A DNA stretch of 61,710 bases from Acidobacteriaceae bacterium (GTDB lineage Bacteria; Acidobacteriota; Terriglobia; Terriglobales; Acidobacteriaceae): the NCBI GenBank assembly GCA_003168355.1, contig PMSQ01000090.1:53149-114858 (forward strand), in the 5' to 3' direction. Both the position numbers and the translations under genes were made by a program. Positions 1-61,710 of the stretch are shown here, piece after piece. Every line of letters begins with the position of its first letter. Position 1 is the stretch's first letter. The notes under the pieces were generated by a model. That model was not told the origin of the DNA and did not search any database. It saw only the letters and a program-made list of their open reading frames with translations.

Positions 1-395
1 GAATGCCAGAAGTAAAGCACGCGATGAGGCCGGGCCGAAAGAAAGCGCGACCCGTAGACGACATCGGCGCTTCCTTCGATCAGCGGTTCCAGCAACACTG
101 TGTACTCTGCCGGATCGTACTCAAGATCGGCGTCCTGGATGATTACGAAGTCCCCGGTTGCTTCTTGAATACCGCGGTGTAGCGCCGCACCTTTTCCCAT
201 GTTCTTGGGCTGAAGCAGAACTCGAATCTGAGGATGCTCCGCCTGCAATTGCGCAAGCATCTCCCGTGAACCGTCCGTGGATCCATCGTCCACGCAAATC
301 AATTCGATTCCCAGCGGCACGGCAAGCACTCGATCAACTACTTGCCGCAGCGTGGCGCGTTCGTTGTACACCGGCATCACGACGGAAAGTCTCAT
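1..395 (-). CDS. Glycosyltransferase family 2, DPM1-like (3' end outside window)
   Basis: Reading the minus strand from the ATG at 395 gives an open frame to the window edge, with no stop, so the gene is truncated by the window. The protein opens with [12 protein letters not shown], the usual start of a GT-A fold family 2 glycosyltransferase. It continues with VDDGSTDGS (nucleotide binding), [10 protein letters not shown], and the metal-binding stretch QDADLEYDP. The YGSRFL segment near the cut end is typical of DPM1/polyprenyl-phosphate sugar transferases. The likely role is transfer of a sugar from a nucleotide-sugar to polyprenyl phosphate at the inner membrane face, for envelope glycans. 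The donor sugar cannot be told. Family assignment is firm; the sub-family is inferred from about 131 residues. Confidence 0.85.
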
Positions 396-1051
396 GGCTC
401 TTAGCTGTTTTCGTAGCTGCAGGTATTTTCTTAGCTGTAGTGTAGTGGAAATCCAAGCTCGAGTCTCTTTATTGATCCTGCTGTAACAATACCGGGGATC
501 GTCGCTGAAAATGCACCGGATGGGTTTAAGGCAGCGGAGAACGGCTGATTTGGCTGTGTACTTGCATCAATCCCCTGAGCGAGGTGGGCGAACGGCCAAG
601 ATGTAAATTGTTCTAGGTCTAACCCTAAGGTCCAGCACTTTTCACCTAGGGTGTTTGCCTGAGTTTGCGTTGTGACTATTGCGCTTTGGGCGCCGAAAAC
701 TATTTCCTCCAGAGTGCTCGCGGCGCGCGCTGTACTTAGCTGGCTGTGCGGGCCAAATGTGCTAGTTCGCTCATGGCTCTAACTCGCTTGAAGGAATTTC
801 GCTGAGTTTGCGCATTTTTCGCAGTTTCGGAGCAAATTTCCTGGGTGGTCAAGGGCCGCCCGTCTCCAGGCGCGAACTGGACGGTTTCGCTCCTGAAGCC
901 CTCCTGCACCCCTGGAAGCGCCTGTGGAAATGATTGTTCCTTGATCACATCCTTCCTTGCCTCAAAAATGGCATTGTAGGTGCTAGGAATTTGGAACACG
1001 CCAGTTGTACATAGAGGCGCAGCTATTCAGACCAGGGGGCAGGGGAAAGTA
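396..1051. other. Intergenic region, no convincing gene; weak hairpin at 622-652
   Basis: This 650-base gap separates the divergent glycosyltransferase from the first LuxR-type gene and should hold both promoters. An imperfect inverted repeat pairs ACCCTAAGGT at 622-631 with ACCTAGGGT at 644-652 (one bulged A, 12-base loop). An open frame at 736-999 on the minus strand has a GTG start, no clear ribosome-binding site and no recognisable domain, so it was not called. Confidence 0.4.
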
Positions 1052-1342
1052 ATGATCGAGCAGTCCGTTCGGCTAGGACCGCGCGAAGCGCAAATCGTGG
1101 AATTGCTTCTGCAAGGCTGTGACAATGCCGAGATTGCCAGCCAGCTCAAAATGGCGCGCAGAACTGTGAAGGCTCATTTCAACCGGCTGTTCCTGCGTTT
1201 CGGAATTACCGACGGAATCAAGCGAGTGAAACTCGCGACACTCTTATACCGGAGGCAATCATGTTCGCTTACGAACGTTATGGAAGTCGCACCCCCAGTG
1301 AACGCGAACACCAGGTCATCGAGCTTGTCGCCCAGGGGTTAA
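1052..1342 (+). CDS. Stand-alone LuxR/GerE-type HTH protein (pair 1, first member)
   Basis: This small protein (96 aa) is essentially one LuxR-type DNA-binding domain. LGPREAQIVELLLQGCDNAE is the first helix pair, and RTVKAHFNRLFLRFGI is the recognition helix. No receiver, PAS or autoinducer domain is present. The ATG at 1052 is preceded by AGGGGAAAG; an upstream in-frame start at 980 adds 24 residues without domain character. The last 27 or so residues, after the HTH, run over the start of the next gene in another frame. The counterpart at 5656 stops about 14 bases into its partner, so this tail looks like read-through after loss of an ancestral stop. It presumably acts as a transcription factor, alone or with its neighbour; the target is unknown. 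Confidence 0.75.
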   Translation: MIEQSVRLGPREAQIVELLLQGCDNAEIASQLKMARRTVKAHFNRLFLRFGITDGIKRVKLATLLYRRQSCSLTNVMEVAPPVNANTRSSSLSPRG

Positions 1343-1494
1343 AGAATCGCGACGTGGCACACGCCATTGGCACCACCGAGCATGTGGTTAAGAATTATCT
1401 TCGCGTCATCTATGACAAGCTCGGGCTTTGGAACCGGGTGGAGCTCGCCCTGTGGTACGAGTCGCGAAGACAGGGACCGCAACTTCCCGCGTGA
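1261..1494 (+). CDS. Stand-alone LuxR/GerE-type HTH protein (pair 1, second member)
   Basis: This 77-aa protein is a second minimal LuxR-type HTH domain: RTPSEREHQVIELVAQGLKN, then GTTEHVVKNYLRVIYDKLGL, then WNRVELALW. The ATG at 1261 has a good ribosome-binding site (GGAGGCAATC directly upstream). It lies inside the previous gene, overlapping by 82 bases in a different frame, so the two are probably translationally coupled. It is more similar to the gene at 5873 than to its own neighbour, which points to duplication of the whole pair. Such one-domain proteins may homodimerise or heterodimerise on DNA; this is inference. It ends 32 bases before the convergent zinc-ribbon gene. Confidence 0.75.
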   Translation: MFAYERYGSRTPSEREHQVIELVAQGLKNRDVAHAIGTTEHVVKNYLRVIYDKLGLWNRVELALWYESRRQGPQLPA

Positions 1495-1526
1495 CAGACT
1501 GCTGCACGATTTTCGGCGGCCAGTTC

Positions 1527-2924
1527 TTACTGGCAGCCGAAAGCTTGCAAGTTACGGAGCCTTTCTGCTGCGGCCTTCCCGCCTTTTCGTGCTGCTGCAT
1601 CCAGCAGCAGACGCGCTTGGTCGCAGCTCTTAGTTACGCCATCTCCCCGAAGATACAAGTCAGACAGTAGCAAGGTTGCGGTCAAGTTCTGTTTAGCCAC
1701 TGCCTTCCACAACCATTTGGCCCCTTCCTGAGTGTCGCGCGTTACGCCCGGGCCGGCATTCAAGTATTTTTCTGCCTTCACCAGTTCTTCGGAGCCGCCT
1801 TGCTCCGCCATAGGAGTGGAAGACACCGCAGTCACGGAGACGTTCCGGGGAGTGGGGCGTGTGTCGACCCCAGTGTCCTTAGGTGAACTCGTATCAGGTT
1901 GCTTCTGGCTGAGTACTGGTGCGGCAGGTCGAGCGCTTGTCCGCGCTGCATTCTGGCTAGGACTTGGCTGCGCTAACGCAGGTGGCACGTTTTGCTCGGC
2001 TGGCACCGCCCGTGGGAGCTGAGCCGGAGCCGTGACACCGCCCCAAAAGCCCGCGCTGCCGTGCCACGTCAGGTACACCAGCAGGCTGAGGAGGATGGCG
2101 AATACCGCCCCGATATAGAGACGTTTCCTACTGGGGGCGGGGACAACTTCGGCTTGAAATAGTGATCGCAGCATGCCTAGGTCAGGAAGATTCTCTTTGG
2201 GCGGTGACCAAGGCGCGCTATGCGGTGCTTCGTGGTAGTCGACGGTGGCGAAATCAGAATCGGACTCAACCCCTGGCTCGCTGGGGCCGCCTTCGAGCGG
2301 CAGTTGGGGCTCGGCCCAACTGGCTCCAGCGCGCGGCGTAGCTTCCGTGATGTGCGGAGGCTGCTCCTGTGACACGATTAGGGGCATGCCACACATCCCG
2401 CAAAATCTTTGCAGACCGGAATTGTTATATCCGCAGGATCCGCAAATAAGCTGAGTCTCTTCAGCTACCGCAAATAAGTCCCGTGTCAACGCCCTCCCAG
2501 GCTGGTCTTGCTCGGCCTCGTGTTCCAATGCTTCGTGGATGCGCTGGTCGTTGCCGGGCTGGTCTTCACTGTGTTGGTTTTCAGCACTGTGTTGGTTTTC
2601 AGCGCTCTCAACTGAAACGGGCTCCGGCGGGGAACTGTTCTCAAGTTCTCGAAGCAACTCAGAAATCGCCTGCCCACGCTTCTCGGGCGGGTTGGTGAAA
2701 TAGACTTCTGCCCATCGCCCCATGTGTGCCGCCAGCAGCGGATTCAGGAGCGGATTCAGCTCAGGATCGGGCAGCGTGCTCGCGTCGGACTCCTTTGTTG
2801 GTTGATCCACATCATTCTCCGGGAGAACGGCATTGCTTATGATTGCACTCCCGGCAAGGAAGGTTGTCAAATTTTGGGGTGTGGAAATATTTCCTGGAAA
2901 GTGCCGCCACAAGGGCGATGCCAC
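1527..2924 (-). CDS. Zinc-ribbon membrane protein with C-terminal Sel1-like repeats
   Basis: This 465-aa protein has a GTG start at 2924, nine bases after the stop of the upstream zinc-ribbon/GAF gene, so the two form an operon. In order: an acidic low-complexity N-terminal region with a short tandem duplication (AENQHS twice, near residues 109-119); a double-CxxC zinc ribbon (CGSCG near 161 and CGMCG near 175); one transmembrane helix at about 269-287; a Pro/Ala-rich linker; and a C-terminal Sel1-like region from about 380, with EGAKWLWKAVAKQN and YLRGDGVTKSCDQARLLLDA. The layout suggests a membrane-anchored scaffold with a cytoplasmic zinc ribbon and an exported repeat domain. No enzyme motif was seen. 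Function is unknown; the start is uncertain because the first 50 residues look unconserved. Confidence 0.7.
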   Translation of the reverse strand: MASPLWRHFPGNISTPQNLTTFLAGSAIISNAVLPENDVDQPTKESDASTLPDPELNPLLNPLLAAHMGRWAEVYFTNPPEKRGQAISELLRELENSSPPEPVSVESAENQHSAENQHSEDQPGNDQRIHEALEHEAEQDQPGRALTRDLFAVAEETQLICGSCGYNNSGLQRFCGMCGMPLIVSQEQPPHITEATPRAGASWAEPQLPLEGGPSEPGVESDSDFATVDYHEAPHSAPWSPPKENLPDLGMLRSLFQAEVVPAPSRKRLYIGAVFAILLSLLVYLTWHGSAGFWGGVTAPAQLPRAVPAEQNVPPALAQPSPSQNAARTSARPAAPVLSQKQPDTSSPKDTGVDTRPTPRNVSVTAVSSTPMAEQGGSEELVKAEKYLNAGPGVTRDTQEGAKWLWKAVAKQNLTATLLLSDLYLRGDGVTKSCDQARLLLDAAARKGGKAAAERLRNLQAFGCQ

Positions 2925-2933
2925 GCCGAAGCG

Positions 2934-4685
2934 TCAGTCACACGCTTTTCGATAAGCAGATTCGAACTGATCCAACTGCGCGTCGCGCTGGCTGGCGAAT
3001 TTGCCTTTCGGCGTCTTGCCATAGAGGTCGGAGCCCGGGCAGTAGTAAAGAGCGGTGTGCAAATCGATCCAGACCTGTGTATCGGGATTGCCTTTGTATT
3101 CCGGAGTCTCGGGGGCCTCGGCCAGTCCCAGGTTGATCAGAAGCTTGTCGAACGTGGAGAGGTCTGCGTCAGGAGCTGGCGGCTTATGCCGATACGTGCT
3201 CCCGGAAACCGCAGTTCCACGACTCGTCGCACCCACGGAGTGGCTGGACAATATTCCCCAGCGAATGACCACTGCTACCAGGATCAGCGCGAACGCTAGA
3301 TAGAAATCGCCGCGACGGGCATGCCAGAAACGCGCAAATGCACTGGGGGAGCGGGTTCCGGCCAGCACTTCCAGAAACTCACGGGCTTTCGCGGCCGAAC
3401 TCCACGTGACGTCCTGGGGCCCCAGCTTTAGAAGTGCCGCGGGGGAGGCTTCAAGATCGTTTTCACCGGACTGCGAACTGGGGGACAGGAAAGCGTTTAG
3501 CGACTCCTCGTCCGCGCTGGCAGCGAATAACTGCGCCGGCAGCAGGTCATCCTCGTCCAACTTCGGCAACGGGCGCGGTTGCCGCAGGTTGTCTCTTTCT
3601 TCCGCTGCGCTCGAAGCCGCCGTCCTGCGAGATGCCGCCAGGCGGTTTGCCTCCTGGGGAGGCGATGTTCCGTTCTGAGGCACGGCACGGGAAGTTTCGT
3701 GGCTGGCCGATTGCATCTGCCACGCCGATGCCAGTTTGCTCTGCAAGCTGGATTGGTCGCTTTCGCCGACGCGCGGAGCACCACACTTGCCGCAAAACTG
3801 CTCCTGGGCCAACACGTCACTTCCACACTTCCAGCAGATGGAGCTTTCCGCCGCACTTACCTCGCTGGCGCTAAAATTCGTGCCGGCCATCTCAGAAAGT
3901 TTGTTCTGCGCCAAAGCCGCCAGTTCCGGTGTGAGCCTCGCACTGGCGGCTAATATCGATCGATCCGCGGCCAGGGACTTCCTCAACGCCGACTCCCGGT
4001 CTCGTCCAATCGCTTCAGTCACCAGCCCCGCTATCAATTGGCAGGTATGAATGTCCTGTTCGGCGAAGCCATGCACTTTGTCGAAGTAAAGTTCCAGAGC
4101 GCCCACAATGTCGCCGTCGTAATAAACCGGCACTGTGACCAGCGATTGGATTTGCCGCTTGCGGCACAAGTCCGGATCGAACATGAACTCGGTGTTTATA
4201 TCGTAGGTGCGCAGAACCTGCCCGGTACGTACGCTGGAGGCGCAAATCGCCGTCTCCAAAGGAACCTCGCTTCCGGGGAGCAAAGCCGAAGTGCCCGCCC
4301 CGGCACGATAACGGATAGCCTTTCCTTCGAGAATTCCAATCGCTGCGCCGCTTGCGTTTGTGATGCGCGCGATTCGTTCGGCGACCAACGCCATCGCCTT
4401 TCCCGATTCGAGATGTCGCATCTGGATCTGGTGCTGCACTTCGACAATCTCGGCCAACGTGAGCGTGTAGTCGCTGTTGGTGCTGAGGCCTTCATCCGGT
4501 TCCGGCCTTCTTGGCAAAGCGGCTTGAGCCGCCGCGTCTTGCTGCCGAAGTTGCTCGCTGTGCAACTCCAGGCTTTCCTCCATCTCGCGCATTCCGAGGT
4601 TGTGTTCCTGGATCACATAAGCTGCTTCCAGCAGCTTTTCAAAAGTCTGCTCGTCGAGAACGGGTTTGTTTTTCTGATCGCTCAC
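2934..4685 (-). CDS. GAF-domain, zinc-ribbon, single-TM protein
   Basis: This 583-aa protein has a GTG start at 4685, with AAGAGAG just upstream. Residues up to about 75 look helical or coiled-coil. A GAF domain spans roughly 75-235 (ASGAAIGILEGKAIRYRAG; SLVTVPVYYDGDIVGALELY). A zinc ribbon follows near 287-305 (CWKCG and CGKCG), then a Ser/Ala-rich linker and one membrane helix (FYLAFALILVAVVIRWGI) near 465. The C-terminal tail contains VWIDLHTALYYCPGSDLYGK and ends in a conserved-looking Cys. From memory, this VW..YxCPG..YGKT pattern recurs in acidobacterial proteins of unknown role. The GAF domain suggests sensing of a small molecule or redox state, but no output kinase, cyclase or HTH domain is present, so signalling may pass to its operon partner or to the flanking LuxR-type proteins. 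That link is speculative. Confidence 0.75.
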   Translation of the reverse strand: MSDQKNKPVLDEQTFEKLLEAAYVIQEHNLGMREMEESLELHSEQLRQQDAAAQAALPRRPEPDEGLSTNSDYTLTLAEIVEVQHQIQMRHLESGKAMALVAERIARITNASGAAIGILEGKAIRYRAGAGTSALLPGSEVPLETAICASSVRTGQVLRTYDINTEFMFDPDLCRKRQIQSLVTVPVYYDGDIVGALELYFDKVHGFAEQDIHTCQLIAGLVTEAIGRDRESALRKSLAADRSILAASARLTPELAALAQNKLSEMAGTNFSASEVSAAESSICWKCGSDVLAQEQFCGKCGAPRVGESDQSSLQSKLASAWQMQSASHETSRAVPQNGTSPPQEANRLAASRRTAASSAAEERDNLRQPRPLPKLDEDDLLPAQLFAASADEESLNAFLSPSSQSGENDLEASPAALLKLGPQDVTWSSAAKAREFLEVLAGTRSPSAFARFWHARRGDFYLAFALILVAVVIRWGILSSHSVGATSRGTAVSGSTYRHKPPAPDADLSTFDKLLINLGLAEAPETPEYKGNPDTQVWIDLHTALYYCPGSDLYGKTPKGKFASQRDAQLDQFESAYRKACD

Positions 4686-5655
4686 AATCTCTCTTGCAGG
4701 CTAACGCGGGCGGAGCTGTCCGCCTGAGACCAACTCCATTTTAGTGCAATTCTTCCACCAAAGAACCTGATTACTACAGCTCCCCCTGCAACTCCATTCG
4801 GCAGAGTCCGAACCGCCCCGAGCCACAAGAAAGTGACAATGTCAGGCAAACCGCAACGAATTTAATAAGTTACGGCAAATTGGCTCGGGATGTTTCGCTC
4901 GCGTACGGCAGAGTTGCGGGAGCGCTGGAGGTTACCTTCGTAAGCCTCAACGGCAGCCACACTTGGATCGCACCAAACTTTTTCCTGTTCTGTCGGGACC
5001 ACTCGGGTTCGGCCATACGTCGCCAATGCTGCGTCACGCTCTCCTCAGTTTCACATCCTGCAGCGTAATCGTCGAGATGTTCCAGCGACTGCCGCGGGAA
5101 GGCCTGATGCCGCCAGATGCGAGGACCTCAACTTTTGGGGGAAGAGAACCTGTGCAAGAAAGGCCCACTCCCAACTGCCGGCGCCAAATTGAGAAATGTG
5201 GCAGCCCGCTCATATCCATTTTGGGAAGCCTGATGTTCTCTTGCCGGCGAATAAATCCGGACGGTTTTAACATATAGCTCGGAGTAAATCATGGAATTGC
5301 GTCCACGATGAGGAACGTGAAAGCAAAGGATTTATCTTGACCGGCAGAACAACTGGCCTGTTCTTCCGTACGTGGCCGGTTTTTCGGAACGCCCGGCAAA
5401 GGTGAAGTCTATGGGACCGGATGCCGATTGGTTTGCACGCTCTCGGCCCAATGTGGGACGGATAGAACCGGCCCGTAGTTTCTGAGTTTCTTCTCAAAGC
5501 TACGGTTCTTGTACCTAAGTGTAAGCACACACGGAGGTTAAGCAGTCGAAGGGAGGGCAGAGAAGGTTTGGCGAAAGATGTGCTTAAGCGATGAGTGCGG
5601 GATGCAATCGGACGGAAGGATAAAGAAAACCAAAGACGAATGGGAAGGGAACGTG
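4686..5655. other. Long intergenic region, no convincing gene; hairpin at 5465-5507
   Basis: Nearly 1 kb lies between the divergent zinc-ribbon operon and the second LuxR-type pair. The open frames here lack ribosome-binding sites and recognisable domains. The one clear structure is an inverted repeat: GAACCG at 5465 and CGTAG at 5474, pairing with CTACGGTTC ending near 5507 (three-base bulge, AT-rich loop). It lies about 150 bases upstream of the gene at 5656 and could be a regulatory or leader structure. Confidence 0.35.
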
Positions 5656-5886
5656 ATGGAGCTCGATGGAATGAAAGTTACACCCAGAGATCAACAGGTG
5701 CTCGACTTGCTGGTCCAGGGCTGCAGCAACAAGGAGATCGCTGGCCAGTTGAGCATTAGCCCGCGCACCGTAAAGCAGCACCTGCGCACGCTTTTTCTGC
5801 GCGCAGGAATTCGCGATGGGCGCAAGCGGGTGCGGCTGGCTACGGCCGCATTCGAGAGGGTGGGGGTGAAGCATGATGCCGCGTGA
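5656..5886 (+). CDS. Stand-alone LuxR/GerE-type HTH protein (pair 2, first member)
   Basis: This 76-aa protein has one LuxR-type HTH: VTPRDQQVLDLLVQGCSNKE, then SISPRTVKQHLRTLFLRAGI, then RDGRKRVRLATAAFERV. It is clearly a paralogue of the gene at 1052, which carries the same QGC.N.EIA.QL and R.VKLAT-like stretches. GGGAAGGGA precedes the ATG at 5656; an in-frame ATG at 5578 would add 26 unconserved residues. It overlaps the next gene by 14 bases, the normal arrangement for a coupled pair. No sensor domain is present. It is probably a DNA-binding regulator; targets are unknown. Confidence 0.78.
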   Translation: MELDGMKVTPRDQQVLDLLVQGCSNKEIAGQLSISPRTVKQHLRTLFLRAGIRDGRKRVRLATAAFERVGVKHDAA

Positions 5887-6133
5887 GCGCTTGACACCAA
5901 AAGAAATTCAAGTGGCGAACCTAGTCTGGCAGGGACTTACCAACCGCGAGATCGGCAAGCTCATGGGCACCACGGAGCAGGTCATCAAGAATCATTTGCG
6001 CAGCACTTTCGACAAACTGGGGGTTTGGAGCCGGCTTGAGTTGGCCATGTACGTGGCCAGTCATGGTGGCAAGAACTGGCTGGAAGAGCCTGAAGGTCCG
6101 GGTTTCGCGCTGCCTCAGGCTGCAGCGAGCTAG
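5873..6133 (+). CDS. Stand-alone LuxR/GerE-type HTH protein (pair 2, second member)
   Basis: This 86-aa protein has a LuxR-type HTH core RLTPKEIQVANLVWQGLTNR, then GTTEQVIKNHLRSTFDKLGV, then WSRLELAMYV, with a short Gly/Pro-rich tail. It starts at ATGATG (5873) within the 3' end of the previous gene. It is the paralogue of the gene at 1261: both share GTTE.V.KN.LR...DKLG.W.R.ELA. First and second members form two distinct sub-families, so the pair was probably duplicated as a unit. Role: transcriptional regulation, probably together with its partner; this is inferred from context only. Confidence 0.78.
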   Translation: MMPRERLTPKEIQVANLVWQGLTNREIGKLMGTTEQVIKNHLRSTFDKLGVWSRLELAMYVASHGGKNWLEEPEGPGFALPQAAAS

Positions 6134-6360
6134 CGTTTCCAGAAGAGTCGGAGTTTTCTGGCGCGCAATCGCACATGGCCTCATGACCGGTTCCGCGCCG
6201 CACCGAAGGCGCTCTCGATGCCCTCCGGTCGCGAGCTGCGGCAAGTTTTTGCGGTGGGCTTCGGCGACCGGACACTTGCTGCAAAAGGTTTGCACTTCCA
6301 CCCCCGAATCCCGCCCGCAAGGTGGAAGCAAGGCATTGAACGAAAAGGACTTATAGATAT

Positions 6361-6379
6361 TTTACAGTCGGCCTGTAAA
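6361..6379. promoter_or_regulatory. Palindrome TTTACAG-N5-CTGTAAA, candidate operator
   Basis: A perfect 7-bp inverted repeat with a 5-base spacer sits about 80 bases upstream of the small gene at 6460, in an otherwise gene-free 326-base gap (6134-6459). Its AT-rich arms contrast with the local GC-rich sequence and look like a dimeric repressor site. The binding protein is unknown; the adjacent LuxR-type proteins are possible candidates. Nothing else was seen in the gap. Confidence 0.4.
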
Positions 6380-6459
6380 TTGCATTGGTAGGCCTGACCC
6401 AATAGGGCGGGCTCACAGGGCAGATCGAGCCCGCTCCGCAAACCATGGGCGGGGCGGGA

Positions 6460-6858
6460 ATGGACTATAAAGAGACCTTCTGGATGGCTTGCGACTCTAC
6501 CGAACAGTTACGGGCGGAATATGGCCCGTTTCACACGCGTTCTGAGGCGGAAGCTGAAGCTCGCAAACTGGGATTCAGCTACCTGCTGCGTTACGAACAT
6601 CTGCTCGATGAAAAAGAGCAGATCCAGGAGGTCCGCTGCATCTTCATCGAGTTGCCCGGCGCGCTCGTCGCGGAATTTTCCTCCGTCAGCCTGCACACCC
6701 GTTGCGCCACCTGCGGCGAGTCCGCTACCCACGAAAAGGCATGGCAGGCGGAGGTTTGGGCCGACATCCACGAGTTCGAGCACTCCCGCCATCTCGTGCG
6801 GCTTTTCGAACATTCGCGTGGCCGGGGTCTGAAAGAAATCGGCGGCTGGCGCGGATAA
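6460..6858 (+). CDS. Hypothetical protein with CxxC motif
   Basis: This protein of about 132 aa starts at MDYKETF, preceded by GGCGGGA; an ATG at 6445 would add five residues. The N-terminal half (YGPFHTRSEAEAEARKLGFS) resembles short proteins that read an X-to-residue pattern around a helix, but no family could be named. The middle contains a CATCGES pair of cysteines, followed by a His-rich helical stretch (WADIHEFEHSRHLVRLFEHS). The cysteines and histidines could bind a metal, which is inference. It stands alone on the plus strand, ending 20 bases before the convergent pgl gene. Confidence 0.6.
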   Translation: MDYKETFWMACDSTEQLRAEYGPFHTRSEAEAEARKLGFSYLLRYEHLLDEKEQIQEVRCIFIELPGALVAEFSSVSLHTRCATCGESATHEKAWQAEVWADIHEFEHSRHLVRLFEHSRGRGLKEIGGWRG

Positions 6859-6877
6859 CGCCGCGAGTTAGCAAACT

Positions 6878-7630
6878 TCACGCAGCGGCTGACAATTCGC
6901 TGGCTGCAGCCCGATCCACGAACCAGATCAGCTTGCCCTCACTCGGCCGCACCAGCTTAGAGGGATACTTCTCGCCCGGGGCGTTGCCTTCCAGTACTTC
7001 ATGCAGGACCGCGGCCTTATCAGCTCCACTCACTAGGAACGCAACACAACGAGCTGCGTTCAGCACCGGCAGCGTGAAAGTGATTCGGCTAGTCTGCAGC
7101 TTCTCCACCCAGTTGGCTACCACGAGTCGCGATTTCTCCTGCAGCGCCGCAGTCTCCGGAAACAGTGACGCGGCGTGTCCGTCCGGGCCCATACCTAGCA
7201 GGATCAGATCAAAGCGGGGGAATTCGCCTGCCGACAAAGCGAAGAACTTCTGCAGAGTTTGCTCATAGGTTTGCGCTGCTGCGGAGGCGTCTGACTTCTC
7301 AGCGGGCACGGGAAAGATGTTGGCCGGCGGAACGGGAATCTTCGACAGCAGAGTCTCTTTGGCCATGCGGTAGTTGCTCTCCGGATCGTCCGGAGGAACA
7401 TGGCGTTCATCGCCCCAGAAAAAAAACATTTGATCCCAGGGCAGGCTGCCGCTGGCGTTGGCCGCGATCAGGGTGTACAGGTTCCTGGGAGTCGATCCTC
7501 CGGACAACGCAATTGTGAAGCGCCCGCGCTGCGTGATTGCATCGGCAGCGGCGTGCAGGACTTCTTCGGCGGCCGCCTGAAAAAGATCCTGCGGCGTGGT
7601 CAATTTGCGCAGTTCCAGGGAAGAATTCAT
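6878..7630 (-). CDS. pgl: 6-phosphogluconolactonase
   Basis: The enzyme hydrolyses 6-phosphoglucono-1,5-lactone to 6-phosphogluconate, the second step of the oxidative pentose phosphate pathway, in the cytosol. The 250-aa length fits the DevB/Pgl family. Visible family motifs are ALSGGSTPR (phosphate loop), FFWGDERHVPPDDPESNYR and LLGMGPDGHAASLFP, with ITFTLPVLNAAR near the C-terminus. The start is the ATG at 7630, whose ATGA overlaps the glk stop; an upstream in-frame start at 7672 lies inside glk and adds unconserved residues. It is the last gene of the tkt-tal-pgi-gnd-zwf-glk-pgl operon, two genes after zwf, whose product it uses. Confidence 0.93.
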   Translation of the reverse strand: MNSSLELRKLTTPQDLFQAAAEEVLHAAADAITQRGRFTIALSGGSTPRNLYTLIAANASGSLPWDQMFFFWGDERHVPPDDPESNYRMAKETLLSKIPVPPANIFPVPAEKSDASAAAQTYEQTLQKFFALSAGEFPRFDLILLGMGPDGHAASLFPETAALQEKSRLVVANWVEKLQTSRITFTLPVLNAARCVAFLVSGADKAAVLHEVLEGNAPGEKYPSKLVRPSEGKLIWFVDRAAASELSAAA

Positions 7631-8625
7631 GAAACGACCGCATGCGCCCCGCTGGTGTTGGTGGCAGCGCAACGCGCCGCGCCCAGCAACCCGGCCTTGT
7701 CATTGGTGATCACCTGAACCGGGATGCCTTCCAGCAGCGGCCGCAATCTGCCTTTCTCAAGAAATGCACGCATAAACAGCGGCCCCGTAAGTTTGGGAAG
7801 AATCTTAGGCGAAATGCCGCCACCCAGAAAGATTCCGCCGGTGGCCATCGTTTTTAGAGCCAGGTTGCCCGCTTCCGCGCCATAAACCGAGATCCACAAA
7901 TCAAGCGCCTGCTCGGCCAGAGAGTTGCTTCCACTCAGAGCAGCACGGGAAATCGCCGCGGCCGCATCACCTTGATCGAGTTGCGCGGCGAATCCGGCAG
8001 GTTCGCCTCCGCAGCGCTTGTCGCGGAGAAACTCATACACATTGACCAGACCGGGACCGGAGAGGATGCGTTCATAACTGACATGTCCGTAACGACTGGC
8101 GAGAAACTGCAGCAGTTCAATCTGCAGCTCTCCTTGAGGCGCGAAATCTACGTGGCCGCCCTCGCAGGCGAAAACTTGATGTTGGCTGCCGTTCCAGAAC
8201 AATCCCGCTTCTCCCAGGCCGGTTCCCGGCGCGATGATCGCCTGATTGCCCGTAGACGGGCCCGCGCGGTTGAGAGCAATCAGATCTCCCGGGCTGAGCG
8301 CGCCAATGCCCCATGCGCTCGCTTCCAGATCATTGATCAAGAAAGTAGCGGGTAATTGGATTTGTTTCGCCAGGCGGGATTGTTCGATGACCCAGGGAAG
8401 ATTCGAGGTTTCAACGCGTCCGTTGTGTACCGGCCCCGCGATTCCGAAACAGGCAACCTCGGGCCGGGCAGCCGCGTCTTCGAGGAACTTGGATACAATC
8501 TCGCCGAGTTCGCTGTATTCGCGGCTGGGGAAGACGCGCTCAGAGACCAAATCGAGATGGCCATTCTGCGGCTGAAAATAGGCCAGTCGAGCGTTGGTTC
8601 CCCCAATGTCGCCGGCCAGAATCAT
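7627..8625 (-). CDS. glk: Glucokinase (Glk family)
   Basis: This enzyme phosphorylates glucose to glucose 6-phosphate using ATP, supplying the substrate of zwf and pgi in the same operon. The 332-aa protein starts [17 protein letters not shown], the phosphate-1 motif of the bacterial glucokinase family. Other motifs are [39 protein letters not shown] and [15 protein letters not shown]. The start at 8625 forms an ATGA overlap with the zwf stop. The open frame runs a further 164 codons upstream inside zwf, but that part is Arg/Gly/Ala-rich shadow translation and was excluded. The downstream end overlaps pgl by four bases, so translation of the three genes is probably coupled. Confidence 0.94.
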
Positions 8626-10163
8626 TTCTCGAAGTTCCTCCAGTGCCGGCCGTCGCGCTCCAGGAGCTCGTCGGCCTCTTTCGGTCCCCAGGTACCCGAA
8701 GCATAGTTCGGGAAACTCCGCGGAGGCAGAGCCTTCCACAGATCCAGGACCGGATTCACCACGCTCCAGCCCGCTTCCACCATGTCGGCGCGTTGAAACA
8801 ATGTCTGGTCGCCGATCATGCAGTCGTGCAGCAGCCGCTCGTAGCCGGTGCTGGGCTGCTTGCCGAAGTATTCCTGATATTCGAAGTTCATGTCCACTGT
8901 GCCCAGGCGCATCACCGGGCCCGGCACCTTGGCCGCGAATTGCAGGGAGATACCTTCCTCCGGCTGGATGTGCAACACCAACTGGTTCGGCATCAACTGC
9001 TGCACGGACGTATCCCGGAACAGCACAAACGGAGCCTGACGGAATTGGATCACGATGTGGGTATTGCGCGCCGGCATGCGCTTTCCGGTGCGGAGGTAAA
9101 AAGGAACGCCGGCCCACCGCCAGTTGTCAATCAGCAGCTTCATGGCGACGAAGGTCTCGGTCCGCGAATCGGGCGCAACGTCGCTTTCGGAACGGTACGC
9201 GGGAACATGCTCGCCACCTTCTGTGCCATCCCCGTACTGTCCGCGCACCGAGCGGGTCAAGACTTCCTCGTCGCCGATGGGCTGGATGGCGTGCAGAATC
9301 TTGGCTTGCTCATCGCGCACGGCATTGGCGTCAAACGAAATGGGCGGCTCCATCGCGGTCAGGCTGATGAGCTGCATAATGTGGTTGGGAACCATATCGC
9401 GCATCGATCCCGCATGTTCGAAATAACTGCCCCGGCCTTCCACGCCGACGGTTTCAGCCACCGAAATCTGTACGTGATCGATGTAGCGCCGGTTCCAGAT
9501 AGGCTCGAAGATTCCGTTGGCGAAACGGAACGCCATGATGTTTTGAACGGTCTCTTTACCCAAATAATGGTCGATGCGGTAGATCTGTTTTTCTTCGGCA
9601 AGCTTGAGCAGTTGCTGATTGAGGGCTTTAGCTGACTCCAGGTCGTGACCAAAAGGCTTTTCGATAACCACTCGGCGCCAGTGGTCGTTGTTCTGCTCCA
9701 TCTGTCCCGTGGCGGAGAGCTTTTCAACGATGGGCCCGAAGAAGCTCGGAGCCGTCGCCATGTAAAAAAAAGCGTTCTGATGGGTGGAGTGATCGCCGTC
9801 GATCCGGGCAAGGCGCTCCTTGATCTGGGGATAAAGCTTGTCGTCATTGAAATCGCCGGCAAAGTAATAGAAGCGGCGGGAGAAGTTCTCCCACGTTTCG
9901 GAGTTGACGCAGTCGCCGCAATACTCTTTGACATCGTCCAGGATCCTTTTGCGAAAATCTTCGTCCGACATCTGCGCCCGAGCCACGCCCAGCACCGCGA
10001 ACTCCTTCGAGAGCAAGTCCGCCCGCGCCAGGTTGTACAACGCGGGAATCAACAGCCGCGCCGTCAGATCGCCGGCGGCACCGAAGATCACCATGATGCA
10101 AGGATCCCCTTGTTTGCCGATACGCGGTGTGGTCGGTGCAGGCTGTTCCGCCAATTGAGCCAT
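8622..10163 (-). CDS. zwf: Glucose-6-phosphate 1-dehydrogenase
   Basis: This enzyme oxidises glucose 6-phosphate to 6-phosphogluconolactone with reduction of NAD(P)+. At 513 aa it has the usual length. [13 protein letters not shown] near residue 28 is the dinucleotide-binding loop, RIDHYLGKE contains the active-site Lys and His, and EKPFGHDL and FRTGKRM-like (YLRTGKRMP) segments follow. The ATG at 10163 has AAGGA eight bases upstream. It lies 40 bases after gnd and overlaps glk by four bases. Cofactor preference cannot be decided by eye. Identification is firm. Confidence 0.96.
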
Positions 10164-10203
10164 GATCAGGTCCTTAAGGGTTTGTCTCTGAAAGAAGTTC
10201 TGG

Positions 10204-11208
10204 TTACGCGCCCTTCTTTATTTTTGCCTCTGCCGCGCCGGCTTCAATGTGCCCGCCAAATTTCTGCCGCATGGCAGAGAGCATTTTTTCCGCAAACGTA
10301 TGTTGCTGACGCGAGCGGAACCGCACATACAAGGCCGCAGTCAGCACTTCCGCAGGCACGGCTTCCTCCAGTGCGGCTTGAATCGTCCAGCGCCCTTCGC
10401 CGGAATCCTGCACGTAGCCCTCGTACTCGGAGAGCGTCGGATTCTCGGTCAAGGCCATGGCGGTAAGATCCAGCAACCACGAACTGATTACGCTGCCGCG
10501 CCGCCAAACCTCGGCGATATCGGGCAGGTTTAGATCGTACCGGATATTCTCTGGCAAGTCTTTGCTGATGGCGTTCTTGAAGATGTCGAAACCCTCGGCA
10601 TAGGCCTGCATGATTCCGTATTCGATGCCGTTGTGCACCATCTTCACAAAGTGGCCCGAGCCCGATGGACCGCAGTGAATGTAGCCTTGCTCAGCGGAGC
10701 CGCCAAGTTTTTCCCGGCCAGGAGTGCGCGGGATATCGCCCACACCCGGGGCCAGCGTCTTGAAAATCGGATCGAGCCGCTGCACCGCTTCTTTGGGGCC
10801 GCCGATCATCATGCAATAACCGCGATCGATGCCCCACACGCCGCCGCTGGTTCCCACATCCACATAATGAATGCCTTTGCCTTTGAACTCACCCGCGCGG
10901 CGCACGTCATCTTTGAAATAGGAATTGCCACCGTCAATGATGACATCGCCAGCCTGCATGTACTGTGCCAGCTTCTGTACCGTTTGTTCGGTGGGAGCGC
11001 CCGAGGGCACCATAACCCACGCCGCTCGCGGCGGCGTAAGTTTGCCAACCAAATCTTCCAGCGAGGACGAACCACCCGCGCCTTCACCGGCCAGTTGTTT
11101 CACCGCGTCCGCACTCAGGTCCGACACTACGAGCTGATGTCCGCCGCGCATCAGTCGCCGCGTCATGTTCGCGCCCATGCGCCCCAGACCAACCATTCCC
11201 AATTGCAT
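10204..11208 (-). CDS. gnd: 6-phosphogluconate dehydrogenase, decarboxylating (short GndA/YqeC type)
   Basis: This enzyme converts 6-phosphogluconate to ribulose 5-phosphate, CO2 and NAD(P)H. The protein (334 aa) is of the short class, usually linked to NAD+, not the 470-aa E. coli Gnd type. It opens with [15 protein letters not shown], a Rossmann GxGxxG motif. It has [22 protein letters not shown] (substrate loop) and [16 protein letters not shown] with the catalytic Lys and substrate-binding Asn. AAGGAG precedes the ATG at 11208. It sits between pgi and zwf in the pentose phosphate operon, with a 107-base repeat-like spacer upstream. Confidence 0.94.
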
Positions 11209-11315
11209 GTATTACTCCTTAAACCTTAGCGCAGAACCGGCGCGTCAAACGTAGCGCCGAAAACCGCCGCGCACCATAGGTAGCGCCGGCGTCCCGCCGA
11301 CTCTCGGCGCCAAAA
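11209..11315. repeat. GC-rich repeat-like spacer between gnd and pgi
   Basis: This 107-base spacer contains two copies of GTAGCGCCG (near 11252 and 11280), and GGCGCC and GCCGGCG stretches able to pair with one another. The text resembles the short GC-rich intergenic repeats scattered through acidobacterial genomes. In an operon whose other junctions are mostly overlapping, it may be an mRNA processing or stability element, or simply a repeat insertion. Confidence 0.35.
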
Positions 11316-13034
11316 TTATCCCAGCGCCTTTTGAACCGCTGCTGCCAGCTTTGCCAAACCCGATTCCACATCGTGCAGATGCACGCGGAGGGCCCGCCGT
11401 CCGCGCTCGACCAGAACCTGGAAATCACCCCGCGCCTGCGCCGCCTTGACCACGCCGAACGTATATTTTTGTTCCGGGACCTGCAGTTCCAAGGCATCGT
11501 CACAAGTTATCTGCAGGAACACTCCTGAATTCGGACCGCCTTTGTACGCCTGTCCCGTCGAATGCAGAAAACGCGGTCCAAAGCCCAGGCAGGTTGCCAC
11601 ATGTTTCTCATCTCGCACCGCGTGCCGTATCGCTTGCAAGGTCTTCTCATGCTCGGCGTTCATCTGGATGAACCCCAGCACGGCAAAATAATCACCCGTG
11701 CCGATGCGGCTCAGATGCGCCTTCAAATATCCGGCTAGAGACTTGTCTCCGCCCGCGATGCGTGCCAGATCCGCGGCGTTCTTCTCGTCGGTGAAAAGCT
11801 TTATGCCGCCATCTTCCAGCACAGGCTTCTCCGCGGGTAGAGAACCAGTCTTCTCGTAGGCAGAGGTCAAGTTCCGGGTGGCAATCTTGCTGGCTTCAAC
11901 GTCGGGCTGGTTGAAAGCGTTGATCCCGACAATGGAACCGGCAACCGCGGTGGCAATCTCCCAGCGGAAAAATTCCGCGCCGAGGTCATAGATGTCGGGC
12001 ATTGAAATTCGTACGACCGGATGCCCAGCCTTTTCCAGGGCCGCCAGCTTCGCCTCAATCGGAGCATCGGCAACGGATTCACCGTGGATGTAGGCAAATA
12101 CGCGATCATGGCCGTAAACCTGCGGCGCCGCCAATTCTTCCCCGCTCACAGGGATGATGCCCTTTCCAACTTTTCCCGTGGACTCGGCGAGTAATTGCTC
12201 AAGCCACGCACCAAGGTCGGAGATTTCCGGAGAAGTGATAATCGTGACCTTATCGCGGCCACTTCGGGCTGCCGTGCCCAGAATGATTCCGAGCACCGCG
12301 CCAGGATTTTCCTCGATCGAGGCGGAAGAACCGCACGCTCGAACCATTTCTTGCGCGCGGTCGAGGAATTTCTTCGTGTCTACTCCCATCACAGCCGCAG
12401 GCACCATGCCGAAGTGTGAAAGCGCCGAATAGCGTCCACCGATCGAAGGCCTGCCAAAGAAGATATGCCGGAAGCGATCTCCCTCCGCCACCTTCTGCAT
12501 CTTCGACCCGGGATCGGTGACGGCAATGAAATGGGTGCCGGCCTTATCCGCGCCTACAGCTTTGGCTGTGAGGTCAAAGAAATATTGCTTGAAAATATTC
12601 GGTTCGAGTGTGCTTCCCGACTTGCTCGAAACAATGAAGAGCGTCTTGGCGATATCGATCTTATTTTCAAATGCCTTTACCTGCGCCGGGTCTGTGGAAT
12701 CGAGGACATGCAGATCGGGATATCCGGCGGTCCTGCCAAACGTCATGCGCAAAACCTCGGGACACAGGCTCGACCCTCCCATGCCGAGCAGAAGAACGTC
12801 CTTGAAACCCGCGCTCCAGACTTCCTTGGCAAGATTCCGCAACTCCACCCAGTGCGCGATCTGCTCCTCGGTTATGTCTAACCACCCAAGCCAGCTTGCT
12901 TCATCGTCGCCGGTCCACAGCGAGGCATCGCGCTGCCAAAGGCGCCGCATCTTGCCGCCTGACTGCCAATCGGCGATCGTGGTTTTTACGGCGGCAGCCA
13001 GGCTTTCTGGCAGCGAAGATTTCAAGCGGCTCAC
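11316..13034 (-). CDS. pgi: Glucose-6-phosphate isomerase (type found in Tal-Pgi fusions)
   Basis: This enzyme interconverts glucose 6-phosphate and fructose 6-phosphate. The 572-aa protein carries SIS-fold motifs LLGMGGSSLCPEVL and SSKSGSTLEPN, FNQPDVEASK, and VTITSPEI-like segments. It resembles the isomerase half of bifunctional transaldolase/phosphoglucose isomerase proteins more than E. coli Pgi. Here it has its own start: a GTG at 13034 overlapping the tal stop as GTGA, with AAGGAA eight bases upstream. A separate, coupled gene is thus better supported than a frameshifted fusion. Product and substrate link it with glk, zwf, tal and tkt in the same operon. Confidence 0.93.
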   Translation of the reverse strand: MSRLKSSLPESLAAAVKTTIADWQSGGKMRRLWQRDASLWTGDDEASWLGWLDITEEQIAHWVELRNLAKEVWSAGFKDVLLLGMGGSSLCPEVLRMTFGRTAGYPDLHVLDSTDPAQVKAFENKIDIAKTLFIVSSKSGSTLEPNIFKQYFFDLTAKAVGADKAGTHFIAVTDPGSKMQKVAEGDRFRHIFFGRPSIGGRYSALSHFGMVPAAVMGVDTKKFLDRAQEMVRACGSSASIEENPGAVLGIILGTAARSGRDKVTIITSPEISDLGAWLEQLLAESTGKVGKGIIPVSGEELAAPQVYGHDRVFAYIHGESVADAPIEAKLAALEKAGHPVVRISMPDIYDLGAEFFRWEIATAVAGSIVGINAFNQPDVEASKIATRNLTSAYEKTGSLPAEKPVLEDGGIKLFTDEKNAADLARIAGGDKSLAGYLKAHLSRIGTGDYFAVLGFIQMNAEHEKTLQAIRHAVRDEKHVATCLGFGPRFLHSTGQAYKGGPNSGVFLQITCDDALELQVPEQKYTFGVVKAAQARGDFQVLVERGRRALRVHLHDVESGLAKLAAAVQKALG

Positions 13035-14203
13035 GCGTTCTTTCCTTTTTGCTGGGTGCTTTTCTCGACTGCAGCGAGCAGCTTGTGAAACGCATCCGCA
13101 AACAGATCCACTCCATCGGCCGTGAGCTTGTCCGTCACTTCCTTGATGGAGATGCCCGCTTTAGCCAGATCATCCATCACCTTCTGCGCGCCGGCCACGT
13201 CCTCGGTAAGGCTGTTCCTCAGCCGGCCGTGATCGCGAAACGCATCGATCGTGGCTGGGGGCATGGTGTTTACCGTGTCAGGCCCGATCAGTTCCTCCAC
13301 GTACATGACGTCACGATAAGCAGGATTCTTCGTGCTGGTGCTCGCCCACAGAACGCGCTGGGTCTGCGCTCCCTTGGCGGCCAAGGCTTCCCATCGCGCC
13401 CCACTGAAGATGCGCTGATAGCGCTGGTAGGTCAGCTTTCCGTTGGCAATCGCAATCTTGCCCAGCAGGCTCTTGAGCAGCGCCTGTTGTTGCGCGTCGG
13501 TTGTGGCTTTCAGCTTTGCGTCGATCAGCGAATCCACCAGCGAATCGATGCGGCTGATGAAGAAGCTGGCCACTCCTCCGATTTTTTTCAAATTGCCGCC
13601 GCGTTTTGCCAGATCCTCGAGTCCGGCAATGTGGGCGTCCGCAACCTTCTCGTACACTTCCTGCGCAAACAACAAGGTCACATTGACATTGATTCCTTCG
13701 CCAATCGCCTGTCGAATTGCGGGAAGGCCCTCGGGCGTTCCTGGAATCTTGATCATTACATTCTCACGATTCACGGCCTTCCACAGGCGGCGGGCTTCGT
13801 CAATCGTGTCTTTAGTCTTGTGCGCGAGCAACGGAGAGACTTCCAGGCTGACATACCCGTCCCGAAACTTTGAACTCTCATACACTGGGCGCAGCAGATC
13901 GGCGGCGCCTTGAATGTCGCGGATCGCAATCTGTTCGTAGCGGGCCGTCGTGTCGAGGTCATCGCGCGAAGCTAGCGACTTTAAAATATCGTCGTAAAGC
14001 GAGCTATCGCCGATTGCCTTCTCGAAGATGGATGGATTCGAAGTCATGCCTCGCAGGCCATCGTCTGCAATCATGGTTTTCAGGCTTCCGCTGGTAATCA
14101 GGTCGCGCCGGATGTAGTCGAGCCACATCGACTGCCCATAGCCGAGCAGCGCTTTCAGAGGATTCGTAGCTTTCGAGGTTTCCAGAACTCCAGTTGGCTG
14201 CAT
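13031..14203 (-). CDS. tal: Transaldolase
   Basis: This enzyme transfers a dihydroxyacetone unit between sedoheptulose 7-phosphate and glyceraldehyde 3-phosphate in the non-oxidative pentose phosphate branch. The 390-aa length fits the long bacterial Tal class. Motifs are LWLDYIRRD-like WLDYIRRDLI near the start, GMTSNPSIFEKAI, GYVSLEVSP, NVMIKIPGTPEGLPA with the Schiff-base Lys, and NVTLLFAQEVYE. ATG at 14203 is preceded by GGGAG. The stop overlaps the pgi start by four bases; in many relatives the two are one polypeptide. It follows tkt after 106 bases. Confidence 0.94.
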   Translation of the reverse strand: MQPTGVLETSKATNPLKALLGYGQSMWLDYIRRDLITSGSLKTMIADDGLRGMTSNPSIFEKAIGDSSLYDDILKSLASRDDLDTTARYEQIAIRDIQGAADLLRPVYESSKFRDGYVSLEVSPLLAHKTKDTIDEARRLWKAVNRENVMIKIPGTPEGLPAIRQAIGEGINVNVTLLFAQEVYEKVADAHIAGLEDLAKRGGNLKKIGGVASFFISRIDSLVDSLIDAKLKATTDAQQQALLKSLLGKIAIANGKLTYQRYQRIFSGARWEALAAKGAQTQRVLWASTSTKNPAYRDVMYVEELIGPDTVNTMPPATIDAFRDHGRLRNSLTEDVAGAQKVMDDLAKAGISIKEVTDKLTADGVDLFADAFHKLLAAVEKSTQQKGKNA

Positions 14204-14309
14204 ATTGATTTCTCCCTGATGAACCGACGGCGGACGTTTGGTTAGGCGTTGTCCGATCGAATCTGGTTGCCCACTTTAGTTTCCGAGTGGTGAGTAAGTT
14301 GTATTGCGG

Positions 14310-16391
14310 TTACTTATCCGCAATCGCCTTGCGAGCTTCCGCAACTACCGCATCTGCAGTGAAACCAAAAAACTTCAACAAGTCTTTCAATGGCGCCGAG
14401 GCGCCGAACCGGTGCATACCAACCTTTCGTCCCTTCAATCCAACGTAACGCTCCCAGCCGAAAGTGGCCGCCATCTCCACTGAAACCCGTGCCGTGACCG
14501 AAGATGGCAGTACGCTTTCCTTGTAGGCCGCATCCTGCTGTTCAAAAATGTCCCACGAAGGCATGCTCACCACTCGCGCTTGAATGCCCTCTGCTTTGAG
14601 CTTTTCGTAAGCCTCGACGCACAGCGAAACTTCGCTGCCGGTGCCGATCAGAATCACATCAGGCTTGCCCGCAGGCGCGTCCGCGAGAACATACGCTCCT
14701 TTTGCGGTGCCCGAGGCAGCGCCGTACTTCGTGCGGTCAAAGGTTGGAAGGTTTTGCCGCGTCAGTACCAATGCAGCCGGCTCGTGCTGCAACTGCGCAA
14801 TAATCTTCCACGCTTCGATCACTTCATTCGCATCGCCGGGACGCAGCACAACCAGATTCGGCATGGCGCGCAACGACGCCAGTTGCTCAATTGGTTGATG
14901 CGTGGGTCCGTCTTCTCCCACTCCGATCGAATCGTGCGTGAAAACGAAAATGGAAGGAGCTTCCATGAGCGCGGCCAGTCGAATGCTTGCCCGCATGTAG
15001 TCGCTAAAATTGAAGAAGGTCGCACCGAACGCGCGAATTCCAGAAACCGTAAGCCCGTTTACACTCGCGGCCATCGCATGCTCCCGCACGCCGAAGTGCA
15101 GATTGCGTCCCGCATACTCGCCAGCCTGAAAGTCACCTGCGCCTTCAAACTTCAGCGTGGTCTTGTTCGAGGTCGCTAAATCGGCCGAGCCACCGATCAG
15201 CCACGGAATGTTTTGTGCCAGCGTGTTCAGCACCTTGCCCGAACTCTCTCTCGTTGCGATTCCCTTCGCGTCCGCCGGAAACGTAGGTAGATTTTTATCC
15301 CAGGCTTCCGGAAGTTCGCGGCGTTGCATGCGATGCAAGCGGTCGGCCAGTTCCGGATATTTTTGTGAATACTCGCCGAACATCTTTTCCCATTGCGCGC
15401 GCGCGTCATGCCCGCGCTTTCCAATTCCATCGTGGAAGTGCTCGCGCACGCCCTCCGGCACCAGAAACTTGGCATCCTCCGGCCAACCATAAAACTTTTT
15501 GGTCAGCCGCACTTCTTCTTCGCCGAGCGGCTCCCCGTGCGCAGCATTGCTATCTTGCTTATGCGGCGATCCATAGCCAATGTGGCTGTCCACAATAATC
15601 AACGTCGGACGATCCGTCGTTTTCTGGAAGGTTTCAAAGGCCCGCGCCAGCATCTCGAGGTCGTTGGCATCGGCGACGCGAGTTACATTCCACCCGTAAC
15701 CGACGAAGCGCGTGGCGACGTCTTCGCTGAACGACCAATCCGCGGGGCCATCCAGCGTGATGCCGTTGTGGTCGTACATCCAGCAGAGATTCGAAAGTTT
15801 CAGATGACCGGCCAGCGACGCGGCTTCGCCCCCAATGCCTTCCATCAGGTCGCCGTCGGAACACATGGCGTAGACGTTGAAATCGAAGACCTCAAAGCTG
15901 GGCCGGTTGAAATTCGCGGCCAGCCATTTGCTCGCAATGGCCATCCCCACACTATTTCCCACGCCCTGGCCAAGCGGCCCCGTCGTTGTCTCTACGCCGG
16001 TCGTGATGTGCGACTCAGGATGCCCCGGTGTCCGGCTTCCCAGTTGCCGGAAGCGCTTGATTTCTTCCATCGGAACAGCGAGCTCTCTCAGAACTTTCCC
16101 GTCCTTGCTGACATCGCGCACGCCCGCAAGATGAAGCATGGCGTAGAGCAGCATGGAGGCGTGGCCGTTCGATAGCACGAACCGGTCGCGGTTCAGCCAT
16201 TTCGGATCTTCCGGGTCGTAGCGCAGAAACTCCTGCCACAGGCAGTAAGTCACCGGCGCCAGGCCCATGGGCGCCCCAGGATGTCCGCTGTTGGCCTGTT
16301 GCACCGCGTCGATCGCCAGGGTGCGGATCGTGTTAATGCAAAGCGTATCCAGTTGTTTGCCGGTCACTAACACCTGTTCACTGGCTACCAT
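14310..16391 (-). CDS. tkt: Transketolase
   Basis: This thiamin-diphosphate enzyme moves two-carbon ketol units between sugar phosphates. The 693-aa protein has the family layout: an N-terminal ThDP/Mg domain with TIRTLAIDAVQQANSGHPG and CSDGDLMEGIGGEAASLAGH (the GDG..N-type motif), the middle domain with GSADLATSNKT and LHFGVREHAM (catalytic Glu region), FTHDSIGVGEDGPTHQP, and a C-terminal domain with IGTGSEVSLC. Start ATG at 16391; GGAG lies 12 bases upstream. It is the first gene of the seven-gene pentose phosphate operon, so the operon promoter should lie in 16392-16588. Confidence 0.95.
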   Translation of the reverse strand: MVASEQVLVTGKQLDTLCINTIRTLAIDAVQQANSGHPGAPMGLAPVTYCLWQEFLRYDPEDPKWLNRDRFVLSNGHASMLLYAMLHLAGVRDVSKDGKVLRELAVPMEEIKRFRQLGSRTPGHPESHITTGVETTTGPLGQGVGNSVGMAIASKWLAANFNRPSFEVFDFNVYAMCSDGDLMEGIGGEAASLAGHLKLSNLCWMYDHNGITLDGPADWSFSEDVATRFVGYGWNVTRVADANDLEMLARAFETFQKTTDRPTLIIVDSHIGYGSPHKQDSNAAHGEPLGEEEVRLTKKFYGWPEDAKFLVPEGVREHFHDGIGKRGHDARAQWEKMFGEYSQKYPELADRLHRMQRRELPEAWDKNLPTFPADAKGIATRESSGKVLNTLAQNIPWLIGGSADLATSNKTTLKFEGAGDFQAGEYAGRNLHFGVREHAMAASVNGLTVSGIRAFGATFFNFSDYMRASIRLAALMEAPSIFVFTHDSIGVGEDGPTHQPIEQLASLRAMPNLVVLRPGDANEVIEAWKIIAQLQHEPAALVLTRQNLPTFDRTKYGAASGTAKGAYVLADAPAGKPDVILIGTGSEVSLCVEAYEKLKAEGIQARVVSMPSWDIFEQQDAAYKESVLPSSVTARVSVEMAATFGWERYVGLKGRKVGMHRFGASAPLKDLLKFFGFTADAVVAEARKAIADK

Positions 16392-16588
16392 GCGAATGCG
16401 CGCTCCTTTAGAGACAACTGTGCCTGTGCTAGGTTGCCCACTGGTCAGTCCTAATTAGAGTTCCCAGGACAGAAAAGAGTTTCAACTACGCACAGAGTGT
16501 ATCAATTTCTTGCAGCCCTATGTCGTTGGTTCTGTGAAAATGGAGAGAAAACGCAGAAATAGAAGGAGCGGAAGAACGCGGTCGATTA

Positions 16589-17254
16589 CTACTTTAGCAA
16601 TTGCAGGTAGCTGCTCTCGCTGTTCAACGATCTCGTCGCTTCCTGGACGTACTTGAGGAACTGGCGGAGATTTTCTTTTCCGGCGGCATCCATTCCGGCA
16701 AAACGGAGGCGCACGCCCCCAGCCGGCGCGCTGCGAGTGACCACTCCGCTTAGCGCAAGCCCTTTTACCCAGATCTTGCCACTCGCGACCCACAGTCCTA
16801 TTTCGACTTTGGCCCCGCCGCTGATGGGGGCTGCGGTCTCCACCTGGCATCCACCCAGGCTGGTATTGGAGAGATTGCCCCAGACGGGAGCATCCGCGTC
16901 GTTCACGCGCAGCTCTACTGCCACAAAGCACTTGATTCTGGGATGCTGCCGTCGGTCTTGCCCCCAGTTGGGGCTAAAGATATCAGGCTCAAACGGCGGA
17001 ATCGCTGAGGTTGGGGCCGGCAAAGGCTGGGGTGCAGGCTCCGTCGCTGCCTTGTTTGAGCTCGCAACGGATGTATTGCTGGAGGCTCCGTGCTTGATTT
17101 CGCGCATGGCCGCCAGCAGAGCTTCTTCTCTCGTCTCTGGCGGGGCATCGCGATAAGTCTGCAGCAGTTTTCCGAGGTTCCGTGCAAGGTCTGGATCGGC
17201 CAGCATCCTCGTCCAGTCCGTTCCCAATGCGGCGTTAGACTTTGAATCACTCAT
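16589..17254 (-). CDS. PilZ-domain protein
   Basis: In this 221-aa protein the C-terminal half is a PilZ domain: the arginine motif RRQHPR near residue 102 and NLSNTSLGG carry the c-di-GMP-binding RxxxR and (D/N)xSxxG residues. The N-terminal 100 residues are mainly helical with a Pro/Ala linker and no named domain. Such proteins change activity or partner binding on binding c-di-GMP. It lies close to a second PilZ gene and a TonB-domain gene on the same strand, but gaps of over 100 bases make a shared transcript uncertain. No clear ribosome-binding site precedes the ATG at 17254. Confidence 0.8.
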   Translation of the reverse strand: MSDSKSNAALGTDWTRMLADPDLARNLGKLLQTYRDAPPETREEALLAAMREIKHGASSNTSVASSNKAATEPAPQPLPAPTSAIPPFEPDIFSPNWGQDRRQHPRIKCFVAVELRVNDADAPVWGNLSNTSLGGCQVETAAPISGGAKVEIGLWVASGKIWVKGLALSGVVTRSAPAGGVRLRFAGMDAAGKENLRQFLKYVQEATRSLNSESSYLQLLK

Positions 17255-17366
17255 TGGAAGTACGCGTCTTCGTCTCGGAAACCAGGCCCGGTCTCAGCTT
17301 GAACCATGGGTCCCCATCCCACAAGATGACTGAAGTTACTCCGAGCGAGATCTCCGCGGGTAGTTT

Positions 17367-17732
17367 TCAATCGATGGGTTCCATGCCTTCCAGATAGCTC
17401 CCCAGCGACGCCCGTTGCGCTTCGGTGAGAGCGAGGAATTCAAAGCCGTACTGGTATCCGCGGCGGTAGCGGACAACCGCTCGCACTTCCCACGGAGGCG
17501 CTGATCCCGGAAGTGAAAAGCTCAAGCCGGCTACCTCGCCTCCGTCCAGTTCCGCCGCCAGGAGTATGCCGATTCCGGCTCGCGACAGATCCCTGCAGTG
17601 TCCCTCGATTTTCTGGTAGTTATTTCCTAGAAGGTAGCTCACGATGACTCGGAAATCGCCGCGGAACCTCGGATGGCGCCGCCGGCGGCGGTCGGGTCGG
17701 CTTGCGGCGGGTTTTGAGCTCGAGGCGGGCAT
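17367..17732 (-). CDS. PilZ-domain protein, small
   Basis: This small protein is almost entirely a PilZ domain: RRHPRFR supplies the arginine motif and CRDLSRAGIGILL the DxSxxG motif, followed by the beta-barrel strands up to FEFLALTEAQR. It is predicted to bind c-di-GMP. The start is uncertain. The ATG at 17732 (121 aa) keeps the domain complete and lies 37 bases past the previous stop; the frame is open to 17828, but that extension overlaps the TonB-domain gene. No good ribosome-binding site was seen for either start. Confidence 0.72.
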   Translation of the reverse strand: MPASSSKPAASRPDRRRRRHPRFRGDFRVIVSYLLGNNYQKIEGHCRDLSRAGIGILLAAELDGGEVAGLSFSLPGSAPPWEVRAVVRYRRGYQYGFEFLALTEAQRASLGSYLEGMEPID

Positions 17733-17769
17733 AAGGTGAGTGGACGTTCCGCAGGTCTTGCGACTGCTG

Positions 17770-18099
17770 TTAGTGAGGCTCGAATGCGATTTGAACCACC
17801 TCAGTGGTTTCTTCGGATGCAGCTTCAAACTTCCACTTGCGGACCGCGTCGATCGCCGATAAAATCAGCACCGGATTCCCTCCCAATGCCTTGGTCGACT
17901 TAACGTTCCCATCCGCCCGAATCACTACTTCCAGCTTAACTACGCCACTCGTGTGCATGCGCTTCGCGAGCTCCGGATAAACCGGCGCAATTCTGTTGAT
18001 GACCTTTCGCTCGTCGTTGCCCTGTGCCTGAACCTTAGTCCTCATCAACAGGCCCGAAGACAGGATAAGCACGACTAAGAAACCGACACTTCGACGCAT
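17770..18099 (-). CDS. Exported TonB C-terminal domain protein
   Basis: This 109-aa protein has an N-terminal signal peptide (RRSVGFLVVLILSSGLLM..VQAQ) followed directly by a TonB C-terminal fold: RIAPVYPELAKRMHTSGVVK, LEVVIRADGNVKS, GGNPVLILSAIDAVRKWKFE. There is no membrane anchor with a Pro-rich spacer as in classic TonB, so this is a stand-alone periplasmic TonB domain. Such proteins are common in Acidobacteria, but their role is unclear; it may bind TonB boxes of receptors or act in envelope assembly. The window holds two large TonB-dependent receptors but no exbB/exbD genes. Confidence 0.78.
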   Translation of the reverse strand: MRRSVGFLVVLILSSGLLMRTKVQAQGNDERKVINRIAPVYPELAKRMHTSGVVKLEVVIRADGNVKSTKALGGNPVLILSAIDAVRKWKFEAASEETTEVVQIAFEPH

Positions 18100-18360
18100 T
18101 GGGATGGACCCATCCTCTTCACTCTATCGGCAGGTGCAGGGAAGTAGAAAGTGTCGAAAGTAACGGCGGCCAATATAATCTTCTATTCATTGCGCCATGA
18201 CATTGATCTCGATCCTTTAAGCGGCCGTTTACCGGTGCCAGGGCGAAAAGCCAGATTCGTAGGGTTCTGGCGTAGTCTAAATCTTTCACCGTCATCCACT
18301 ATGCCGTTTTTGCATCTCAAGATGTCTCGGGCGAATCAATAACAAGGCGTTATGCTATGA

Positions 18361-19878
18361 ATGAGAAATGAGAAAGGTCGTCCCGAAGACGTTCTTTACA
18401 ACGGGACTTTTTCAGAACCGGAAATGCCCCGACTCTTAGCTCAATCAGATCACCGCAGACTTCTCGCGCTCTTGCTGCTGTTCGCCGCCACCAGCCTTGT
18501 GGCTCAGAATTCTGCACCTGTGCCCTCCATCTCTCTGCCCGGATCGCAGAGCCCCTTTACCGGCAGCGAGCCCGAGGGCAAAGCCACTCCGGACGTTTTG
18601 CAGTTGAGTTTCGAGGATGCTATCGACCGTGGGCTGCGTAACAATCTCGGGCTGCTGCTCTCCGGTGATCAGACCCTCACGGCCCGGGGCGAGCGATGGA
18701 AAGAACTCAGCGAGCTGCTGCCCCATATCTCCGGCCAGGTGCAGGAAGACGCACAAACTCAGAGTCTGGCTGCGCTCGGCTTCCAGAAGCTTTTCCCGCT
18801 ATTTGGCTTGAAGGGCAGCGTCCCGCCGGTGACTCCTGCCTTCAATTACTTCGACGCGCGTGCTTCCTTCAGCCAGTCCCTGTTCAACTTCAGCAATCTT
18901 GAGAAGGAACGCGCCGCCACCGAGAGCCTAAAATCGGCGCAGTACACCTATAAAGATGCGAGAGAGTTTGTCGTGCTTGCCGTCGGTAACGCCTACTTAA
19001 TGGCCATTGCCACCGCCGCTCGCATCGAAACCACGGATGCCCAGGTTAAGAACGCCCAAGCCCTGTACAACAAGGCGACCGACCAACTCAAAGCCGGGCT
19101 GAGTCCAGCTATCGACACTCTGCGCTCTCAAGTAGAGTTTCAAACCCGTCAGCAGCAGTTGATCGCTGCGCGCAATGATTTCGCCAAGCAAAAATTATCG
19201 TTAGCTCGAGTCATCGGCTTGCCGCCGGGCCAGGAGTTCCTCCTGACTGAGAAAGCTCCCTACCAGTCGCTGACTCCACTGCCCCTTGAGGTTTACCTGC
19301 AGCGTGCGTATGCCGCGCGGTCCGACTACCAGGCAGCGCAGGCGCAAGTGCATGCTGCCGAACTCAGGCGCCGGGCCGCGACGGCCGAGCACTATCCCTC
19401 CCTGGACGTCAACGCCAACTACGGAGACATTGGTGTAACCCCGGCCCATTCCAATGGAACCTGGCAGGTGAATGGAGGACTCAACATCCCCATCTTTGCG
19501 GGAGGAAAAACTCACAGTGATGTCCTCGAAGCCGAGGCCACATTGAAGCAGGCGCGTTCTCAATTGAATGATCTGCGCGGCCGCATCGACTACGAAGTCC
19601 GCGCGTCACTGTTGGACCTCAGCTCTGCCGCCGATCAGGTCGAGGTTGCCCGCAGTTCCGTCGAATTGGCGGAACAGGCCTTCACCCAATCAAGCGATCG
19701 TTTCACGGCCGGCGTCACCGACAATCTGGAGGTGGTTCAGGCGCAGGAGTCCGTGGCCAGCGCTCATGAGAGTTACATCCAGAGTCTCTACGCGCATAAT
19801 CTGGCCAAGATCGAGTTGGCTCGCGCCATTGGAGATGCTGAACAGGGAGTCAAGCGCTATTTGAAAGGCAATCAATAA
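18361..19878 (+). CDS. TolC-family outer membrane efflux protein
   Basis: This is the outer-membrane channel of a tripartite efflux pump. The 505-aa frame contains a signal peptide (LLALLLLFAATSLVAQ) and two repeats of the outer-membrane efflux protein fold: LSFEDAIDRGLRNNLGLLLS in the first, and YLQRAYAARSDYQAAQAQV in the second. Long amphipathic helices follow, including SSVELAEQAFTQSSDRFTAG and TDNLEVVQAQESVASAHESY, typical of TolC/NodT. The start may be ATG at 18424 (MPRLLAQ), which gives a normal-length signal peptide; neither start has a strong ribosome-binding site. It is four bases from the HlyD-type gene and is the first gene of the efflux operon. Confidence 0.9.
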   Translation: MRNEKGRPEDVLYNGTFSEPEMPRLLAQSDHRRLLALLLLFAATSLVAQNSAPVPSISLPGSQSPFTGSEPEGKATPDVLQLSFEDAIDRGLRNNLGLLLSGDQTLTARGERWKELSELLPHISGQVQEDAQTQSLAALGFQKLFPLFGLKGSVPPVTPAFNYFDARASFSQSLFNFSNLEKERAATESLKSAQYTYKDAREFVVLAVGNAYLMAIATAARIETTDAQVKNAQALYNKATDQLKAGLSPAIDTLRSQVEFQTRQQQLIAARNDFAKQKLSLARVIGLPPGQEFLLTEKAPYQSLTPLPLEVYLQRAYAARSDYQAAQAQVHAAELRRRAATAEHYPSLDVNANYGDIGVTPAHSNGTWQVNGGLNIPIFAGGKTHSDVLEAEATLKQARSQLNDLRGRIDYEVRASLLDLSSAADQVEVARSSVELAEQAFTQSSDRFTAGVTDNLEVVQAQESVASAHESYIQSLYAHNLAKIELARAIGDAEQGVKRYLKGNQ

Positions 19879-19881
19879 CTC

Positions 19882-21156
19882 ATGGAACCGACGACGCAAA
19901 CCCCGGCCGCCGCTCCGCCGGATAAGCCCGACACCCATACCAAGCCCTTGCCAGCGACGGAACGAGACTTCCACACTCGTCCTTCACGCACCGCCAGTCC
20001 CGGCTTTCGCATCGCGGTTGTCATCGCAGTGCTCGTATTGCTGGTGGTGGGGTTCTTTGTCTACCGCTATGTCACCAGTTACGAATCCACCGACGACGCC
20101 CAGGTGGACGGCCACATCAATTCCATCAGCACCCGCATTTCCGGTCATGTCGTAAAGCTGAATGTCCTGGACAACCAGTATGTGCAAGCGGGTACGGTTT
20201 TGGTGGAAATCGACCCCGCGGATTACCAGGTGGCTGCCGACCGCGCCAAAGCCGATTTCGACAGCGCGCAGGCCTCGGCCCTCGCGGCCGGTGTCGATGT
20301 TCCCATCACTTCGGTCAACACCAGCAGTCAGGTCTCATCGTCTGAGGCCGATATAGCCAGCGCCCGCGCGGGAATCTCTGCTGCCCGGCAACAGTTCGAT
20401 GCAGCCAACGCCCAGCGTGAGCAAGCCGAGGCGAACAACGTCAAAGCGCAGAACGATCTTGTCCGTTACAAGCAACTGGTGGACAAGCAGGAAATTTCGC
20501 AGCAGCAATACGACCAAGCCGTGGCCGCCGCCGCCGCCAACGCTGCCGCAGTGGTGGCCGCTCACGCCAACGCGGATGCCGCCCAATCCCAGGTGACTCA
20601 AGCTCAGCAGAAACTGGTGCAGGCGGAAGCCAGTTGGCGCAGCGCCCAGACCGGTCCCAGGCAAATAGAAATCATGCGCTCCAGAGCCGCCTCGGCTTTG
20701 GCAGACGCCCAGCAAAAGAAAGCCGACCTCGATCAGGCGCAATTGAATCTGCAGTACACCAAGGTCGTGGCTCCGGTCGCGGGTGTAGTTAGCGATCGCA
20801 CCGTCGAAGTCGGACAAAACGTTTCTCCCGGCCAGGAACTGCTGAAGATTATTCCGCTCAACGATGTCTGGATCACAGCCGACTATAAGGAAACCCAGCT
20901 TCGTGAGATGAAAATCGGCCAGCGCGTCACGATTGAAGTCGATGCCAACGGAAGAAGCTACAACGGCAAGGTCGATAGCATCGCCGGCGCCAGTGGCGCA
21001 CGCTTCAGCCTGCTGCCTCCCGAGAATGCAACTGGAAACTACGTGAAGGTGGTGCAGCGCATTCCGGTTAAGATCGTGCTCGATCCTGGAGAAAATAAGG
21101 ATCAGTCGCTGCGGCCCGGCATGTCCGTTGATCCCAAGGTCTGGATCCGGCAATGA
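19882..21156 (+). CDS. HlyD/EmrA-type periplasmic adaptor protein
   Basis: This 424-aa protein links the inner-membrane pump to the TolC channel. It has a Pro-rich cytoplasmic tail, one membrane helix at about 42-62, then the biotinyl-lipoyl half ESTDDAQVDGHINSISTRIS. A long coiled coil follows (about 125-300, with Gln/Ala-rich heptads such as QQKLVQAEASWRSAQ), then the second lipoyl half YTKVVAPVAGVVSDRTVEVG and a beta-barrel. This order is that of EmrA/HlyD adaptors that pair with DHA2-type MFS pumps. The TGA overlaps the ATG of the MFS gene by four bases. Confidence 0.92.
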   Translation: MEPTTQTPAAAPPDKPDTHTKPLPATERDFHTRPSRTASPGFRIAVVIAVLVLLVVGFFVYRYVTSYESTDDAQVDGHINSISTRISGHVVKLNVLDNQYVQAGTVLVEIDPADYQVAADRAKADFDSAQASALAAGVDVPITSVNTSSQVSSSEADIASARAGISAARQQFDAANAQREQAEANNVKAQNDLVRYKQLVDKQEISQQQYDQAVAAAAANAAAVVAAHANADAAQSQVTQAQQKLVQAEASWRSAQTGPRQIEIMRSRAASALADAQQKKADLDQAQLNLQYTKVVAPVAGVVSDRTVEVGQNVSPGQELLKIIPLNDVWITADYKETQLREMKIGQRVTIEVDANGRSYNGKVDSIAGASGARFSLLPPENATGNYVKVVQRIPVKIVLDPGENKDQSLRPGMSVDPKVWIRQ

Positions 21157-22742
21157 GCGCTGCCGCACCCCCGCTCGAGAATGCCGATGTCTGGCGTCCG
21201 GCAATCAACCCGTGGATCATCGCCATCACGGTTACGCTCGCGACTTTCATGGAAGTGCTCGATACTTCCATCGCCAACGTCGCTCTGCCGCACATTGCGG
21301 GCAGCCTGTCGGCTGGGCAGGATGAGAGCACCTGGGTCCTGACTTCCTATCTCGTCTCCAACGCCATCGTACTTCCACTCAGCGGCTGGCTCTCTTCCAT
21401 CATGGGCCGCAAGAATTTCTACATGGGCTGCGTCGCCCTGTTCACCGTCAGTTCTTTCTTGTGCGGACTGGCGCCGAACCTGGCTACGCTCATCATTTGC
21501 CGCGTCCTGCAAGGCGCAGGCGGAGGCGGATTGCAGCCCAGCGAACAGTCCATCCTCGCTGATACTTTTGAACCTGCGAAACGCGGCATGGCCTTCGCGG
21601 TTTACGGCATCGCCGTAGTTACCGCACCCGCGATTGGGCCTACGCTCGGTGGGTGGATCACCGACAACTTCACCTGGCGTTGGATTTTCTTCATCAACAT
21701 CCCGGTCGGCGTTATTTCTCTTCTGCTGACGTCGCGGCTCATTCAAGACCCACCCTTCCTCAAGCGCCGCAAGCTCAGCGAAACCAAGATCGACTACGTC
21801 GGCCTCGGTTTTGTGGCGCTGGGCTTGGGGACTTTGCAGATTGTTCTCGACAAAGGCCAGCGCGATGATTGGTTCGAATCGCACTTCATCGTGATCCTGA
21901 CCTTGATCGCCGCGCTCTCCTTGATCTTCGTGGTTTTCTGGGAGTGGAGGCACAAGGATCCCATTATTGATCTGCACCTATTTCGCGATCGAACTTTCGG
22001 AGTTTCCAGTTTGTTGATGTTCATGTTGGGATTTGCGCTGCTGGGCAGCACCCTGTTGCTGCCTTTGTTCATGCAGACCCTGCTCGGATATACCGCCGAG
22101 CGGGCAGGTCTGGCGCTCATGCCGGGCGGGTTCACCATCATTGTTCTCCTGCCTTTGGTCGGATTCCTGCTCTCGCGCTACAGCCCCCGCTGGCTGCTGG
22201 TTTTTGGTTTGGTTGTGCTTTCCGGGTCGCTGTTCCACATGGCCGGTTTTGACCTTGATATGGATTTCCGCACCGCAGCCGTCGCGCGCATGTTTCAAGC
22301 TGCGGGGATGGCATTCCTGTTTGTCCCAATCAATACGGCGGCATACGCATTTCTGCCGCGGGACAAGAACAACGCCGCATCTGGCCTGATGAATCTGGCT
22401 CGCAATATGGGCGGAAGTGTCGGCATTTCCCTGGTCACCACCATGCTCGACCGGCGCGGCCAGGTCCATCTAAATGACTTGTCCCACAATCTCAGTGCTT
22501 CCAACCCCGCGTTCCAGTCGATGCTGCAGGGGACAACCCAGGCCATGCGGGCGCACGGCGCGAGCGCGGCATTTGCCACCCAGCAGGCATACGCCCTGAT
22601 TGAAGGTACAATTCAACGGCAAGCCGCCATGCTGGCCTATCTCGATGACTTCCGGCTGCTCGGCATATCGATCCTGGCAATGGTTCCCTTGGTTTTCCTG
22701 ATGAAAAAAGGCAAACCCGGCGGCGGGATCGCTGTACACTAG
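21153..22742 (+). CDS. DHA2-family MFS efflux pump (EmrB/QacA type)
   Basis: This proton-driven drug exporter of the inner membrane has 529 aa and about 14 hydrophobic segments. Its signature stretches are FMEVLDTSIANVALPHIAG in TM1 with the DHA2 D-T-x-x-x-N-V-A-L-P motif, GWLSSIMGRKNFYMG (motif A), RVLQGAGGGGLQPSEQ (motif B) and GIAVVTAPAIGPTLGGWITD (antiporter motif C). With the preceding HlyD-type and TolC-type genes it completes an EmrAB-TolC-like tripartite system. Its ATG overlaps the adaptor stop. The exported compound cannot be predicted. No regulator lies next to the operon. Confidence 0.93.
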   Translation: MSAAAPPLENADVWRPAINPWIIAITVTLATFMEVLDTSIANVALPHIAGSLSAGQDESTWVLTSYLVSNAIVLPLSGWLSSIMGRKNFYMGCVALFTVSSFLCGLAPNLATLIICRVLQGAGGGGLQPSEQSILADTFEPAKRGMAFAVYGIAVVTAPAIGPTLGGWITDNFTWRWIFFINIPVGVISLLLTSRLIQDPPFLKRRKLSETKIDYVGLGFVALGLGTLQIVLDKGQRDDWFESHFIVILTLIAALSLIFVVFWEWRHKDPIIDLHLFRDRTFGVSSLLMFMLGFALLGSTLLLPLFMQTLLGYTAERAGLALMPGGFTIIVLLPLVGFLLSRYSPRWLLVFGLVVLSGSLFHMAGFDLDMDFRTAAVARMFQAAGMAFLFVPINTAAYAFLPRDKNNAASGLMNLARNMGGSVGISLVTTMLDRRGQVHLNDLSHNLSASNPAFQSMLQGTTQAMRAHGASAAFATQQAYALIEGTIQRQAAMLAYLDDFRLLGISILAMVPLVFLMKKGKPGGGIAVH

Positions 22743-22766
22743 TTGACGGTAAGTGGGAAAGTAACC

Positions 22767-23429
22767 ATGTTTCGGCTCGTCACTATAGAGCGGGAGTACG
22801 GCTGCGGCGGTGGCGCCATCGCCGCTGAACTGGCGAACCAACTGGGCTGGAAGTTGTGGGATCAGCTTCTCACCGAGGAGATCGCCCGGCTTGCCAATGT
22901 CGATTGTTCCGCTGTCCTGCGCTGCGACGAGCGCATGGATAGCAAGTTCTACCGCCTGGCAAAAGCCTTCTGGCGGGGCAGCTACGAGCGGAATTCCACG
23001 CTGGGGAATCAGGCGTTCGATACCGATTGCATGGTTTCCCTGATGGAGCAGATGGCTCCGAGAATTGCTCGGGAAGGGAATGCCGTCGTGGTGGGCAAGG
23101 GCGCTCCCTATTTCCTGCGCGAACACGCGGACGCGTTTCACGTCTTTCTCTACGCACCGCGCGCCGAAAAGATTCGTCGGCTGGTGCAAGACGGATCCAG
23201 CGAATCGGAAGCCGACGATCTCGTCGATACTGTCGATCGTGAGCGCGTCGCCTTCGTGAAACATTACTTTGGCGCTGACTGGCCCACCCGCTCCCTTTAC
23301 CACATGATGATCAACACGGCAGTGGGGAATGAATCCGTCATCGAGACGATTCTTCACACGATGCACCTGGTCGAGGGTCGCCCGAAAGCGACCGGCTACG
23401 AACACCCCAAAGTTCCCAGTTCCGTCTAG
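22767..23429 (+). CDS. Cytidylate kinase-like P-loop kinase
   Basis: This 220-aa protein of the cytidylate-kinase-like family starts MFRLVTIEREYGCGGGAIAA, where REYGCGGG is a phosphate-binding loop variant in place of a normal Walker A. LWDQLLTEEIARL follows, then VVVGKGAPYFLRE and a lid-like RERVAFVKHYFG. The in-frame TTG at 22743 directly abuts the previous stop; the ATG at 22767 with GGGAAAG upstream is preferred. Substrate is unknown: relatives are often annotated as cytidylate kinases, but the acceptor site differs. It ends tail-to-tail with hemH, the two stops sharing CTAG. Confidence 0.78.
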   Translation: MFRLVTIEREYGCGGGAIAAELANQLGWKLWDQLLTEEIARLANVDCSAVLRCDERMDSKFYRLAKAFWRGSYERNSTLGNQAFDTDCMVSLMEQMAPRIAREGNAVVVGKGAPYFLREHADAFHVFLYAPRAEKIRRLVQDGSSESEADDLVDTVDRERVAFVKHYFGADWPTRSLYHMMINTAVGNESVIETILHTMHLVEGRPKATGYEHPKVPSSV

Positions 23430-24481
23430 GTCCGCGGCCGCTGTGGCGCTGGACAGCAATCCTCCGCGCAAACATCTGCCCGCGGCCCCAGCAATCCCAG
23501 CGCTCGCCGCTCCAACTCCGGATTCATGCACTCCAGAATCAGTTCGCGAATCATGGCGATGAACTTCGGATGCACGCCCACCGTCTTCGCCCGAGTCATC
23601 GGCAAGGCCAGCGAATCGCAGAGTTGCCGCGCTTCCATATCCAGGTCGTACAAAACTTCCATGTGATCGGAGATGAAGCCGATCGGCGCCAAAACCACCG
23701 CCGACGCCAGATTTTCAGTTTTCACCCGGCGCAGGTAGTCAAGAATGTCCGGCTCCAACCATGGTTGTCCGGGCGCACCGCTGCGGCTTTGGTAGACGAG
23801 AGCATCGTTCTTATGCGCGTCGTCCTGATGATCGTCTTTCTGACGACCAAGCGCTCCCGAAACCAGACGCCGCACCTCCTCCAGTTGCCGCACGTAATCG
23901 CAACTGTTCGCCATCGAAACCGGAATGCTGTGCGCGGTATATACGATCTGCACATTTCTCTGCGCATCCGCAGGAATGTCCTGCAGGGCGCCCCGCAATC
24001 GCTCCACCGTGGTTTCGATGAATGCAGGATGGTTGAAGAACGGCCGCAGCTTGTCCACTTCCGGCGCGCCCAGCCCAACTTCGCTTTGCGCCCGTGCGAT
24101 GTCCTCACGATACTGCCGGCATGATGAATACGAGCTGTAAGCCGAAGTCACAAAAGCGACAGCCCGCCGGATGCCATCCTGTTTCATCTGTCGCAGAGTC
24201 TCGGGCAGCAGTGGATGCCAGTTTCGGTTTCCCCAATAGATTGGCAGCTTCGGCCCGTTGCGCTCCAACTCTATCGCCAAGCTCGCGATCAGATCTCGTG
24301 TCTGCTGGTTGATCGGGCTCTTGCCGTCGAAATGGTAGTAGTGCTCGGCCACACTCAGCATGCGCTCGCGCGGAACGTTCCGTCCACGCAGCACGTTCTC
24401 AAGGAAGGGAATTACTTCTTCGCGAGATTCCGGACCGCCGAATGACACCACAAGAATAGCGTCATAGTTCATATTGAGCAT
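23426..24481 (-). CDS. hemH: Ferrochelatase (HemH/CpfC type) with C-terminal Cys cluster
   Basis: This enzyme inserts ferrous iron into protoporphyrin IX or coproporphyrin III for haem synthesis. The 351-aa protein has YDAILVVSFGGPES at the start, VTSAYSSYSSCRQYREDI, the active-site TAHSIPVSM, YQSRSGAPGQPWLEPD and PIGFISDHMEVLYDLD. The wording resembles the actinobacterial group more than E. coli HemH. A C-terminal VCAEDCCP cluster, plus the Cys in SMANSCDY, could ligate a [2Fe-2S] cluster as known in some ferrochelatases. The substrate form cannot be decided here. Start at 24481 or 24472. Other haem genes are absent from the window. Confidence 0.92.
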   Translation of the reverse strand: MLNMNYDAILVVSFGGPESREEVIPFLENVLRGRNVPRERMLSVAEHYYHFDGKSPINQQTRDLIASLAIELERNGPKLPIYWGNRNWHPLLPETLRQMKQDGIRRAVAFVTSAYSSYSSCRQYREDIARAQSEVGLGAPEVDKLRPFFNHPAFIETTVERLRGALQDIPADAQRNVQIVYTAHSIPVSMANSCDYVRQLEEVRRLVSGALGRQKDDHQDDAHKNDALVYQSRSGAPGQPWLEPDILDYLRRVKTENLASAVVLAPIGFISDHMEVLYDLDMEARQLCDSLALPMTRAKTVGVHPKFIAMIRELILECMNPELERRALGLLGPRADVCAEDCCPAPQRPRT

Positions 24482-24533
24482 GGTTCATATCGAGACGATT
24501 GCCGAGGCGTGATTGCCAATGCGGCGCGCCAAA

Positions 24534-25829
24534 TCAGTTGCCATGCACGACCGCCGCGGAAGGGGCCGATTCCGCCGTCCTGGTCACGGATAGCTGCCGA
24601 TCCAACGCGATATCCATCTCGGTGAACCTGGGCAGCACTACGTCGCGTCCTTTGCGCGACACCATGTAGATTCCCGAAACACAAGTAGCCGCGATTCGGC
24701 CCACCCCAGCAGTGGAAGCGTCGGTCGCCGTCGATACGAAGGCCTCGATAATCAACTGCAGTGTGTCGTCGGCTTCTTTCGCAAGGCCTGCAGTCACGCC
24801 TATGTTAATCGCCATCCACGCCTTGCCGGGACGTTCGCCTCGAAGCTGTCCTTCGGCGTCAATCTTGGTGTGCGACCTTCGGTCCAATTCCGCTCCCGCG
24901 AGCGATGCGGCGATAGGCATATGGTTCCCGCCAGGCAAAGTTAGCCCGGTGAACGTTAGGGCTAGCGATCCGGCCCGGCTTCCCCAGCGTGGCGCAGTCT
25001 TCTTCACTACTTTGCCTTCAATCTGCGTGCCCGCCGGCAGCACAATGCGCGAGTTCAACAGGACCGGCTCGATCAAACGCGCCTGCAATGCATCCCCCGG
25101 CTTGCTCTTCGATGCGCTCACATCCCCTAGAAGAAGAATCTTGCAAATCGTGCCCGCCGGAAGCGCCTCCATGCCGGATAAGTCGGGCATGGGGGAAGAC
25201 GCGCCGTTCGCACCCGTGGCGGACGATTCCTGATTTTCTATTGGAAAGGCTTCTAAAATCATCGTCCGCGCGACCGTCTTTTGCGGCCTCTTCTTTTGCG
25301 GCCCCGGCGCCGCGTTAGATTCACTCACCTCGACGTTGCCGGCCTGCGGCCCCGAGCCTTTCTTTTTCGCCTGAGCGTGAACTTCCCGCCTGCGGCTAAC
25401 CGAGATCAGTGAGACTTGCAGCGCGCTTTCGGCATTTGCCGCAGAGACCGTCGCCGTCTTGAAGACCGGATAGTTCTCATGACGAGGCGTGAACAACTTA
25501 ATAACTCCAGGCCAGTGATCGTTGGGAGCCCTTCGTCTTTTTTCCAGGTGGTCCACTGCCAGGCGCACGTGACTCCCTGCAGTGAACATTTCCCGGTCGG
25601 AAGAATAAACATCCCGCGCCAGGTCGCCCTCCACAACATCGCCCGGCTTCAACTTCGACAGCTTCAACTGCTGGTTGATTTGTACTTTAAGGTAAAGGCT
25701 CGAATTCGCGGACGTTAGCCCTTGCGCGCTTGCACCCGGCTCATCGGCGGCGGAGCAGGCAGGACACGCCGATGCCGCAGCCGCCAATAACACGCAGCTG
25801 AGAGCTTTCGATACCCTGACACTCCGCAT
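24534..25829 (-). CDS. Exported protein of unknown function
   Basis: The ATG at 25829 (431 aa) is fixed by a strong ribosome-binding site, AAGGAG seven bases upstream; a TTG at 25850 lies upstream of that site. A signal peptide (ALSCVLLAAAASACPACS) is followed by a region with LKPGDVVEGDLARDVYSSDR and a Lys-rich, low-complexity middle. The C-terminal half reads LPAGTICKILLLGDVSASKS, then GDALQARLIEPVLLNSRIVL, PAGTQIEGKVVKK and SLALTFTGLTLPGGNHMPI. These paired lipaGt/Gd strands recall a beta-rich fold also seen in VirB10/TrbI C-termini, though no type IV secretion genes are nearby. From memory the pattern recurs in acidobacterial exported proteins. It could sit in the periplasm or be surface exposed. 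Confidence 0.65.
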   Translation of the reverse strand: MRSVRVSKALSCVLLAAAASACPACSAADEPGASAQGLTSANSSLYLKVQINQQLKLSKLKPGDVVEGDLARDVYSSDREMFTAGSHVRLAVDHLEKRRRAPNDHWPGVIKLFTPRHENYPVFKTATVSAANAESALQVSLISVSRRREVHAQAKKKGSGPQAGNVEVSESNAAPGPQKKRPQKTVARTMILEAFPIENQESSATGANGASSPMPDLSGMEALPAGTICKILLLGDVSASKSKPGDALQARLIEPVLLNSRIVLPAGTQIEGKVVKKTAPRWGSRAGSLALTFTGLTLPGGNHMPIAASLAGAELDRRSHTKIDAEGQLRGERPGKAWMAINIGVTAGLAKEADDTLQLIIEAFVSTATDASTAGVGRIAATCVSGIYMVSRKGRDVVLPRFTEMDIALDRQLSVTRTAESAPSAAVVHGN

Positions 25830-26031
25830 GATCCGCTCCTTTTTGTCCAAAAACCCATCTATAGGATCAGCTCGCTACCTTCTGCTCGCCGTTTCAGTCA
25901 AAGGCAGAGTGGGACCATGATACCTGTCTGGGTTGCCTGCGCGCATCTGTAGAACTGGTTCAAATGCCGGCCATCCCGAAACGGTCGAAGCTGCATGTTA
26001 GGCTTTTGCGGGAGCCTATGGAGACGCTAGA

Positions 26032-27237
26032 GTGATTGGCCGGGTCTTTAAAGCATTTCAATATCGCGATTTTCGCTTGATGTGGTTTGGCGCCTGCACC
26101 TCCAGCATAGGCACCTGGATGCAAATCGTTGCGCAAGGCTGGCTGATTTATCGCCTCAGCCACTCGGCCTTTCTGCTCGCGCTCGATCAATTTCTCGGTG
26201 GCATTCCCATCTTTCTCTTCTCTCTGATCGGCGGCGTGGTGGCCGACCGCCTGGAGCGGCGGAAGATTCTGCTCGGTTCCCAGTATGTCCAGATGGCTAC
26301 CGCCGGCCTGCTCACCATTCTGGTGATGACTGGTTCAGTACACGTCTGGCATATCCTCTCTCTTTCGTTTATTTCCGGCTTGGCCCAGGCGTTCGGCGGC
26401 CCGGCCTACATGGCGCTGATCCCCACTCTGGTCGATCGGGAAGACATGCCGAACGCCATCGCATTGAACTCGATTCAGTTCAACGTGGCGGTCATGATCG
26501 GGCCGGCTCTGGCCGGGCAAGCCCTGGCAAGGCTAGGGGAGAGTTGGTGCTTCGGTCTGAACTCGCTTTCTTTCCTGGCGCCTATCATTTCGCTGTCGAT
26601 CATCAGCGCCCGCTTCCTGCCGGTGAAGACCACGGAAACAATGTTCAGCAGCCTGAAGCAGGGCATCCAGTTCGCCCGCAAACAGTCTTCGATGGAAGCT
26701 CTGATCGTGCTGGCTTTCTGCATGACCGCTCTGGGCATGCCCATGCGCACCTACATTCCCGTCTTCGTGAAGGACATCTTCCATCGCGGTCCGGAAACCT
26801 ACGGCAATCTGCTCTCGCTGATGGGACTGGGCTCGATTGTCGGCTCACTGACCATCGCGGGCCTGGGCAACATAAGGAAAAAGGGAAGCGTGGCTCTCGG
26901 AGCGCTGATCTGCCTGGGCGTGGGAATCTTCGGGTTTGCGCTTTCGAAGTCAGTGCCGGCCAGTGGAGCCGTAATCGTGCTGGTGGGCGCTTCCATGATG
27001 GCGGTCTTTGCCACGGTGAATTCGCTGGTACAGTTGATTACCACCAACGAAATGCGCGGGCGGGTGATGAGCGTCTACAACGTCGCCTTCCGCGGCGGCA
27101 TGCCCATGGGAAACCTCTTAACGGGCTGGCTCGTTCCCATATTTACCGCGCCGTTAGTGCTGGCCGTGAACGGCGTATTGCTGGTTCTGTTGGCCCTGTA
27201 CTTTCTGTTGGTGCAACGGCGAGTGGCTGCGCTCTGA
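26032..27237 (+). CDS. MFS transporter, MFS_3/EntS-like
   Basis: This 401-aa inner-membrane protein has about 12 hydrophobic segments. Typical parts are FKAFQYRDFRLMWFGACTSS at the N-terminus, TWMQIVAQGWLIYRLSHSAF, and GGVVADRLERRKILLGSQYV (motif A, with D-R-x-x-R-R/K). Also present are VDREDMPNAIALNSIQFNVA and MRGRVMSVYNVAFRGGMPMG, both characteristic of the MFS_3 group that includes enterobactin exporter EntS. It probably exports a small molecule, but the cargo is unknown. The start is a GTG at 26032. A long open frame in another phase (26082-27332) is an Arg/Gly-rich shadow. Confidence 0.88.
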   Translation: MIGRVFKAFQYRDFRLMWFGACTSSIGTWMQIVAQGWLIYRLSHSAFLLALDQFLGGIPIFLFSLIGGVVADRLERRKILLGSQYVQMATAGLLTILVMTGSVHVWHILSLSFISGLAQAFGGPAYMALIPTLVDREDMPNAIALNSIQFNVAVMIGPALAGQALARLGESWCFGLNSLSFLAPIISLSIISARFLPVKTTETMFSSLKQGIQFARKQSSMEALIVLAFCMTALGMPMRTYIPVFVKDIFHRGPETYGNLLSLMGLGSIVGSLTIAGLGNIRKKGSVALGALICLGVGIFGFALSKSVPASGAVIVLVGASMMAVFATVNSLVQLITTNEMRGRVMSVYNVAFRGGMPMGNLLTGWLVPIFTAPLVLAVNGVLLVLLALYFLLVQRRVAAL

Positions 27238-27242
27238 GTAAA

Positions 27243-27467
27243 TCAGGCGTTCCCGGAAGAAGAAATCTTGGTGTAGACGTGACAGACGCTACCGTCAAGA
27301 ACTGTGAGAGCGCCGAATCCGCCCCAACCTGAAAAAGAATCGTATAGATTCACAGTGCGTGTAACTGCCACGCCGATTGGGACTGCGGCACAAACATTGT
27401 AGTAGGCGTTGCACCCCGATTCGCCGCATCCCCCGACTGTCAACAATGCGCCTTTGGCAACCGGCAC
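27243..27467 (-). CDS. Doubtful small Cys-containing protein or gene remnant
   Basis: A 74-codon frame with a GTG start lies in the 343-base gap between the MFS gene and the next lipoprotein gene. Unlike the shadow frames here, it is not Arg-rich: it reads like part of an exported protein (GGCGESGCNAYYNVCAAVP, then TRTVNLYDSFSGWGGFGALT). GGGAG immediately precedes the start, but no signal peptide is visible. It may be a small gene or the 3' remnant of a longer one. The rest of the gap holds nothing recognised. Confidence 0.3.
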   Translation of the reverse strand: MPVAKGALLTVGGCGESGCNAYYNVCAAVPIGVAVTRTVNLYDSFSGWGGFGALTVLDGSVCHVYTKISSSGNA

Positions 27468-27580
27468 CTCCCAACGACAAATCCTGACAAGGTAACCAAG
27501 CCCAAGCGAGGTCGGCGCGCGGTCCGGCAGGTCTTAGAATTCAGCCAACTGCGACTCGCTGGAGGCGGGTACTTGACGAG

Positions 27581-29485
27581 TCAAGGGCAGTTGGGGCAAA
27601 CCGGGGTTCGCGTGGCGAAATATCCGAAAGATAGTTCCCCGGAAGTTAAGGAATCCGTTTCGATGAAAAATCCATGAGCTGAATCGACAAAGTAAAACGC
27701 TACGGCGATTGTATTGGGGACACTGCCGGGTGAGGGAAAGAAAGTATTGCTTAACCCACCGGTGGAGCGACCGCTACTGGGAATCGTAGTGAAGGTGCCG
27801 GTAATGGGGGTGTTCGGTTCAGGTGAGAAACTCAAATCGGTGTCTATAACACCGGACAAGGTATTGGAAGTTCCGCTCACGGTGATTTGTCCGGTGCCGT
27901 CATTTTCGATTTGACCGTTGCTCTGGGTAAACTTCAATCCATATTTTCCGTTGAATGAAAATGGAGGCGCCGCTTGGGAATGGGAGAGTCCGATTCCAAC
28001 GGCCCCAAAGTTAGCGTCGGCGTCGAGTATTAGCGGGGGATTTCCATTGCCTGTGAGATAAAAAATGAACTCCGGTCCAGGACCATTAGTGGTGAAGTTG
28101 ATGGAGGTGTCGACCCGGCCAGTCCCGGCGGGGTCCAGGGTATAAGTTCCGGTGAATGAGTCGCTAATCTCCTGCTCAAGTCCAATCAGAATTTCGTCGT
28201 TGTATCCGCTCGTCAGGTTGCCGCTTGCATCGGCGGTCAATTCTCCGACCGACGCTAATGAGGCCGTTGCCCCGGTCAGGTCCTGGCCCACGATACCGAA
28301 TACGTAGTTCCCAGAGAATGCCGTGTTGCTGGTAAAAGTACCGGTGGCAGCACCCTGAGCAATGGCTACTCCAGCAGTGGAGCCGAACCCGGTGCCCGAG
28401 CCGGTATTGTCACTCTCAATCAGCTTTATGTGCAGCGCATCGACGATGTACCCCGTGAGTTGAATGGGAGTCGCGGCAAGGGAGGTCGTCAGATTAAACT
28501 TGAGTGCCCCGAATAAGTCGGGATTCGTCACAGTCCCGGAGAGGGTTGCGCTGGGAACTATGCTGCCAGAGTCGTCTTGATCAACCACGCTGCCGACTCC
28601 TGAAATTGTGTTTGGGGAATCAATTCTTAAAACGCCGCCCATGGCCATTGGCCCAATGCTAAGGTCGGAGCCGTTCACAGCGAAGGCATAGCCGCCGAGG
28701 GGCGCGGTTGTACCGGTCTGCATTTCAAGGCTTCCAGAGGATGTTTCAAAGCTGGGCTGAAGGTTAGGATTATCGAGCGTGGCAATGAGCGCCTTTGCAC
28801 TGGAAAGGAACACGAGACTCAGATTTTCGATGCCTTGCTGGCCAATGTTAACGTCCGCGGTGTTAATGGTCAGGGTTCCGCGCCCATCAGCGCCGATGTA
28901 GTACGAGCCTCCCGTGATCGGATCCGACACGGTTAGTAAATAGTCGCTATGAGTTTGCTCGCCCGACGTGATTCCGCCGTTGCCGTCAAGGAGGATTACG
29001 CCTGCCAATTGAAAAGGGCCGTTAGCATCGGTTCCCTTTGTCTGGAAAACGTAAGTGCCTTTAAGGTTGCCGGCAAAGCCCGTGATGGTGATTGCAGTAA
29101 CGACATTCTTGGTGTGGTCCGCGGTCGCAAAAGCCTCGATTGTGAATGTCTGGCTATTGCCAGAAATAATTGGAGGTGGTGTGTAAGTCGCTGCCGCGCC
29201 ACTCTGCGTGTGTAAAGGGCTCAGGGTGCCGCAGTTGACATTGGATTGGCATAACAAGGCCCAGTCCACTCCGGCATTGCTGGAGTCGTTGCTGACGACT
29301 GCCGTGATGGCGGTTGTGGAATTGAGGTTAATCGATCCAGCGGGGGCAGGGTGAAAAGCTATGGAGACGGCTGTCGTCGCTGGCGCCGGAGGATTTTGTA
29401 CATTGGTCGTGCTTTTTCCGCATCCGGCGAGAACGGAAATCATCACCGCGGAAGCGAAGATCGGAATCCATTTTCTAATTGCCAC
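27581..29485 (-). CDS. Secreted lipoprotein with repeated beta domains (paralogue of 39919 gene)
   Basis: This 634-aa protein starts with a lipoprotein signal peptide ending in LAGC, so it should be lipid-anchored after export. An Ig-like segment follows (about 35-135), then repeated beta-rich domains of roughly 120-150 residues, marked by GTYVFQTKGTDANGPF, GGYAFAVNGSDLSIGPMAMG, GNYVFGIVGQDL and FNGKYGLKF. Each runs into a glycine-rich strand set with a D..GSG.G motif. The second of these matches the C-terminal part of the lipoprotein at 39919 (GGYAF....D...P.A.GGV..ID). Composition is Ser/Thr/Gly-rich, with almost no catalytic-looking residues. It is probably a surface structural or binding protein. 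Confidence 0.75.
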   Translation of the reverse strand: MAIRKWIPIFASAVMISVLAGCGKSTTNVQNPPAPATTAVSIAFHPAPAGSINLNSTTAITAVVSNDSSNAGVDWALLCQSNVNCGTLSPLHTQSGAAATYTPPPIISGNSQTFTIEAFATADHTKNVVTAITITGFAGNLKGTYVFQTKGTDANGPFQLAGVILLDGNGGITSGEQTHSDYLLTVSDPITGGSYYIGADGRGTLTINTADVNIGQQGIENLSLVFLSSAKALIATLDNPNLQPSFETSSGSLEMQTGTTAPLGGYAFAVNGSDLSIGPMAMGGVLRIDSPNTISGVGSVVDQDDSGSIVPSATLSGTVTNPDLFGALKFNLTTSLAATPIQLTGYIVDALHIKLIESDNTGSGTGFGSTAGVAIAQGAATGTFTSNTAFSGNYVFGIVGQDLTGATASLASVGELTADASGNLTSGYNDEILIGLEQEISDSFTGTYTLDPAGTGRVDTSINFTTNGPGPEFIFYLTGNGNPPLILDADANFGAVGIGLSHSQAAPPFSFNGKYGLKFTQSNGQIENDGTGQITVSGTSNTLSGVIDTDLSFSPEPNTPITGTFTTIPSSGRSTGGLSNTFFPSPGSVPNTIAVAFYFVDSAHGFFIETDSLTSGELSFGYFATRTPVCPNCP

Positions 29486-29623
29486 AGCCAGCCTCCTCAG
29501 GCGGTTGACCCTGTTGAGAGATCCCAGGATTTAATTCGGGCAACCTCCGCAAGGTGGAGAGTTCGTTCGCGGAAGTTTTCCTGAGCTTCAAAATTCGCGT
29601 ACCGAATCCCGCATTACAACCAA

Positions 29624-31816
29624 TCACTGCCCGGTGCCCCGCAAATATATGGTTTGGGTTTGTCCCACCGTGTAAGCAACCGTAATGGTTCCTGAATTGA
29701 ATCCCACACTCTTTGGTGTGAAGGTAACGTTCACCGTGCAACTGCTTCCGGGAGCGAGGCTTTGTCCAACGCAATTGTCGGTCTCCGCGAAATTGCCTTC
29801 TGTCAGATTTCCCGTGAAATTTATCGTTGCCGTATTCGGGTCCTTTGGGTCGTTGAAGAGCGTAATCGTCTGCGGAGCGCTGGTTTGGCCCTTGGGCTGG
29901 ATTCCAAAGTTCAACCCCGCCGTGGGAGACATTCTGAGTGGGCTCGGTACATTCGCTTTTAATTCCACGGGAAAACGGCCGCTATCGATTTCGCAATTCG
30001 ATGTAGTGGTGCTGGTGCATTGCAGCGTATTCAACTCAAGGAAATAATCCAGAGCGGGGGTCAAGGGGGTGCTGGGCTGCGGCGCGAATGAAATCTCGAG
30101 GCTGCACGAAGCCAGGGGCGCGAGCAATGTCCCCGAGCAATCATCCGCGGAGATCTGGAAGTTTGGCTGCTTGCTGGTGAGATCGCTATCGCAGTTGTAG
30201 TTGATAGTGAAGCTGCTGGGAATGGGGGTGATGATGCCTGTGTCCACTTGCAACCCGCCAACTTCGCCTGAGGCGACCGGCCGCGGAAGCGTAAGAACGC
30301 CTATTGCCGGGTTTACGCACGGACTGTTTAAGGCGGGCAGAATCTGTACTGGAGCCGCGCCTTGGTTGGTAAATGACAAAAGCTGAGGCGCACTCGTCTC
30401 GGTTACGGCTTCAGCTCCGAAATCGAGTTCCGGAGTCGAAGGCACGAGAGCGCTGAAGGCTGCAGCGCTGATGGGCACAGCAAAGGCAGTATCGTTATCC
30501 GCGCTGACAGGGCTGTTCGCGGTTAACGTCGCAACCAGAGGGAACGGACAAGCGGACGGTGGCTCTCCTCCGAGTGCTGTCGATGGCAACCAGGGGCAGC
30601 TTTGCTGTGGGGAAAACGAGATGGTAATCGAACAGCTCTGCTGCGGGGCGAGAGAGAAGGCTGACCCGGACGGACTCGCACAATTATCCTGCTCCGTAAA
30701 ATTTGGGAGCCCATCGAAGTCGCTTACCCCAAAAGGGCTGGTATTTCCCGACTGGGGATTAAACGATAACGATAAGCCCGTAAGAGCTGTCCCTGATAGA
30801 CCCGTGTTTGTAAGCGTGATGGTCTGCACCGTAGGAGCTGATTCAACCTGTTGTGCGGGGAAAATGATAGAAGCGGGAGACAGCATTATCGGTTGCGCGC
30901 AACTGGTCGTGCTTCCCAACCCCAGGCAAACGTCGCCGATGTCTCCGGCGAGGTTTCCACCGGGGCAGGAGCTCGTACTCACTCCATATCCGTTTGTGCC
31001 TTCGAGAACCGCTCCGGCGGCGGAGTTCACGAAGGTGACTGGGGAGGGATTGGAAAAGCCAGCCGGGGCGCCAATCTGGCCGACGTCCAATCCGTTCGGC
31101 GCGAAGATGTGCAGAATGACGGAATTGCCGCTGATCTGGCCATTGACACTAGCGGCTGCCAAACATGGGTAGCCTTGAAAGGTTAGCGTGCCGGTCACGG
31201 TCGCGTTACTCGCTCCGATATTCTGCCCTTGCGAGAGGGTCCCGGAAACCGGGAAAAGCTGATTCCTCAGAACTGGGTCTAGAGAACTGTGAAAGCTACC
31301 CTGGATCGCTCCGGTGAGCGGTGGCACAGAGATTGCGCTCCATTGCAGCCCGGTTTGAGCGGTTCCGCAGCCCTGGCCACCGGTCGACGCGTAGGTACCC
31401 ATCATGATCGAGCTGTCGGCGCTAAGGGTTCCAGTTAGAGTGAAGGTCTGCGGACCGGCTATCGCAGTAAGGGTTACGTTCTGGCCGGTGATGGTTCCCG
31501 TGATCGGAGCCGATCCACCGTTGCAAAGTGTTGGAGAGCCTCCTGGCTGTGCCGGCAATAGGATTGAGTAAATCACCCCGCCCGTGACGGAGCCATTGTT
31601 CTGCAACAGAAACCCGCCTTGCATACCGCCCTGGAATGAATCATCGGAGGGAGCGGCCATCGTGAACTGCCAATTGCCAGCAACTGTCCCATTGCCCTGC
31701 GATTGACTGGAACTGCCGCCGCACGCCGATAAGACCGTCAGACTCGCCAGCAGAAAAAGCAAAAGAATCTTCCCTTCCGATCCGCGAGAAATTGGTGCGA
31801 ACGGTTCATGCTTCAT
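29624..31816 (-). CDS. Secreted lipoprotein with ASH-like Ig domains
   Basis: The protein (about 730 aa from ATG 31816) has a lipoprotein signal peptide ending LSAC. The first 300 residues are Gly/Ser-rich beta structure. Three ASH/choice-of-anchor-D type Ig domains follow, each with an ..FG.......S.PQ..T.TN-like opening and a C-terminal SC.I.I.F.P strand: IIFPAQQVESAPTVQTITLT, LDFGAEAVTETSAPQLLSF and LNFGIQPKGQTSAPQTITLF, the last ending in FTPKSVGFNSGTITV. An upstream ATG at 31897 adds a Lys/Arg-rich stretch from three short DNA repeats; neither start has a good ribosome-binding site. It lies downstream of the TonB receptor gene on the same strand and is probably part of the same surface system. 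Confidence 0.72.
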   Translation of the reverse strand: MKHEPFAPISRGSEGKILLLFLLASLTVLSACGGSSSQSQGNGTVAGNWQFTMAAPSDDSFQGGMQGGFLLQNNGSVTGGVIYSILLPAQPGGSPTLCNGGSAPITGTITGQNVTLTAIAGPQTFTLTGTLSADSSIMMGTYASTGGQGCGTAQTGLQWSAISVPPLTGAIQGSFHSSLDPVLRNQLFPVSGTLSQGQNIGASNATVTGTLTFQGYPCLAAASVNGQISGNSVILHIFAPNGLDVGQIGAPAGFSNPSPVTFVNSAAGAVLEGTNGYGVSTSSCPGGNLAGDIGDVCLGLGSTTSCAQPIMLSPASIIFPAQQVESAPTVQTITLTNTGLSGTALTGLSLSFNPQSGNTSPFGVSDFDGLPNFTEQDNCASPSGSAFSLAPQQSCSITISFSPQQSCPWLPSTALGGEPPSACPFPLVATLTANSPVSADNDTAFAVPISAAAFSALVPSTPELDFGAEAVTETSAPQLLSFTNQGAAPVQILPALNSPCVNPAIGVLTLPRPVASGEVGGLQVDTGIITPIPSSFTINYNCDSDLTSKQPNFQISADDCSGTLLAPLASCSLEISFAPQPSTPLTPALDYFLELNTLQCTSTTTSNCEIDSGRFPVELKANVPSPLRMSPTAGLNFGIQPKGQTSAPQTITLFNDPKDPNTATINFTGNLTEGNFAETDNCVGQSLAPGSSCTVNVTFTPKSVGFNSGTITVAYTVGQTQTIYLRGTGQ

Positions 31817-31911
31817 CCGGTTACCGTTTGTCTGGTTCGAGACGCGATCGGTTGCCGATCTTTTCTTCGTCGATCTTTCCTTTATCGATCTTTCCATGAA
31901 TGTCCAAGGCC

Positions 31912-34900
31912 TCAAAAAGCCCACTTCAAGCCAAACTGTATGGTGCGGGGCCGATGTGCATCGAGCGGGTGCAAGAAGGACGCTCCGGTGACGCAATCGG
32001 CTCCCCCATTCGCCTGAAAGCCGGCGGAATACACGGGACCGGCATAGCAACTGACAACGTTGTTCCCGCTGCTGCCCGGATTATCGGGGTCGTATATTCG
32101 GAACTGAGTGTGATTGAAAATATTGAAAAATTCCGCGCGCAACTGAATCTCACTGGACTCTGCGACCTTAAAGTGCTTTAGCAGCGCCATGTCGAAATTC
32201 AAACGGCTCGGATTGTTCAGGAAGTTTCGGCCTGCTGTTCCAAAAGTCAGTCCCCGCGGCGCCACAAACTGCGAGGGATTGCCGAGGAGCGGGCCAAAGC
32301 TCAGATAATTGTTCTGAGGTTGTATCAAGCCATGCGCAACATCCGGGTAGGAAGCCGCGATGCCGAGCCCGCTGGAAACCCCGGCGTTATCGGTGAGCGA
32401 AATGCCGGTATTGCCGGCACTGTTGATTACAGTGAATGGCGTGCCCGATTGAAACAGGGTTACGCCCGAAACTTCCCAGCCGCCGAAAATCTGGTTCATG
32501 GTTTTGGAGCAACAGCTTGACCTAGTCGAGGAGGTATCAGGCGTCTCAGGCCCAATATCCGTATCCCGGGTTAGCGGTTCAATGGCCGCCTCCCAGAACC
32601 AGCGGGCGAAATTCGGAAGCTGATACAAGTAGCTGAAATTGAGCAGATGACGTTCATCGAAATTAGAGCTCGCCCGATTCTCACGCAGGTCGTAGGAATT
32701 CAGCAGAACCGGATCACTTCGATCCGAAGCATCGTCTATAGAGTGGCTGTAGGTATAGGAGAGTCCGGCAACGAGCGGTCCGTTGGAACGTCGCAGCGTA
32801 GCCTGGAACGCGTGATAGCTGGAATCGGCTACATTCTGCAGAGAGAGAACTCTTCCCAGACCGGTGTAGGGACGAGGCAGTGAATTGACATTCGGGATGA
32901 ACGGCGAGGTGCACGCGGCTTGCAAATGGACGTACGCAGGATTCTGCGGCGTGACAATCGTTCCACTCTGCAGCAGGAATGGAGTAGTGCCATCTCCCGG
33001 ATGGCCTGCTCCCGCTATGGGCGAAACGTCGCAATCTGACAGGGTCAACGGCTCGTTCGGGCCGAACGGATTCTCGGTGGCGGGCAACGGCGCCAGTTGG
33101 TTGAGCTGGCGCTCGATGGTCAAATGCGTTCCCTTGCTGCCCACATAAGCAAAATTGGCAACGACATGCTGGGGAAGCTCCCGCTGTACACCGAAGCTCC
33201 ACTGTTGAGCGTAGGGCCAGATTGCTTTTGTCGGAATTCCCGTGACATCGAGGGGAAAAGCCGAGCCGGCGGGGGGGGCTGGATGCGAGGGATCCAGCGT
33301 ACAAGCGCTGTTGCTGGAATTAAACGCGGCCCCATAGCCGGCGTTGCCGATGCATGGATAGCTGAGAGGAAGCGGCTGCGTCATGCTCAGAACGAGAGGG
33401 GCGCTAGCTTCCAGCGAACCGGTATTGGCCTCGTTGCCCGTGCCATGCTCAAAGAAGATGCCGTAGCCGCCGCGAATCGAGGTCTTGCCATCGCCCAACG
33501 GATCCCACGCAAAACCAATCCGGGGAGCAGGATTAAACAGATGCCCATTCATGCAACCGGAAGGAGAGCCGCTAACGCCGCACTGGACTAGGCCCAGGTC
33601 GCTTATGACTCCGGGATCCAATTGGAAGGTGTTGGGATTGACCGGCACGGGTGCCGAGTTGGCGTTTTTGTCAAGAAGCACGCCGCTGAATGGGTCAACC
33701 GCAAATCGTGCCGGATTGAATTTTAGAGCTTCCCAGTTCCATGCATTGTGGTTTCTCTCGCGGTAAGTACCGAATAAACTGACCCTCAAACCGAGATTCA
33801 GCGTAAGGCGGGAAGTTACTTTCCAGTCGTCCTGGAAGTACGGTTCACCGATCTGGTAAGTCTGGTAATAGCGACGCTGCGCGGAATCCTGGGTAAAGCT
33901 TTGTATGAAGCCGGTGGTGACTCCGTTCGAAACCGCCTGAGTCAGGAAGTCAGCGAAGGCATTCCCTGTGCTGTGCGCCAGATTGCTGAACGTCAACAGC
34001 CCTTGCAGGTCGCCGGAAGCAGCCCCGATCGCGTTGTTGGTCTGATTGCGCTGGGAAAGGACATATTGGCCTCCGAACTGGAGCGTATGCCTGCCCACAG
34101 ATTTGCCGATTTCATCGCGCAGCTCATAGGTCGGATTCGTGTGGCTCCAAGGCATGTAAGACGGATCGGCCGCAAAGCCGCGACCGCCATACTCCGCATT
34201 CGTGCCCAAGAATGAAAGCCCCGGCATCTTGCCGCCAAAACCATTGTTGAACAGATATCCCATCGCGCATTGCGGGATACCGCTTGCGGGGTCAAGGCTG
34301 AGCTGAGGATTGCATTGCCCAGGGGCAGAGGGGTCTGACACCAAAGGCTGATCCAGGGTAGGATTGCGCTGAAACTGCGCGCCTCCCGGCCCGTTCTCGT
34401 CAACCAGCGTGATGTTCGAGTTGACGTAGCTTATGACCAAATCGTTCAGCAGCGTGGGCGAGATGGTGTGTGTCAGCCGAGCGACCAAGCTTGTACCCGG
34501 CCCGGTGAACTTGTTCTCCACGGTGGGAAACGTGTTGCGCACAATGCCCCACTGCGGCGTCAGAACAGTGGTATCCCAAGAATCATGGATATAGCGAAAC
34601 GACGCTCTGAGTTTCGCGGTCAGGGCCTGATCAATGTGAAACAACTCTTCGCGCCAATACGTGGAAGGAGAAACCGCGGCGTTGTAACAATGATTTGGAT
34701 CGGTGGGATCCGGGTTCGCAACGATGTAGTTGCAGCCGTTGGGAGAGTTCGGCAGCGGTATAAGATTTGCTTCCAGGATCGCCAGAGCGTTCTTATCCAC
34801 GCCGATATTCGCGGGCGTCCCGTTAATTTGCTGACCCTCCAGATTGTAGATCGGCTGGAGACTCGCGGGATCGCCACCCAGCGACGGACAATCCGGAAAG

Positions 34901-36081
34901 TTCTGGCGACTGAAACTAAGCGAGGCGGAAGTCCCGAGCAGCGGGCAAACGTCGCTGAAATCGAAGACCTGTGAAACCAAACCGTTCGCGTTGGGTGGGC
35001 CCAGATTCTTTTGGATCCCCTGTGGCGTCATCACCAGACCGCGCTCTTTCAGCGACGGTACTGCCTGGTTGTAGTCTGTGGGGGTTTTCTCCAAACGGAC
35101 TTCCTCAGAAAAAAAGAAAAAGGTCTTGTCTTTCCTGGTGTTGTAAACGCCGGGAATGGTCAGCGGTCCGCCGAGGGTGCCACCGAAATCCTGCCGGCGA
35201 TAGAGCGGTGCGCCGCCCGGAGGATCGAAATAGTTGCGCGAATTAAACGCCTCGTTACGGATGAAATCGTACAGGTTTCCGTGCAGCTTCTCGGTCCCGG
35301 ATTTCGTGGTGACTTGCACCGTGCCGGATGCCGTGCGCCCGAATTGAGCACCGTAATTGGAGGTGAGGACCTTCACCTCCTGAATAGCATCCAGGCTTGG
35401 GTAAACCATGAGTGTGCTTGAAGCGCCATTGAGGCCGGTATTAAGCACGTCGCTGCCGTCCACCTCGAAGGTGTTGTACTCGACGCGACCGCCGTTTACG
35501 CTGTATTTCACGCTGCCCACGACTCCCACCTTGGCTTCGTCTTGCCCGGTCTGGTTGCTGACGCCGGGAGCAAGCGCGATGAGCTGCGTGAAATTCCGGC
35601 CGTTCAGTCCGATGCTGACTACTTCTTTTTGAGTAATCGTGCCAGAGACGCTGGCGGTCTCAGTCTCTACTCGTCCTACATTGCCGGATTCCACGTTCAC
35701 TTCGGTTTTCTCACCCGCCGGTTCCAGTGGGGCGTCCAGAGTTACTTCGAGGCCCGCAGTTAGCGTGATGTAGTCCAGAGTCTTCACTGCAAAGTTAGGA
35801 GCAGTTATGGACAGGCTGTAAGTGCCGGCATCGAGATCAACAAAGGAATACACGCCCTTTTCGTTTGTCTGGGTTTCCTGCTTAAACGCTGCCCCATTAC
35901 TCAAAACTACTTTTGCGCCTGTGACGACTGCCTGCGTTTGGTCCGTGACCGTCCCGTGAATGGCAGCCTTGTCGTTCGCTTTTTTCTGTTGCTCCTGGCT
36001 AACGGCAAGCCAAGGCAGCAGAAGAGAAAGCGCAATGACGCAACTGGCGCGACAAAAGTCACGAGGCGAAAAAGATCTCAC
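31912..36081 (-). CDS. TonB-dependent receptor, Oar-like, with CarboxypepD_reg-like N-terminal domain
   Basis: This large outer-membrane transporter has about 1389 aa. The GTG start at 36081 is chosen because GGAGAGG lies five bases upstream and it gives a clean signal peptide (ALSLLLPWLAVSQ). The N-terminal domain is carboxypeptidase-regulatory-like: IHGTVTDQTQAVVTGAKVVL, then GVYSFVDLDAGTYSLSI. The plug follows with NGGRVEYNTFEVDGSDV, YPSLDAIQEVKVLTSNYGAQ and FGRTASGTVQVTTKSGT. The barrel ends in an aromatic residue (GLKWAF). Energy would come from TonB-ExbBD, encoded elsewhere. Substrate is unknown. The gene is divergent from a PstS-like gene across an intergenic region with a PHO-box-like array, so a phosphate-related nutrient is possible. 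Confidence 0.9.
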   Translation of the reverse strand: MRSFSPRDFCRASCVIALSLLLPWLAVSQEQQKKANDKAAIHGTVTDQTQAVVTGAKVVLSNGAAFKQETQTNEKGVYSFVDLDAGTYSLSITAPNFAVKTLDYITLTAGLEVTLDAPLEPAGEKTEVNVESGNVGRVETETASVSGTITQKEVVSIGLNGRNFTQLIALAPGVSNQTGQDEAKVGVVGSVKYSVNGGRVEYNTFEVDGSDVLNTGLNGASSTLMVYPSLDAIQEVKVLTSNYGAQFGRTASGTVQVTTKSGTEKLHGNLYDFIRNEAFNSRNYFDPPGGAPLYRRQDFGGTLGGPLTIPGVYNTRKDKTFFFFSEEVRLEKTPTDYNQAVPSLKERGLVMTPQGIQKNLGPPNANGLVSQVFDFSDVCPLLGTSASLSFSRQNFPDCPSLGGDPASLQPIYNLEGQQINGTPANIGVDKNALAILEANLIPLPNSPNGCNYIVANPDPTDPNHCYNAAVSPSTYWREELFHIDQALTAKLRASFRYIHDSWDTTVLTPQWGIVRNTFPTVENKFTGPGTSLVARLTHTISPTLLNDLVISYVNSNITLVDENGPGGAQFQRNPTLDQPLVSDPSAPGQCNPQLSLDPASGIPQCAMGYLFNNGFGGKMPGLSFLGTNAEYGGRGFAADPSYMPWSHTNPTYELRDEIGKSVGRHTLQFGGQYVLSQRNQTNNAIGAASGDLQGLLTFSNLAHSTGNAFADFLTQAVSNGVTTGFIQSFTQDSAQRRYYQTYQIGEPYFQDDWKVTSRLTLNLGLRVSLFGTYRERNHNAWNWEALKFNPARFAVDPFSGVLLDKNANSAPVPVNPNTFQLDPGVISDLGLVQCGVSGSPSGCMNGHLFNPAPRIGFAWDPLGDGKTSIRGGYGIFFEHGTGNEANTGSLEASAPLVLSMTQPLPLSYPCIGNAGYGAAFNSSNSACTLDPSHPAPPAGSAFPLDVTGIPTKAIWPYAQQWSFGVQRELPQHVVANFAYVGSKGTHLTIERQLNQLAPLPATENPFGPNEPLTLSDCDVSPIAGAGHPGDGTTPFLLQSGTIVTPQNPAYVHLQAACTSPFIPNVNSLPRPYTGLGRVLSLQNVADSSYHAFQATLRRSNGPLVAGLSYTYSHSIDDASDRSDPVLLNSYDLRENRASSNFDERHLLNFSYLYQLPNFARWFWEAAIEPLTRDTDIGPETPDTSSTRSSCCSKTMNQIFGGWEVSGVTLFQSGTPFTVINSAGNTGISLTDNAGVSSGLGIAASYPDVAHGLIQPQNNYLSFGPLLGNPSQFVAPRGLTFGTAGRNFLNNPSRLNFDMALLKHFKVAESSEIQLRAEFFNIFNHTQFRIYDPDNPGSSGNNVVSCYAGPVYSAGFQANGGADCVTGASFLHPLDAHRPRTIQFGLKWAF

Positions 36082-36225
36082 GAACACCTCTCCGGGAAAA
36101 GTCACGTGTTGGACGATGGGAAACGAACGCGGATACTACATGATGAAAAAGCCGCAGAATGTTAAATGTGCGTGAATGGTTGATGAACATTTCGCGATTG
36201 AAACTACACGTTGACTCTGAATCGA

Positions 36226-36280
36226 GTCACAAACATTTCACAAACTCTTCATCCTGCCGTAACACCTAAACCCGTATGCT
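36226..36280 (+). promoter_or_regulatory. PHO-box-like 11-bp direct-repeat array with -10 candidate
   Basis: Four hexamers recur at an exact 11-base period: GTCACA (36226), TTCACA (36237), TTCATC (36248) and GTAACA (36259). This spacing and wording resemble PhoB/PhoP boxes, whose units repeat every 11 bp. Ten bases after the last unit lies TATGCT (36275-36280), placed where a -10 element follows a PHO box. Transcription would run towards the PstS-like gene at 36476, giving a leader of nearly 190 bases. TGACTC at 36212 and GAGTCA at 36224 also form an inverted repeat. The rest of the 36082-36475 gap shows nothing clear. Confidence 0.5.
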
Positions 36281-36475
36281 CCCGCCTGAAGTACCGAGCG
36301 CAAGTTTGTCAGGCTCAGTCAGTTCAAAAGCGCACGACGCCAATAGCCAGTGAGACGTTCTCTCGTGGGACCGTTTTGGTTAGCACACACAACTTCTGCG
36401 TGCGGCAGAACGCGCCGCATGCGCACCGGGATTGTTAGGTTCTGAACTCAGATCAAATTTCAGAAAGGAATATCC

Positions 36476-38206
36476 ATGACGAAATTGAAGTCAGTCTTCG
36501 CGGCACTAATGGTGACCGCGATCGTTAGCGTCGTGCCTCAGGCACATGCACAAACTTCCAAAGTGATACTGTCTGGTTCTTCAGCGATGTGGCAGTCCAT
36601 GGCCCTGGCCGCTTACAAGAGCGGGGCTTGCGTCTCCGGCGGAACAGCTCCCTGTTTCCATTACACGGGAAGTAACTTCAACCTTGCCGACGGCCGTCCG
36701 ACGGTTAAGGGAGGCTCGACGGCGGTCGATACCGGCAACGTGTGGATCGTGTGGGATAGCGCCGCTCCCGTCAATGTTTGGGCCTTTATCAAGGTGGACT
36801 CCGGGGTTGGAGACCGGTGCTACTTCGCTCAACCTCATTGCAATATAAATATCAGCGCGTTCCCAGCCGCGGGCAATCTGATCAGTTCCACACTGTGGGG
36901 TGACAGTTCCTCGGATACAACGCCACCATCAACGGTGAGCGCCCTATTTACGAGCGGAACGTTATTGGTAAACGGGGCAGCCACCGACATACGTCCGGAA
37001 GATGCCCTGTTCGCGACGTGCCGTTCAAACTCGGTGCTTGGAGGCGGGACCGACGGCCTCGCCGGCCTAGGATACGGCGCTAACGCTTCCGGCGTCTGCC
37101 CCGTTTTTGGGGCTGCGCTTGCCGACCTGCAAGGAAGCGACATTTTGAGCGCTTACCCAGCGAGCACCTCCACTGCCCACGTCCTGGCTTTCAACATCAG
37201 CGGAAAAGATCCTTTCACCGGCACTGCGATCCCTACGTTCCAGACAGCATCCGTTGGTGCCGCTCCAGTCATCTTCATCACTCAGCGCTCCAGCGCTCTG
37301 AGGACTGTGACCAACGCCACCGATGCAGAACTCCAGGCGGCATTCGGCGGCTCAAACTGCAACGCCGACGCTTTCGGCGCTCCCAGCGCGACCATTCAGG
37401 TATACCAGCGCGAGCCTCTTTCCGGCACGATGAATACCACGGAATACAGCGTGTTCCGTTACTGGGCAAAAACCGGCGTGAGCCAGGAAACTGGTGTCGC
37501 TGCTGCAAACCCACTCGCCAAAGCTTGCACGTCCGGCGGAAAACGGTTTCGCGCCATCGGTACCAGCGAAGAGGTAAAGTCTGTCCTTAACTCAGTCACG
37601 AACAATGGCACGGACGGGATTGGTTACACGTTCTTCAGCTATGGAAACGTTTCCACCATCGCGGACAGCGCGAGTTACGGCTATCTGACCCTGGATGGAA
37701 TCGATGGGATCTTCCACAAGTACGGAACCACAATTGATCCCGGACAGCCGTCCATCGCCGGAGCTTTGCCGTCCACGGCGACGTTGCCTGCAGCTTGTGC
37801 CGCCAGTTTTCCTTGTGCGGAGTCCGAAATCTGGAGCGGCAACTTGTCGTTCCCGAACCTTCGCAATGGCTCTTATCGGGCGTGGTCGACTCTGCGCCTG
37901 GTGAGCAATGGGACCGCGTTTACCAATGCCACACTGCTGGCGACTGGATCGCAGACCTATGTTGTCAGCACAGTTCCGGACTACGTGCCTGCGCTAAAAG
38001 TAGGAACAACAGATCCGGGTCTTGCATTGCTGCGTTCGCACTATACGCAAGAAGGTGTAGCTCCGGTGAACGTCGCGACCACGGGAGACAAAGGCGGCGA
38101 CGCGGGCGGCTGCATACTGACCACGACCGGTAACAAGGCGACCTCCGACACAACGACCAAGCTGGCCCAGTCTGAAACGCTCAGTTCTTGTGTTGTTGTC
38201 CCGTAA
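36476..38206 (+). CDS. PstS-like periplasmic substrate-binding protein
   Basis: This 576-aa exported protein has a signal peptide ending PQAHAQ. The mature start SKVILSGSSAMWQSMALAAY resembles the ligand-binding opening of PstS-type phosphate-binding proteins (I.GSSA). Other parts fit a two-lobed binding protein: TVTNATDAELQAAFGGSNCN, PSATIQVYQREPLSGTMNTT with a Ser/Thr-rich loop, and EYSVFRYWAKTG. It is longer than standard PstS (about 320-350), with extra insertions and a Thr-rich C-terminus. GAAAGGA precedes the ATG. No PstCAB transporter genes adjoin, so it may bind phosphate or a phosphorylated compound for another purpose. The PHO-box-like array upstream supports phosphate control. The family assignment is tentative. 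Confidence 0.6.
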   Translation: MTKLKSVFAALMVTAIVSVVPQAHAQTSKVILSGSSAMWQSMALAAYKSGACVSGGTAPCFHYTGSNFNLADGRPTVKGGSTAVDTGNVWIVWDSAAPVNVWAFIKVDSGVGDRCYFAQPHCNINISAFPAAGNLISSTLWGDSSSDTTPPSTVSALFTSGTLLVNGAATDIRPEDALFATCRSNSVLGGGTDGLAGLGYGANASGVCPVFGAALADLQGSDILSAYPASTSTAHVLAFNISGKDPFTGTAIPTFQTASVGAAPVIFITQRSSALRTVTNATDAELQAAFGGSNCNADAFGAPSATIQVYQREPLSGTMNTTEYSVFRYWAKTGVSQETGVAAANPLAKACTSGGKRFRAIGTSEEVKSVLNSVTNNGTDGIGYTFFSYGNVSTIADSASYGYLTLDGIDGIFHKYGTTIDPGQPSIAGALPSTATLPAACAASFPCAESEIWSGNLSFPNLRNGSYRAWSTLRLVSNGTAFTNATLLATGSQTYVVSTVPDYVPALKVGTTDPGLALLRSHYTQEGVAPVNVATTGDKGGDAGGCILTTTGNKATSDTTTKLAQSETLSSCVVVP

Positions 38207-38238
38207 GAAACATTGACCGGTTCGTTTCAATATGGAAG

Positions 38239-38267
38239 GCGAGCGCCTCAAAACGGCTCGCTTTCTT
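38239..38267 (+). terminator. Rho-independent terminator after the PstS-like gene
   Basis: GCGAGC (38239-38244) pairs with GCTCGC (38256-38261) around an 11-base loop, followed by TTTCTT. It lies 33 bases after the stop at 38206, as expected for an intrinsic terminator. Confidence 0.6.
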
Positions 38268-38293
38268 AAACCTAACAATTTAGGGGGCGAGGG

Positions 38294-38321
38294 GGCGAAC
38301 TCCGGGAAAGCAGAGTTCGCC
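38294..38321 (+). terminator. Perfect 9-bp hairpin upstream of the hydrolase operon
   Basis: GGCGAACTC at 38294-38302 pairs perfectly with GAGTTCGCC at 38313-38321 around a 10-base loop, followed by TCTTC. It may be a second terminator for the PstS-like gene or a leader structure for the operon starting at 38418. The downstream T-run is weak. Confidence 0.4.
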
Positions 38322-38417
38322 TCTTCAATCGATTCGACGGCAATAGGTTGAAGTCGTCTTTTGCGCCCGCCCGGCGCTTCAATAAAAATACATCGAAAAC
38401 TTTTGTTATTCGTGTTC

Positions 38418-39449
38418 ATGAAAACGACTACTCTTGCAATCGCGCTATTATTGTTGTCGCAACTATTCCTGCCGCAGATCGCTGCCGCTCAATTCCAGCC
38501 AGCGTCCCCGCCAATCGCCGATCCAGCCGACAGGCGCTTCGACGGCGTGAAGGAGGACTGGACTTCGCCCGCGCTGAAAAGCAGTAACCTGCAACCGGCT
38601 CCGCCGCTGAGCGCTTACATCAATGCTTACGATGGCTACACCGTGGAGCTGCTCCAGGTGCAATGGCGGTTCGGCGATCCGCTCGACCTATACGTCATGA
38701 AGCCCAAGGGTGTCGCGAAGCCTCCGGTAATCCTTTACCTGTACGGTTACCCCGCGGGCACGGACCGGTTCAAGGACGAAACCTTCCAAAAAGCAGTAAC
38801 CAAAGATGGTTTTGCGGCCGTAGGATTCGTCTCTGCTCTCACCGGACATCGCTATCACGACCGGCCGATGCGGAAATGGTTCATCAGCGAACTGCAAGAA
38901 TGTCTGGCGACTTCGGCTCACGATGTGCAAATGGTTCTGGATTATCTTGCTACTCGAAACGATCTCGATATGAGCCGGGTGGGAATGTTTACGCAAGGAT
39001 CCGGAGCCAGCATCGGGATTTTCGTTTCCGGGGTCGATCCCCGAATTAAAGTTCTGGATGCGCTGGACCCCTGGGGTGATTGGCCAACCTGGATGGCAAC
39101 CTCTCCCTTCGTACCCGAGGATGAACGAACCGAGTATGTGAAACCCGAATTCTTAAGGAAGATGGCGGCCCTCGAGCCGGTTGAGTGGCTGCCGGAGATC
39201 CAAGCGAAAAAGTTTCGTCTCCAAGATGCGGTCTTTGAACCCAACACGCCCAAAGCCGCTAAAGAAAAATTGCGGGCAGCGGTCCCCGGCAATGCAACCG
39301 TCGTGATCTACAAAACCCCGGAAGAGTTCAACGCAGTTGTGCGGGGCAATAAGGAATTGGATTGGATACAGCACGAGCTTCGCTCATTGCCGGATAAAGA
39401 AACAGCCAGACAAGCACCCGGTTCAGAATTCAACCTCGGAGGCAGATGA
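38418..39449 (+). CDS. Exported alpha/beta-hydrolase-fold protein
   Basis: This 343-aa protein has a signal peptide (TLAIALLLLSQLFLPQIAAAQ) starting at ATG 38418; an upstream in-frame start at 38361 would bury the signal. The core looks like an alpha/beta hydrolase: PPVILYLYGYPAGTDRFKDE (oxyanion strand), an AAVGFVSALTGHRYHDR loop, and SRVGMFTQGSGASIGIFVSG, the nucleophile-elbow position, with Ser in Q-G-S-G-A instead of G-x-S-x-G. VLDALDPWGDW may supply the acid; the catalytic His is unclear. It could be an esterase or a degenerate hydrolase. It is the first gene of a three-gene operon with ATGA overlaps. Substrate is unknown. Confidence 0.7.
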   Translation: MKTTTLAIALLLLSQLFLPQIAAAQFQPASPPIADPADRRFDGVKEDWTSPALKSSNLQPAPPLSAYINAYDGYTVELLQVQWRFGDPLDLYVMKPKGVAKPPVILYLYGYPAGTDRFKDETFQKAVTKDGFAAVGFVSALTGHRYHDRPMRKWFISELQECLATSAHDVQMVLDYLATRNDLDMSRVGMFTQGSGASIGIFVSGVDPRIKVLDALDPWGDWPTWMATSPFVPEDERTEYVKPEFLRKMAALEPVEWLPEIQAKKFRLQDAVFEPNTPKAAKEKLRAAVPGNATVVIYKTPEEFNAVVRGNKELDWIQHELRSLPDKETARQAPGSEFNLGGR

Positions 39450-39922
39450 TGAAAAACCTACTGGCAGCGATATGCGCATTGGCACTGCTGTCCCTGGTCT
39501 CCCCTCTCCAGCCGGTTCAGGCGCAGACGGCGGGAGTAGTGACACGGTCTGCCGGACCGTACGGCTATGACATCACCAACGAAGTGACCCTCAATGGCAG
39601 GGTGTCGAGCGTGCTCACCTCACCCTCTCCGGGCATGGTTATGGGTTCCCACCTCTTGCTCGCAACTCTCTCCGGTTCGGTGGATATAAGTTTGGGAATG
39701 TTCGGCCTCCGAGGCAAGGGTGCGCTCTCCGTAACCGTGGGCCAGCAAGTTGAGGTCACCGGCGTCATGAAGACAATTAAGGACAAGCAAGTCTTTCTGG
39801 CGCGCGCCGTGAGAGTCGGGAACCAAATTTATGCGATCCGGAACGGGCACGGTATCCCCGTGTCGCCGCAGGCACGCGAGCGTGCAGGCCAGAAGATTGC
39901 GCAGAGTGGGGAGACGCTATGA
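39446..39922 (+). CDS. Exported OB-fold-like protein
   Basis: This 158-aa protein has a signal peptide ending PVQAQ. The mature part reads as a small beta barrel: EVTLNGRVSSVLTSP, then LLATLSGSVDISLGMFG, then VTVGQQVEVTGVMKTIKDKQ and VFLARAVRVGNQIYAIRN. That matches bacterial OB-fold exported proteins (nucleic acid, ion or ligand binding) in style, without a specific family. GGAGG precedes the ATGATG at 39446, which overlaps the hydrolase stop by four bases; its own stop overlaps the next gene likewise. It is probably a periplasmic partner of the hydrolase or the lipoprotein. Confidence 0.65.
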   Translation: MMKNLLAAICALALLSLVSPLQPVQAQTAGVVTRSAGPYGYDITNEVTLNGRVSSVLTSPSPGMVMGSHLLLATLSGSVDISLGMFGLRGKGALSVTVGQQVEVTGVMKTIKDKQVFLARAVRVGNQIYAIRNGHGIPVSPQARERAGQKIAQSGETL

Positions 39923-42507
39923 GCTGCAAGGCTTACTGGAGCGTGCTCGCTTTAATTTGCCTGATGGGCCTTACGAGCTGCACTACTGGGAGGCCCAGTA
40001 ACAGTAATAGCGACGTTACTCCGGTCGTATCGATTACTGCGACAAGCGGGACACCGCAAAGCCACGCAATTGACGGGGCGTTTGGACAGGCGTTGGTGGC
40101 GTCGGTGACGACAAACGGAGGGCCGGCGAGCGGCGTGGTGGTAGCGTTCACGGCTCCGGCGACGGGGTCCAGCGGTACGTTCGCTGGCAGCGACTCCAAT
40201 ACGACGAAGGCAACGACCAACGCGAGCGGCATAGCCACGTCAGCAACCTTCACCGCGAATGCAACGGCCGGCGCTTATACGATAACAGCGGCGGTTTCAG
40301 GAGTGCCCACGCCGGCCAATTTTAGTCTCACAAACACAACGGGAGCGCCGGCAGCGATCACGGCTTCGGGCGGAACCCCGCAAAACGCGGCAATCAACGC
40401 GGCATTTCCAACGCCGCTGATGGTGACGGTCGTGGACGGTGGCCAGAACCTGGTGAGCAGCGCAATCGTGGTATTTACGGCTCCAACGTCGGGAGCCAGC
40501 GGCACGTTCGCCAATACCACCACCAATACGACAATGGCGACAACCAACGCGAGTGGGGTTGCCATTTCGGCGGCGTTCACGGCGAATAGCACGTCCGGCG
40601 CCGACACGGTGACGGCGACTGTGGCAGGAGTGTTGACCCCGGCCAATTTCACTTTGACAAACCTGGCTGGGCCTCCGGCAACGATCTCGGCTACGAGCGG
40701 AACACCTCAAAGCGCGGGGATCGACAAGACATTTTTTTCGCCGCTGGGTGCGACGGTGGTCGACAGCTTGTCGAACCCGGTGAGCGGCGCGGTGGTAACG
40801 TTCACGGCTCCGGCATCGGGAGCGAGCGGCACGTTCGCAAATGGAATGGCTACGGAAATGGATACGACCACCGCGAGCGGCGTGGCCACCTCGACGATGT
40901 TCACAGCAAATGGGCAGGCTGGCGGACCTTACACGGTGACGGCTACGGTTGCGGGATTGGCAACGCCGGCCAATTTTAGCCTGATCAACAGGATGCCTTC
41001 GACCACCTATGTGTTCTACCTGAGCGGGCAAGAAGCTTTCGGGCCGAATTTCTACGCTCTAGCCGGATCGGTGGAAATCGATGCGAGTGGCGATGTCCTT
41101 GGTGGCAAACAAGACTACAACGACGGGGAAGGATTGACGTCGCCCCAGCCCCACGGCGACAACATCAGCGGAGGAAAGCTGGTGGTGGACGCCACTACCG
41201 GCCAGGGAACGCTCGGCCTGAAAACCAACAACCCGAGTCTCGGCCTGGGAGGTGGCGAAATACTCGGCGTCCAGTTTGTGAACAGCAATCACGCGCTGAT
41301 CGTTCAGTTTGATGGGACGGCGACTTCCAGCGGAAGCATGGACTTGCAGACACTGCCAAGCGCACTAAGCGGAGGGTATGCCTTCACCCTTTCCGGAGTG
41401 GACAATACCTATGAACCAGTGGCATTCGGCGGCGTATTCTCGATCGACGGCGGCACCACCTTGCAGAATGGCTTTGTCGATACCAATGATGCTGGAACCG
41501 TGACCACGGGCACGGCTTTGAGCGGAACGCTCTCGACGTTCAACGCGTTTGGCCGCGGCACCATCACCAGCACTCTCAACTACGCCGGTATACCCATCGC
41601 ACTCAACTATTACGTCGTTGGTCCGGAAGCGATAAGGATCATCGACGTGGATACTACCGATTCGGGGGTCGGTTCGGCGTTTGGCCAGGGCGTAAATGCT
41701 ACCGGATCCAACAATGAGTCGCTCGGGAGTTCCGTCTTTGGTATCGAAGGCAGCCCCTACCTGGTTAACTACGCCGCAGCGGGCATGTTTTCCACGTCGC
41801 CCTCTCTCGCCAGCTTCTCGGGGGTAGCGGATGACAACGAGGTGGTCAATGGCATCCAGTTAGCGGCCTTTCCGATCTCAGGCACCTACTCCATTGCCCC
41901 CAATGGATACGGTAACTTGACGATTTCGTCCGGAGATTTAGGAGACGTCAGTGCCTTGGGCCTATATATGACTGATCCAACTCTGAACCTGAACGATCCC
42001 AATAACACGACCAGCGGATTGGGAGGAGCCCTGGTTGCCGACTTGGATGATCTTCTTGCCGGCGGCATCGGAGTCCTGGTTCCACAAACAGACACTTCCA
42101 CTGCCAGCTTTGCAGGCAACTATGCTTTTGGGGCGCAGGATATCAACGATTTCTGCTGCGAGTTCGACTTTGTCGGGCAGGGATCGGTTACGGGTGGGGT
42201 TTTGAGCGGAACTGGACTCGTCAGCGATCCGTTCCTAACCCTAGGCGCCAACCCGACGAATCCCGGCGCTATGTTCTCTGGAACTCCCCTTCCTGACCCG
42301 AGCAATGTTGGGCGCTATACCATGTTCTCGAGTCCGCTTGAAATTACAATCAGCGGAACAGCAACAGATTTCAACGTGGTCATTTATCAAGCTAGTGGCG
42401 GACAGCTGTTCTGGCTCGACGAAGATTCCTTCAGCGTGTTTCTTGGATCTCTGCAGCAGCAGGGGTCGCTCAGCGGACTGCCCGCGGCGAGAAAAGCGCA
42501 GAAGTGA
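39919..42507 (+). CDS. Surface lipoprotein with three tandem Ig-like repeats and C-terminal beta domains
   Basis: This 862-aa protein has a lipoprotein signal peptide ending LTSC (Cys21). Three nearly consecutive Ig/Big-like repeats of about 107-109 residues follow (about 36-359). Each opens ITA(T/S)(S/G)GTPQ, contains VVxFTAP.(S/T)G.SGTFA, and ends TPANF(S/T)L.N. Beyond about residue 362 the protein changes to beta domains shared with the lipoprotein at 27581 (GGYAFTLSGVDNTYEPVAFG matches GGYAFAVNGSDLSIGPMAMG). The architecture suggests an extended stalk carrying the shared domain away from the cell. It is the last gene of the operon starting at 38418, with an ATGA overlap at its start. Confidence 0.8.
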   Translation: MSCKAYWSVLALICLMGLTSCTTGRPSNSNSDVTPVVSITATSGTPQSHAIDGAFGQALVASVTTNGGPASGVVVAFTAPATGSSGTFAGSDSNTTKATTNASGIATSATFTANATAGAYTITAAVSGVPTPANFSLTNTTGAPAAITASGGTPQNAAINAAFPTPLMVTVVDGGQNLVSSAIVVFTAPTSGASGTFANTTTNTTMATTNASGVAISAAFTANSTSGADTVTATVAGVLTPANFTLTNLAGPPATISATSGTPQSAGIDKTFFSPLGATVVDSLSNPVSGAVVTFTAPASGASGTFANGMATEMDTTTASGVATSTMFTANGQAGGPYTVTATVAGLATPANFSLINRMPSTTYVFYLSGQEAFGPNFYALAGSVEIDASGDVLGGKQDYNDGEGLTSPQPHGDNISGGKLVVDATTGQGTLGLKTNNPSLGLGGGEILGVQFVNSNHALIVQFDGTATSSGSMDLQTLPSALSGGYAFTLSGVDNTYEPVAFGGVFSIDGGTTLQNGFVDTNDAGTVTTGTALSGTLSTFNAFGRGTITSTLNYAGIPIALNYYVVGPEAIRIIDVDTTDSGVGSAFGQGVNATGSNNESLGSSVFGIEGSPYLVNYAAAGMFSTSPSLASFSGVADDNEVVNGIQLAAFPISGTYSIAPNGYGNLTISSGDLGDVSALGLYMTDPTLNLNDPNNTTSGLGGALVADLDDLLAGGIGVLVPQTDTSTASFAGNYAFGAQDINDFCCEFDFVGQGSVTGGVLSGTGLVSDPFLTLGANPTNPGAMFSGTPLPDPSNVGRYTMFSSPLEITISGTATDFNVVIYQASGGQLFWLDEDSFSVFLGSLQQQGSLSGLPAARKAQK
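40024..40998 (+). repeat. Three tandem coding repeats of about 325 bp
   Basis: Within the lipoprotein gene, units begin at about 40024, 40345 and 40672 and encode successive Ig-like domains. Short DNA stretches such as the codons for ACGGCTCCG...GGC and GCGACAACCAACGCGAG recur with small changes. The repeats are visible at both protein and DNA level, so they arose by duplication and could still recombine. Confidence 0.75.
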
Positions 42508-42527
42508 TTGAGCCAAAAGAAGAAAAA

Positions 42528-42604
42528 TGGTGCGCCCGGAGAGATTCGAACTCCCGACCTATTGCTCCGGAGGCAATCGCTCTATCCATCTGAGCTACGG
42601 GCGC
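42528..42604 (-). tRNA. tRNA-Arg (anticodon CCG)
   Basis: Minus-strand reading gives a complete cloverleaf. The acceptor stem GCGCCCG/CGGGCGC is perfect. The D arm is GCTC..GAGC. The anticodon stem ATTGC/GCAAT closes loop CTCCGGA (anticodon CCG, reading CGG). The variable loop is AGGTC, and the T arm GGGAG/CTCTC has loop TTCGAAT. CCA is encoded at 42528-42530. The mature body is 74 nt plus CCA. The site is convergent with the lipoprotein gene ending 20 bases away. Confidence 0.97.
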
Positions 42605-42677
42605 TCACCAATAGCTTCAGTTTACATGGGTGGTTGACAAGCATCAACGGCAAGCATCAACAGCGGCGACGCGATCA

Positions 42678-42707
42678 TTAGACGGGGCCGCCTTCGGCAC
42701 CGTCTAA
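42678..42707. terminator. Hairpin between tRNA-Arg and RRM gene
   Basis: TTAGACGG (42678-42685) and CCGTCTAA (42700-42707) enclose an inner stem GCCG-CCTT-CGGC, giving a strong hairpin with one mismatch. It lies 95 bases beyond the stop of the minus-strand RRM gene and could terminate that transcript. There is no long T-run on either strand. Confidence 0.4.
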
Positions 42708-42802
42708 TTGCATCACGCGTCGATTTCTTTTGCCACATCGGACCGGTCGCGCGACGCAACGCCCTCAGTTGCGTAACCCTTCACTCGCGTCCGCCCAAAC
42801 TC

Positions 42803-43153
42803 TTAGTAGCGGCCTCGTCCCCCGCCACCACCGCCCCGGACGCCGCGGTCTCCGCCGCGATCCCCGCCTCGACCTCCGCGGTCGCGTCCGCCACCTCCGG
42901 CGTGCTCGGTTTTGGGCCGAGCCTCGTTTACGTTCAGGGTGCGTCCGCCCACCTGCGAGCCGTTCAACGCGGTGATGGCTTTCTCTCCATCCTCGTTACT
43001 GGCCATTTCCACAAAGCCGAACCCGCGCGAACGTCCGGTATCGCGGTCGGTCATAATGCTGATCCGGTCCACTTGTCCGAACGGCTCAAACATCTGCCGT
43101 AGTTCGTCTTCCGATGTGTTAAAGCTTAGATTCCCCACAAAAATATTCTTCAC
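42803..43153 (-). CDS. Glycine-rich RRM RNA-binding protein
   Basis: This 116-aa protein has one RNA recognition motif (residues 1-80): RNP2 is IFVGNL, RNP1 is RGFGFVEM, with the LRQMFEPFGQVDRISIM and KAITALNGSQVGGRTL helices. An RGG-type tail (GGGGRDRGGRGGDRGGDRG) follows. Similar bacterial proteins resemble cold-inducible plant and cyanobacterial Rbps and bind single-stranded RNA. The start is a GTG at 43153 with AGAGG upstream. It probably acts as an RNA chaperone in the cytosol. Monocistronic. Confidence 0.92.
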   Translation of the reverse strand: MKNIFVGNLSFNTSEDELRQMFEPFGQVDRISIMTDRDTGRSRGFGFVEMASNEDGEKAITALNGSQVGGRTLNVNEARPKTEHAGGGGRDRGGRGGDRGGDRGVRGGGGGGRGRY

Positions 43154-43356
43154 GCGTCGGCCTCTGCATTGAGCTGTCGAAGTGCGAGCTCAATGCGGCG
43201 GACTGGCAGGTCGGGGACACCTTCCTGAAAATCGAGACCGGAGCTGGCGAACAGTCGAATGCGGCCAGAAGTATAACAGGTTTGTCAAATCGCACTTGTC
43301 AAAATCCAGAACAGCAGTCAGCGCCGCTGTATCATCCCAGATCCAGGGTCGGGACG

Positions 43357-45186
43357 TTACACCTCTTCTACCGCCTCCATCGCCCGTTTCTTACGTTTGT
43401 TCGACTGCAGAACCTTTTTTCGCAGCCGCAGCGACTTGGGAGTGATTTCCACGAATTCATCATCCGCAATGAACTCGATCGCCTGCTCCAGATTCAAGTT
43501 CCGGAAGGGCACGAGGCGAATCGCCTCATCCGCCGTCGACGCCCGCATGTTGGTGAGTTTCTTTTCCCGTACCGCGTTGACGTCCAGGTCGTCGTCCTTC
43601 GCGTTTTCGCCGATGATCATTCCTTCGTAGAGTTCAACGCCCGACCCAACGAAAAGCTCTCCACGCTCCTGCAGGCCCCACAGCGCGTACGCGGTCGAAG
43701 TGCCGGCGCGGTCGGCGATCAAGGCTCCGGTGAGCCGGTGCGGGATTTCCCCCTGCCATTCGGTGTATCCGTCGAACAACGAGTTCATCACGATCGTCCC
43801 CCGCGTGTCGGTGAGCAACTGGCTGCGCAGGCCGATCAATCCGCGGCTGGGCACGCGGAACTCAATGCGCACCCGCCCGTAGCCGTGATTGTGCATGTTG
43901 GTCACTTCGGCCTTGCGCGATCCCAACTGCTCCATGATTACGCCCACGAATCCTTCCGGCACATCGATCGTGAGATGTTCCACCGGCTCCATCAGCTTGC
44001 CAGTTTCCTTGTCGCGTTTGGTGACGATCTCCGGTTTGCCCACCATGAGCTCATAGCCCTCGCGCCTCATCATTTCAATGGTGATGGAAAGCTGCAGTTC
44101 GCCGCGCCCCAGCACCTTGAACGAATCGGTCGTGCCCATCTCCTCCACCCGCAGAGAAACATTGGTGAGCAGTTCCTTCTCCAGACGCTCCCGCAAATTT
44201 CGCGACGTGACGTAGGTTCCCTCGCGTCCCGCGAATGGCGAAGTGTTCACTGTGAACATCATCGCGATGGTCGGTTCATCGATTACGATGGGCGGTAGGG
44301 GCGCCGGATTCAAAGCGTCCGTGATGGTTTCGCCGATGGTGATTCCTTCCACGCCCGCTACTGCCACAATGTCGCCCAACACGGTTTCCGTAATGTCAGT
44401 CCGTTTAAGTCCCGCGAAGGAAAACAGTTTTGTGATCTTGGTTTTGTGCATCGACCCGTCGAGCTTGGCGATGACCACGTCTTCGCCGGTGTACATCGTC
44501 CCGTTAAAAACGCGCGCGATAGCCAGACGCCCGAGATAGTCGCTGTAATCGAGGTTTGCGACCAGAATCTGCAGAGGCCCGGCCGGATCCCCCTGAGGCA
44601 GCGGAATCGTCTTCAGGATCGCGTCAAACAGCGGCCGCAGATCTTCACCACCGCCCTTCATGTCCATCGACGCCGTCCCCTCTTTCGCATTTGTGTACAG
44701 AACCGGAAAGTCGAGCTGGTCTTCCTTCGCGTCGAGGTCGATAAACAGATCGTAGATTTCGTTCAGCACTTCCTGCGCCCGCGCATCAGGCCGGTCGATC
44801 TTGTTGATCACCACGATCGGCGGCAGCTTTGCTTCCAGCGCCTTGCTCAGCACGTAGCGCGTCTGCGGCAGCGGGCCTTCGCTGGCGTCCACCAGCAGCA
44901 TCACTCCGTCCACCATCTTCAGCGCGCGCTCCACCTCCCCTCCAAAGTCGCTATGGCCGGGGGTGTCCACAATGTTGATCTTCACGTCGTGATAGAAGAT
45001 GGCCGTGTTCTTGGCCAGGATGGTGATGCCGCGCTCCCGCTCCAGTTCGTTCGAATCCATCACCCGGTCGACATGGTGCTCGTTGGAGCGAAAAGTGCCG
45101 CTCTGCTGCAGCATGGCGTCGACCAGGGTAGTCTTGCCGTGATCCACGTGCGCGATGATAGCGATGTTGCGAATGCTCAAACTCAA
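43357..45186 (-). CDS. typA: Translational GTPase TypA/BipA
   Basis: This 609-aa ribosome-binding GTPase is involved in ribosome assembly and stress adaptation. G1 is [15 protein letters not shown]; the switch I region has [12 protein letters not shown]3 is [17 protein letters not shown]4 is NKIDRPDA. The EF-G-like domains III and V follow, including [16 protein letters not shown] and [20 protein letters not shown], then the TypA-specific C-terminus with [18 protein letters not shown] and [15 protein letters not shown]. Length and order are those of canonical TypA. It is transcribed alone between the RRM gene and the polyamine operon. Confidence 0.97.
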
Positions 45187-45375
45187 AGTATGGTGGTCCT
45201 TTGTTGATGGTGCGGATTGAGGGCCGCAACAGCCGTTTCTTGGCTGTTAAGCTCCTCCTATCACTTTACTATGGGTGGCCGCTTCTCAGGAGATTACATC
45301 GCACTTACGTCACACGTGTCTGGGAAAGAAGACTCGACGAGTTCCTGGATGGCAGGGGGCGCGCACATAAACACG

Positions 45376-46908
45376 TCAGCCCGCGACCGCCTTCTGCTTG
45401 GGCGCTGGCCTTCCTGCTAACCGCGCTTCCACTTCCTTCACCGCGCGCTGTGCCGCAAGAATGCCCCCATTGGTGGTCGACTCCGGGCCCTCGGAATCTG
45501 TATTAGCGAAAAACACGCGGTCCAGAGGTTGGCGCACCAGCGGCTGAACCTGTGTGTATAGCCCAGGCGTGGACATATACAAAGGATGTCCTCGCCGGTA
45601 AATGTGTACTTCGATCGGATCGACGTTCAATCCCGGCATCAGCTTCTGGAAGTCGCTCAGCACGTTGGCTGCGACCTTGCGCGCCCCGGCTTCGTTTAAC
45701 AGATAGCCCCGATTTTCTTCCGGCATCGGTGTGTAGCAGCTGAGAATGTTGAACTTTTGCTGATAGCCCGGTTGCTTCTGAATGACCCAGTCGGCAACAA
45801 TGACATCGGTAAAGGCGTTGCCGGGGCACCACGTGTCGTAGCCGTGATTGAACACCGGCTTATCGAAAATAAGATTCACCACCGGGTACGGAATGTAGCG
45901 AATCTGGTGCATGGCGTCGCTCTGTTTGTCGGGCAGACTGTCGACGATGCGGCGCGTGATGAACTTGGGCGTCGCCATGATCACGGCCTTGGCTGCAACC
46001 GTCTTCAATTCGCCTCCCAGCATGTAGGTCACCTGCACTTCTTCTTTTTCGGAGACTACAGCCACGGTGGTCGCGCCCGTTTGCATGCGGTCTTTGTGCG
46101 GCTGCAAAATTTCCGCCAGCTTTTTCGTGATCGCGCCCAACCCCCCGGGCCACGTGTAACGATCGTCTTTCGCGCTCTCTTCGGCCATGTCTTGCAATGC
46201 AAAAATCGCCACGCTTGCAGCCGTGTCCTCGCTGGCTGCGCCCCAGTTCGATGGCCCGAAGTTATCCCACCACTGCTTGAGTTCTTCCGGATACCCCTTC
46301 ACAAAATCGGAAAATGGTTTGTCGAGGAATTCTTTGCCGCCCTTCTCCACATCAATCGCGAGCATTTCCTTCTTGAACTTCTTGAAGCTCTCGCGAACCG
46401 GCGCAGGATAGGGCAGTTTATTGAGGCCGTCGCCCCAGGTATCCAGGACCAATTCACCCCGAATGATGCTCGCGTCTGAGTTATCGACCGGCAGCGGTTC
46501 CAGGCCGATTTCTTTCGAGAAGGCGTAAGCGTGTTCGTCCTTGGTTAAGAAGGCTGATCCTGTAGCATAGATGCTGCCCTCATACTCCATCCCATACGCA
46601 TTACCGCCCCAGTGCGGTTCTTTTTCCAACAGAAGAAAATCGCGGTGCCGCAAACGATAAGCCGCCGTCAACCCGCTGACGCCGCCGCCGACGATCACTA
46701 CGTCATGCCGCGCCGAGACCGGAGGTCGCGTGAACACTTTGCCGTCGCGCACTTGATGGCAGATTCGGTTGTCCTCACCATCTACATCTGCGCCGTGACT
46801 TTTCTGCGCATCGCCCGTCTGCGCCACCAGCGAAAGATCGATGGGACATCCCGCCGTTACCGCCCCCGCAACCACAAACTTGATGAAGTCCCTGCGATTT
46901 GCACTCAC
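45376..46908 (-). CDS. Tat-exported FAD-dependent amine-oxidase-like oxidoreductase
   Basis: This 510-aa protein has a twin-arginine signal (RRDFIKFVVAGAV) and a Cys after TAG (residue 21) that might be lipidated. The mature protein starts with the FAD-binding Rossmann motif DVVIVGGGVSGLTAAYRLRH, then LLEKEPHWGGNAYG, the order seen in flavin amine oxidases and phytoene-desaturase-like enzymes. A C-terminal RVFFANTDSEGPESTTNGGI segment completes the FAD site. It is the last gene of the Pot operon, its start overlapping potC by four bases. It may oxidise an amine, possibly a polyamine, on the periplasmic side. A catalytic Lys or Tyr could not be assigned, so the substrate is inference. Confidence 0.78.
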   Translation of the reverse strand: MSANRRDFIKFVVAGAVTAGCPIDLSLVAQTGDAQKSHGADVDGEDNRICHQVRDGKVFTRPPVSARHDVVIVGGGVSGLTAAYRLRHRDFLLLEKEPHWGGNAYGMEYEGSIYATGSAFLTKDEHAYAFSKEIGLEPLPVDNSDASIIRGELVLDTWGDGLNKLPYPAPVRESFKKFKKEMLAIDVEKGGKEFLDKPFSDFVKGYPEELKQWWDNFGPSNWGAASEDTAASVAIFALQDMAEESAKDDRYTWPGGLGAITKKLAEILQPHKDRMQTGATTVAVVSEKEEVQVTYMLGGELKTVAAKAVIMATPKFITRRIVDSLPDKQSDAMHQIRYIPYPVVNLIFDKPVFNHGYDTWCPGNAFTDVIVADWVIQKQPGYQQKFNILSCYTPMPEENRGYLLNEAGARKVAANVLSDFQKLMPGLNVDPIEVHIYRRGHPLYMSTPGLYTQVQPLVRQPLDRVFFANTDSEGPESTTNGGILAAQRAVKEVEARLAGRPAPKQKAVAG

Positions 46909-47729
46909 CTTGTTCCTCCCTCCGCGGCGCTTTCGCCGCGCACCCGCAAGCGGTACCAGAACACGATCGCCACCAGTGAAAACACGAAAATAATGGTCGA
47001 CACCGCGTTGATCTCGGGCGTGATGCCCCGCCGCAGCCGTCCCCAGATTTCCAGAGGCAGCGTGTTGTCGCGCCCGATCAGAAAGAAGCTCACCGCAATC
47101 TCGTCCATCGACAGTGTGAAGATCAGCAACGCCGCACCGATAATCGGCAGCTTTAGATTCGGCACGGTGATGCGCCAGAATGTCTGCCAGTAATTTGCTC
47201 CGAGATCAAGAGAAGCCTCTTCCTGCGCCCGGTCCAGCTTCTGCAACCCCGCGAAAACTTCCGTCGTTGCCACGGAGATCAGCGCGGTCCCATGTCCGAG
47301 AACAATCGTCATCAAGCTGAGCTTCGTTCCCATTACGTTGAACAACATGAGCAGCGAGAGCCCCGTGATAATTCCCGGAAGGATTAGCGGCAGCAGCACT
47401 AATCGCCGAAACAGCGTCTTCCCGGGAAATTGCGCTCGGTCCAGCGCCAGAGCCGCCGGCACTCCGAAGGTCAGCGAAATCACCATCGCCGCAAAAGCCA
47501 CCTCCAGGCTATTGAGCACCGAATCCCAGATCGGACGGTCCGCGAACAGCGTGCGATACCAGTCGAGCGTCAGATGATGCGGCGGGAATCCGCCCACACC
47601 CTCTCCATTGAACGAATAAAGGATAAGAACGGCAATCGGCAAATAGAGAAACGCAAACACCGCTGCGGAATGGACGAACAACCAGCGTGAGCCAGAGACA
47701 AGTTTTGCGTCGCTCACGAGAAGCTCCAT
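46905..47729 (-). CDS. potC: Spermidine/putrescine ABC transporter permease (PotC type)
   Basis: This 274-aa inner-membrane permease has six predicted helices. The opening FLYLPIAVLILYSFNGEGVG matches PotC. The EAA loop is EEASLDLGANYWQTFWRITV, which contacts the ATPase. LSMDEIAVSFFLIGRDNTLP is also typical. It overlaps potB by 16 bases upstream and the oxidoreductase by four downstream, so all are one transcript. Substrate class (polyamine or related amine) is set by similarity and by the PotD partner; exact substrate is unknown. Confidence 0.9.
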   Translation of the reverse strand: MELLVSDAKLVSGSRWLFVHSAAVFAFLYLPIAVLILYSFNGEGVGGFPPHHLTLDWYRTLFADRPIWDSVLNSLEVAFAAMVISLTFGVPAALALDRAQFPGKTLFRRLVLLPLILPGIITGLSLLMLFNVMGTKLSLMTIVLGHGTALISVATTEVFAGLQKLDRAQEEASLDLGANYWQTFWRITVPNLKLPIIGAALLIFTLSMDEIAVSFFLIGRDNTLPLEIWGRLRRGITPEINAVSTIIFVFSLVAIVFWYRLRVRGESAAEGGTR

Positions 47730-48562
47730 TTCTTTTCCAGGCGTTCCGAGAAAACCAGCAGGCTCACCACCAGCAGCAGCATGCAGAACGAAATTGCCGC
47801 GCCCAGGGGCCAGTTGTAAGCCGCGCCAAACAGGCTTACCACGATGTTTGAAATCATGATGCCGCTCGGCCCACCCAGCAGCAGCGGCGCAAGAAAATCA
47901 CCCAGGCTCAGCACGAAAGCGAATGTCGCTCCCGCAACTACGCCCGGAATCGAGAGCGGGAAAATCACCTTCCAGAACGTTTGCCCCGGAGTTGCGCCCA
48001 GATCATGCGATGCTTCCACCAGATTGCGCGGAATGTGCTCCAGCGCCGCGTAAATCGGCAGAAACGCGAACGGCGTATAAATATGGGTCAGCGTCAACAC
48101 CACGGCAAATGGGCTGTATAGCAGGAACTCCAGCGGATGCTTCGTCAGGTGCACATACTGCAGCAGAGTATTCAGCACGCCGGTCGAGCCCAGAATCGTC
48201 TTCCACGCATAAGCACGAACCAGGTAGCTGACCCACAGCGGGATGATCACCAACTGATACAGCAGATCTTTTTTATTGCCCGCATAAAAAGAAAGAAAAT
48301 AGGCCAGCGGATACCCCAGCACCAACGAGAAGATCGTCACCCGCGCGGCAATCCACATCGAGCGCAGCAGCGTCTGCCAGTAAACATCAACTCGCAAGAG
48401 CTCGCCGTAGTTCGCGAAATTCCACGAATGCACGATCGTCTGCGACTCAGACACCGACCAGAAGCTGTAGCAGAACATCAGCAAATACGGCAGCAGCAGA
48501 AATACCGTCACCCACACCAGAGGGGGCAACGTCACCGCCGCTTTGTAAGCTCGAGAAAACAT
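47714..48562 (-). CDS. potB: Spermidine/putrescine ABC transporter permease (PotB type)
   Basis: This 282-aa permease starts MFSRAYKAAVTLPPLVWVTV and has six helices. The EAA motif is LVEASHDLGATPGQTFWKVI, and GPSGIMISNIVVSLFGAAYN is typical of PotB. The true start is the ATG at 48562, which shares its A with the potA stop (TGATG). The open frame continues upstream to 48859 inside potA, but that extension is Arg/Gly-rich and unconserved. With PotC it forms the membrane channel. Confidence 0.9.
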   Translation of the reverse strand: MFSRAYKAAVTLPPLVWVTVFLLLPYLLMFCYSFWSVSESQTIVHSWNFANYGELLRVDVYWQTLLRSMWIAARVTIFSLVLGYPLAYFLSFYAGNKKDLLYQLVIIPLWVSYLVRAYAWKTILGSTGVLNTLLQYVHLTKHPLEFLLYSPFAVVLTLTHIYTPFAFLPIYAALEHIPRNLVEASHDLGATPGQTFWKVIFPLSIPGVVAGATFAFVLSLGDFLAPLLLGGPSGIMISNIVVSLFGAAYNWPLGAAISFCMLLLVVSLLVFSERLEKKWSFS

Positions 48563-49671
48563 CAGATTCTTTCCGGAGACTCGCGCACCAGCCCTGCATC
48601 GGTCGGAGAGAATTCCAGTTCGACCGCGTCCAGAGGTCCGCCGCTGCCCGGAGTCCGCACCACCAGCATCATTCCATCGCCGCATTCCACGCGAATCAAC
48701 TCCGTAGCCCCATGAAATGCCTGGTGTCGAACTGTCCCGCGAACGCGCACTCTCCCGGCCGTCGCCACATTCCCCGCGGCCAGCCGAATATTTTCCGGGC
48801 GCAGCGAAAACAGAGCCGGACCATCCGGAAGCGCGGCCGGCCAAGTCAGGAGACCGCAACGCACCACTCCTCCCCGCACTTCGCCCTTCAACAGATTCGT
48901 GTGTCCAATAAACTGCGCCGCATAAGCGGTTGCAGGCCGGCCATAAATTTCCCGCGGCGTGGCCACCTGCTCCAGTTCACCCGACCGCAGCAATGCGATC
49001 CGGTCCGACATCACCATCGCCTCTTCCTGATCGTGGGTGACGAAGATGAACGAAATGCCAACCTCGCGCTGCAGTGACTTCAGTTCCACCTGCATCTGTC
49101 GCCGCAAGTTCGCGTCCAGCGCGGAAAGCGGCTCGTCCAGCAGCAGCAGCCGCGGTCGGTTCACCAGCGCCCGCGCCAGCGCGATCCGCTGCTGTTGTCC
49201 TCCGCTGATTCTCGAGGGCTTCGACTTCGCGTGCGCCGACATCTTCACCTTCTCCAGTGCTTCCCCCACCCGGGATACAATCTCCGCCTCGGGCCTTTTC
49301 GCCACACGCAATCCGTACGCCACGTTTTGTTCCACGGTAAGGTGAGGAAACAAGGCATAACTCTGGAACACCGTGTTCACGCGGCGACGGTAAGGCGGTT
49401 GGCGGTCCAATCGCTCCTCACCCATCCACAACTCGCCCGCACTCGCCGTCTCAAAGCCCGCGATGATCCGGAGCAGCGTCGTCTTCCCTGACCCGCTTTC
49501 GCCGAGAATGGTGAGAAACTCTCCTTCGGCAACATCAAGAGAAATATCCCGCAACACAACATTCTTGCCAAAACTCTTGGCGACATTCTGAATCCTGAGC
49601 AACGGTGCTCTCCCCGCAGCACCCTCAGCTGTAGTCCTCACAACAATCTCGGAATTGGTCGTCAATCCCAC
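48562..49671 (-). CDS. potA: Spermidine/putrescine ABC transporter ATPase (PotA type)
   Basis: This 369-aa ATPase of the import complex has Walker A GESGSGKTT near 57, Q-loop VFQSYALFPHLT, signature ISGGQQQR, Walker B LLLLDEPLSALD and H-loop FVTHDQEEA. A C-terminal TOBE-like domain (LLKGEVRGGVVRCGLLTWPA, then FSLRPENIRLA) matches PotA/CysA-type ATPases. The start is a GTG at 49671. It lies 56 bases after potD and its stop overlaps the potB start. Confidence 0.92.
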   Translation of the reverse strand: MGLTTNSEIVVRTTAEGAAGRAPLLRIQNVAKSFGKNVVLRDISLDVAEGEFLTILGESGSGKTTLLRIIAGFETASAGELWMGEERLDRQPPYRRRVNTVFQSYALFPHLTVEQNVAYGLRVAKRPEAEIVSRVGEALEKVKMSAHAKSKPSRISGGQQQRIALARALVNRPRLLLLDEPLSALDANLRRQMQVELKSLQREVGISFIFVTHDQEEAMVMSDRIALLRSGELEQVATPREIYGRPATAYAAQFIGHTNLLKGEVRGGVVRCGLLTWPAALPDGPALFSLRPENIRLAAGNVATAGRVRVRGTVRHQAFHGATELIRVECGDGMMLVVRTPGSGGPLDAVELEFSPTDAGLVRESPERI

Positions 49672-49727
49672 GTCTTCACTACTCCTTATCTAAGTCGAAG
49701 CCCCAAGCCCGAAAGCCGAAGCCGGCT

Positions 49728-50792
49728 CTATTGCGCGGCTTTCACTTCGTTCCAAATCTCGTTGTACTTGGCGCGCCGCGGCACGTTCTGCCAGAAATAA
49801 AGCCGCTTTTGGTAGTTGTCCACGTCATCCAGATGCAGGTTTTTCACTTCTTCCGGTGTCATGAACCGCGCTGCCTGCGGGTTCGCCGGCGTGTATCCGG
49901 TCACGTCCGTCACCTTCTTCTGGGTTTGCGCCTCAATCATGTACTCCAGAAATTCGTGGGCCAGATCCTTATTCTCGCTCCCCGCCGTAATCATCAGGTG
50001 ATCGATCCATCCGGTTGTGTTCTCCTTCGGAATCGTTTCACCCACCGGGAAGTTGATCTTGCGCAGTTGATTAGTCATCAGCGGCCATCCCATGGCCGCT
50101 ACCACTTCGTGATTCTGAAAAAGATTCGTCAACTCCCCACCCGTCGACCACATCTTGCGGATATTCGGTTTCAATTCCAGCAACTTCTTTTTCACCGCCT
50201 CAAGCTGTTCGTCGGTCAAGTTGTAAAGCTGCGACGGATCGGGTTTGTCGTAGCCCAGAACCTGAGCCGCCAGGTAGACCGTCGAGAGATCGTCCCACAC
50301 CGAAATCCTTCCTTTGTACTTCGGGTCCCACAGCACGTTCCAGCTATCCGGAGCCTGCGCAAAAACCGTGGCGTCGTAAATCAGCGGGTCCGGCCCCCAC
50401 ATGAACGGAACTCCATACACCTGGCCCTTCACCCGCACCAGCGGCAGGGAAGTGAGCTGCGGAGAGAGTTGTCCATAACCCGGAATCTTCGATAAATCCA
50501 GCGGAGCCGCCAGGCCCGCCGCTGCAATCGACGTGGCCACATCGCTCGAGGGCGAGATTACGTCGTAGTTTCCGGCGCTGCCTCCGCGGAGCTTGGCCAC
50601 CAGTTCATCGCTCGATCCCATGTAGGACGCCGAAACTTTGCAATGATGCTGCTCTTCGAAAGCCTTGACGAATGAAGGATCCGCATAGCCTTCCCACACC
50701 AGCAGATTTAGTGTGGGAATTTTCTTCGAGCACGAAACGGCGAACACCGTCACTGTCAGGAGTACCAACCAAACCGATAGTCGTGCCTTCAT
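49728..50792 (-). CDS. potD: Spermidine/putrescine-binding lipoprotein (PotD type)
   Basis: This 354-aa periplasmic binding protein has a lipoprotein signal ending VSCSKK. The mature part starts LNLLVWEGYADPSFVKAFEE, typical of PotD/PotF. Also present are YDVISPSSDVATSIAAAGL, VYGVPFMWGPDPLIYDATVF, WNVLWDPKYKGRISVWDD, and GWPLMTNQLR with VGETIPKENTTGWIDHLMIT. These cover the ligand cleft, including the aromatic and acidic residues that hold amines. GGAGG sits five bases before the ATG. It is the first transporter gene, 25 bases after the regulator. Putrescine, spermidine or related amine binding is inferred. Confidence 0.9.
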   Translation of the reverse strand: MKARLSVWLVLLTVTVFAVSCSKKIPTLNLLVWEGYADPSFVKAFEEQHHCKVSASYMGSSDELVAKLRGGSAGNYDVISPSSDVATSIAAAGLAAPLDLSKIPGYGQLSPQLTSLPLVRVKGQVYGVPFMWGPDPLIYDATVFAQAPDSWNVLWDPKYKGRISVWDDLSTVYLAAQVLGYDKPDPSQLYNLTDEQLEAVKKKLLELKPNIRKMWSTGGELTNLFQNHEVVAAMGWPLMTNQLRKINFPVGETIPKENTTGWIDHLMITAGSENKDLAHEFLEYMIEAQTQKKVTDVTGYTPANPQAARFMTPEEVKNLHLDDVDNYQKRLYFWQNVPRRAKYNEIWNEVKAAQ

Positions 50793-50817
50793 CGTTCCTC
50801 CAGTTACAGCCGTTCCG

Positions 50818-51618
50818 CTAGAACGTGGGCGGCGTATTTACCCACAGCACCCAGGTTTCCGCCCGCCGTGGATTTTTCCAGTGATGCGGGGTCGCGCTCT
50901 CAAAATAAAAGCTGTCGCCAACCTTCAGCCGGTATTCTTCTTTTTCTAGCGTAATCGCCAGCTCTCCGCGCAACACGTAGAGAAACTCCTCTCCCTCGTG
51001 CGAGTAAGAGTCGCCGCTGCCTGCTCCGGGCGCCACCCGAAACAGATGCGGCTCCATCACCGTGTTTCCCCAGGCCAGCAACTCCATCCGTACACCGGGG
51101 CCGGCTTCCAGCACTTTTCTTTGTTTCGGACGAACCTGCCGGCTCCTTGCGCCGGTCGCGTCAAAAAAATCCAGAATATTGGTTTTGTAAAATCGCGCCA
51201 GCTTGCGCAGCGTGCCCACCGACCCGCTCATCTGCGACCGCTCCAGCGCACTCAGGAATCCCACCGAGATGCCCACGGTTCGCGCCACCTGCGCCAGGGA
51301 CAGTTTCCGCTTGGCCCGCAACTGCCGCAAATGCGAGCCAATCGCCCCCGCGCTCCCATCCGCCGCCGGGCGCACCCGCCCTTCCCGCCGCAGCAGTTCG
51401 ACAATCGCAGGCGCGTTCAGCCCGCGCACTTTCCTTAAGAATCGCGCCCGCTTCAACAGTTGGAGGTCATCCGCTGTGTAGAGCCGGTACTTGCTCTCCG
51501 TGCGCCGCGGCCGCGTAAGTCCCAGGCTTTCCCACGACCGGATCACCGACGGCGAGACCCCCACCCGCCGCGCCACATCTCCGATCTTCAAGTAAGGTCC
51601 CGAGGCGGTTGAATTCAT
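50818..51618 (-). CDS. MerR-XRE-cupin fusion transcriptional regulator
   Basis: This 266-aa protein has three domains: a MerR-type winged HTH (about 9-80; LKIGDVARRVGVSPSVIRSW, YRLYTADDLQLLKRARF), an XRE-type HTH (about 96-152; LRQLRAKRKLSLAQVARTVG, ISVGFLSALERSQMSGSVGT), and a C-terminal cupin (about 178-262; SYSHEGEEFLYVLRGELAIT, then SFYFESATPHHWKNP). XRE plus cupin is the architecture of E. coli PuuR, the putrescine-responsive repressor; the added MerR domain is unusual. It is the first gene of the Pot operon and divergent from the TonB receptor gene, so it probably controls both by sensing a polyamine through the cupin. Confidence 0.9.
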   Translation of the reverse strand: MNSTASGPYLKIGDVARRVGVSPSVIRSWESLGLTRPRRTESKYRLYTADDLQLLKRARFLRKVRGLNAPAIVELLRREGRVRPAADGSAGAIGSHLRQLRAKRKLSLAQVARTVGISVGFLSALERSQMSGSVGTLRKLARFYKTNILDFFDATGARSRQVRPKQRKVLEAGPGVRMELLAWGNTVMEPHLFRVAPGAGSGDSYSHEGEEFLYVLRGELAITLEKEEYRLKVGDSFYFESATPHHWKNPRRAETWVLWVNTPPTF

Positions 51619-51697
51619 GACCTGTGGTCGCCCGATAAGAATTTTCTATGCAAGGCAGCGCTTTTTTTATCCTTGACAGCTTGCCACGCACTTCTCT

Positions 51698-51722
51698 AAC
51701 CTTGCGGGATTATAGCAAGGTT
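51698..51722. promoter_or_regulatory. Inverted repeat AACCTTGC-N9-GCAAGGTT, candidate operator
   Basis: Perfect 8-bp arms at 51698-51705 and 51715-51722 flank a 9-base spacer. The repeat sits in the 164-base divergent gap between the regulator (51618) and the TonB receptor start (51783). A further half-site GCAAGG occurs at 51650-51655, nearer the regulator. TTGACA at 51673-51678 could be a -35 element for the plus strand, although no good -10 lies at the right spacing. Confidence 0.55.
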
Positions 51723-51782
51723 GTGGCTGGACACAAGCTGTCGTTTTCGAGAAAAATTCTGCCGAAGATGCCTGGAGGTTCC

Positions 51783-54700
51783 ATGCCGTCACTGCGAGCC
51801 CGCTCGACCATGATGTGTCTGGGAACGGTTAGCTTCGTCATCGCGATCTCTCTTGTCGTCCCTACACTGCTTTGCGCGCAGGGTACCGGCGGCCGCATCC
51901 TGGGCCGCGTCGCCGATCCTTCGGGTGCCGTGATCGCTCATGTCAAGGTGACCGCAACCAACGAAGCTACGGGAGTGAGCCGCGGCGCCGAAACAAACGA
52001 TAGCGGAGACTACGTCTTTCCCGAAGTTCCCGTAGGTGTGTATACGCTCGACTTCGAGCTAACTGGTTTCAAAAAGGATCTTCGCCACGGCGTGACGCTC
52101 GAACTCAACCAGATCATCACCCTCAATATGCTGATGCAGATCGGCCAGACGCAGGAAGTCGTCGATGTGACCTCGGAAGCGCCGCTCGTCGATACCACCA
52201 GCACTCAACTCGGCGCCGTGGTCGATGACCGCACTGTGAGCCAGCTTCCTCTCAACTCTCGCGACACCTATCAATTCTTGCAGTTGCAGCCCGGTGTCAT
52301 GTCGACCGTCGGTTCTAACAACAGTCTCATATACGGCAGCGACAGCGCGGGCGCGGTTTCGGTGAATGGCGGCCGCGGGCGTTCCAACAATTTCAGCGTC
52401 AACGGCGGCGATGCGAATGACCTTTTCGTAAACTTGCCCACGGTGCAGCCCACCCCCGATAGCATTCAGGAATTCCGCGTCATCACCAATACTTTCGACG
52501 CTGAGTACGGACGCAATTCCGGTTCCGTAATCAACGTCGTGACCAAGTCCGGCACCAATCAGCTTCACGGCGACATTTATGAGTTTTTTCGCAATAAAGT
52601 CCTCAACGCTTCCAGCTACTGCTTCTCTCCTCCATGTGTTAAGCCCCAATTCAACCAGAATCAGTTCGGAGGAACCTTCGGCGGCCCTATCAAGAAAGAC
52701 CACACTTTCTTTTTTACATCCTATGAAGGCCGTCGCATCCGCCAGGGCATTCCGTCGCCTGTCGTCACTGTGCCCAGTGCTCAGGAAAGGCCGAGTGCCA
52801 CGCAGTCTTTCGCAGACTTTTCTGACCTAGGCAATCCTTTCGGGGGGGATCTCGCCAACTCGGCCCTGCTTTCTAACCGGCCCGGCTGTCAGGCCGCAGT
52901 GACCGCCGCGGGCGGGGGCATCCTGTCGGATGGCGTTGCCTACTCAAGTATTTTCCCCAATAACCAGATTCCCCTGGCCTGCATGGACGCGACCGCCGTA
53001 GACTTGCTTCAGTTCGTGCCTACTCCAACCACTGGCAACACTATCGAGACCGTTCCCACAGAAGCCATTCGCGGCGACCAACTCACCGTTAAAGTCGATC
53101 ACAAGATCAACGACAAGCAAAACCTCAGCATCTATTACTACTTTAATGACGACCGCACCCTGCAACCCTTTTCGTTTTTCGAACTGGCGGGCGCGAATGT
53201 TCCCGGCTTCGGTAGCATTGTTGCCGAACGTTTTCAGCAGTGGAACATCACCCACGATTGGACCCTCAGCAATAGCACGGTTAACGAATTTCACTTCACC
53301 TACAACCGTGAGGCTCAGTTGACGTTCCAGCACCCGCAGAATACGGAGCTTGTCCAGGATTCCTGTCCTTCGGCGCCATCCTGGCTCACCAGCGTCACCG
53401 GCGCGGTGCCGTGTTTCTCCGATGGCACGCCGGGCAATGCGACTGGCATTCACCCCGGCCTTGGTCCGACTCGTGAAGGTCTGCCATTTATTTCTGTGTC
53501 TGGCGGCTTTAGTCTGGGCAATAACTCCGAAGGAGAACTTCCCCAGGTCGGGAACTCGTTCCAATTTGCCGACAATCTCACGAAAGTTGTAGGCAACCAT
53601 ACCCTCAAGTTTGGTGTCGATGTTCGCCGCCAGCGCTTTGACCAGACCCTTTACTTCAACGTTTCCGGGGAACAGCTATTCTTTGGCGGTGGGCAGAACG
53701 ACACAGTCGCCAGCAACCCGGACGGATCGTCAAATCTATATCCCAACTACCTGCTCGGCCTTCCCGATCAATTTGGAGAAGGATCGGCCCAGTCTGAACA
53801 TGTGCGCAATACCGGCTTCTATCTGTTTGCGCAGGACAGTTGGAAGGTCAAACCGAATCTCACTCTGAACTACGGTTTGCGCTGGGAACTTAATACGCCG
53901 CTTGCCGATATCAGCCAACACGTGCAGACCTTCCGTCCCGGGCAAAGCAGCACCGTCTATCCCTGCGAGAATACAGCCAACACAGATTGTTCTTCGCAGA
54001 CGCCGATTGGACTGGTCGTCCCCGGCGACTCCGGTATTCAGCCAGGTCTGACTCAGACTTACTACAAGGCCTTCGCTCCGCGCATCGGGATCGCCTGGAG
54101 TCCCGGCAATTCCGGCAAAACCAGCTTTCGCGCCGGCTTCGGCATGTTCTACAACCCCATCGAGCAACTCGTACTCGAACAGTTCGGTGCCGAACCTCCT
54201 TTCGGCGGGAGCATTTTCCTCTCGGAGACTCAGTTCAACACTCCGTTTGTCACCCAGGACGCCAGCACAACCTACCCCAATCCTTTCAACGGCTTCATCA
54301 CTCCGACGAAAGGTACCGCCCAGGATTGGGCGCTCTTTGAACCCATTCTGCTCTACGGCGATTTCCAGCCGCACATGCGGGCGCAATATTCCGACCAGTA
54401 CAACTTCACTATTCAACGGGAGCTCTCGAAAGATACGAAGCTCGAGATCGCGTACGTTGGCTCCCAGGGTCATCGCTTGCTCGCCACGCATGACGTGAAC
54501 TACTCGAATCCGCAGACCTGCGTTGACATCAGCAATATCGCTGCGGCGAACCCCAATGCCGTCACGGATGGTTTCGGAGATCAGTCAACCTGCGGCCAGT
54601 TCGCGGAGGATGCCGAGTTTCAGGTGACCGTGCCCGCGGGCTACCCCGGTGGCTTCCATATGCCCAACGGTTCGGTTGTGCAGGGGACCGGACAAACTCT

Positions 54701-55577
54701 GAATTTTGTTGGCCTGCGACCTTATTCGTCGCCGCAGTGCGATCCTACCACCGGCAATGGCTGCCCGCTCGCTTCTGGCGTTCCCGTTTTCACCAGCATC
54801 TTCGCCCAGGACACTATCGCCACTTCCGCTTACAACTCGTTGCAAGTTTCCGTCGACAAACGTTTCGCTCGCGGATTGCAGTTCACGGCCGCCTACACCT
54901 ATAGCAAGTCGCTGGACGAAGCCTCCAGCTTCGAAGGTATCCTCAATCCGCTTCCTGGCGCCAATAATCGCTCACTTTCGCTCTTCGACGCGCGCCATCG
55001 CATCGTCTTCAGTTATTACTGGGAATTGCCAACCCGCAAGTTCACTGGCTTCACGGGCAAGGTTCTCGATGGATGGGCTTTCTCCGGTATAACGACTTAC
55101 CAGACCGGATTCCCCATCCGCATCACTTCCGATGCGGATAACGAGCTCATGAACAGCTTCGACTTCGAATTGCCCGGCGAGCCGGACCAGTTGGGTAAGT
55201 TCACCACTCAGAAACCCCAGAAGAACAACAATTATTATTTCAATCCGCAATTGTTCACGGAAAACGCCACTGATCCCCTCTGCGGCGGCAGTCCCTATCC
55301 GGGTTGCTATGATCCGAGCCTGTTCGGTCGCGTCGGAAACGCGCCCCGTACCATCTGCTGTGGTCCCGGAATTAGCGATACCGATATCGCCATCGAGAAA
55401 ACGATTCCGGTCAAGGAGAAGATGCATTTCGAGTTCCGGGCGGAGCTGTTCAACCTTTTCAACCATACGCAGTTTTTTAACCCGGACGGCAATAGTACCG
55501 ACGGCTCGCAATTTGGCCAGGTTACCCAAACGAAGGATCCGCGTCTGGTGCAGTTCGCTTTGAAGTTCTTCTTCTAG
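51783..55577 (+). CDS. TonB-dependent receptor, Oar-like, linked to the polyamine cluster
   Basis: This outer-membrane receptor of about 1264 aa starts at ATG 51783, fixed by GGAGG five bases upstream; an open extension to 51648 lies in the promoter. A signal peptide (VSFVIAISLVVPTLLCAQ) precedes a carboxypeptidase-regulatory-like domain (GRVADPSGAVIAHVKVTATN; YVFPEVPVGVYTLDFELTGF). The plug follows with VNGGRGRSNNFSVNGGDAND and VQPTPDSIQEFRVITNTFDA, then the 22-strand-like barrel, ending ALKFFF. It differs widely from the receptor at 31912. Its place at the head of the catabolic genes and opposite the Pot operon suggests uptake of an amine-containing compound, perhaps larger than a free polyamine. 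Confidence 0.9.
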   Translation: MPSLRARSTMMCLGTVSFVIAISLVVPTLLCAQGTGGRILGRVADPSGAVIAHVKVTATNEATGVSRGAETNDSGDYVFPEVPVGVYTLDFELTGFKKDLRHGVTLELNQIITLNMLMQIGQTQEVVDVTSEAPLVDTTSTQLGAVVDDRTVSQLPLNSRDTYQFLQLQPGVMSTVGSNNSLIYGSDSAGAVSVNGGRGRSNNFSVNGGDANDLFVNLPTVQPTPDSIQEFRVITNTFDAEYGRNSGSVINVVTKSGTNQLHGDIYEFFRNKVLNASSYCFSPPCVKPQFNQNQFGGTFGGPIKKDHTFFFTSYEGRRIRQGIPSPVVTVPSAQERPSATQSFADFSDLGNPFGGDLANSALLSNRPGCQAAVTAAGGGILSDGVAYSSIFPNNQIPLACMDATAVDLLQFVPTPTTGNTIETVPTEAIRGDQLTVKVDHKINDKQNLSIYYYFNDDRTLQPFSFFELAGANVPGFGSIVAERFQQWNITHDWTLSNSTVNEFHFTYNREAQLTFQHPQNTELVQDSCPSAPSWLTSVTGAVPCFSDGTPGNATGIHPGLGPTREGLPFISVSGGFSLGNNSEGELPQVGNSFQFADNLTKVVGNHTLKFGVDVRRQRFDQTLYFNVSGEQLFFGGGQNDTVASNPDGSSNLYPNYLLGLPDQFGEGSAQSEHVRNTGFYLFAQDSWKVKPNLTLNYGLRWELNTPLADISQHVQTFRPGQSSTVYPCENTANTDCSSQTPIGLVVPGDSGIQPGLTQTYYKAFAPRIGIAWSPGNSGKTSFRAGFGMFYNPIEQLVLEQFGAEPPFGGSIFLSETQFNTPFVTQDASTTYPNPFNGFITPTKGTAQDWALFEPILLYGDFQPHMRAQYSDQYNFTIQRELSKDTKLEIAYVGSQGHRLLATHDVNYSNPQTCVDISNIAAANPNAVTDGFGDQSTCGQFAEDAEFQVTVPAGYPGGFHMPNGSVVQGTGQTLNFVGLRPYSSPQCDPTTGNGCPLASGVPVFTSIFAQDTIATSAYNSLQVSVDKRFARGLQFTAAYTYSKSLDEASSFEGILNPLPGANNRSLSLFDARHRIVFSYYWELPTRKFTGFTGKVLDGWAFSGITTYQTGFPIRITSDADNELMNSFDFELPGEPDQLGKFTTQKPQKNNNYYFNPQLFTENATDPLCGGSPYPGCYDPSLFGRVGNAPRTICCGPGISDTDIAIEKTIPVKEKMHFEFRAELFNLFNHTQFFNPDGNSTDGSQFGQVTQTKDPRLVQFALKFFF

Positions 55578-55614
55578 CTGGAGAGAAGAGTAGAGTAGGA
55601 AGAGACTAAAACAC

Positions 55615-55637
55615 CCGGAACGGCCCGCCCGTTCCGG
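55615..55637 (+). terminator. Hairpin between the TonB receptor and aminotransferase genes
   Basis: CCGGAACG (55615-55622) pairs perfectly with CGTTCCGG (55630-55637) around a 7-base loop, 38 bases after the receptor stop. A short T/C-rich stretch follows. It may attenuate transcription into the catabolic genes, or end the receptor transcript. Confidence 0.4.
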
Positions 55638-55699
55638 CATTCTAATGGCCCGCAGCTTAACTAAGAAACTGCCAGCCTGAGCCATCTTGGAGCAGTCTG

Positions 55700-57079
55700 A
55701 TGTATCCCGATCTGCAGAAAGAACTCGACACGTTCGAGCGCCGTACGCCCAAATCCGCCGAGGCGCACAAGAAAAACCTCAAACGCATTCCACTGGGAGT
55801 AGCCAGCAACTATCGCCACTACGATCCCTGGCCCATCTTCGTGAAAGAAGCCAGCGGCAGCAAGTTCCGCGACCTCGACGGCAACGAATACATCGATCAC
55901 AACCTCACCTTCGGTGCGCTCATGGCCGGACACTGCCATCCCGCCGTGATGAAGGCCGTCGAGAAACGTCTCTCCACCGGCACCATGTTCGGCATGCCTC
56001 ACGACATGGAATGGGAACTCGCCGAAGAAATCTGCAACCGCTTTCCGGTCGAGATGGTTCGCTTCGGCAACAGCGGTACGGAAGCCACGATGCACGCCAT
56101 TCGCCTGGCCCGCGCCGCCACCGGCCGCGACAAGATCGTGAAATTCGAAGGCGCTTACCACGGCCTGCATGATTCCGCTCTCGTCAGCGTCAAGCCTCAC
56201 GCTCCCGACTTCGGCGATATCGATAACCCCATCTCCGTCCCCGGTGGACTCGGCGTGCCCAAGTCAGCGGTGGCAAACGTCACCATCGCCACCTTCAACG
56301 ATCTCGCTACCGTTGATCGCCGCTTCAAAGAGAACCCTGGCGAAATAGCGGCGATTATTCTTGAACCCATCCTCATGAACGTCGGCCTCTGCCTGCCGCA
56401 ACCCGGCTTCCTGAAAGGGCTTCGCGAAATCGCCACGAAAAACGGCGCGCTCCTGATCTTCGACGAAGTAAAAACCGGTGCAAAACTCGGTTGGGGCGGC
56501 GCCAGTGAATACTTCAACGTTCATCCCGACATGATCTGCCTCGCTAAATCAATCGGCGGAGGCTTCCCGCTTGCCGTCTTCGGCGCCAGCAAGTCGGTGA
56601 TGGACCTCATCTCGCAACACAAAGTCTTCCACGGCGGCACCTACAACACCAACCCGGTGTCGATGGCGGCTGGACTCGCCACATTCCGCGAAGTTCTCAC
56701 TCGCGCCAACTATGCTCATGTCGACAAACTCGGCAAGAAGCTGGCGGATGGATATCGGAAGACGATCGCCAAAGTCGGCCTGCAAGCCTACATTGCGCAA
56801 GCCGGCGCCAATGGCGCGCTGATGTTTTATCCGAAGGAAATTCGCAACTACCGCGACTGGACCACGGTCGATATTGACCTCTGGCGGCACTACTGGTTCG
56901 CTATGGTGAATCGCGGCGTGATGGCGCAACCCTATTGGTGGGACGAGCAATGGACAATTTCAGTCCAGCACACCGAGGCGGATATCGATAAGCATCTATC
57001 TGCTTTCGACGATATCGCCGCCTCGCTCGCAAAAGCCCAGCAGGAGCGCGTGGGCCAACCCGCGTTGGCCGCACATTAG
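55700..57079 (+). CDS. Class III aminotransferase, glutamate-1-semialdehyde aminomutase-like
   Basis: This 459-aa PLP enzyme has FRDLDGNEYIDHNLTFGALM, the PLP loop FGNSGTEATMHAIRLARAAT, AYHGLHDSALVSV, EPILMNVGLC, DEVKTGAKLGWGG (Asp contacting the pyridine N) and LAKSIGGGFPLAVFG with the Schiff-base Lys. GGAG precedes the ATG. The pattern is of the HemL-like group, which includes many amino-acid and amine transaminases. Next to an amino-acid permease, an aldehyde dehydrogenase and a GABA-type aminotransferase, it more likely acts in amine catabolism than in tetrapyrrole synthesis. The amino donor is unknown. Confidence 0.88.
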   Translation: MYPDLQKELDTFERRTPKSAEAHKKNLKRIPLGVASNYRHYDPWPIFVKEASGSKFRDLDGNEYIDHNLTFGALMAGHCHPAVMKAVEKRLSTGTMFGMPHDMEWELAEEICNRFPVEMVRFGNSGTEATMHAIRLARAATGRDKIVKFEGAYHGLHDSALVSVKPHAPDFGDIDNPISVPGGLGVPKSAVANVTIATFNDLATVDRRFKENPGEIAAIILEPILMNVGLCLPQPGFLKGLREIATKNGALLIFDEVKTGAKLGWGGASEYFNVHPDMICLAKSIGGGFPLAVFGASKSVMDLISQHKVFHGGTYNTNPVSMAAGLATFREVLTRANYAHVDKLGKKLADGYRKTIAKVGLQAYIAQAGANGALMFYPKEIRNYRDWTTVDIDLWRHYWFAMVNRGVMAQPYWWDEQWTISVQHTEADIDKHLSAFDDIAASLAKAQQERVGQPALAAH

Positions 57080-57092
57080 CAATGTTCATGTG

Positions 57093-57116
57093 GGAGCAGC
57101 CGCCTTCGGCTGCTCC
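57093..57116 (+). terminator. Perfect 10-bp hairpin after the aminotransferase gene
   Basis: GGAGCAGCCG and CGGCTGCTCC pair fully around CCTT, 14 bases after the stop. No T-run follows, so it may be a mRNA-stabilising or repeat-type hairpin and not an intrinsic terminator. Confidence 0.4.
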
Positions 57117-57151
57117 TGCCGTACTAGAGCTAAAGGCGAATCGCAATACTA

Positions 57152-57200
57152 AGGTTTGTCATTCCGAACCGGGCGAAGCCCGGTGAGGAACCTGCTGTTT
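57152..57200 (+). repeat. Acidobacterial-type intergenic repeat
   Basis: The stretch beginning TTTGTCATTCCGAACC, then GGGCGAAGCCCGG and GAGGAACCTGCTGT, reads like the GTCATTCCGAGCGAAGCGAGGAA-type repeat found between genes in many Acidobacteria. It contains an internal hairpin (CCGGGC..GCCCGG). The frame of the permease gene runs through it by chance, so its start was placed after it. Confidence 0.5.
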
Positions 57201-57218
57201 GGCAGCCCCCGAGAAGCT

Positions 57219-58667
57219 TTGTCCACCACCACCCAACCCGCCGTTCAGCCCCACTTGATCCGCGCCCTCGGGCGCCGCGATCTCGTTCTTCTTTTCGTGG
57301 TCGCCGTCTTCAACCTGAACGTTGTCCCCTCCATCGCGGCCAACGGTGGGGTTACCATCTGGCTCTGGATCATCTCGCTTCTGCTTTTCTTCTGGCCGCA
57401 AGGCATCGCCGTCATCGAGCTTGCTCATCGCTATCCAGGAGAAGGCGGCGTCTATTTGTGGGCGAAGGAAGTTTTCGGCGACTTCCACGGATTCCTCTCC
57501 GGCTGGTGTTACTGGACCAACAATATGCTCTACGTGCCGACCGTTATGCTCTACTTTGTCGGCGTCTCCGTCTTTGCCCTGGGCTCCGGGCACGCCGGGT
57601 TGGCCGACAATAAGAATTTTGCCATGGCCGCATCTCTGGCCTTACTCGCGCTTCTTACTATCCTGAATATCGTTGGGCTGGGAGTTGGGAAGTGGCTCAA
57701 CAATCTCGGGGCGATTGGGACATTTCTGGCCGCGGCTGTTCTCATCGGATTAGGAGTAACAGTGTGGTCGCGATTTGGGACAACGGTGACCGCGGCGGAT
57801 TTTCGTATCCCACGGGACCCGCGGTTCGTCCTCAATTCGTTCGGCGTGATCTGCTTTGGGCTTGTCGGGCTTGAGCTCGCGTCCGTGATGGGCGACGAGA
57901 TTCAGGATCCGCAAAAAACCCTACCCGGCGCTGTCGCCTGGGGCGGCATACTATCCGGCGCACTCTACATCGGCGCAACTTTGACTCTCTTGGTTGCGGT
58001 GGGCAAAAACGACATCAATGTCCTGCAGGGAATCATGCAAGCCGTCAGTCATATGGCCGGCAAGGTAGGCGTGGCCTGGATCATTACGCCATTTGCGCTC
58101 ATGCTGAGCCTCTCGATCGCAGGGATCGGCTCGGCTTGGATGGGCGGTTCGGCGCGAATTCCCTTTGTCGCCGGCCTCGATTCCTACATGCCGTCGTGGT
58201 TGGGAAGAGTGCATCCGAAGTATGCGACTCCTTACGCAGCGCTGATCGTGCAGGCGGTGGTCTCGCTGATATTGATAGTCATCAATTTTTACGCTTCAGG
58301 AGGCGTGCAGGAAACTTTCCAGACGATGCTGTCGCTCGCGGTTGTCTTGCAGTTGGTTCCTTTCTTGTACGTGTTTGCCGCGCTTCTGCAATTTGCTCGC
58401 AAGAAAGATCTGGGAGATGGACGCTACGGCCGCGGTACTCTGGTGTTTGCCGGGTCATGTGGATTTCTGACTACGCTTCTGGGAATCGTGCTGGCATTTT
58501 TTCCCGCCAAGCAAATCACTTCCGTGTGGAAGTATGAAGCGAAGATGTTCGGATTCACGCTGTTCTTTCTGGCGCTGGCCGCATTTTTCTTTTTTGTCTA
58601 CGGCCGCCACAAAGTTCTGCAACCAGAGATCGGGAAGGGCACGACTTCAGTTCTCGGCTTGCCCTGA
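57219..58667 (+). CDS. APC-superfamily amino acid/amine permease
   Basis: This permease of about 482 aa has around 12 hydrophobic helices. The N-terminal part LIRALGRRDLVLLFVVAVFN, FNLNVVPSIAANGGVTIW and ELAHRYPGEGGVYLWAKEVF (with the conserved Gly-rich TM2-TM3 loop) is typical of the amino acid-polyamine-organocation family. The TTG at 57219 is a tentative start; the frame is open to 57156 through the intergenic repeat. It may import or exchange GABA, glutamate or putrescine. The place between transaminase and aldehyde dehydrogenase genes recalls PuuP in the E. coli putrescine pathway. Confidence 0.85.
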   Translation: MSTTTQPAVQPHLIRALGRRDLVLLFVVAVFNLNVVPSIAANGGVTIWLWIISLLLFFWPQGIAVIELAHRYPGEGGVYLWAKEVFGDFHGFLSGWCYWTNNMLYVPTVMLYFVGVSVFALGSGHAGLADNKNFAMAASLALLALLTILNIVGLGVGKWLNNLGAIGTFLAAAVLIGLGVTVWSRFGTTVTAADFRIPRDPRFVLNSFGVICFGLVGLELASVMGDEIQDPQKTLPGAVAWGGILSGALYIGATLTLLVAVGKNDINVLQGIMQAVSHMAGKVGVAWIITPFALMLSLSIAGIGSAWMGGSARIPFVAGLDSYMPSWLGRVHPKYATPYAALIVQAVVSLILIVINFYASGGVQETFQTMLSLAVVLQLVPFLYVFAALLQFARKKDLGDGRYGRGTLVFAGSCGFLTTLLGIVLAFFPAKQITSVWKYEAKMFGFTLFFLALAAFFFFVYGRHKVLQPEIGKGTTSVLGLP

Positions 58668-58737
58668 GCAAGCGAAGCGCGCCGAAGGCCGCTGACTGCT
58701 GACAAGCTCTGGCTTTGGGCGCGGCGATTTTGGGTGG

Positions 58738-58793
58738 CGCAGCGCTTTAGCGCTGCGATAAGAATCGCAAATTTGATAGCGGCTTTAGCCGCT
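58738..58793 (+). repeat. Two palindromic hairpins with TTTA loops
   Basis: CGCAGCGC-TTTA-GCGCTGCG (58738-58757) and AGCGGC-TTTA-GCCGCT (58778-58793) are perfect small hairpins 20 bases apart, 25 bases upstream of the aldehyde dehydrogenase start. The GCGCTTTAGCGC type is frequent in acidobacterial intergenic DNA. They could affect mRNA stability or termination between the permease and dehydrogenase genes. Confidence 0.55.
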
Positions 58794-58818
58794 GAGGTAA
58801 GGCAGGAGGATCACAAAC

Positions 58819-60312
58819 ATGCCCGGCGGAATCACAACCGAAGTTCCAAGAGAAGTCCGCACCTATCAGATGTATATCAACGGCGAATGGGTCGCGAGCA
58901 AGTCCAGCAAGACGTTTCCCGTCTACGATCCCTCCACCGAGGAAGTCATCGCCCAAGTCCCTGACGCCGGCCCGGACGACATCAACCGTGCCGTTGCCGC
59001 CGCTAAAGCCGCTTTCGAGGAAGGTCCGTGGGCAAGCACCACCGCACAGGAACGGGGGCGCGTACTCTTTCGCCTCGCAGAAAAAGTTCGCGCCAATCTC
59101 GCAGCGCTCGCCGAACTCGAATGCCGCAACACCGGCAAGCCCATCGTCGAAGCCGAATTTGACATCAACGATGCCGCCACCTGCTTCGAATACTACGGTG
59201 GCCTCGCCACCAAAGTCGTCGGTTACGTCAACCCGGTTCCCGATAATGCGATGTCCCTCTCGCTTAAAGAGCCAGTCGGCATCGCTGGACAAATCATTCC
59301 CTGGAACTATCCGCTCCTCATGGCCGCCTGGAAACTTGCGCCAGCCATTGCTGCAGGCTGCACTTGCGTCCTCAAGCCCGCCGAGCAAACTCCGCTCACC
59401 GCTCTCGAGTTAGCAAAGTATTTTGCCGATTGTGGCCTGCCGCCGGGCGTGGTCAATATCGTCACCGGCTTCGGAGAAAGCTGCGGCGCTCCGCTCGTCC
59501 GGCATCCCGACGTGAATAAGATCGCCTTCACCGGCAACGCTGCCGTCGGAAAGATCATTGTGAAGCAAGCCGCCGACACCGTGAAGCGCGTCACTCTCGA
59601 ACTTGGTGGAAAGTCGCCCAACATTTTCTTCGCCGACGCCGATTTCGAAGCTGCCATCGACGGCGCGCTCTTCGGCGTCTTCATCAATCAAGGCGAGGTC
59701 TGCTCCGCCGGAAGCCGCATCCTGGTGCAGAAGTCGATCTATAAGAACTTCGTGGAAGCCATGACGGAGAAAGCGAAGAAGATCAAGCTTGGTCCGCCGT
59801 TGGATCGGGAGACTAAGATGGGTCCACTCGTCAGCAAAGAACAATATGACCGCGTCAACTCTTATATCGAGATCGGCAAGAAAGAAGCCAAGCTCGCATC
59901 TGGTGGTGGACGCCCCGAAAAAATAGGCAAAGGCTATTACGTGCAGCCCACGATTTTTTCCGACGTGACCAACAATGCCCGCATCGCCCGCGAAGAAATT
60001 TTCGGCCCCGTCGCCGCCGTGATTCCGTTCGACGACGAAAAAGACGCGCTCAAGATCGCAAATGATTCACCCTATGGCTTGGCGGCCGCAGTCTGGACCC
60101 GCGACATTTTCAAGGCCCTGCGCGCCGTGAAAGCCTTGCGCGCAGGAATCGTCTGGGTGAATCATATGCAGCCAACTTATGTCGAAGCTCCCTGGGGCGG
60201 CTACAAACAATCCGGCTTCGGCCGTGAGCTTGGCCCGTGGGGCATCGAAGAGTATCTCGAAACCAAGCAGGTCTACATCAATCTGAATGAATCTCCGATC
60301 GGCTGGTACTGA
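58819..60312 (+). CDS. Aldehyde dehydrogenase (betaine/4-aminobutyraldehyde type)
   Basis: This 497-aa NAD(P)-dependent dehydrogenase has MYINGEWVASKSSKTFPVYD, IIPWNYPLLMAAWKLAPAIA (NAD binding and Asn), FTGNAAVGKIIV, LELGGKSPNIFFADAD (general-base Glu) and FINQGEVCSAGSRILV (catalytic Cys). It ends in an EEYLETKQVYINL-like tail. The wording is closest to betaine-aldehyde and gamma-aminobutyraldehyde dehydrogenases. GGAGG lies about 9 bases before the ATG. In this cluster it would oxidise 4-aminobutanal (from putrescine) to GABA, the step before the next gene. Confidence 0.92.
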   Translation: MPGGITTEVPREVRTYQMYINGEWVASKSSKTFPVYDPSTEEVIAQVPDAGPDDINRAVAAAKAAFEEGPWASTTAQERGRVLFRLAEKVRANLAALAELECRNTGKPIVEAEFDINDAATCFEYYGGLATKVVGYVNPVPDNAMSLSLKEPVGIAGQIIPWNYPLLMAAWKLAPAIAAGCTCVLKPAEQTPLTALELAKYFADCGLPPGVVNIVTGFGESCGAPLVRHPDVNKIAFTGNAAVGKIIVKQAADTVKRVTLELGGKSPNIFFADADFEAAIDGALFGVFINQGEVCSAGSRILVQKSIYKNFVEAMTEKAKKIKLGPPLDRETKMGPLVSKEQYDRVNSYIEIGKKEAKLASGGGRPEKIGKGYYVQPTIFSDVTNNARIAREEIFGPVAAVIPFDDEKDALKIANDSPYGLAAAVWTRDIFKALRAVKALRAGIVWVNHMQPTYVEAPWGGYKQSGFGRELGPWGIEEYLETKQVYINLNESPIGWY

Positions 60313-60484
60313 TGAAGGAATTTTTCAAACATTGTCATCCTGAGCGAGGATCGATCGGAGCCTGCACTGAGGGAGCGGATGCGATCGAATGTGCGCCCAA
60401 GCGCGAAGATCAACCGCAGTCGAAGGACCCCTGTACTTTGTGCAGCGCCACTGCCGATTCAGGGAATTCTCACGAGAAACCGAT
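60313..60484. other. Spacer with degenerate intergenic-repeat text
   Basis: The stretch TTGTCATCCTGAGCGAGG (from 60333) and AGTCGAAGGACCCCTGTAC (from 60418) resembles broken copies of the GTCATCCTGAGCG...GAAGGATCCCTG repeat seen in Acidobacteria and other metagenome members. It separates the two catabolic genes; the ATG at 60485 follows without a strong ribosome-binding site. Confidence 0.4.
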
Positions 60485-61710
60485 ATGAGCACGATTCGCA
60501 TCAAAACTCCCATCCCGGGCCCCAACTCCCAATCCCTCTCGGCCCGCCGCGCCCAAGCCGTGCCCCGTGGCCTTTCTCACGGCACGCCCATCTATGTGGC
60601 CAAGGCCGAAGACGCATGGCTTGAAGACGTCGACGGCAACCGCTACATCGACTTCGCCGGTGGCATCGGCTGCGCCAATGCCGGCCATCGTCAGGAAGCC
60701 GTCGTCGATGCCATCCGCGGCCAGCTCGACAAATTCCTCCACACCTGCGTCCAGGTCACGCCCTACGAGGGCTACATCCGGCTCGCCGAGCGCATGAACG
60801 AGATCACGCCTGGCAGGTTCGCCAAGAAAACTTTGTTCGTGAACAGTGGCGCGGAAGCCGTCGAGAATGCGGTCAAAGTTGCCCGCGCGTATACCAAACG
60901 CCCCGCGATCATTGCCTTCGAAGACGCCTTCCATGGCCGCACCATGATGACGCTCGCCCTCACCAGCAAGACGCATCCTTATAAAGCCGGATTCGCACCG
61001 TTTCCCGGTGAGGTTTATCGCATTCCGTTCGCCTATTGCTATCGCTGCTCGTACAACCTCAAATATCCTTCCTGCGATCTCTACTGCGCGCGCCAACTTG
61101 AAGATACTTTCAAACGTGTTGTAGCCAACGAAGAAGTCGCCGCAGTGATTGCCGAGCCGGTAATGGGCGAAGGCGGATTCATCGCTCCGCCTCCGGACTA
61201 TTTCAAAGTCCTCATCGACCTCTGCCACAAACACGGAGTGCTTTTCATCGCCGATGAAATTCAATCCGGCTTCGGGCGCACAGGTGCGATGTTTGCCAGC
61301 GAGCGCTACGGAATCGAACCCGATATTTTAGTTACCGCGAAATCGCTAGGCGGTGGCCTGCCGCTCGCTGCCGTCACGGGCCGCACTGAAATCATGGACG
61401 CGCCCGCTCCCGGCGGACTCGGCGGCACTTTCGCCGGAAATCCACTTTCTTGCGCTGCGGCTCTAGCCGTGCTCGATTTGTTTGAAAATGAAAAGTTGTT
61501 GGCTCGTGCCAATGCATTAGGTGAGCATTTCCAGCGCCGCGCCCACGAATGGCAGCGCCGCTGGTCCATCGTCGGTGACGTGCGTGGCCTCGGCGGTATG
61601 CAAGCCATCGAACTGGTGAAGTCGCAGGAAACCAAAACTCCTGCCGCGGACGAGACTAAACAAATCACCAAATACTGCTACGAGCACGGCCTGATCACGA
61701 TCACCGCCGG
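60485..61710 (+). CDS. gabT: 4-aminobutyrate-type aminotransferase (3' end outside window)
   Basis: The frame is open from ATG 60485 to the window edge (about 408 codons); only the C-terminus is missing. The protein reads as a class III aminotransferase: DVDGNRYIDFAGGIGCANAG, FVNSGAEAVENAVKVARAYT (PLP phosphate loop), FHGRTMMTLALTSK, EPVMGEGGFIAPPPDYF, ADEIQSGFGRTG (PLP Asp) and TAKSLGGGLPLAAVTGR with the catalytic Lys. These match GabT/PuuE. It would convert GABA and 2-oxoglutarate to succinate semialdehyde and glutamate, after the aldehyde dehydrogenase. A succinate semialdehyde dehydrogenase may lie beyond the window. Confidence 0.9.
   Translation, partial: MSTIRIKTPIPGPNSQSLSARRAQAVPRGLSHGTPIYVAKAEDAWLEDVDGNRYIDFAGGIGCANAGHRQEAVVDAIRGQLDKFLHTCVQVTPYEGYIRLAERMNEITPGRFAKKTLFVNSGAEAVENAVKVARAYTKRPAIIAFEDAFHGRTMMTLALTSKTHPYKAGFAPFPGEVYRIPFAYCYRCSYNLKYPSCDLYCARQLEDTFKRVVANEEVAAVIAEPVMGEGGFIAPPPDYFKVLIDLCHKHGVLFIADEIQSGFGRTGAMFASERYGIEPDILVTAKSLGGGLPLAAVTGRTEIMDAPAPGGLGGTFAGNPLSCAAALAVLDLFENEKLLARANALGEHFQRRAHEWQRRWSIVGDVRGLGGMQAIELVKSQETKTPAADETKQITKYCYEHGLITITA

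Follow-up and report, generated by a model that had tools for sequence, protein, structure and literature searches.

Across many soil and peat Acidobacteriota there is clearly a gene set that is conserved and under joint control, represented in the window analysed here (a 61,710-nucleotide stretch of an Acidobacteriaceae genome), whose exact substrate we infer; comparison of the sequences supports amine capture and breakdown, with polyamines, small molecules rich in nitrogen, as the most likely amines. The set is probably a regulon for the scavenging and degradation of polyamine-type amines. More tentatively, and as something possible rather than probable, it would combine a dedicated TonB-type receptor for polyamines or their conjugates, interchangeable Pot and APC carriers, Tat-exported amine oxidases, and a new MerR-HTH-cupin regulator with one palindromic operator. 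If correct, a receptor-fed polyamine route would explain part of the organic nitrogen supply of soil and peat Acidobacteriota, which are known mostly from metagenomes, and would tie one branch of the large acidobacterial receptor family to a class of substrate. As a single DNA element outlines the regulon, the binding and induction of one regulator could decide the substrate.

Two divergent arms and the operator between them

Gene calls and profile scans place two divergent arms in the window (Table 1): a minus arm, REG-PotD-A-B-C-OXI, and a plus arm, TBDT-AT1-APC permease-ALDH-AT2. Every gene of either arm named in an earlier note on this DNA was found in its place. That note had also described the minus arm as one overlapping operon with tight TGATG and ATGA overlaps: TGATG does join PotA to PotB, and PotB shares 16 bases with PotC, but the PotC/flavoenzyme junction reads GTGA, and gaps of 25 and 56 bases separate REG from PotD and PotD from PotA. 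The PotB frame opening at 48859 is too long, and its start was set at 48562 because of the TGATG overlap; the receptor start was placed at 51783 because the operator sits inside the stretch that opens at 51648 and a GGAGG-N4-ATG is conserved. In the full contig AT2 is complete but for two unknown residues.

Table 1. Features of the two arms and of the region between them (window coordinates; scores in bits)
Feature	Position	Strand	Basis
OXI, Tat-signal FAD amine-oxidase-superfamily enzyme, 510 aa, GTG start	45376..46908	-	PF01593, 88.5
PotC-like permease	46905..47729	-	best model PotC, 172.6, below cut-off 326
PotB-like permease, start corrected	47714..48562	-	best model PotB, 195.1, below cut-off 348
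PotA-like ATPase with TOBE_2	48562..49671	-	TIGR01187, 350.8 vs cut-off 355.6; PotA equivalog, 381 vs 482
PotD-like substrate-binding protein, lipoprotein-like start (by eye)	49728..50792	-	YdcS/PotD/PotF models, all below cut-off
REG, MerR-HTH_3-cupin regulator	50818..51618	-	domain scan
Receptor promoter TTGACA-N18-TAACCT	51673..51702	+	conserved block; TTGAC[AG] upstream in 75/77 sites
Operator palindrome AACCTTGCGGGATTATAGCAAGGTT	51698..51722	no strand	holds TATAAT on REG strand
Regulator/Pot promoter TTGTGT-N16-TATAAT	51709..51736	-	
TBDT, Oar-like receptor: CarboxypepD_reg and PF25183 barrel	51783..55577, frame open from 51648	+	
AT1, HemL-like class III aminotransferase	55700..57079	+	HemL model, 390.6 vs cut-off 527.3
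APC-family permease, GadC-like	57156..58667	+	PF13520; best model, 156.4 vs cut-off 650
ALDH, betaine/amino-aldehyde dehydrogenase type	58819..60312	+	BADH, 576.5 vs cut-off 668.6
AT2, GabT-like class III aminotransferase	60389..61710, past window end; likely start 60485	+	

Between the arms lies a perfect palindrome, AACCTTGC-N9-GCAAGGTT, which was absent from the earlier note and is a new element of this analysis. Each of the two divergent promoters has its -10 box overlapped by it, and the arms share this one control element, in support of the linkage proposed earlier. The palindrome is the sole site at up to three mismatches in its own genome. Of the 78 loci whose upstream region is covered, 77 have it with no more than two mismatches, 71 of them exactly; the conserved interarm block was read from 82 sequences, including both L036 and L066, which are an identical contig. 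A reversed-pattern control gave no matches in 43 genome handles (G084 and G412 look like the same genome), and the order of the receptor arm is kept in all testable loci, and the observation therefore exceeds chance.

According to a Pfam scan REG is a fusion of three domains: a MerR HTH, an HTH_3 domain and, at the C-terminus, a cupin. Among the NCBIfam models PuuR scores best, with 80 bits where the cut-off is 211; the HTH and cupin half of REG resembles PuuR, and the MerR domain is extra. REG probably represses both arms through the palindrome over both -10 boxes, and the amine or a product of it would release the regulator.

Core and exchangeable genes among relatives

Conservation was assessed in 80 loci, the best 80 of 105 from one regulator query, which are all close kin and non-independent. 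Each count takes in only loci with sufficient reach, since many contigs end inside the cluster, and applies a per-gene minimum identity; counts over the 80 loci use only L066 of the identical pair. The earlier note had proposed to seek its gene order in other Acidobacteriota; the order of the receptor arm is present in every locus that reaches it, with AT2 in 42 of 42 testable loci and an aminoaldehyde-type ALDH in 44 of 44. Were the arms merely neighbouring, unrelated units, the receptor importing something else, this would suit the abundance of Oar-like receptors in the window's own genome (77 matching pieces, its own gene included), but the receptor is adjacent and divergent in all 70 testable loci, the operator covers its -10 box, and of 11 distant kin of REG, 6 also have receptor-like genes nearby; we strongly disfavour this explanation as very improbable.

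The inner-membrane carrier varies: 47 of 59 testable loci have Pot, seven have APC2, an APC permease, in its place, none has both and five have neither. On a quickly computed REG tree, in which 40 of the 79 inner branches are weak, these three states require at least nine changes, and exchange is therefore probably recurrent. Pot and the window's oxidase are exchangeable parts, and the receptor, permease and catabolic enzymes form the core. That the assembly depends on Pot and a periplasmic oxidase, as had been proposed earlier, is not supported in this form: Pot is absent from 12 of 59 loci, OXI is present in only 22 of 48, and the fetched stretches L146-L149 hold OXI relatives but no Pot. 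Receptors or oxidoreductases unlinked to Pot, which the earlier note took as counting against its idea, do exist as worded; yet most Pot-less cases have a replacement, or Pot itself, behind the same operator, and the idea of a shared substrate is therefore strengthened.

Extra operator copies mark out a regulon. Second copies lie near the APC2 permease in 7 of 9 loci, and others precede genes of SpdH-like (spermidine dehydrogenase-type) enzymes in four genomes (G398 and G429, where Pfam identified the proteins, and G401 and G432, read by eye, the G432 gene being partial). Of the five cases with neither Pot nor APC2 at the locus, one genome carries PotDABC detached from it and preceded by an operator copy; in two others an operator on another contig precedes an operon that combines a cytochrome gene with SpdH-like and APC2 genes. 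For L120 and L127, with neither carrier at the locus, no PotD elsewhere and no operator-linked replacement was found. Sites with three mismatches in G433, G413, G417 and G411 gave no system gene match in the stretches fetched, and eight matches with two or three mismatches (L052, L059, L068, L074, L075, L082, L110, L120) are without the TATAAT core and were treated as chance. G415 also has a three-mismatch site.

Full-length REG kin (E<=1e-50) occur in 15 of 396 genomes of the phylum, the window's included. No operator was found at up to three mismatches in the distant kin (L039-L048, L019); among the four-mismatch matches there, one, in L046, overlaps the start of REG and was treated as chance.

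Receptor, carrier and possible cargo

Pfam identifies a CarboxypepD_reg domain and an outer-membrane barrel in TBDT and reports no PF07715 plug; a plug-like stretch is visible by eye. Its best-scoring paralogue in the same genome is 38% identical. SusC/Oar-type TonB receptor loci likewise place CarboxypepD_reg and a large barrel by catabolic genes, whereas TBDT is coupled to amine genes and no SusD-like partner was recognised at it. Polyamines are thought to cross the outer membrane via porins, and a large receptor should be needless for them in free form. The literature searched, mostly without subscription papers, showed no TonB receptor reported to take up polyamines.

The dispensability of such a receptor for free polyamines would be accounted for if the cargo were an acylated or phenolic polyamine conjugate, imported by the receptor and freed by a secreted amidohydrolase before uptake by Pot or a permease, a scheme that overlaps our best explanation. 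An Amidohydro_3 gene whose product looks secreted (a signal peptide was recognised by eye) does directly follow REG in 26 of 69 loci, and a distant family has a receptor gene, an OXI-like gene and an amidohydrolase gene side by side, with no Pot. However, the amidohydrolase is missing from this place in the window and in 43 of 69 testable loci, and its family is broad, with uncharacterised hydrolases as best PDB kin; a conjugate as cargo seems rather unlikely.

The carrier of the minus arm is of Pot type, with a substrate-binding protein, an ATPase with TOBE and two Pot-type permeases in one operon, but none of the four passes its curated equivalog cut-off (PotD 108 against 582; the others in Table 1). 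At the positions that we take to be the ligand residues of PotD, 9 of 13 are identical (W34, Y37, S83, D168, W229, W255, D257, Y293 and Q327, each in 56-59 of 59 rows, which may include both L036 and L066), and four are changed and nearly fixed (T35E, E36G, Y85D, E171T); the ligand may therefore not be spermidine.

Escherichia coli PotABCD and YdcSTUV-PatD show the same series of binding protein, ATPase and two permeases, with a transporter-linked aminoaldehyde dehydrogenase. Independent operons of this series with an ALDH occur in Alphaproteobacteria; those of R. leguminosarum and Methylobacterium include gabT, that of Ruegeria does not. Another Acidobacteriota family has a cluster of PotD-A-B and an AT1-type gene. 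Ruegeria potFGHI is of the same series and also has an aminoaldehyde dehydrogenase tied to the transporter (PMC10130141). Compared with the E. coli systems and Ruegeria potFGHI, the window adds the MerR-HTH-cupin regulator, a Tat oxidase and a receptor in the outer membrane, and scores below the equivalog cut-offs.

Oxidases, aminotransferases and the predicted route

OXI has a Tat-type start (RR[DE]FI in 22 of 22 OXI rows of the alignment), an FAD Rossmann fold and an amine oxidase family match. Its similarity to SpdH and MAO is partial and local only, and these partial matches, with its 510 aa against about 620 aa, rule it out as SpdH proper. An AlphaFold model, for which the window copy was combined with 21 of 22 copies (L063 being dropped for unknown residues), is of low confidence, with a mean pLDDT of 57.8, and Foldseek on it, at TM about 0.3, names the flavin amine oxidase superfamily only. 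One OXI relative adjoins a GH20 hexosaminidase. The SpdH-like enzyme of the regulon (L190) is 42-43% identical over 98% to three Sphingobium records annotated SpdH; the spermidine dehydrogenase label, an annotation only, stands in 3 of 14 matching plasmid records.

AT1 is nearest to HemL, not to known putrescine transaminases, and passes the broader subfamily NF000818 (413.5 against 398). It was rejected as the genome's heme enzyme, as HemL on contig C93 scores 603.8 against 390.6 for AT1 (TIGR00713, cut-off 527.3). Its haloarchaeal kin adjoin glutamine-synthetase-like and deacetylase genes. Betaine- and amino-aldehyde dehydrogenases are the best PDB kin of ALDH. The AT2 orthologue of L037, the copy scanned, passes the GABA transaminase model TIGR00700 (575.9 against 506.65), and AT2 is followed by a (methyl)malonate-semialdehyde dehydrogenase in L036, L037, L038 and L188 (partly seen in L086, L092, L101 and L120), which in L037 passes TIGR01722 (550.7 against 448.5).

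Against the polyamine reading, no window transporter, oxidase or ALDH passes a curated polyamine cut-off. The GabT-type AT2, this CoA-dependent semialdehyde dehydrogenase and the GadC-like permease, together with distant REG loci that without Pot pair a GabT-like gene with an SSF (L041, L046) or an APC permease (L039), would also suit omega- or beta-amino acids (GABA, beta-alanine and their peptides), ALDH and oxidase being side functions; the constancy of the aminoaldehyde-type ALDH, the acid/aromatic pocket of PotD and the SpdH-like genes behind operator copies argue against this, and we consider it improbable. The reading of the earlier note is partly supported, without the dependence on Pot and the oxidase: the common control element joins the arms, and the PotD pocket, the SpdH-like genes, the Pot-like-ALDH operons and the haloarchaeal kin of AT1 point to polyamines.

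For polyamine-type amines the route may run as follows. An amine or amine conjugate would cross the outer membrane through the TonB-type receptor, and the amine the inner membrane through PotDABC or, in related genomes, an APC permease. Periplasmic amine would be cut by a Tat-exported flavin amine oxidase (OXI here, an SpdH-like enzyme with a NapC-type cytochrome c elsewhere). GABA or beta-alanine would be formed from diamines or aminoaldehydes by AT1 and ALDH and then deaminated by AT2 and AT3, and the CoA-dependent semialdehyde dehydrogenase would lead the C3 branch to acetyl-CoA. The Puu pathway is alike in its APC importer, ALDH and GabT-like steps, but the cluster showed no recognisable gamma-glutamyl ligase or hydrolase, and no succinate-semialdehyde dehydrogenase either; the beta-alanine to acetyl-CoA logic is that of Pseudomonas aeruginosa bau. 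Spermidine cleavage in P. aeruginosa gives C3 and C4 ends (PMC9397018); the predicted route has matching ends, which were counted for polyamines. The spu/SpdH/KauB system in the same source shares spermidine cleavage, aminoaldehyde oxidation and class III aminotransferases with the window, which differs in its HemL-like AT1, an OXI shorter than SpdH, and its regulator, operator and receptor.

Behind the semialdehyde dehydrogenase of L188 another aminotransferase begins. The window's own genome has both genes on contig C210, the dehydrogenase as two pieces, 79% and 74% identical, and a frame judged CHAT-like by eye seems to begin at the end of contig C117 and to continue in C210.

Gene order and reach of the divergent module

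There is good support for an ordered amine module in the window, jointly regulated and equipped with a dedicated receptor; the source genome comprises 5.3 Mb in 213 contigs. The earlier note's gene list for both arms was correct on re-examination: the minus arm holds a MerR-HTH_3-cupin regulator (REG), PotD-A-B-C and a Tat-signal FAD amine-oxidase-like enzyme (OXI), and the plus arm an Oar-like TonB-type receptor, a HemL-like class III aminotransferase (AT1), an APC permease, an aldehyde dehydrogenase (ALDH) and a GabT-like aminotransferase (AT2). A single scan with the regulator supplied the best 80 of 105 loci, among which Acidobacteriaceae and Candidatus Sulfotelmatobacter MAGs are the nearest named relatives by regulator; window proteins were placed on these loci by tblastn, and counts were restricted to loci with enough reach. 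The search for this gene order in relatives, as the note had proposed, bore it out for the receptor arm: within these best 80 of 105, the receptor diverges from the regulator in 70/70 loci, and AT1 (52/52), APC (47/47), ALDH (44/44) and AT2 (42/42) were found wherever reach allowed. Of the same set, 48 loci extend 9 kb or more on the Pot side; three or more Pot genes are present in 39 of them and OXI in 22, and none of the 80 showed OXI without PotC. Where 2 kb or more was available beyond the regulator (69 loci, best 80 of 105), an Amidohydro_3 gene comes directly after it in 26; none is present at the window locus.

The plus arm is prolonged by a semialdehyde dehydrogenase passing TIGR01722, which follows AT2 in L036, L037, L038 and L188, is partly visible in L086, L092, L101 and L120, and sits on contig C210 in the window's genome. 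There, a frame that looks CHAT-like by eye, at the end of the window's contig (C117) and the start of C210 (L002, L204), apparently lies between AT2 and the semialdehyde dehydrogenase, an arrangement from which L036 differs.

A palindromic operator between the arms

Aligned across 82 sequences, the divergent gap contains one almost invariant block, the palindrome AACCTTGC-N9-GCAAGGTT (the operator). Among the best 80 of 105 loci it is exact in 71, with one mismatch in five, two in one and three in one, the other two lacking upstream sequence for scoring. Shuffled controls gave a mean of 0.23 matches at ≤3 mismatches; a longer pattern at the same tolerance finds the window's copy as the sole site in its own genome. 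All 43 genome handles scanned contain a site, and the reversed pattern, used as a control, occurs in none of the 43. The spacer carries TATAAT on the regulator strand in 77 sites, a number equal to that of the main sites with ≤2 mismatches, and TTGAC[AG] lies upstream on the receptor strand in 75 of these 77, so that the operator overlaps the -10 box of each promoter. Such a position would be expected for a repressor site, and we infer that REG itself binds there.

Regulator kin that match over the full length (E≤1e-50) are present in 15 of the 396 genomes of the phylum, own included. In the 11 genomes outside the window's family, where some of the stretches examined are short, a GabT-like gene lies near the regulator in eight and a receptor-like gene in six; permeases of the SSF type appear in L041 and L046 and one of the APC type in L039, and the window-type operator was not found at these loci at ≤3 mismatches.

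Coordinates of the window and of features at related loci
Feature	Location	Strand	Remarks
Window	G000:C117:53149-114858		
Operator	window 51698-51722		0 mismatches
Further large Oar-like receptor gene	window 31912-36105	-	
OXI-like gene adjoining GH20 hexosaminidase	L146:7130-11037		genome G023
Oar-like receptor, OXI-like enzyme and amidohydrolase, adjacent	L149:3230-9811		distant Acidobacteriota family
Operator copy, then three tandem SpdH-like genes	L190:8713-14669		genome G429; two genes domain-scanned
NapC/NirT-type cytochrome c paired with SpdH-like enzyme	L185:2157-5301		
NapC/NirT-type cytochrome c paired with SpdH-like enzyme	L186:8937-12120		

Substrate, oxidoreductase and receptor

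A polyamine is the likely substrate of the module. At 13 E. coli PotD ligand positions, nine residues are kept in the PotD protein, each in 56-59 of 59 alignment rows; the remaining four are changed, the changes being fixed in 58-59 of 59 rows. Free polyamines should not require such an outer-membrane receptor, and a role for it as a putative polyamine gate is the speculative part of our reading. Plasmid-borne binding proteins at 41-44% identity lie in SBP-ATPase-permease-permease-ALDH operons in all three records examined, two of which include gabT. AT1 kin (43-45%) are found on two haloarchaeal plasmids, in both cases near genes of the glutamine-synthetase family and class II deacetylase genes; a binding-protein ABC transporter lies nearby in one, a sodium symporter and glutamine amidotransferase in the other. 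In another Acidobacteriota family, one cluster combines PotD-A-B (45-50%) with an AT1 relative (47%) and a further class III aminotransferase, with a glutamine synthetase gene nearby. In P. aeruginosa, according to one study, spermidine/spermine cleavage yields C4 (GABA) and C3 (beta-alanine) branches together (PMC9397018), the combination proposed for the module. Window proteins missed the curated polyamine cut-offs in profile searches.

OXI, which has a poor structure model, is assignable only as a superfamily member, and similar proteins at E≤1e-40 are rare (6/396 genomes, own included). The L149 cluster has no Pot genes within the stretch examined, and a genome search of G023, which carries the hexosaminidase pair, returned no PotD match.

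Exchange of transporters and additional operator copies

Of the best 80 of 105 loci, 59 extend 3.4 kb or more past the regulator; 47 of these contain at least two Pot genes, seven contain a further APC permease (APC2) in place of Pot, none contains both and five contain neither. Counting shorter loci of the same set, APC2 occurs in nine (L055, L058, L088, L100, L109, L111, L119, L122, L128), accompanied by a small SnoaL-like gene. In seven of these nine, a further operator copy with 0-2 mismatches is found close to APC2 or its companion; L088 showed none, and the L055 contig stops at APC2. A Pot fragment adjoins APC2 in L088 and L109. Operator-linked transporters elsewhere in the genome account for L106, L112 and L123, three of the five loci that have neither Pot nor APC2; for L120 and L127, PotD searches and operator-site scans of the genomes found neither PotD elsewhere nor an operator-linked replacement.

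In G403 a detached PotDABC has a one-mismatch operator that ends 8 bases upstream of PotD. The operator-linked operon of G398 and G401 encodes a NapC/NirT-type cytochrome c, a spermidine dehydrogenase-type (SpdH-like) enzyme, a SnoaL-like protein and APC2 (domain scan of G398 proteins only), and the copy in G432 precedes a cytochrome c and the start of a gene called SpdH-like by eye. Of 14 plasmid records that match the SpdH-like family, three, all from Sphingobium, carry the label spermidine dehydrogenase (42-43% identity over 98%). The cytochrome is a possible electron route for its paired oxidase; in a domain scan, that of L185 carries an FGE-sulfatase-like domain. A molybdopterin-binding oxidase gene adjoins the tandem genes of L190, one of which is 63% identical to a SpdH-like gene in the window's genome (L005, G000:C97) that stands without an operator copy. 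Finally, G404 has two receptor genes, each with one exact operator (L187, L188), which suggests that its receptor arm was duplicated.
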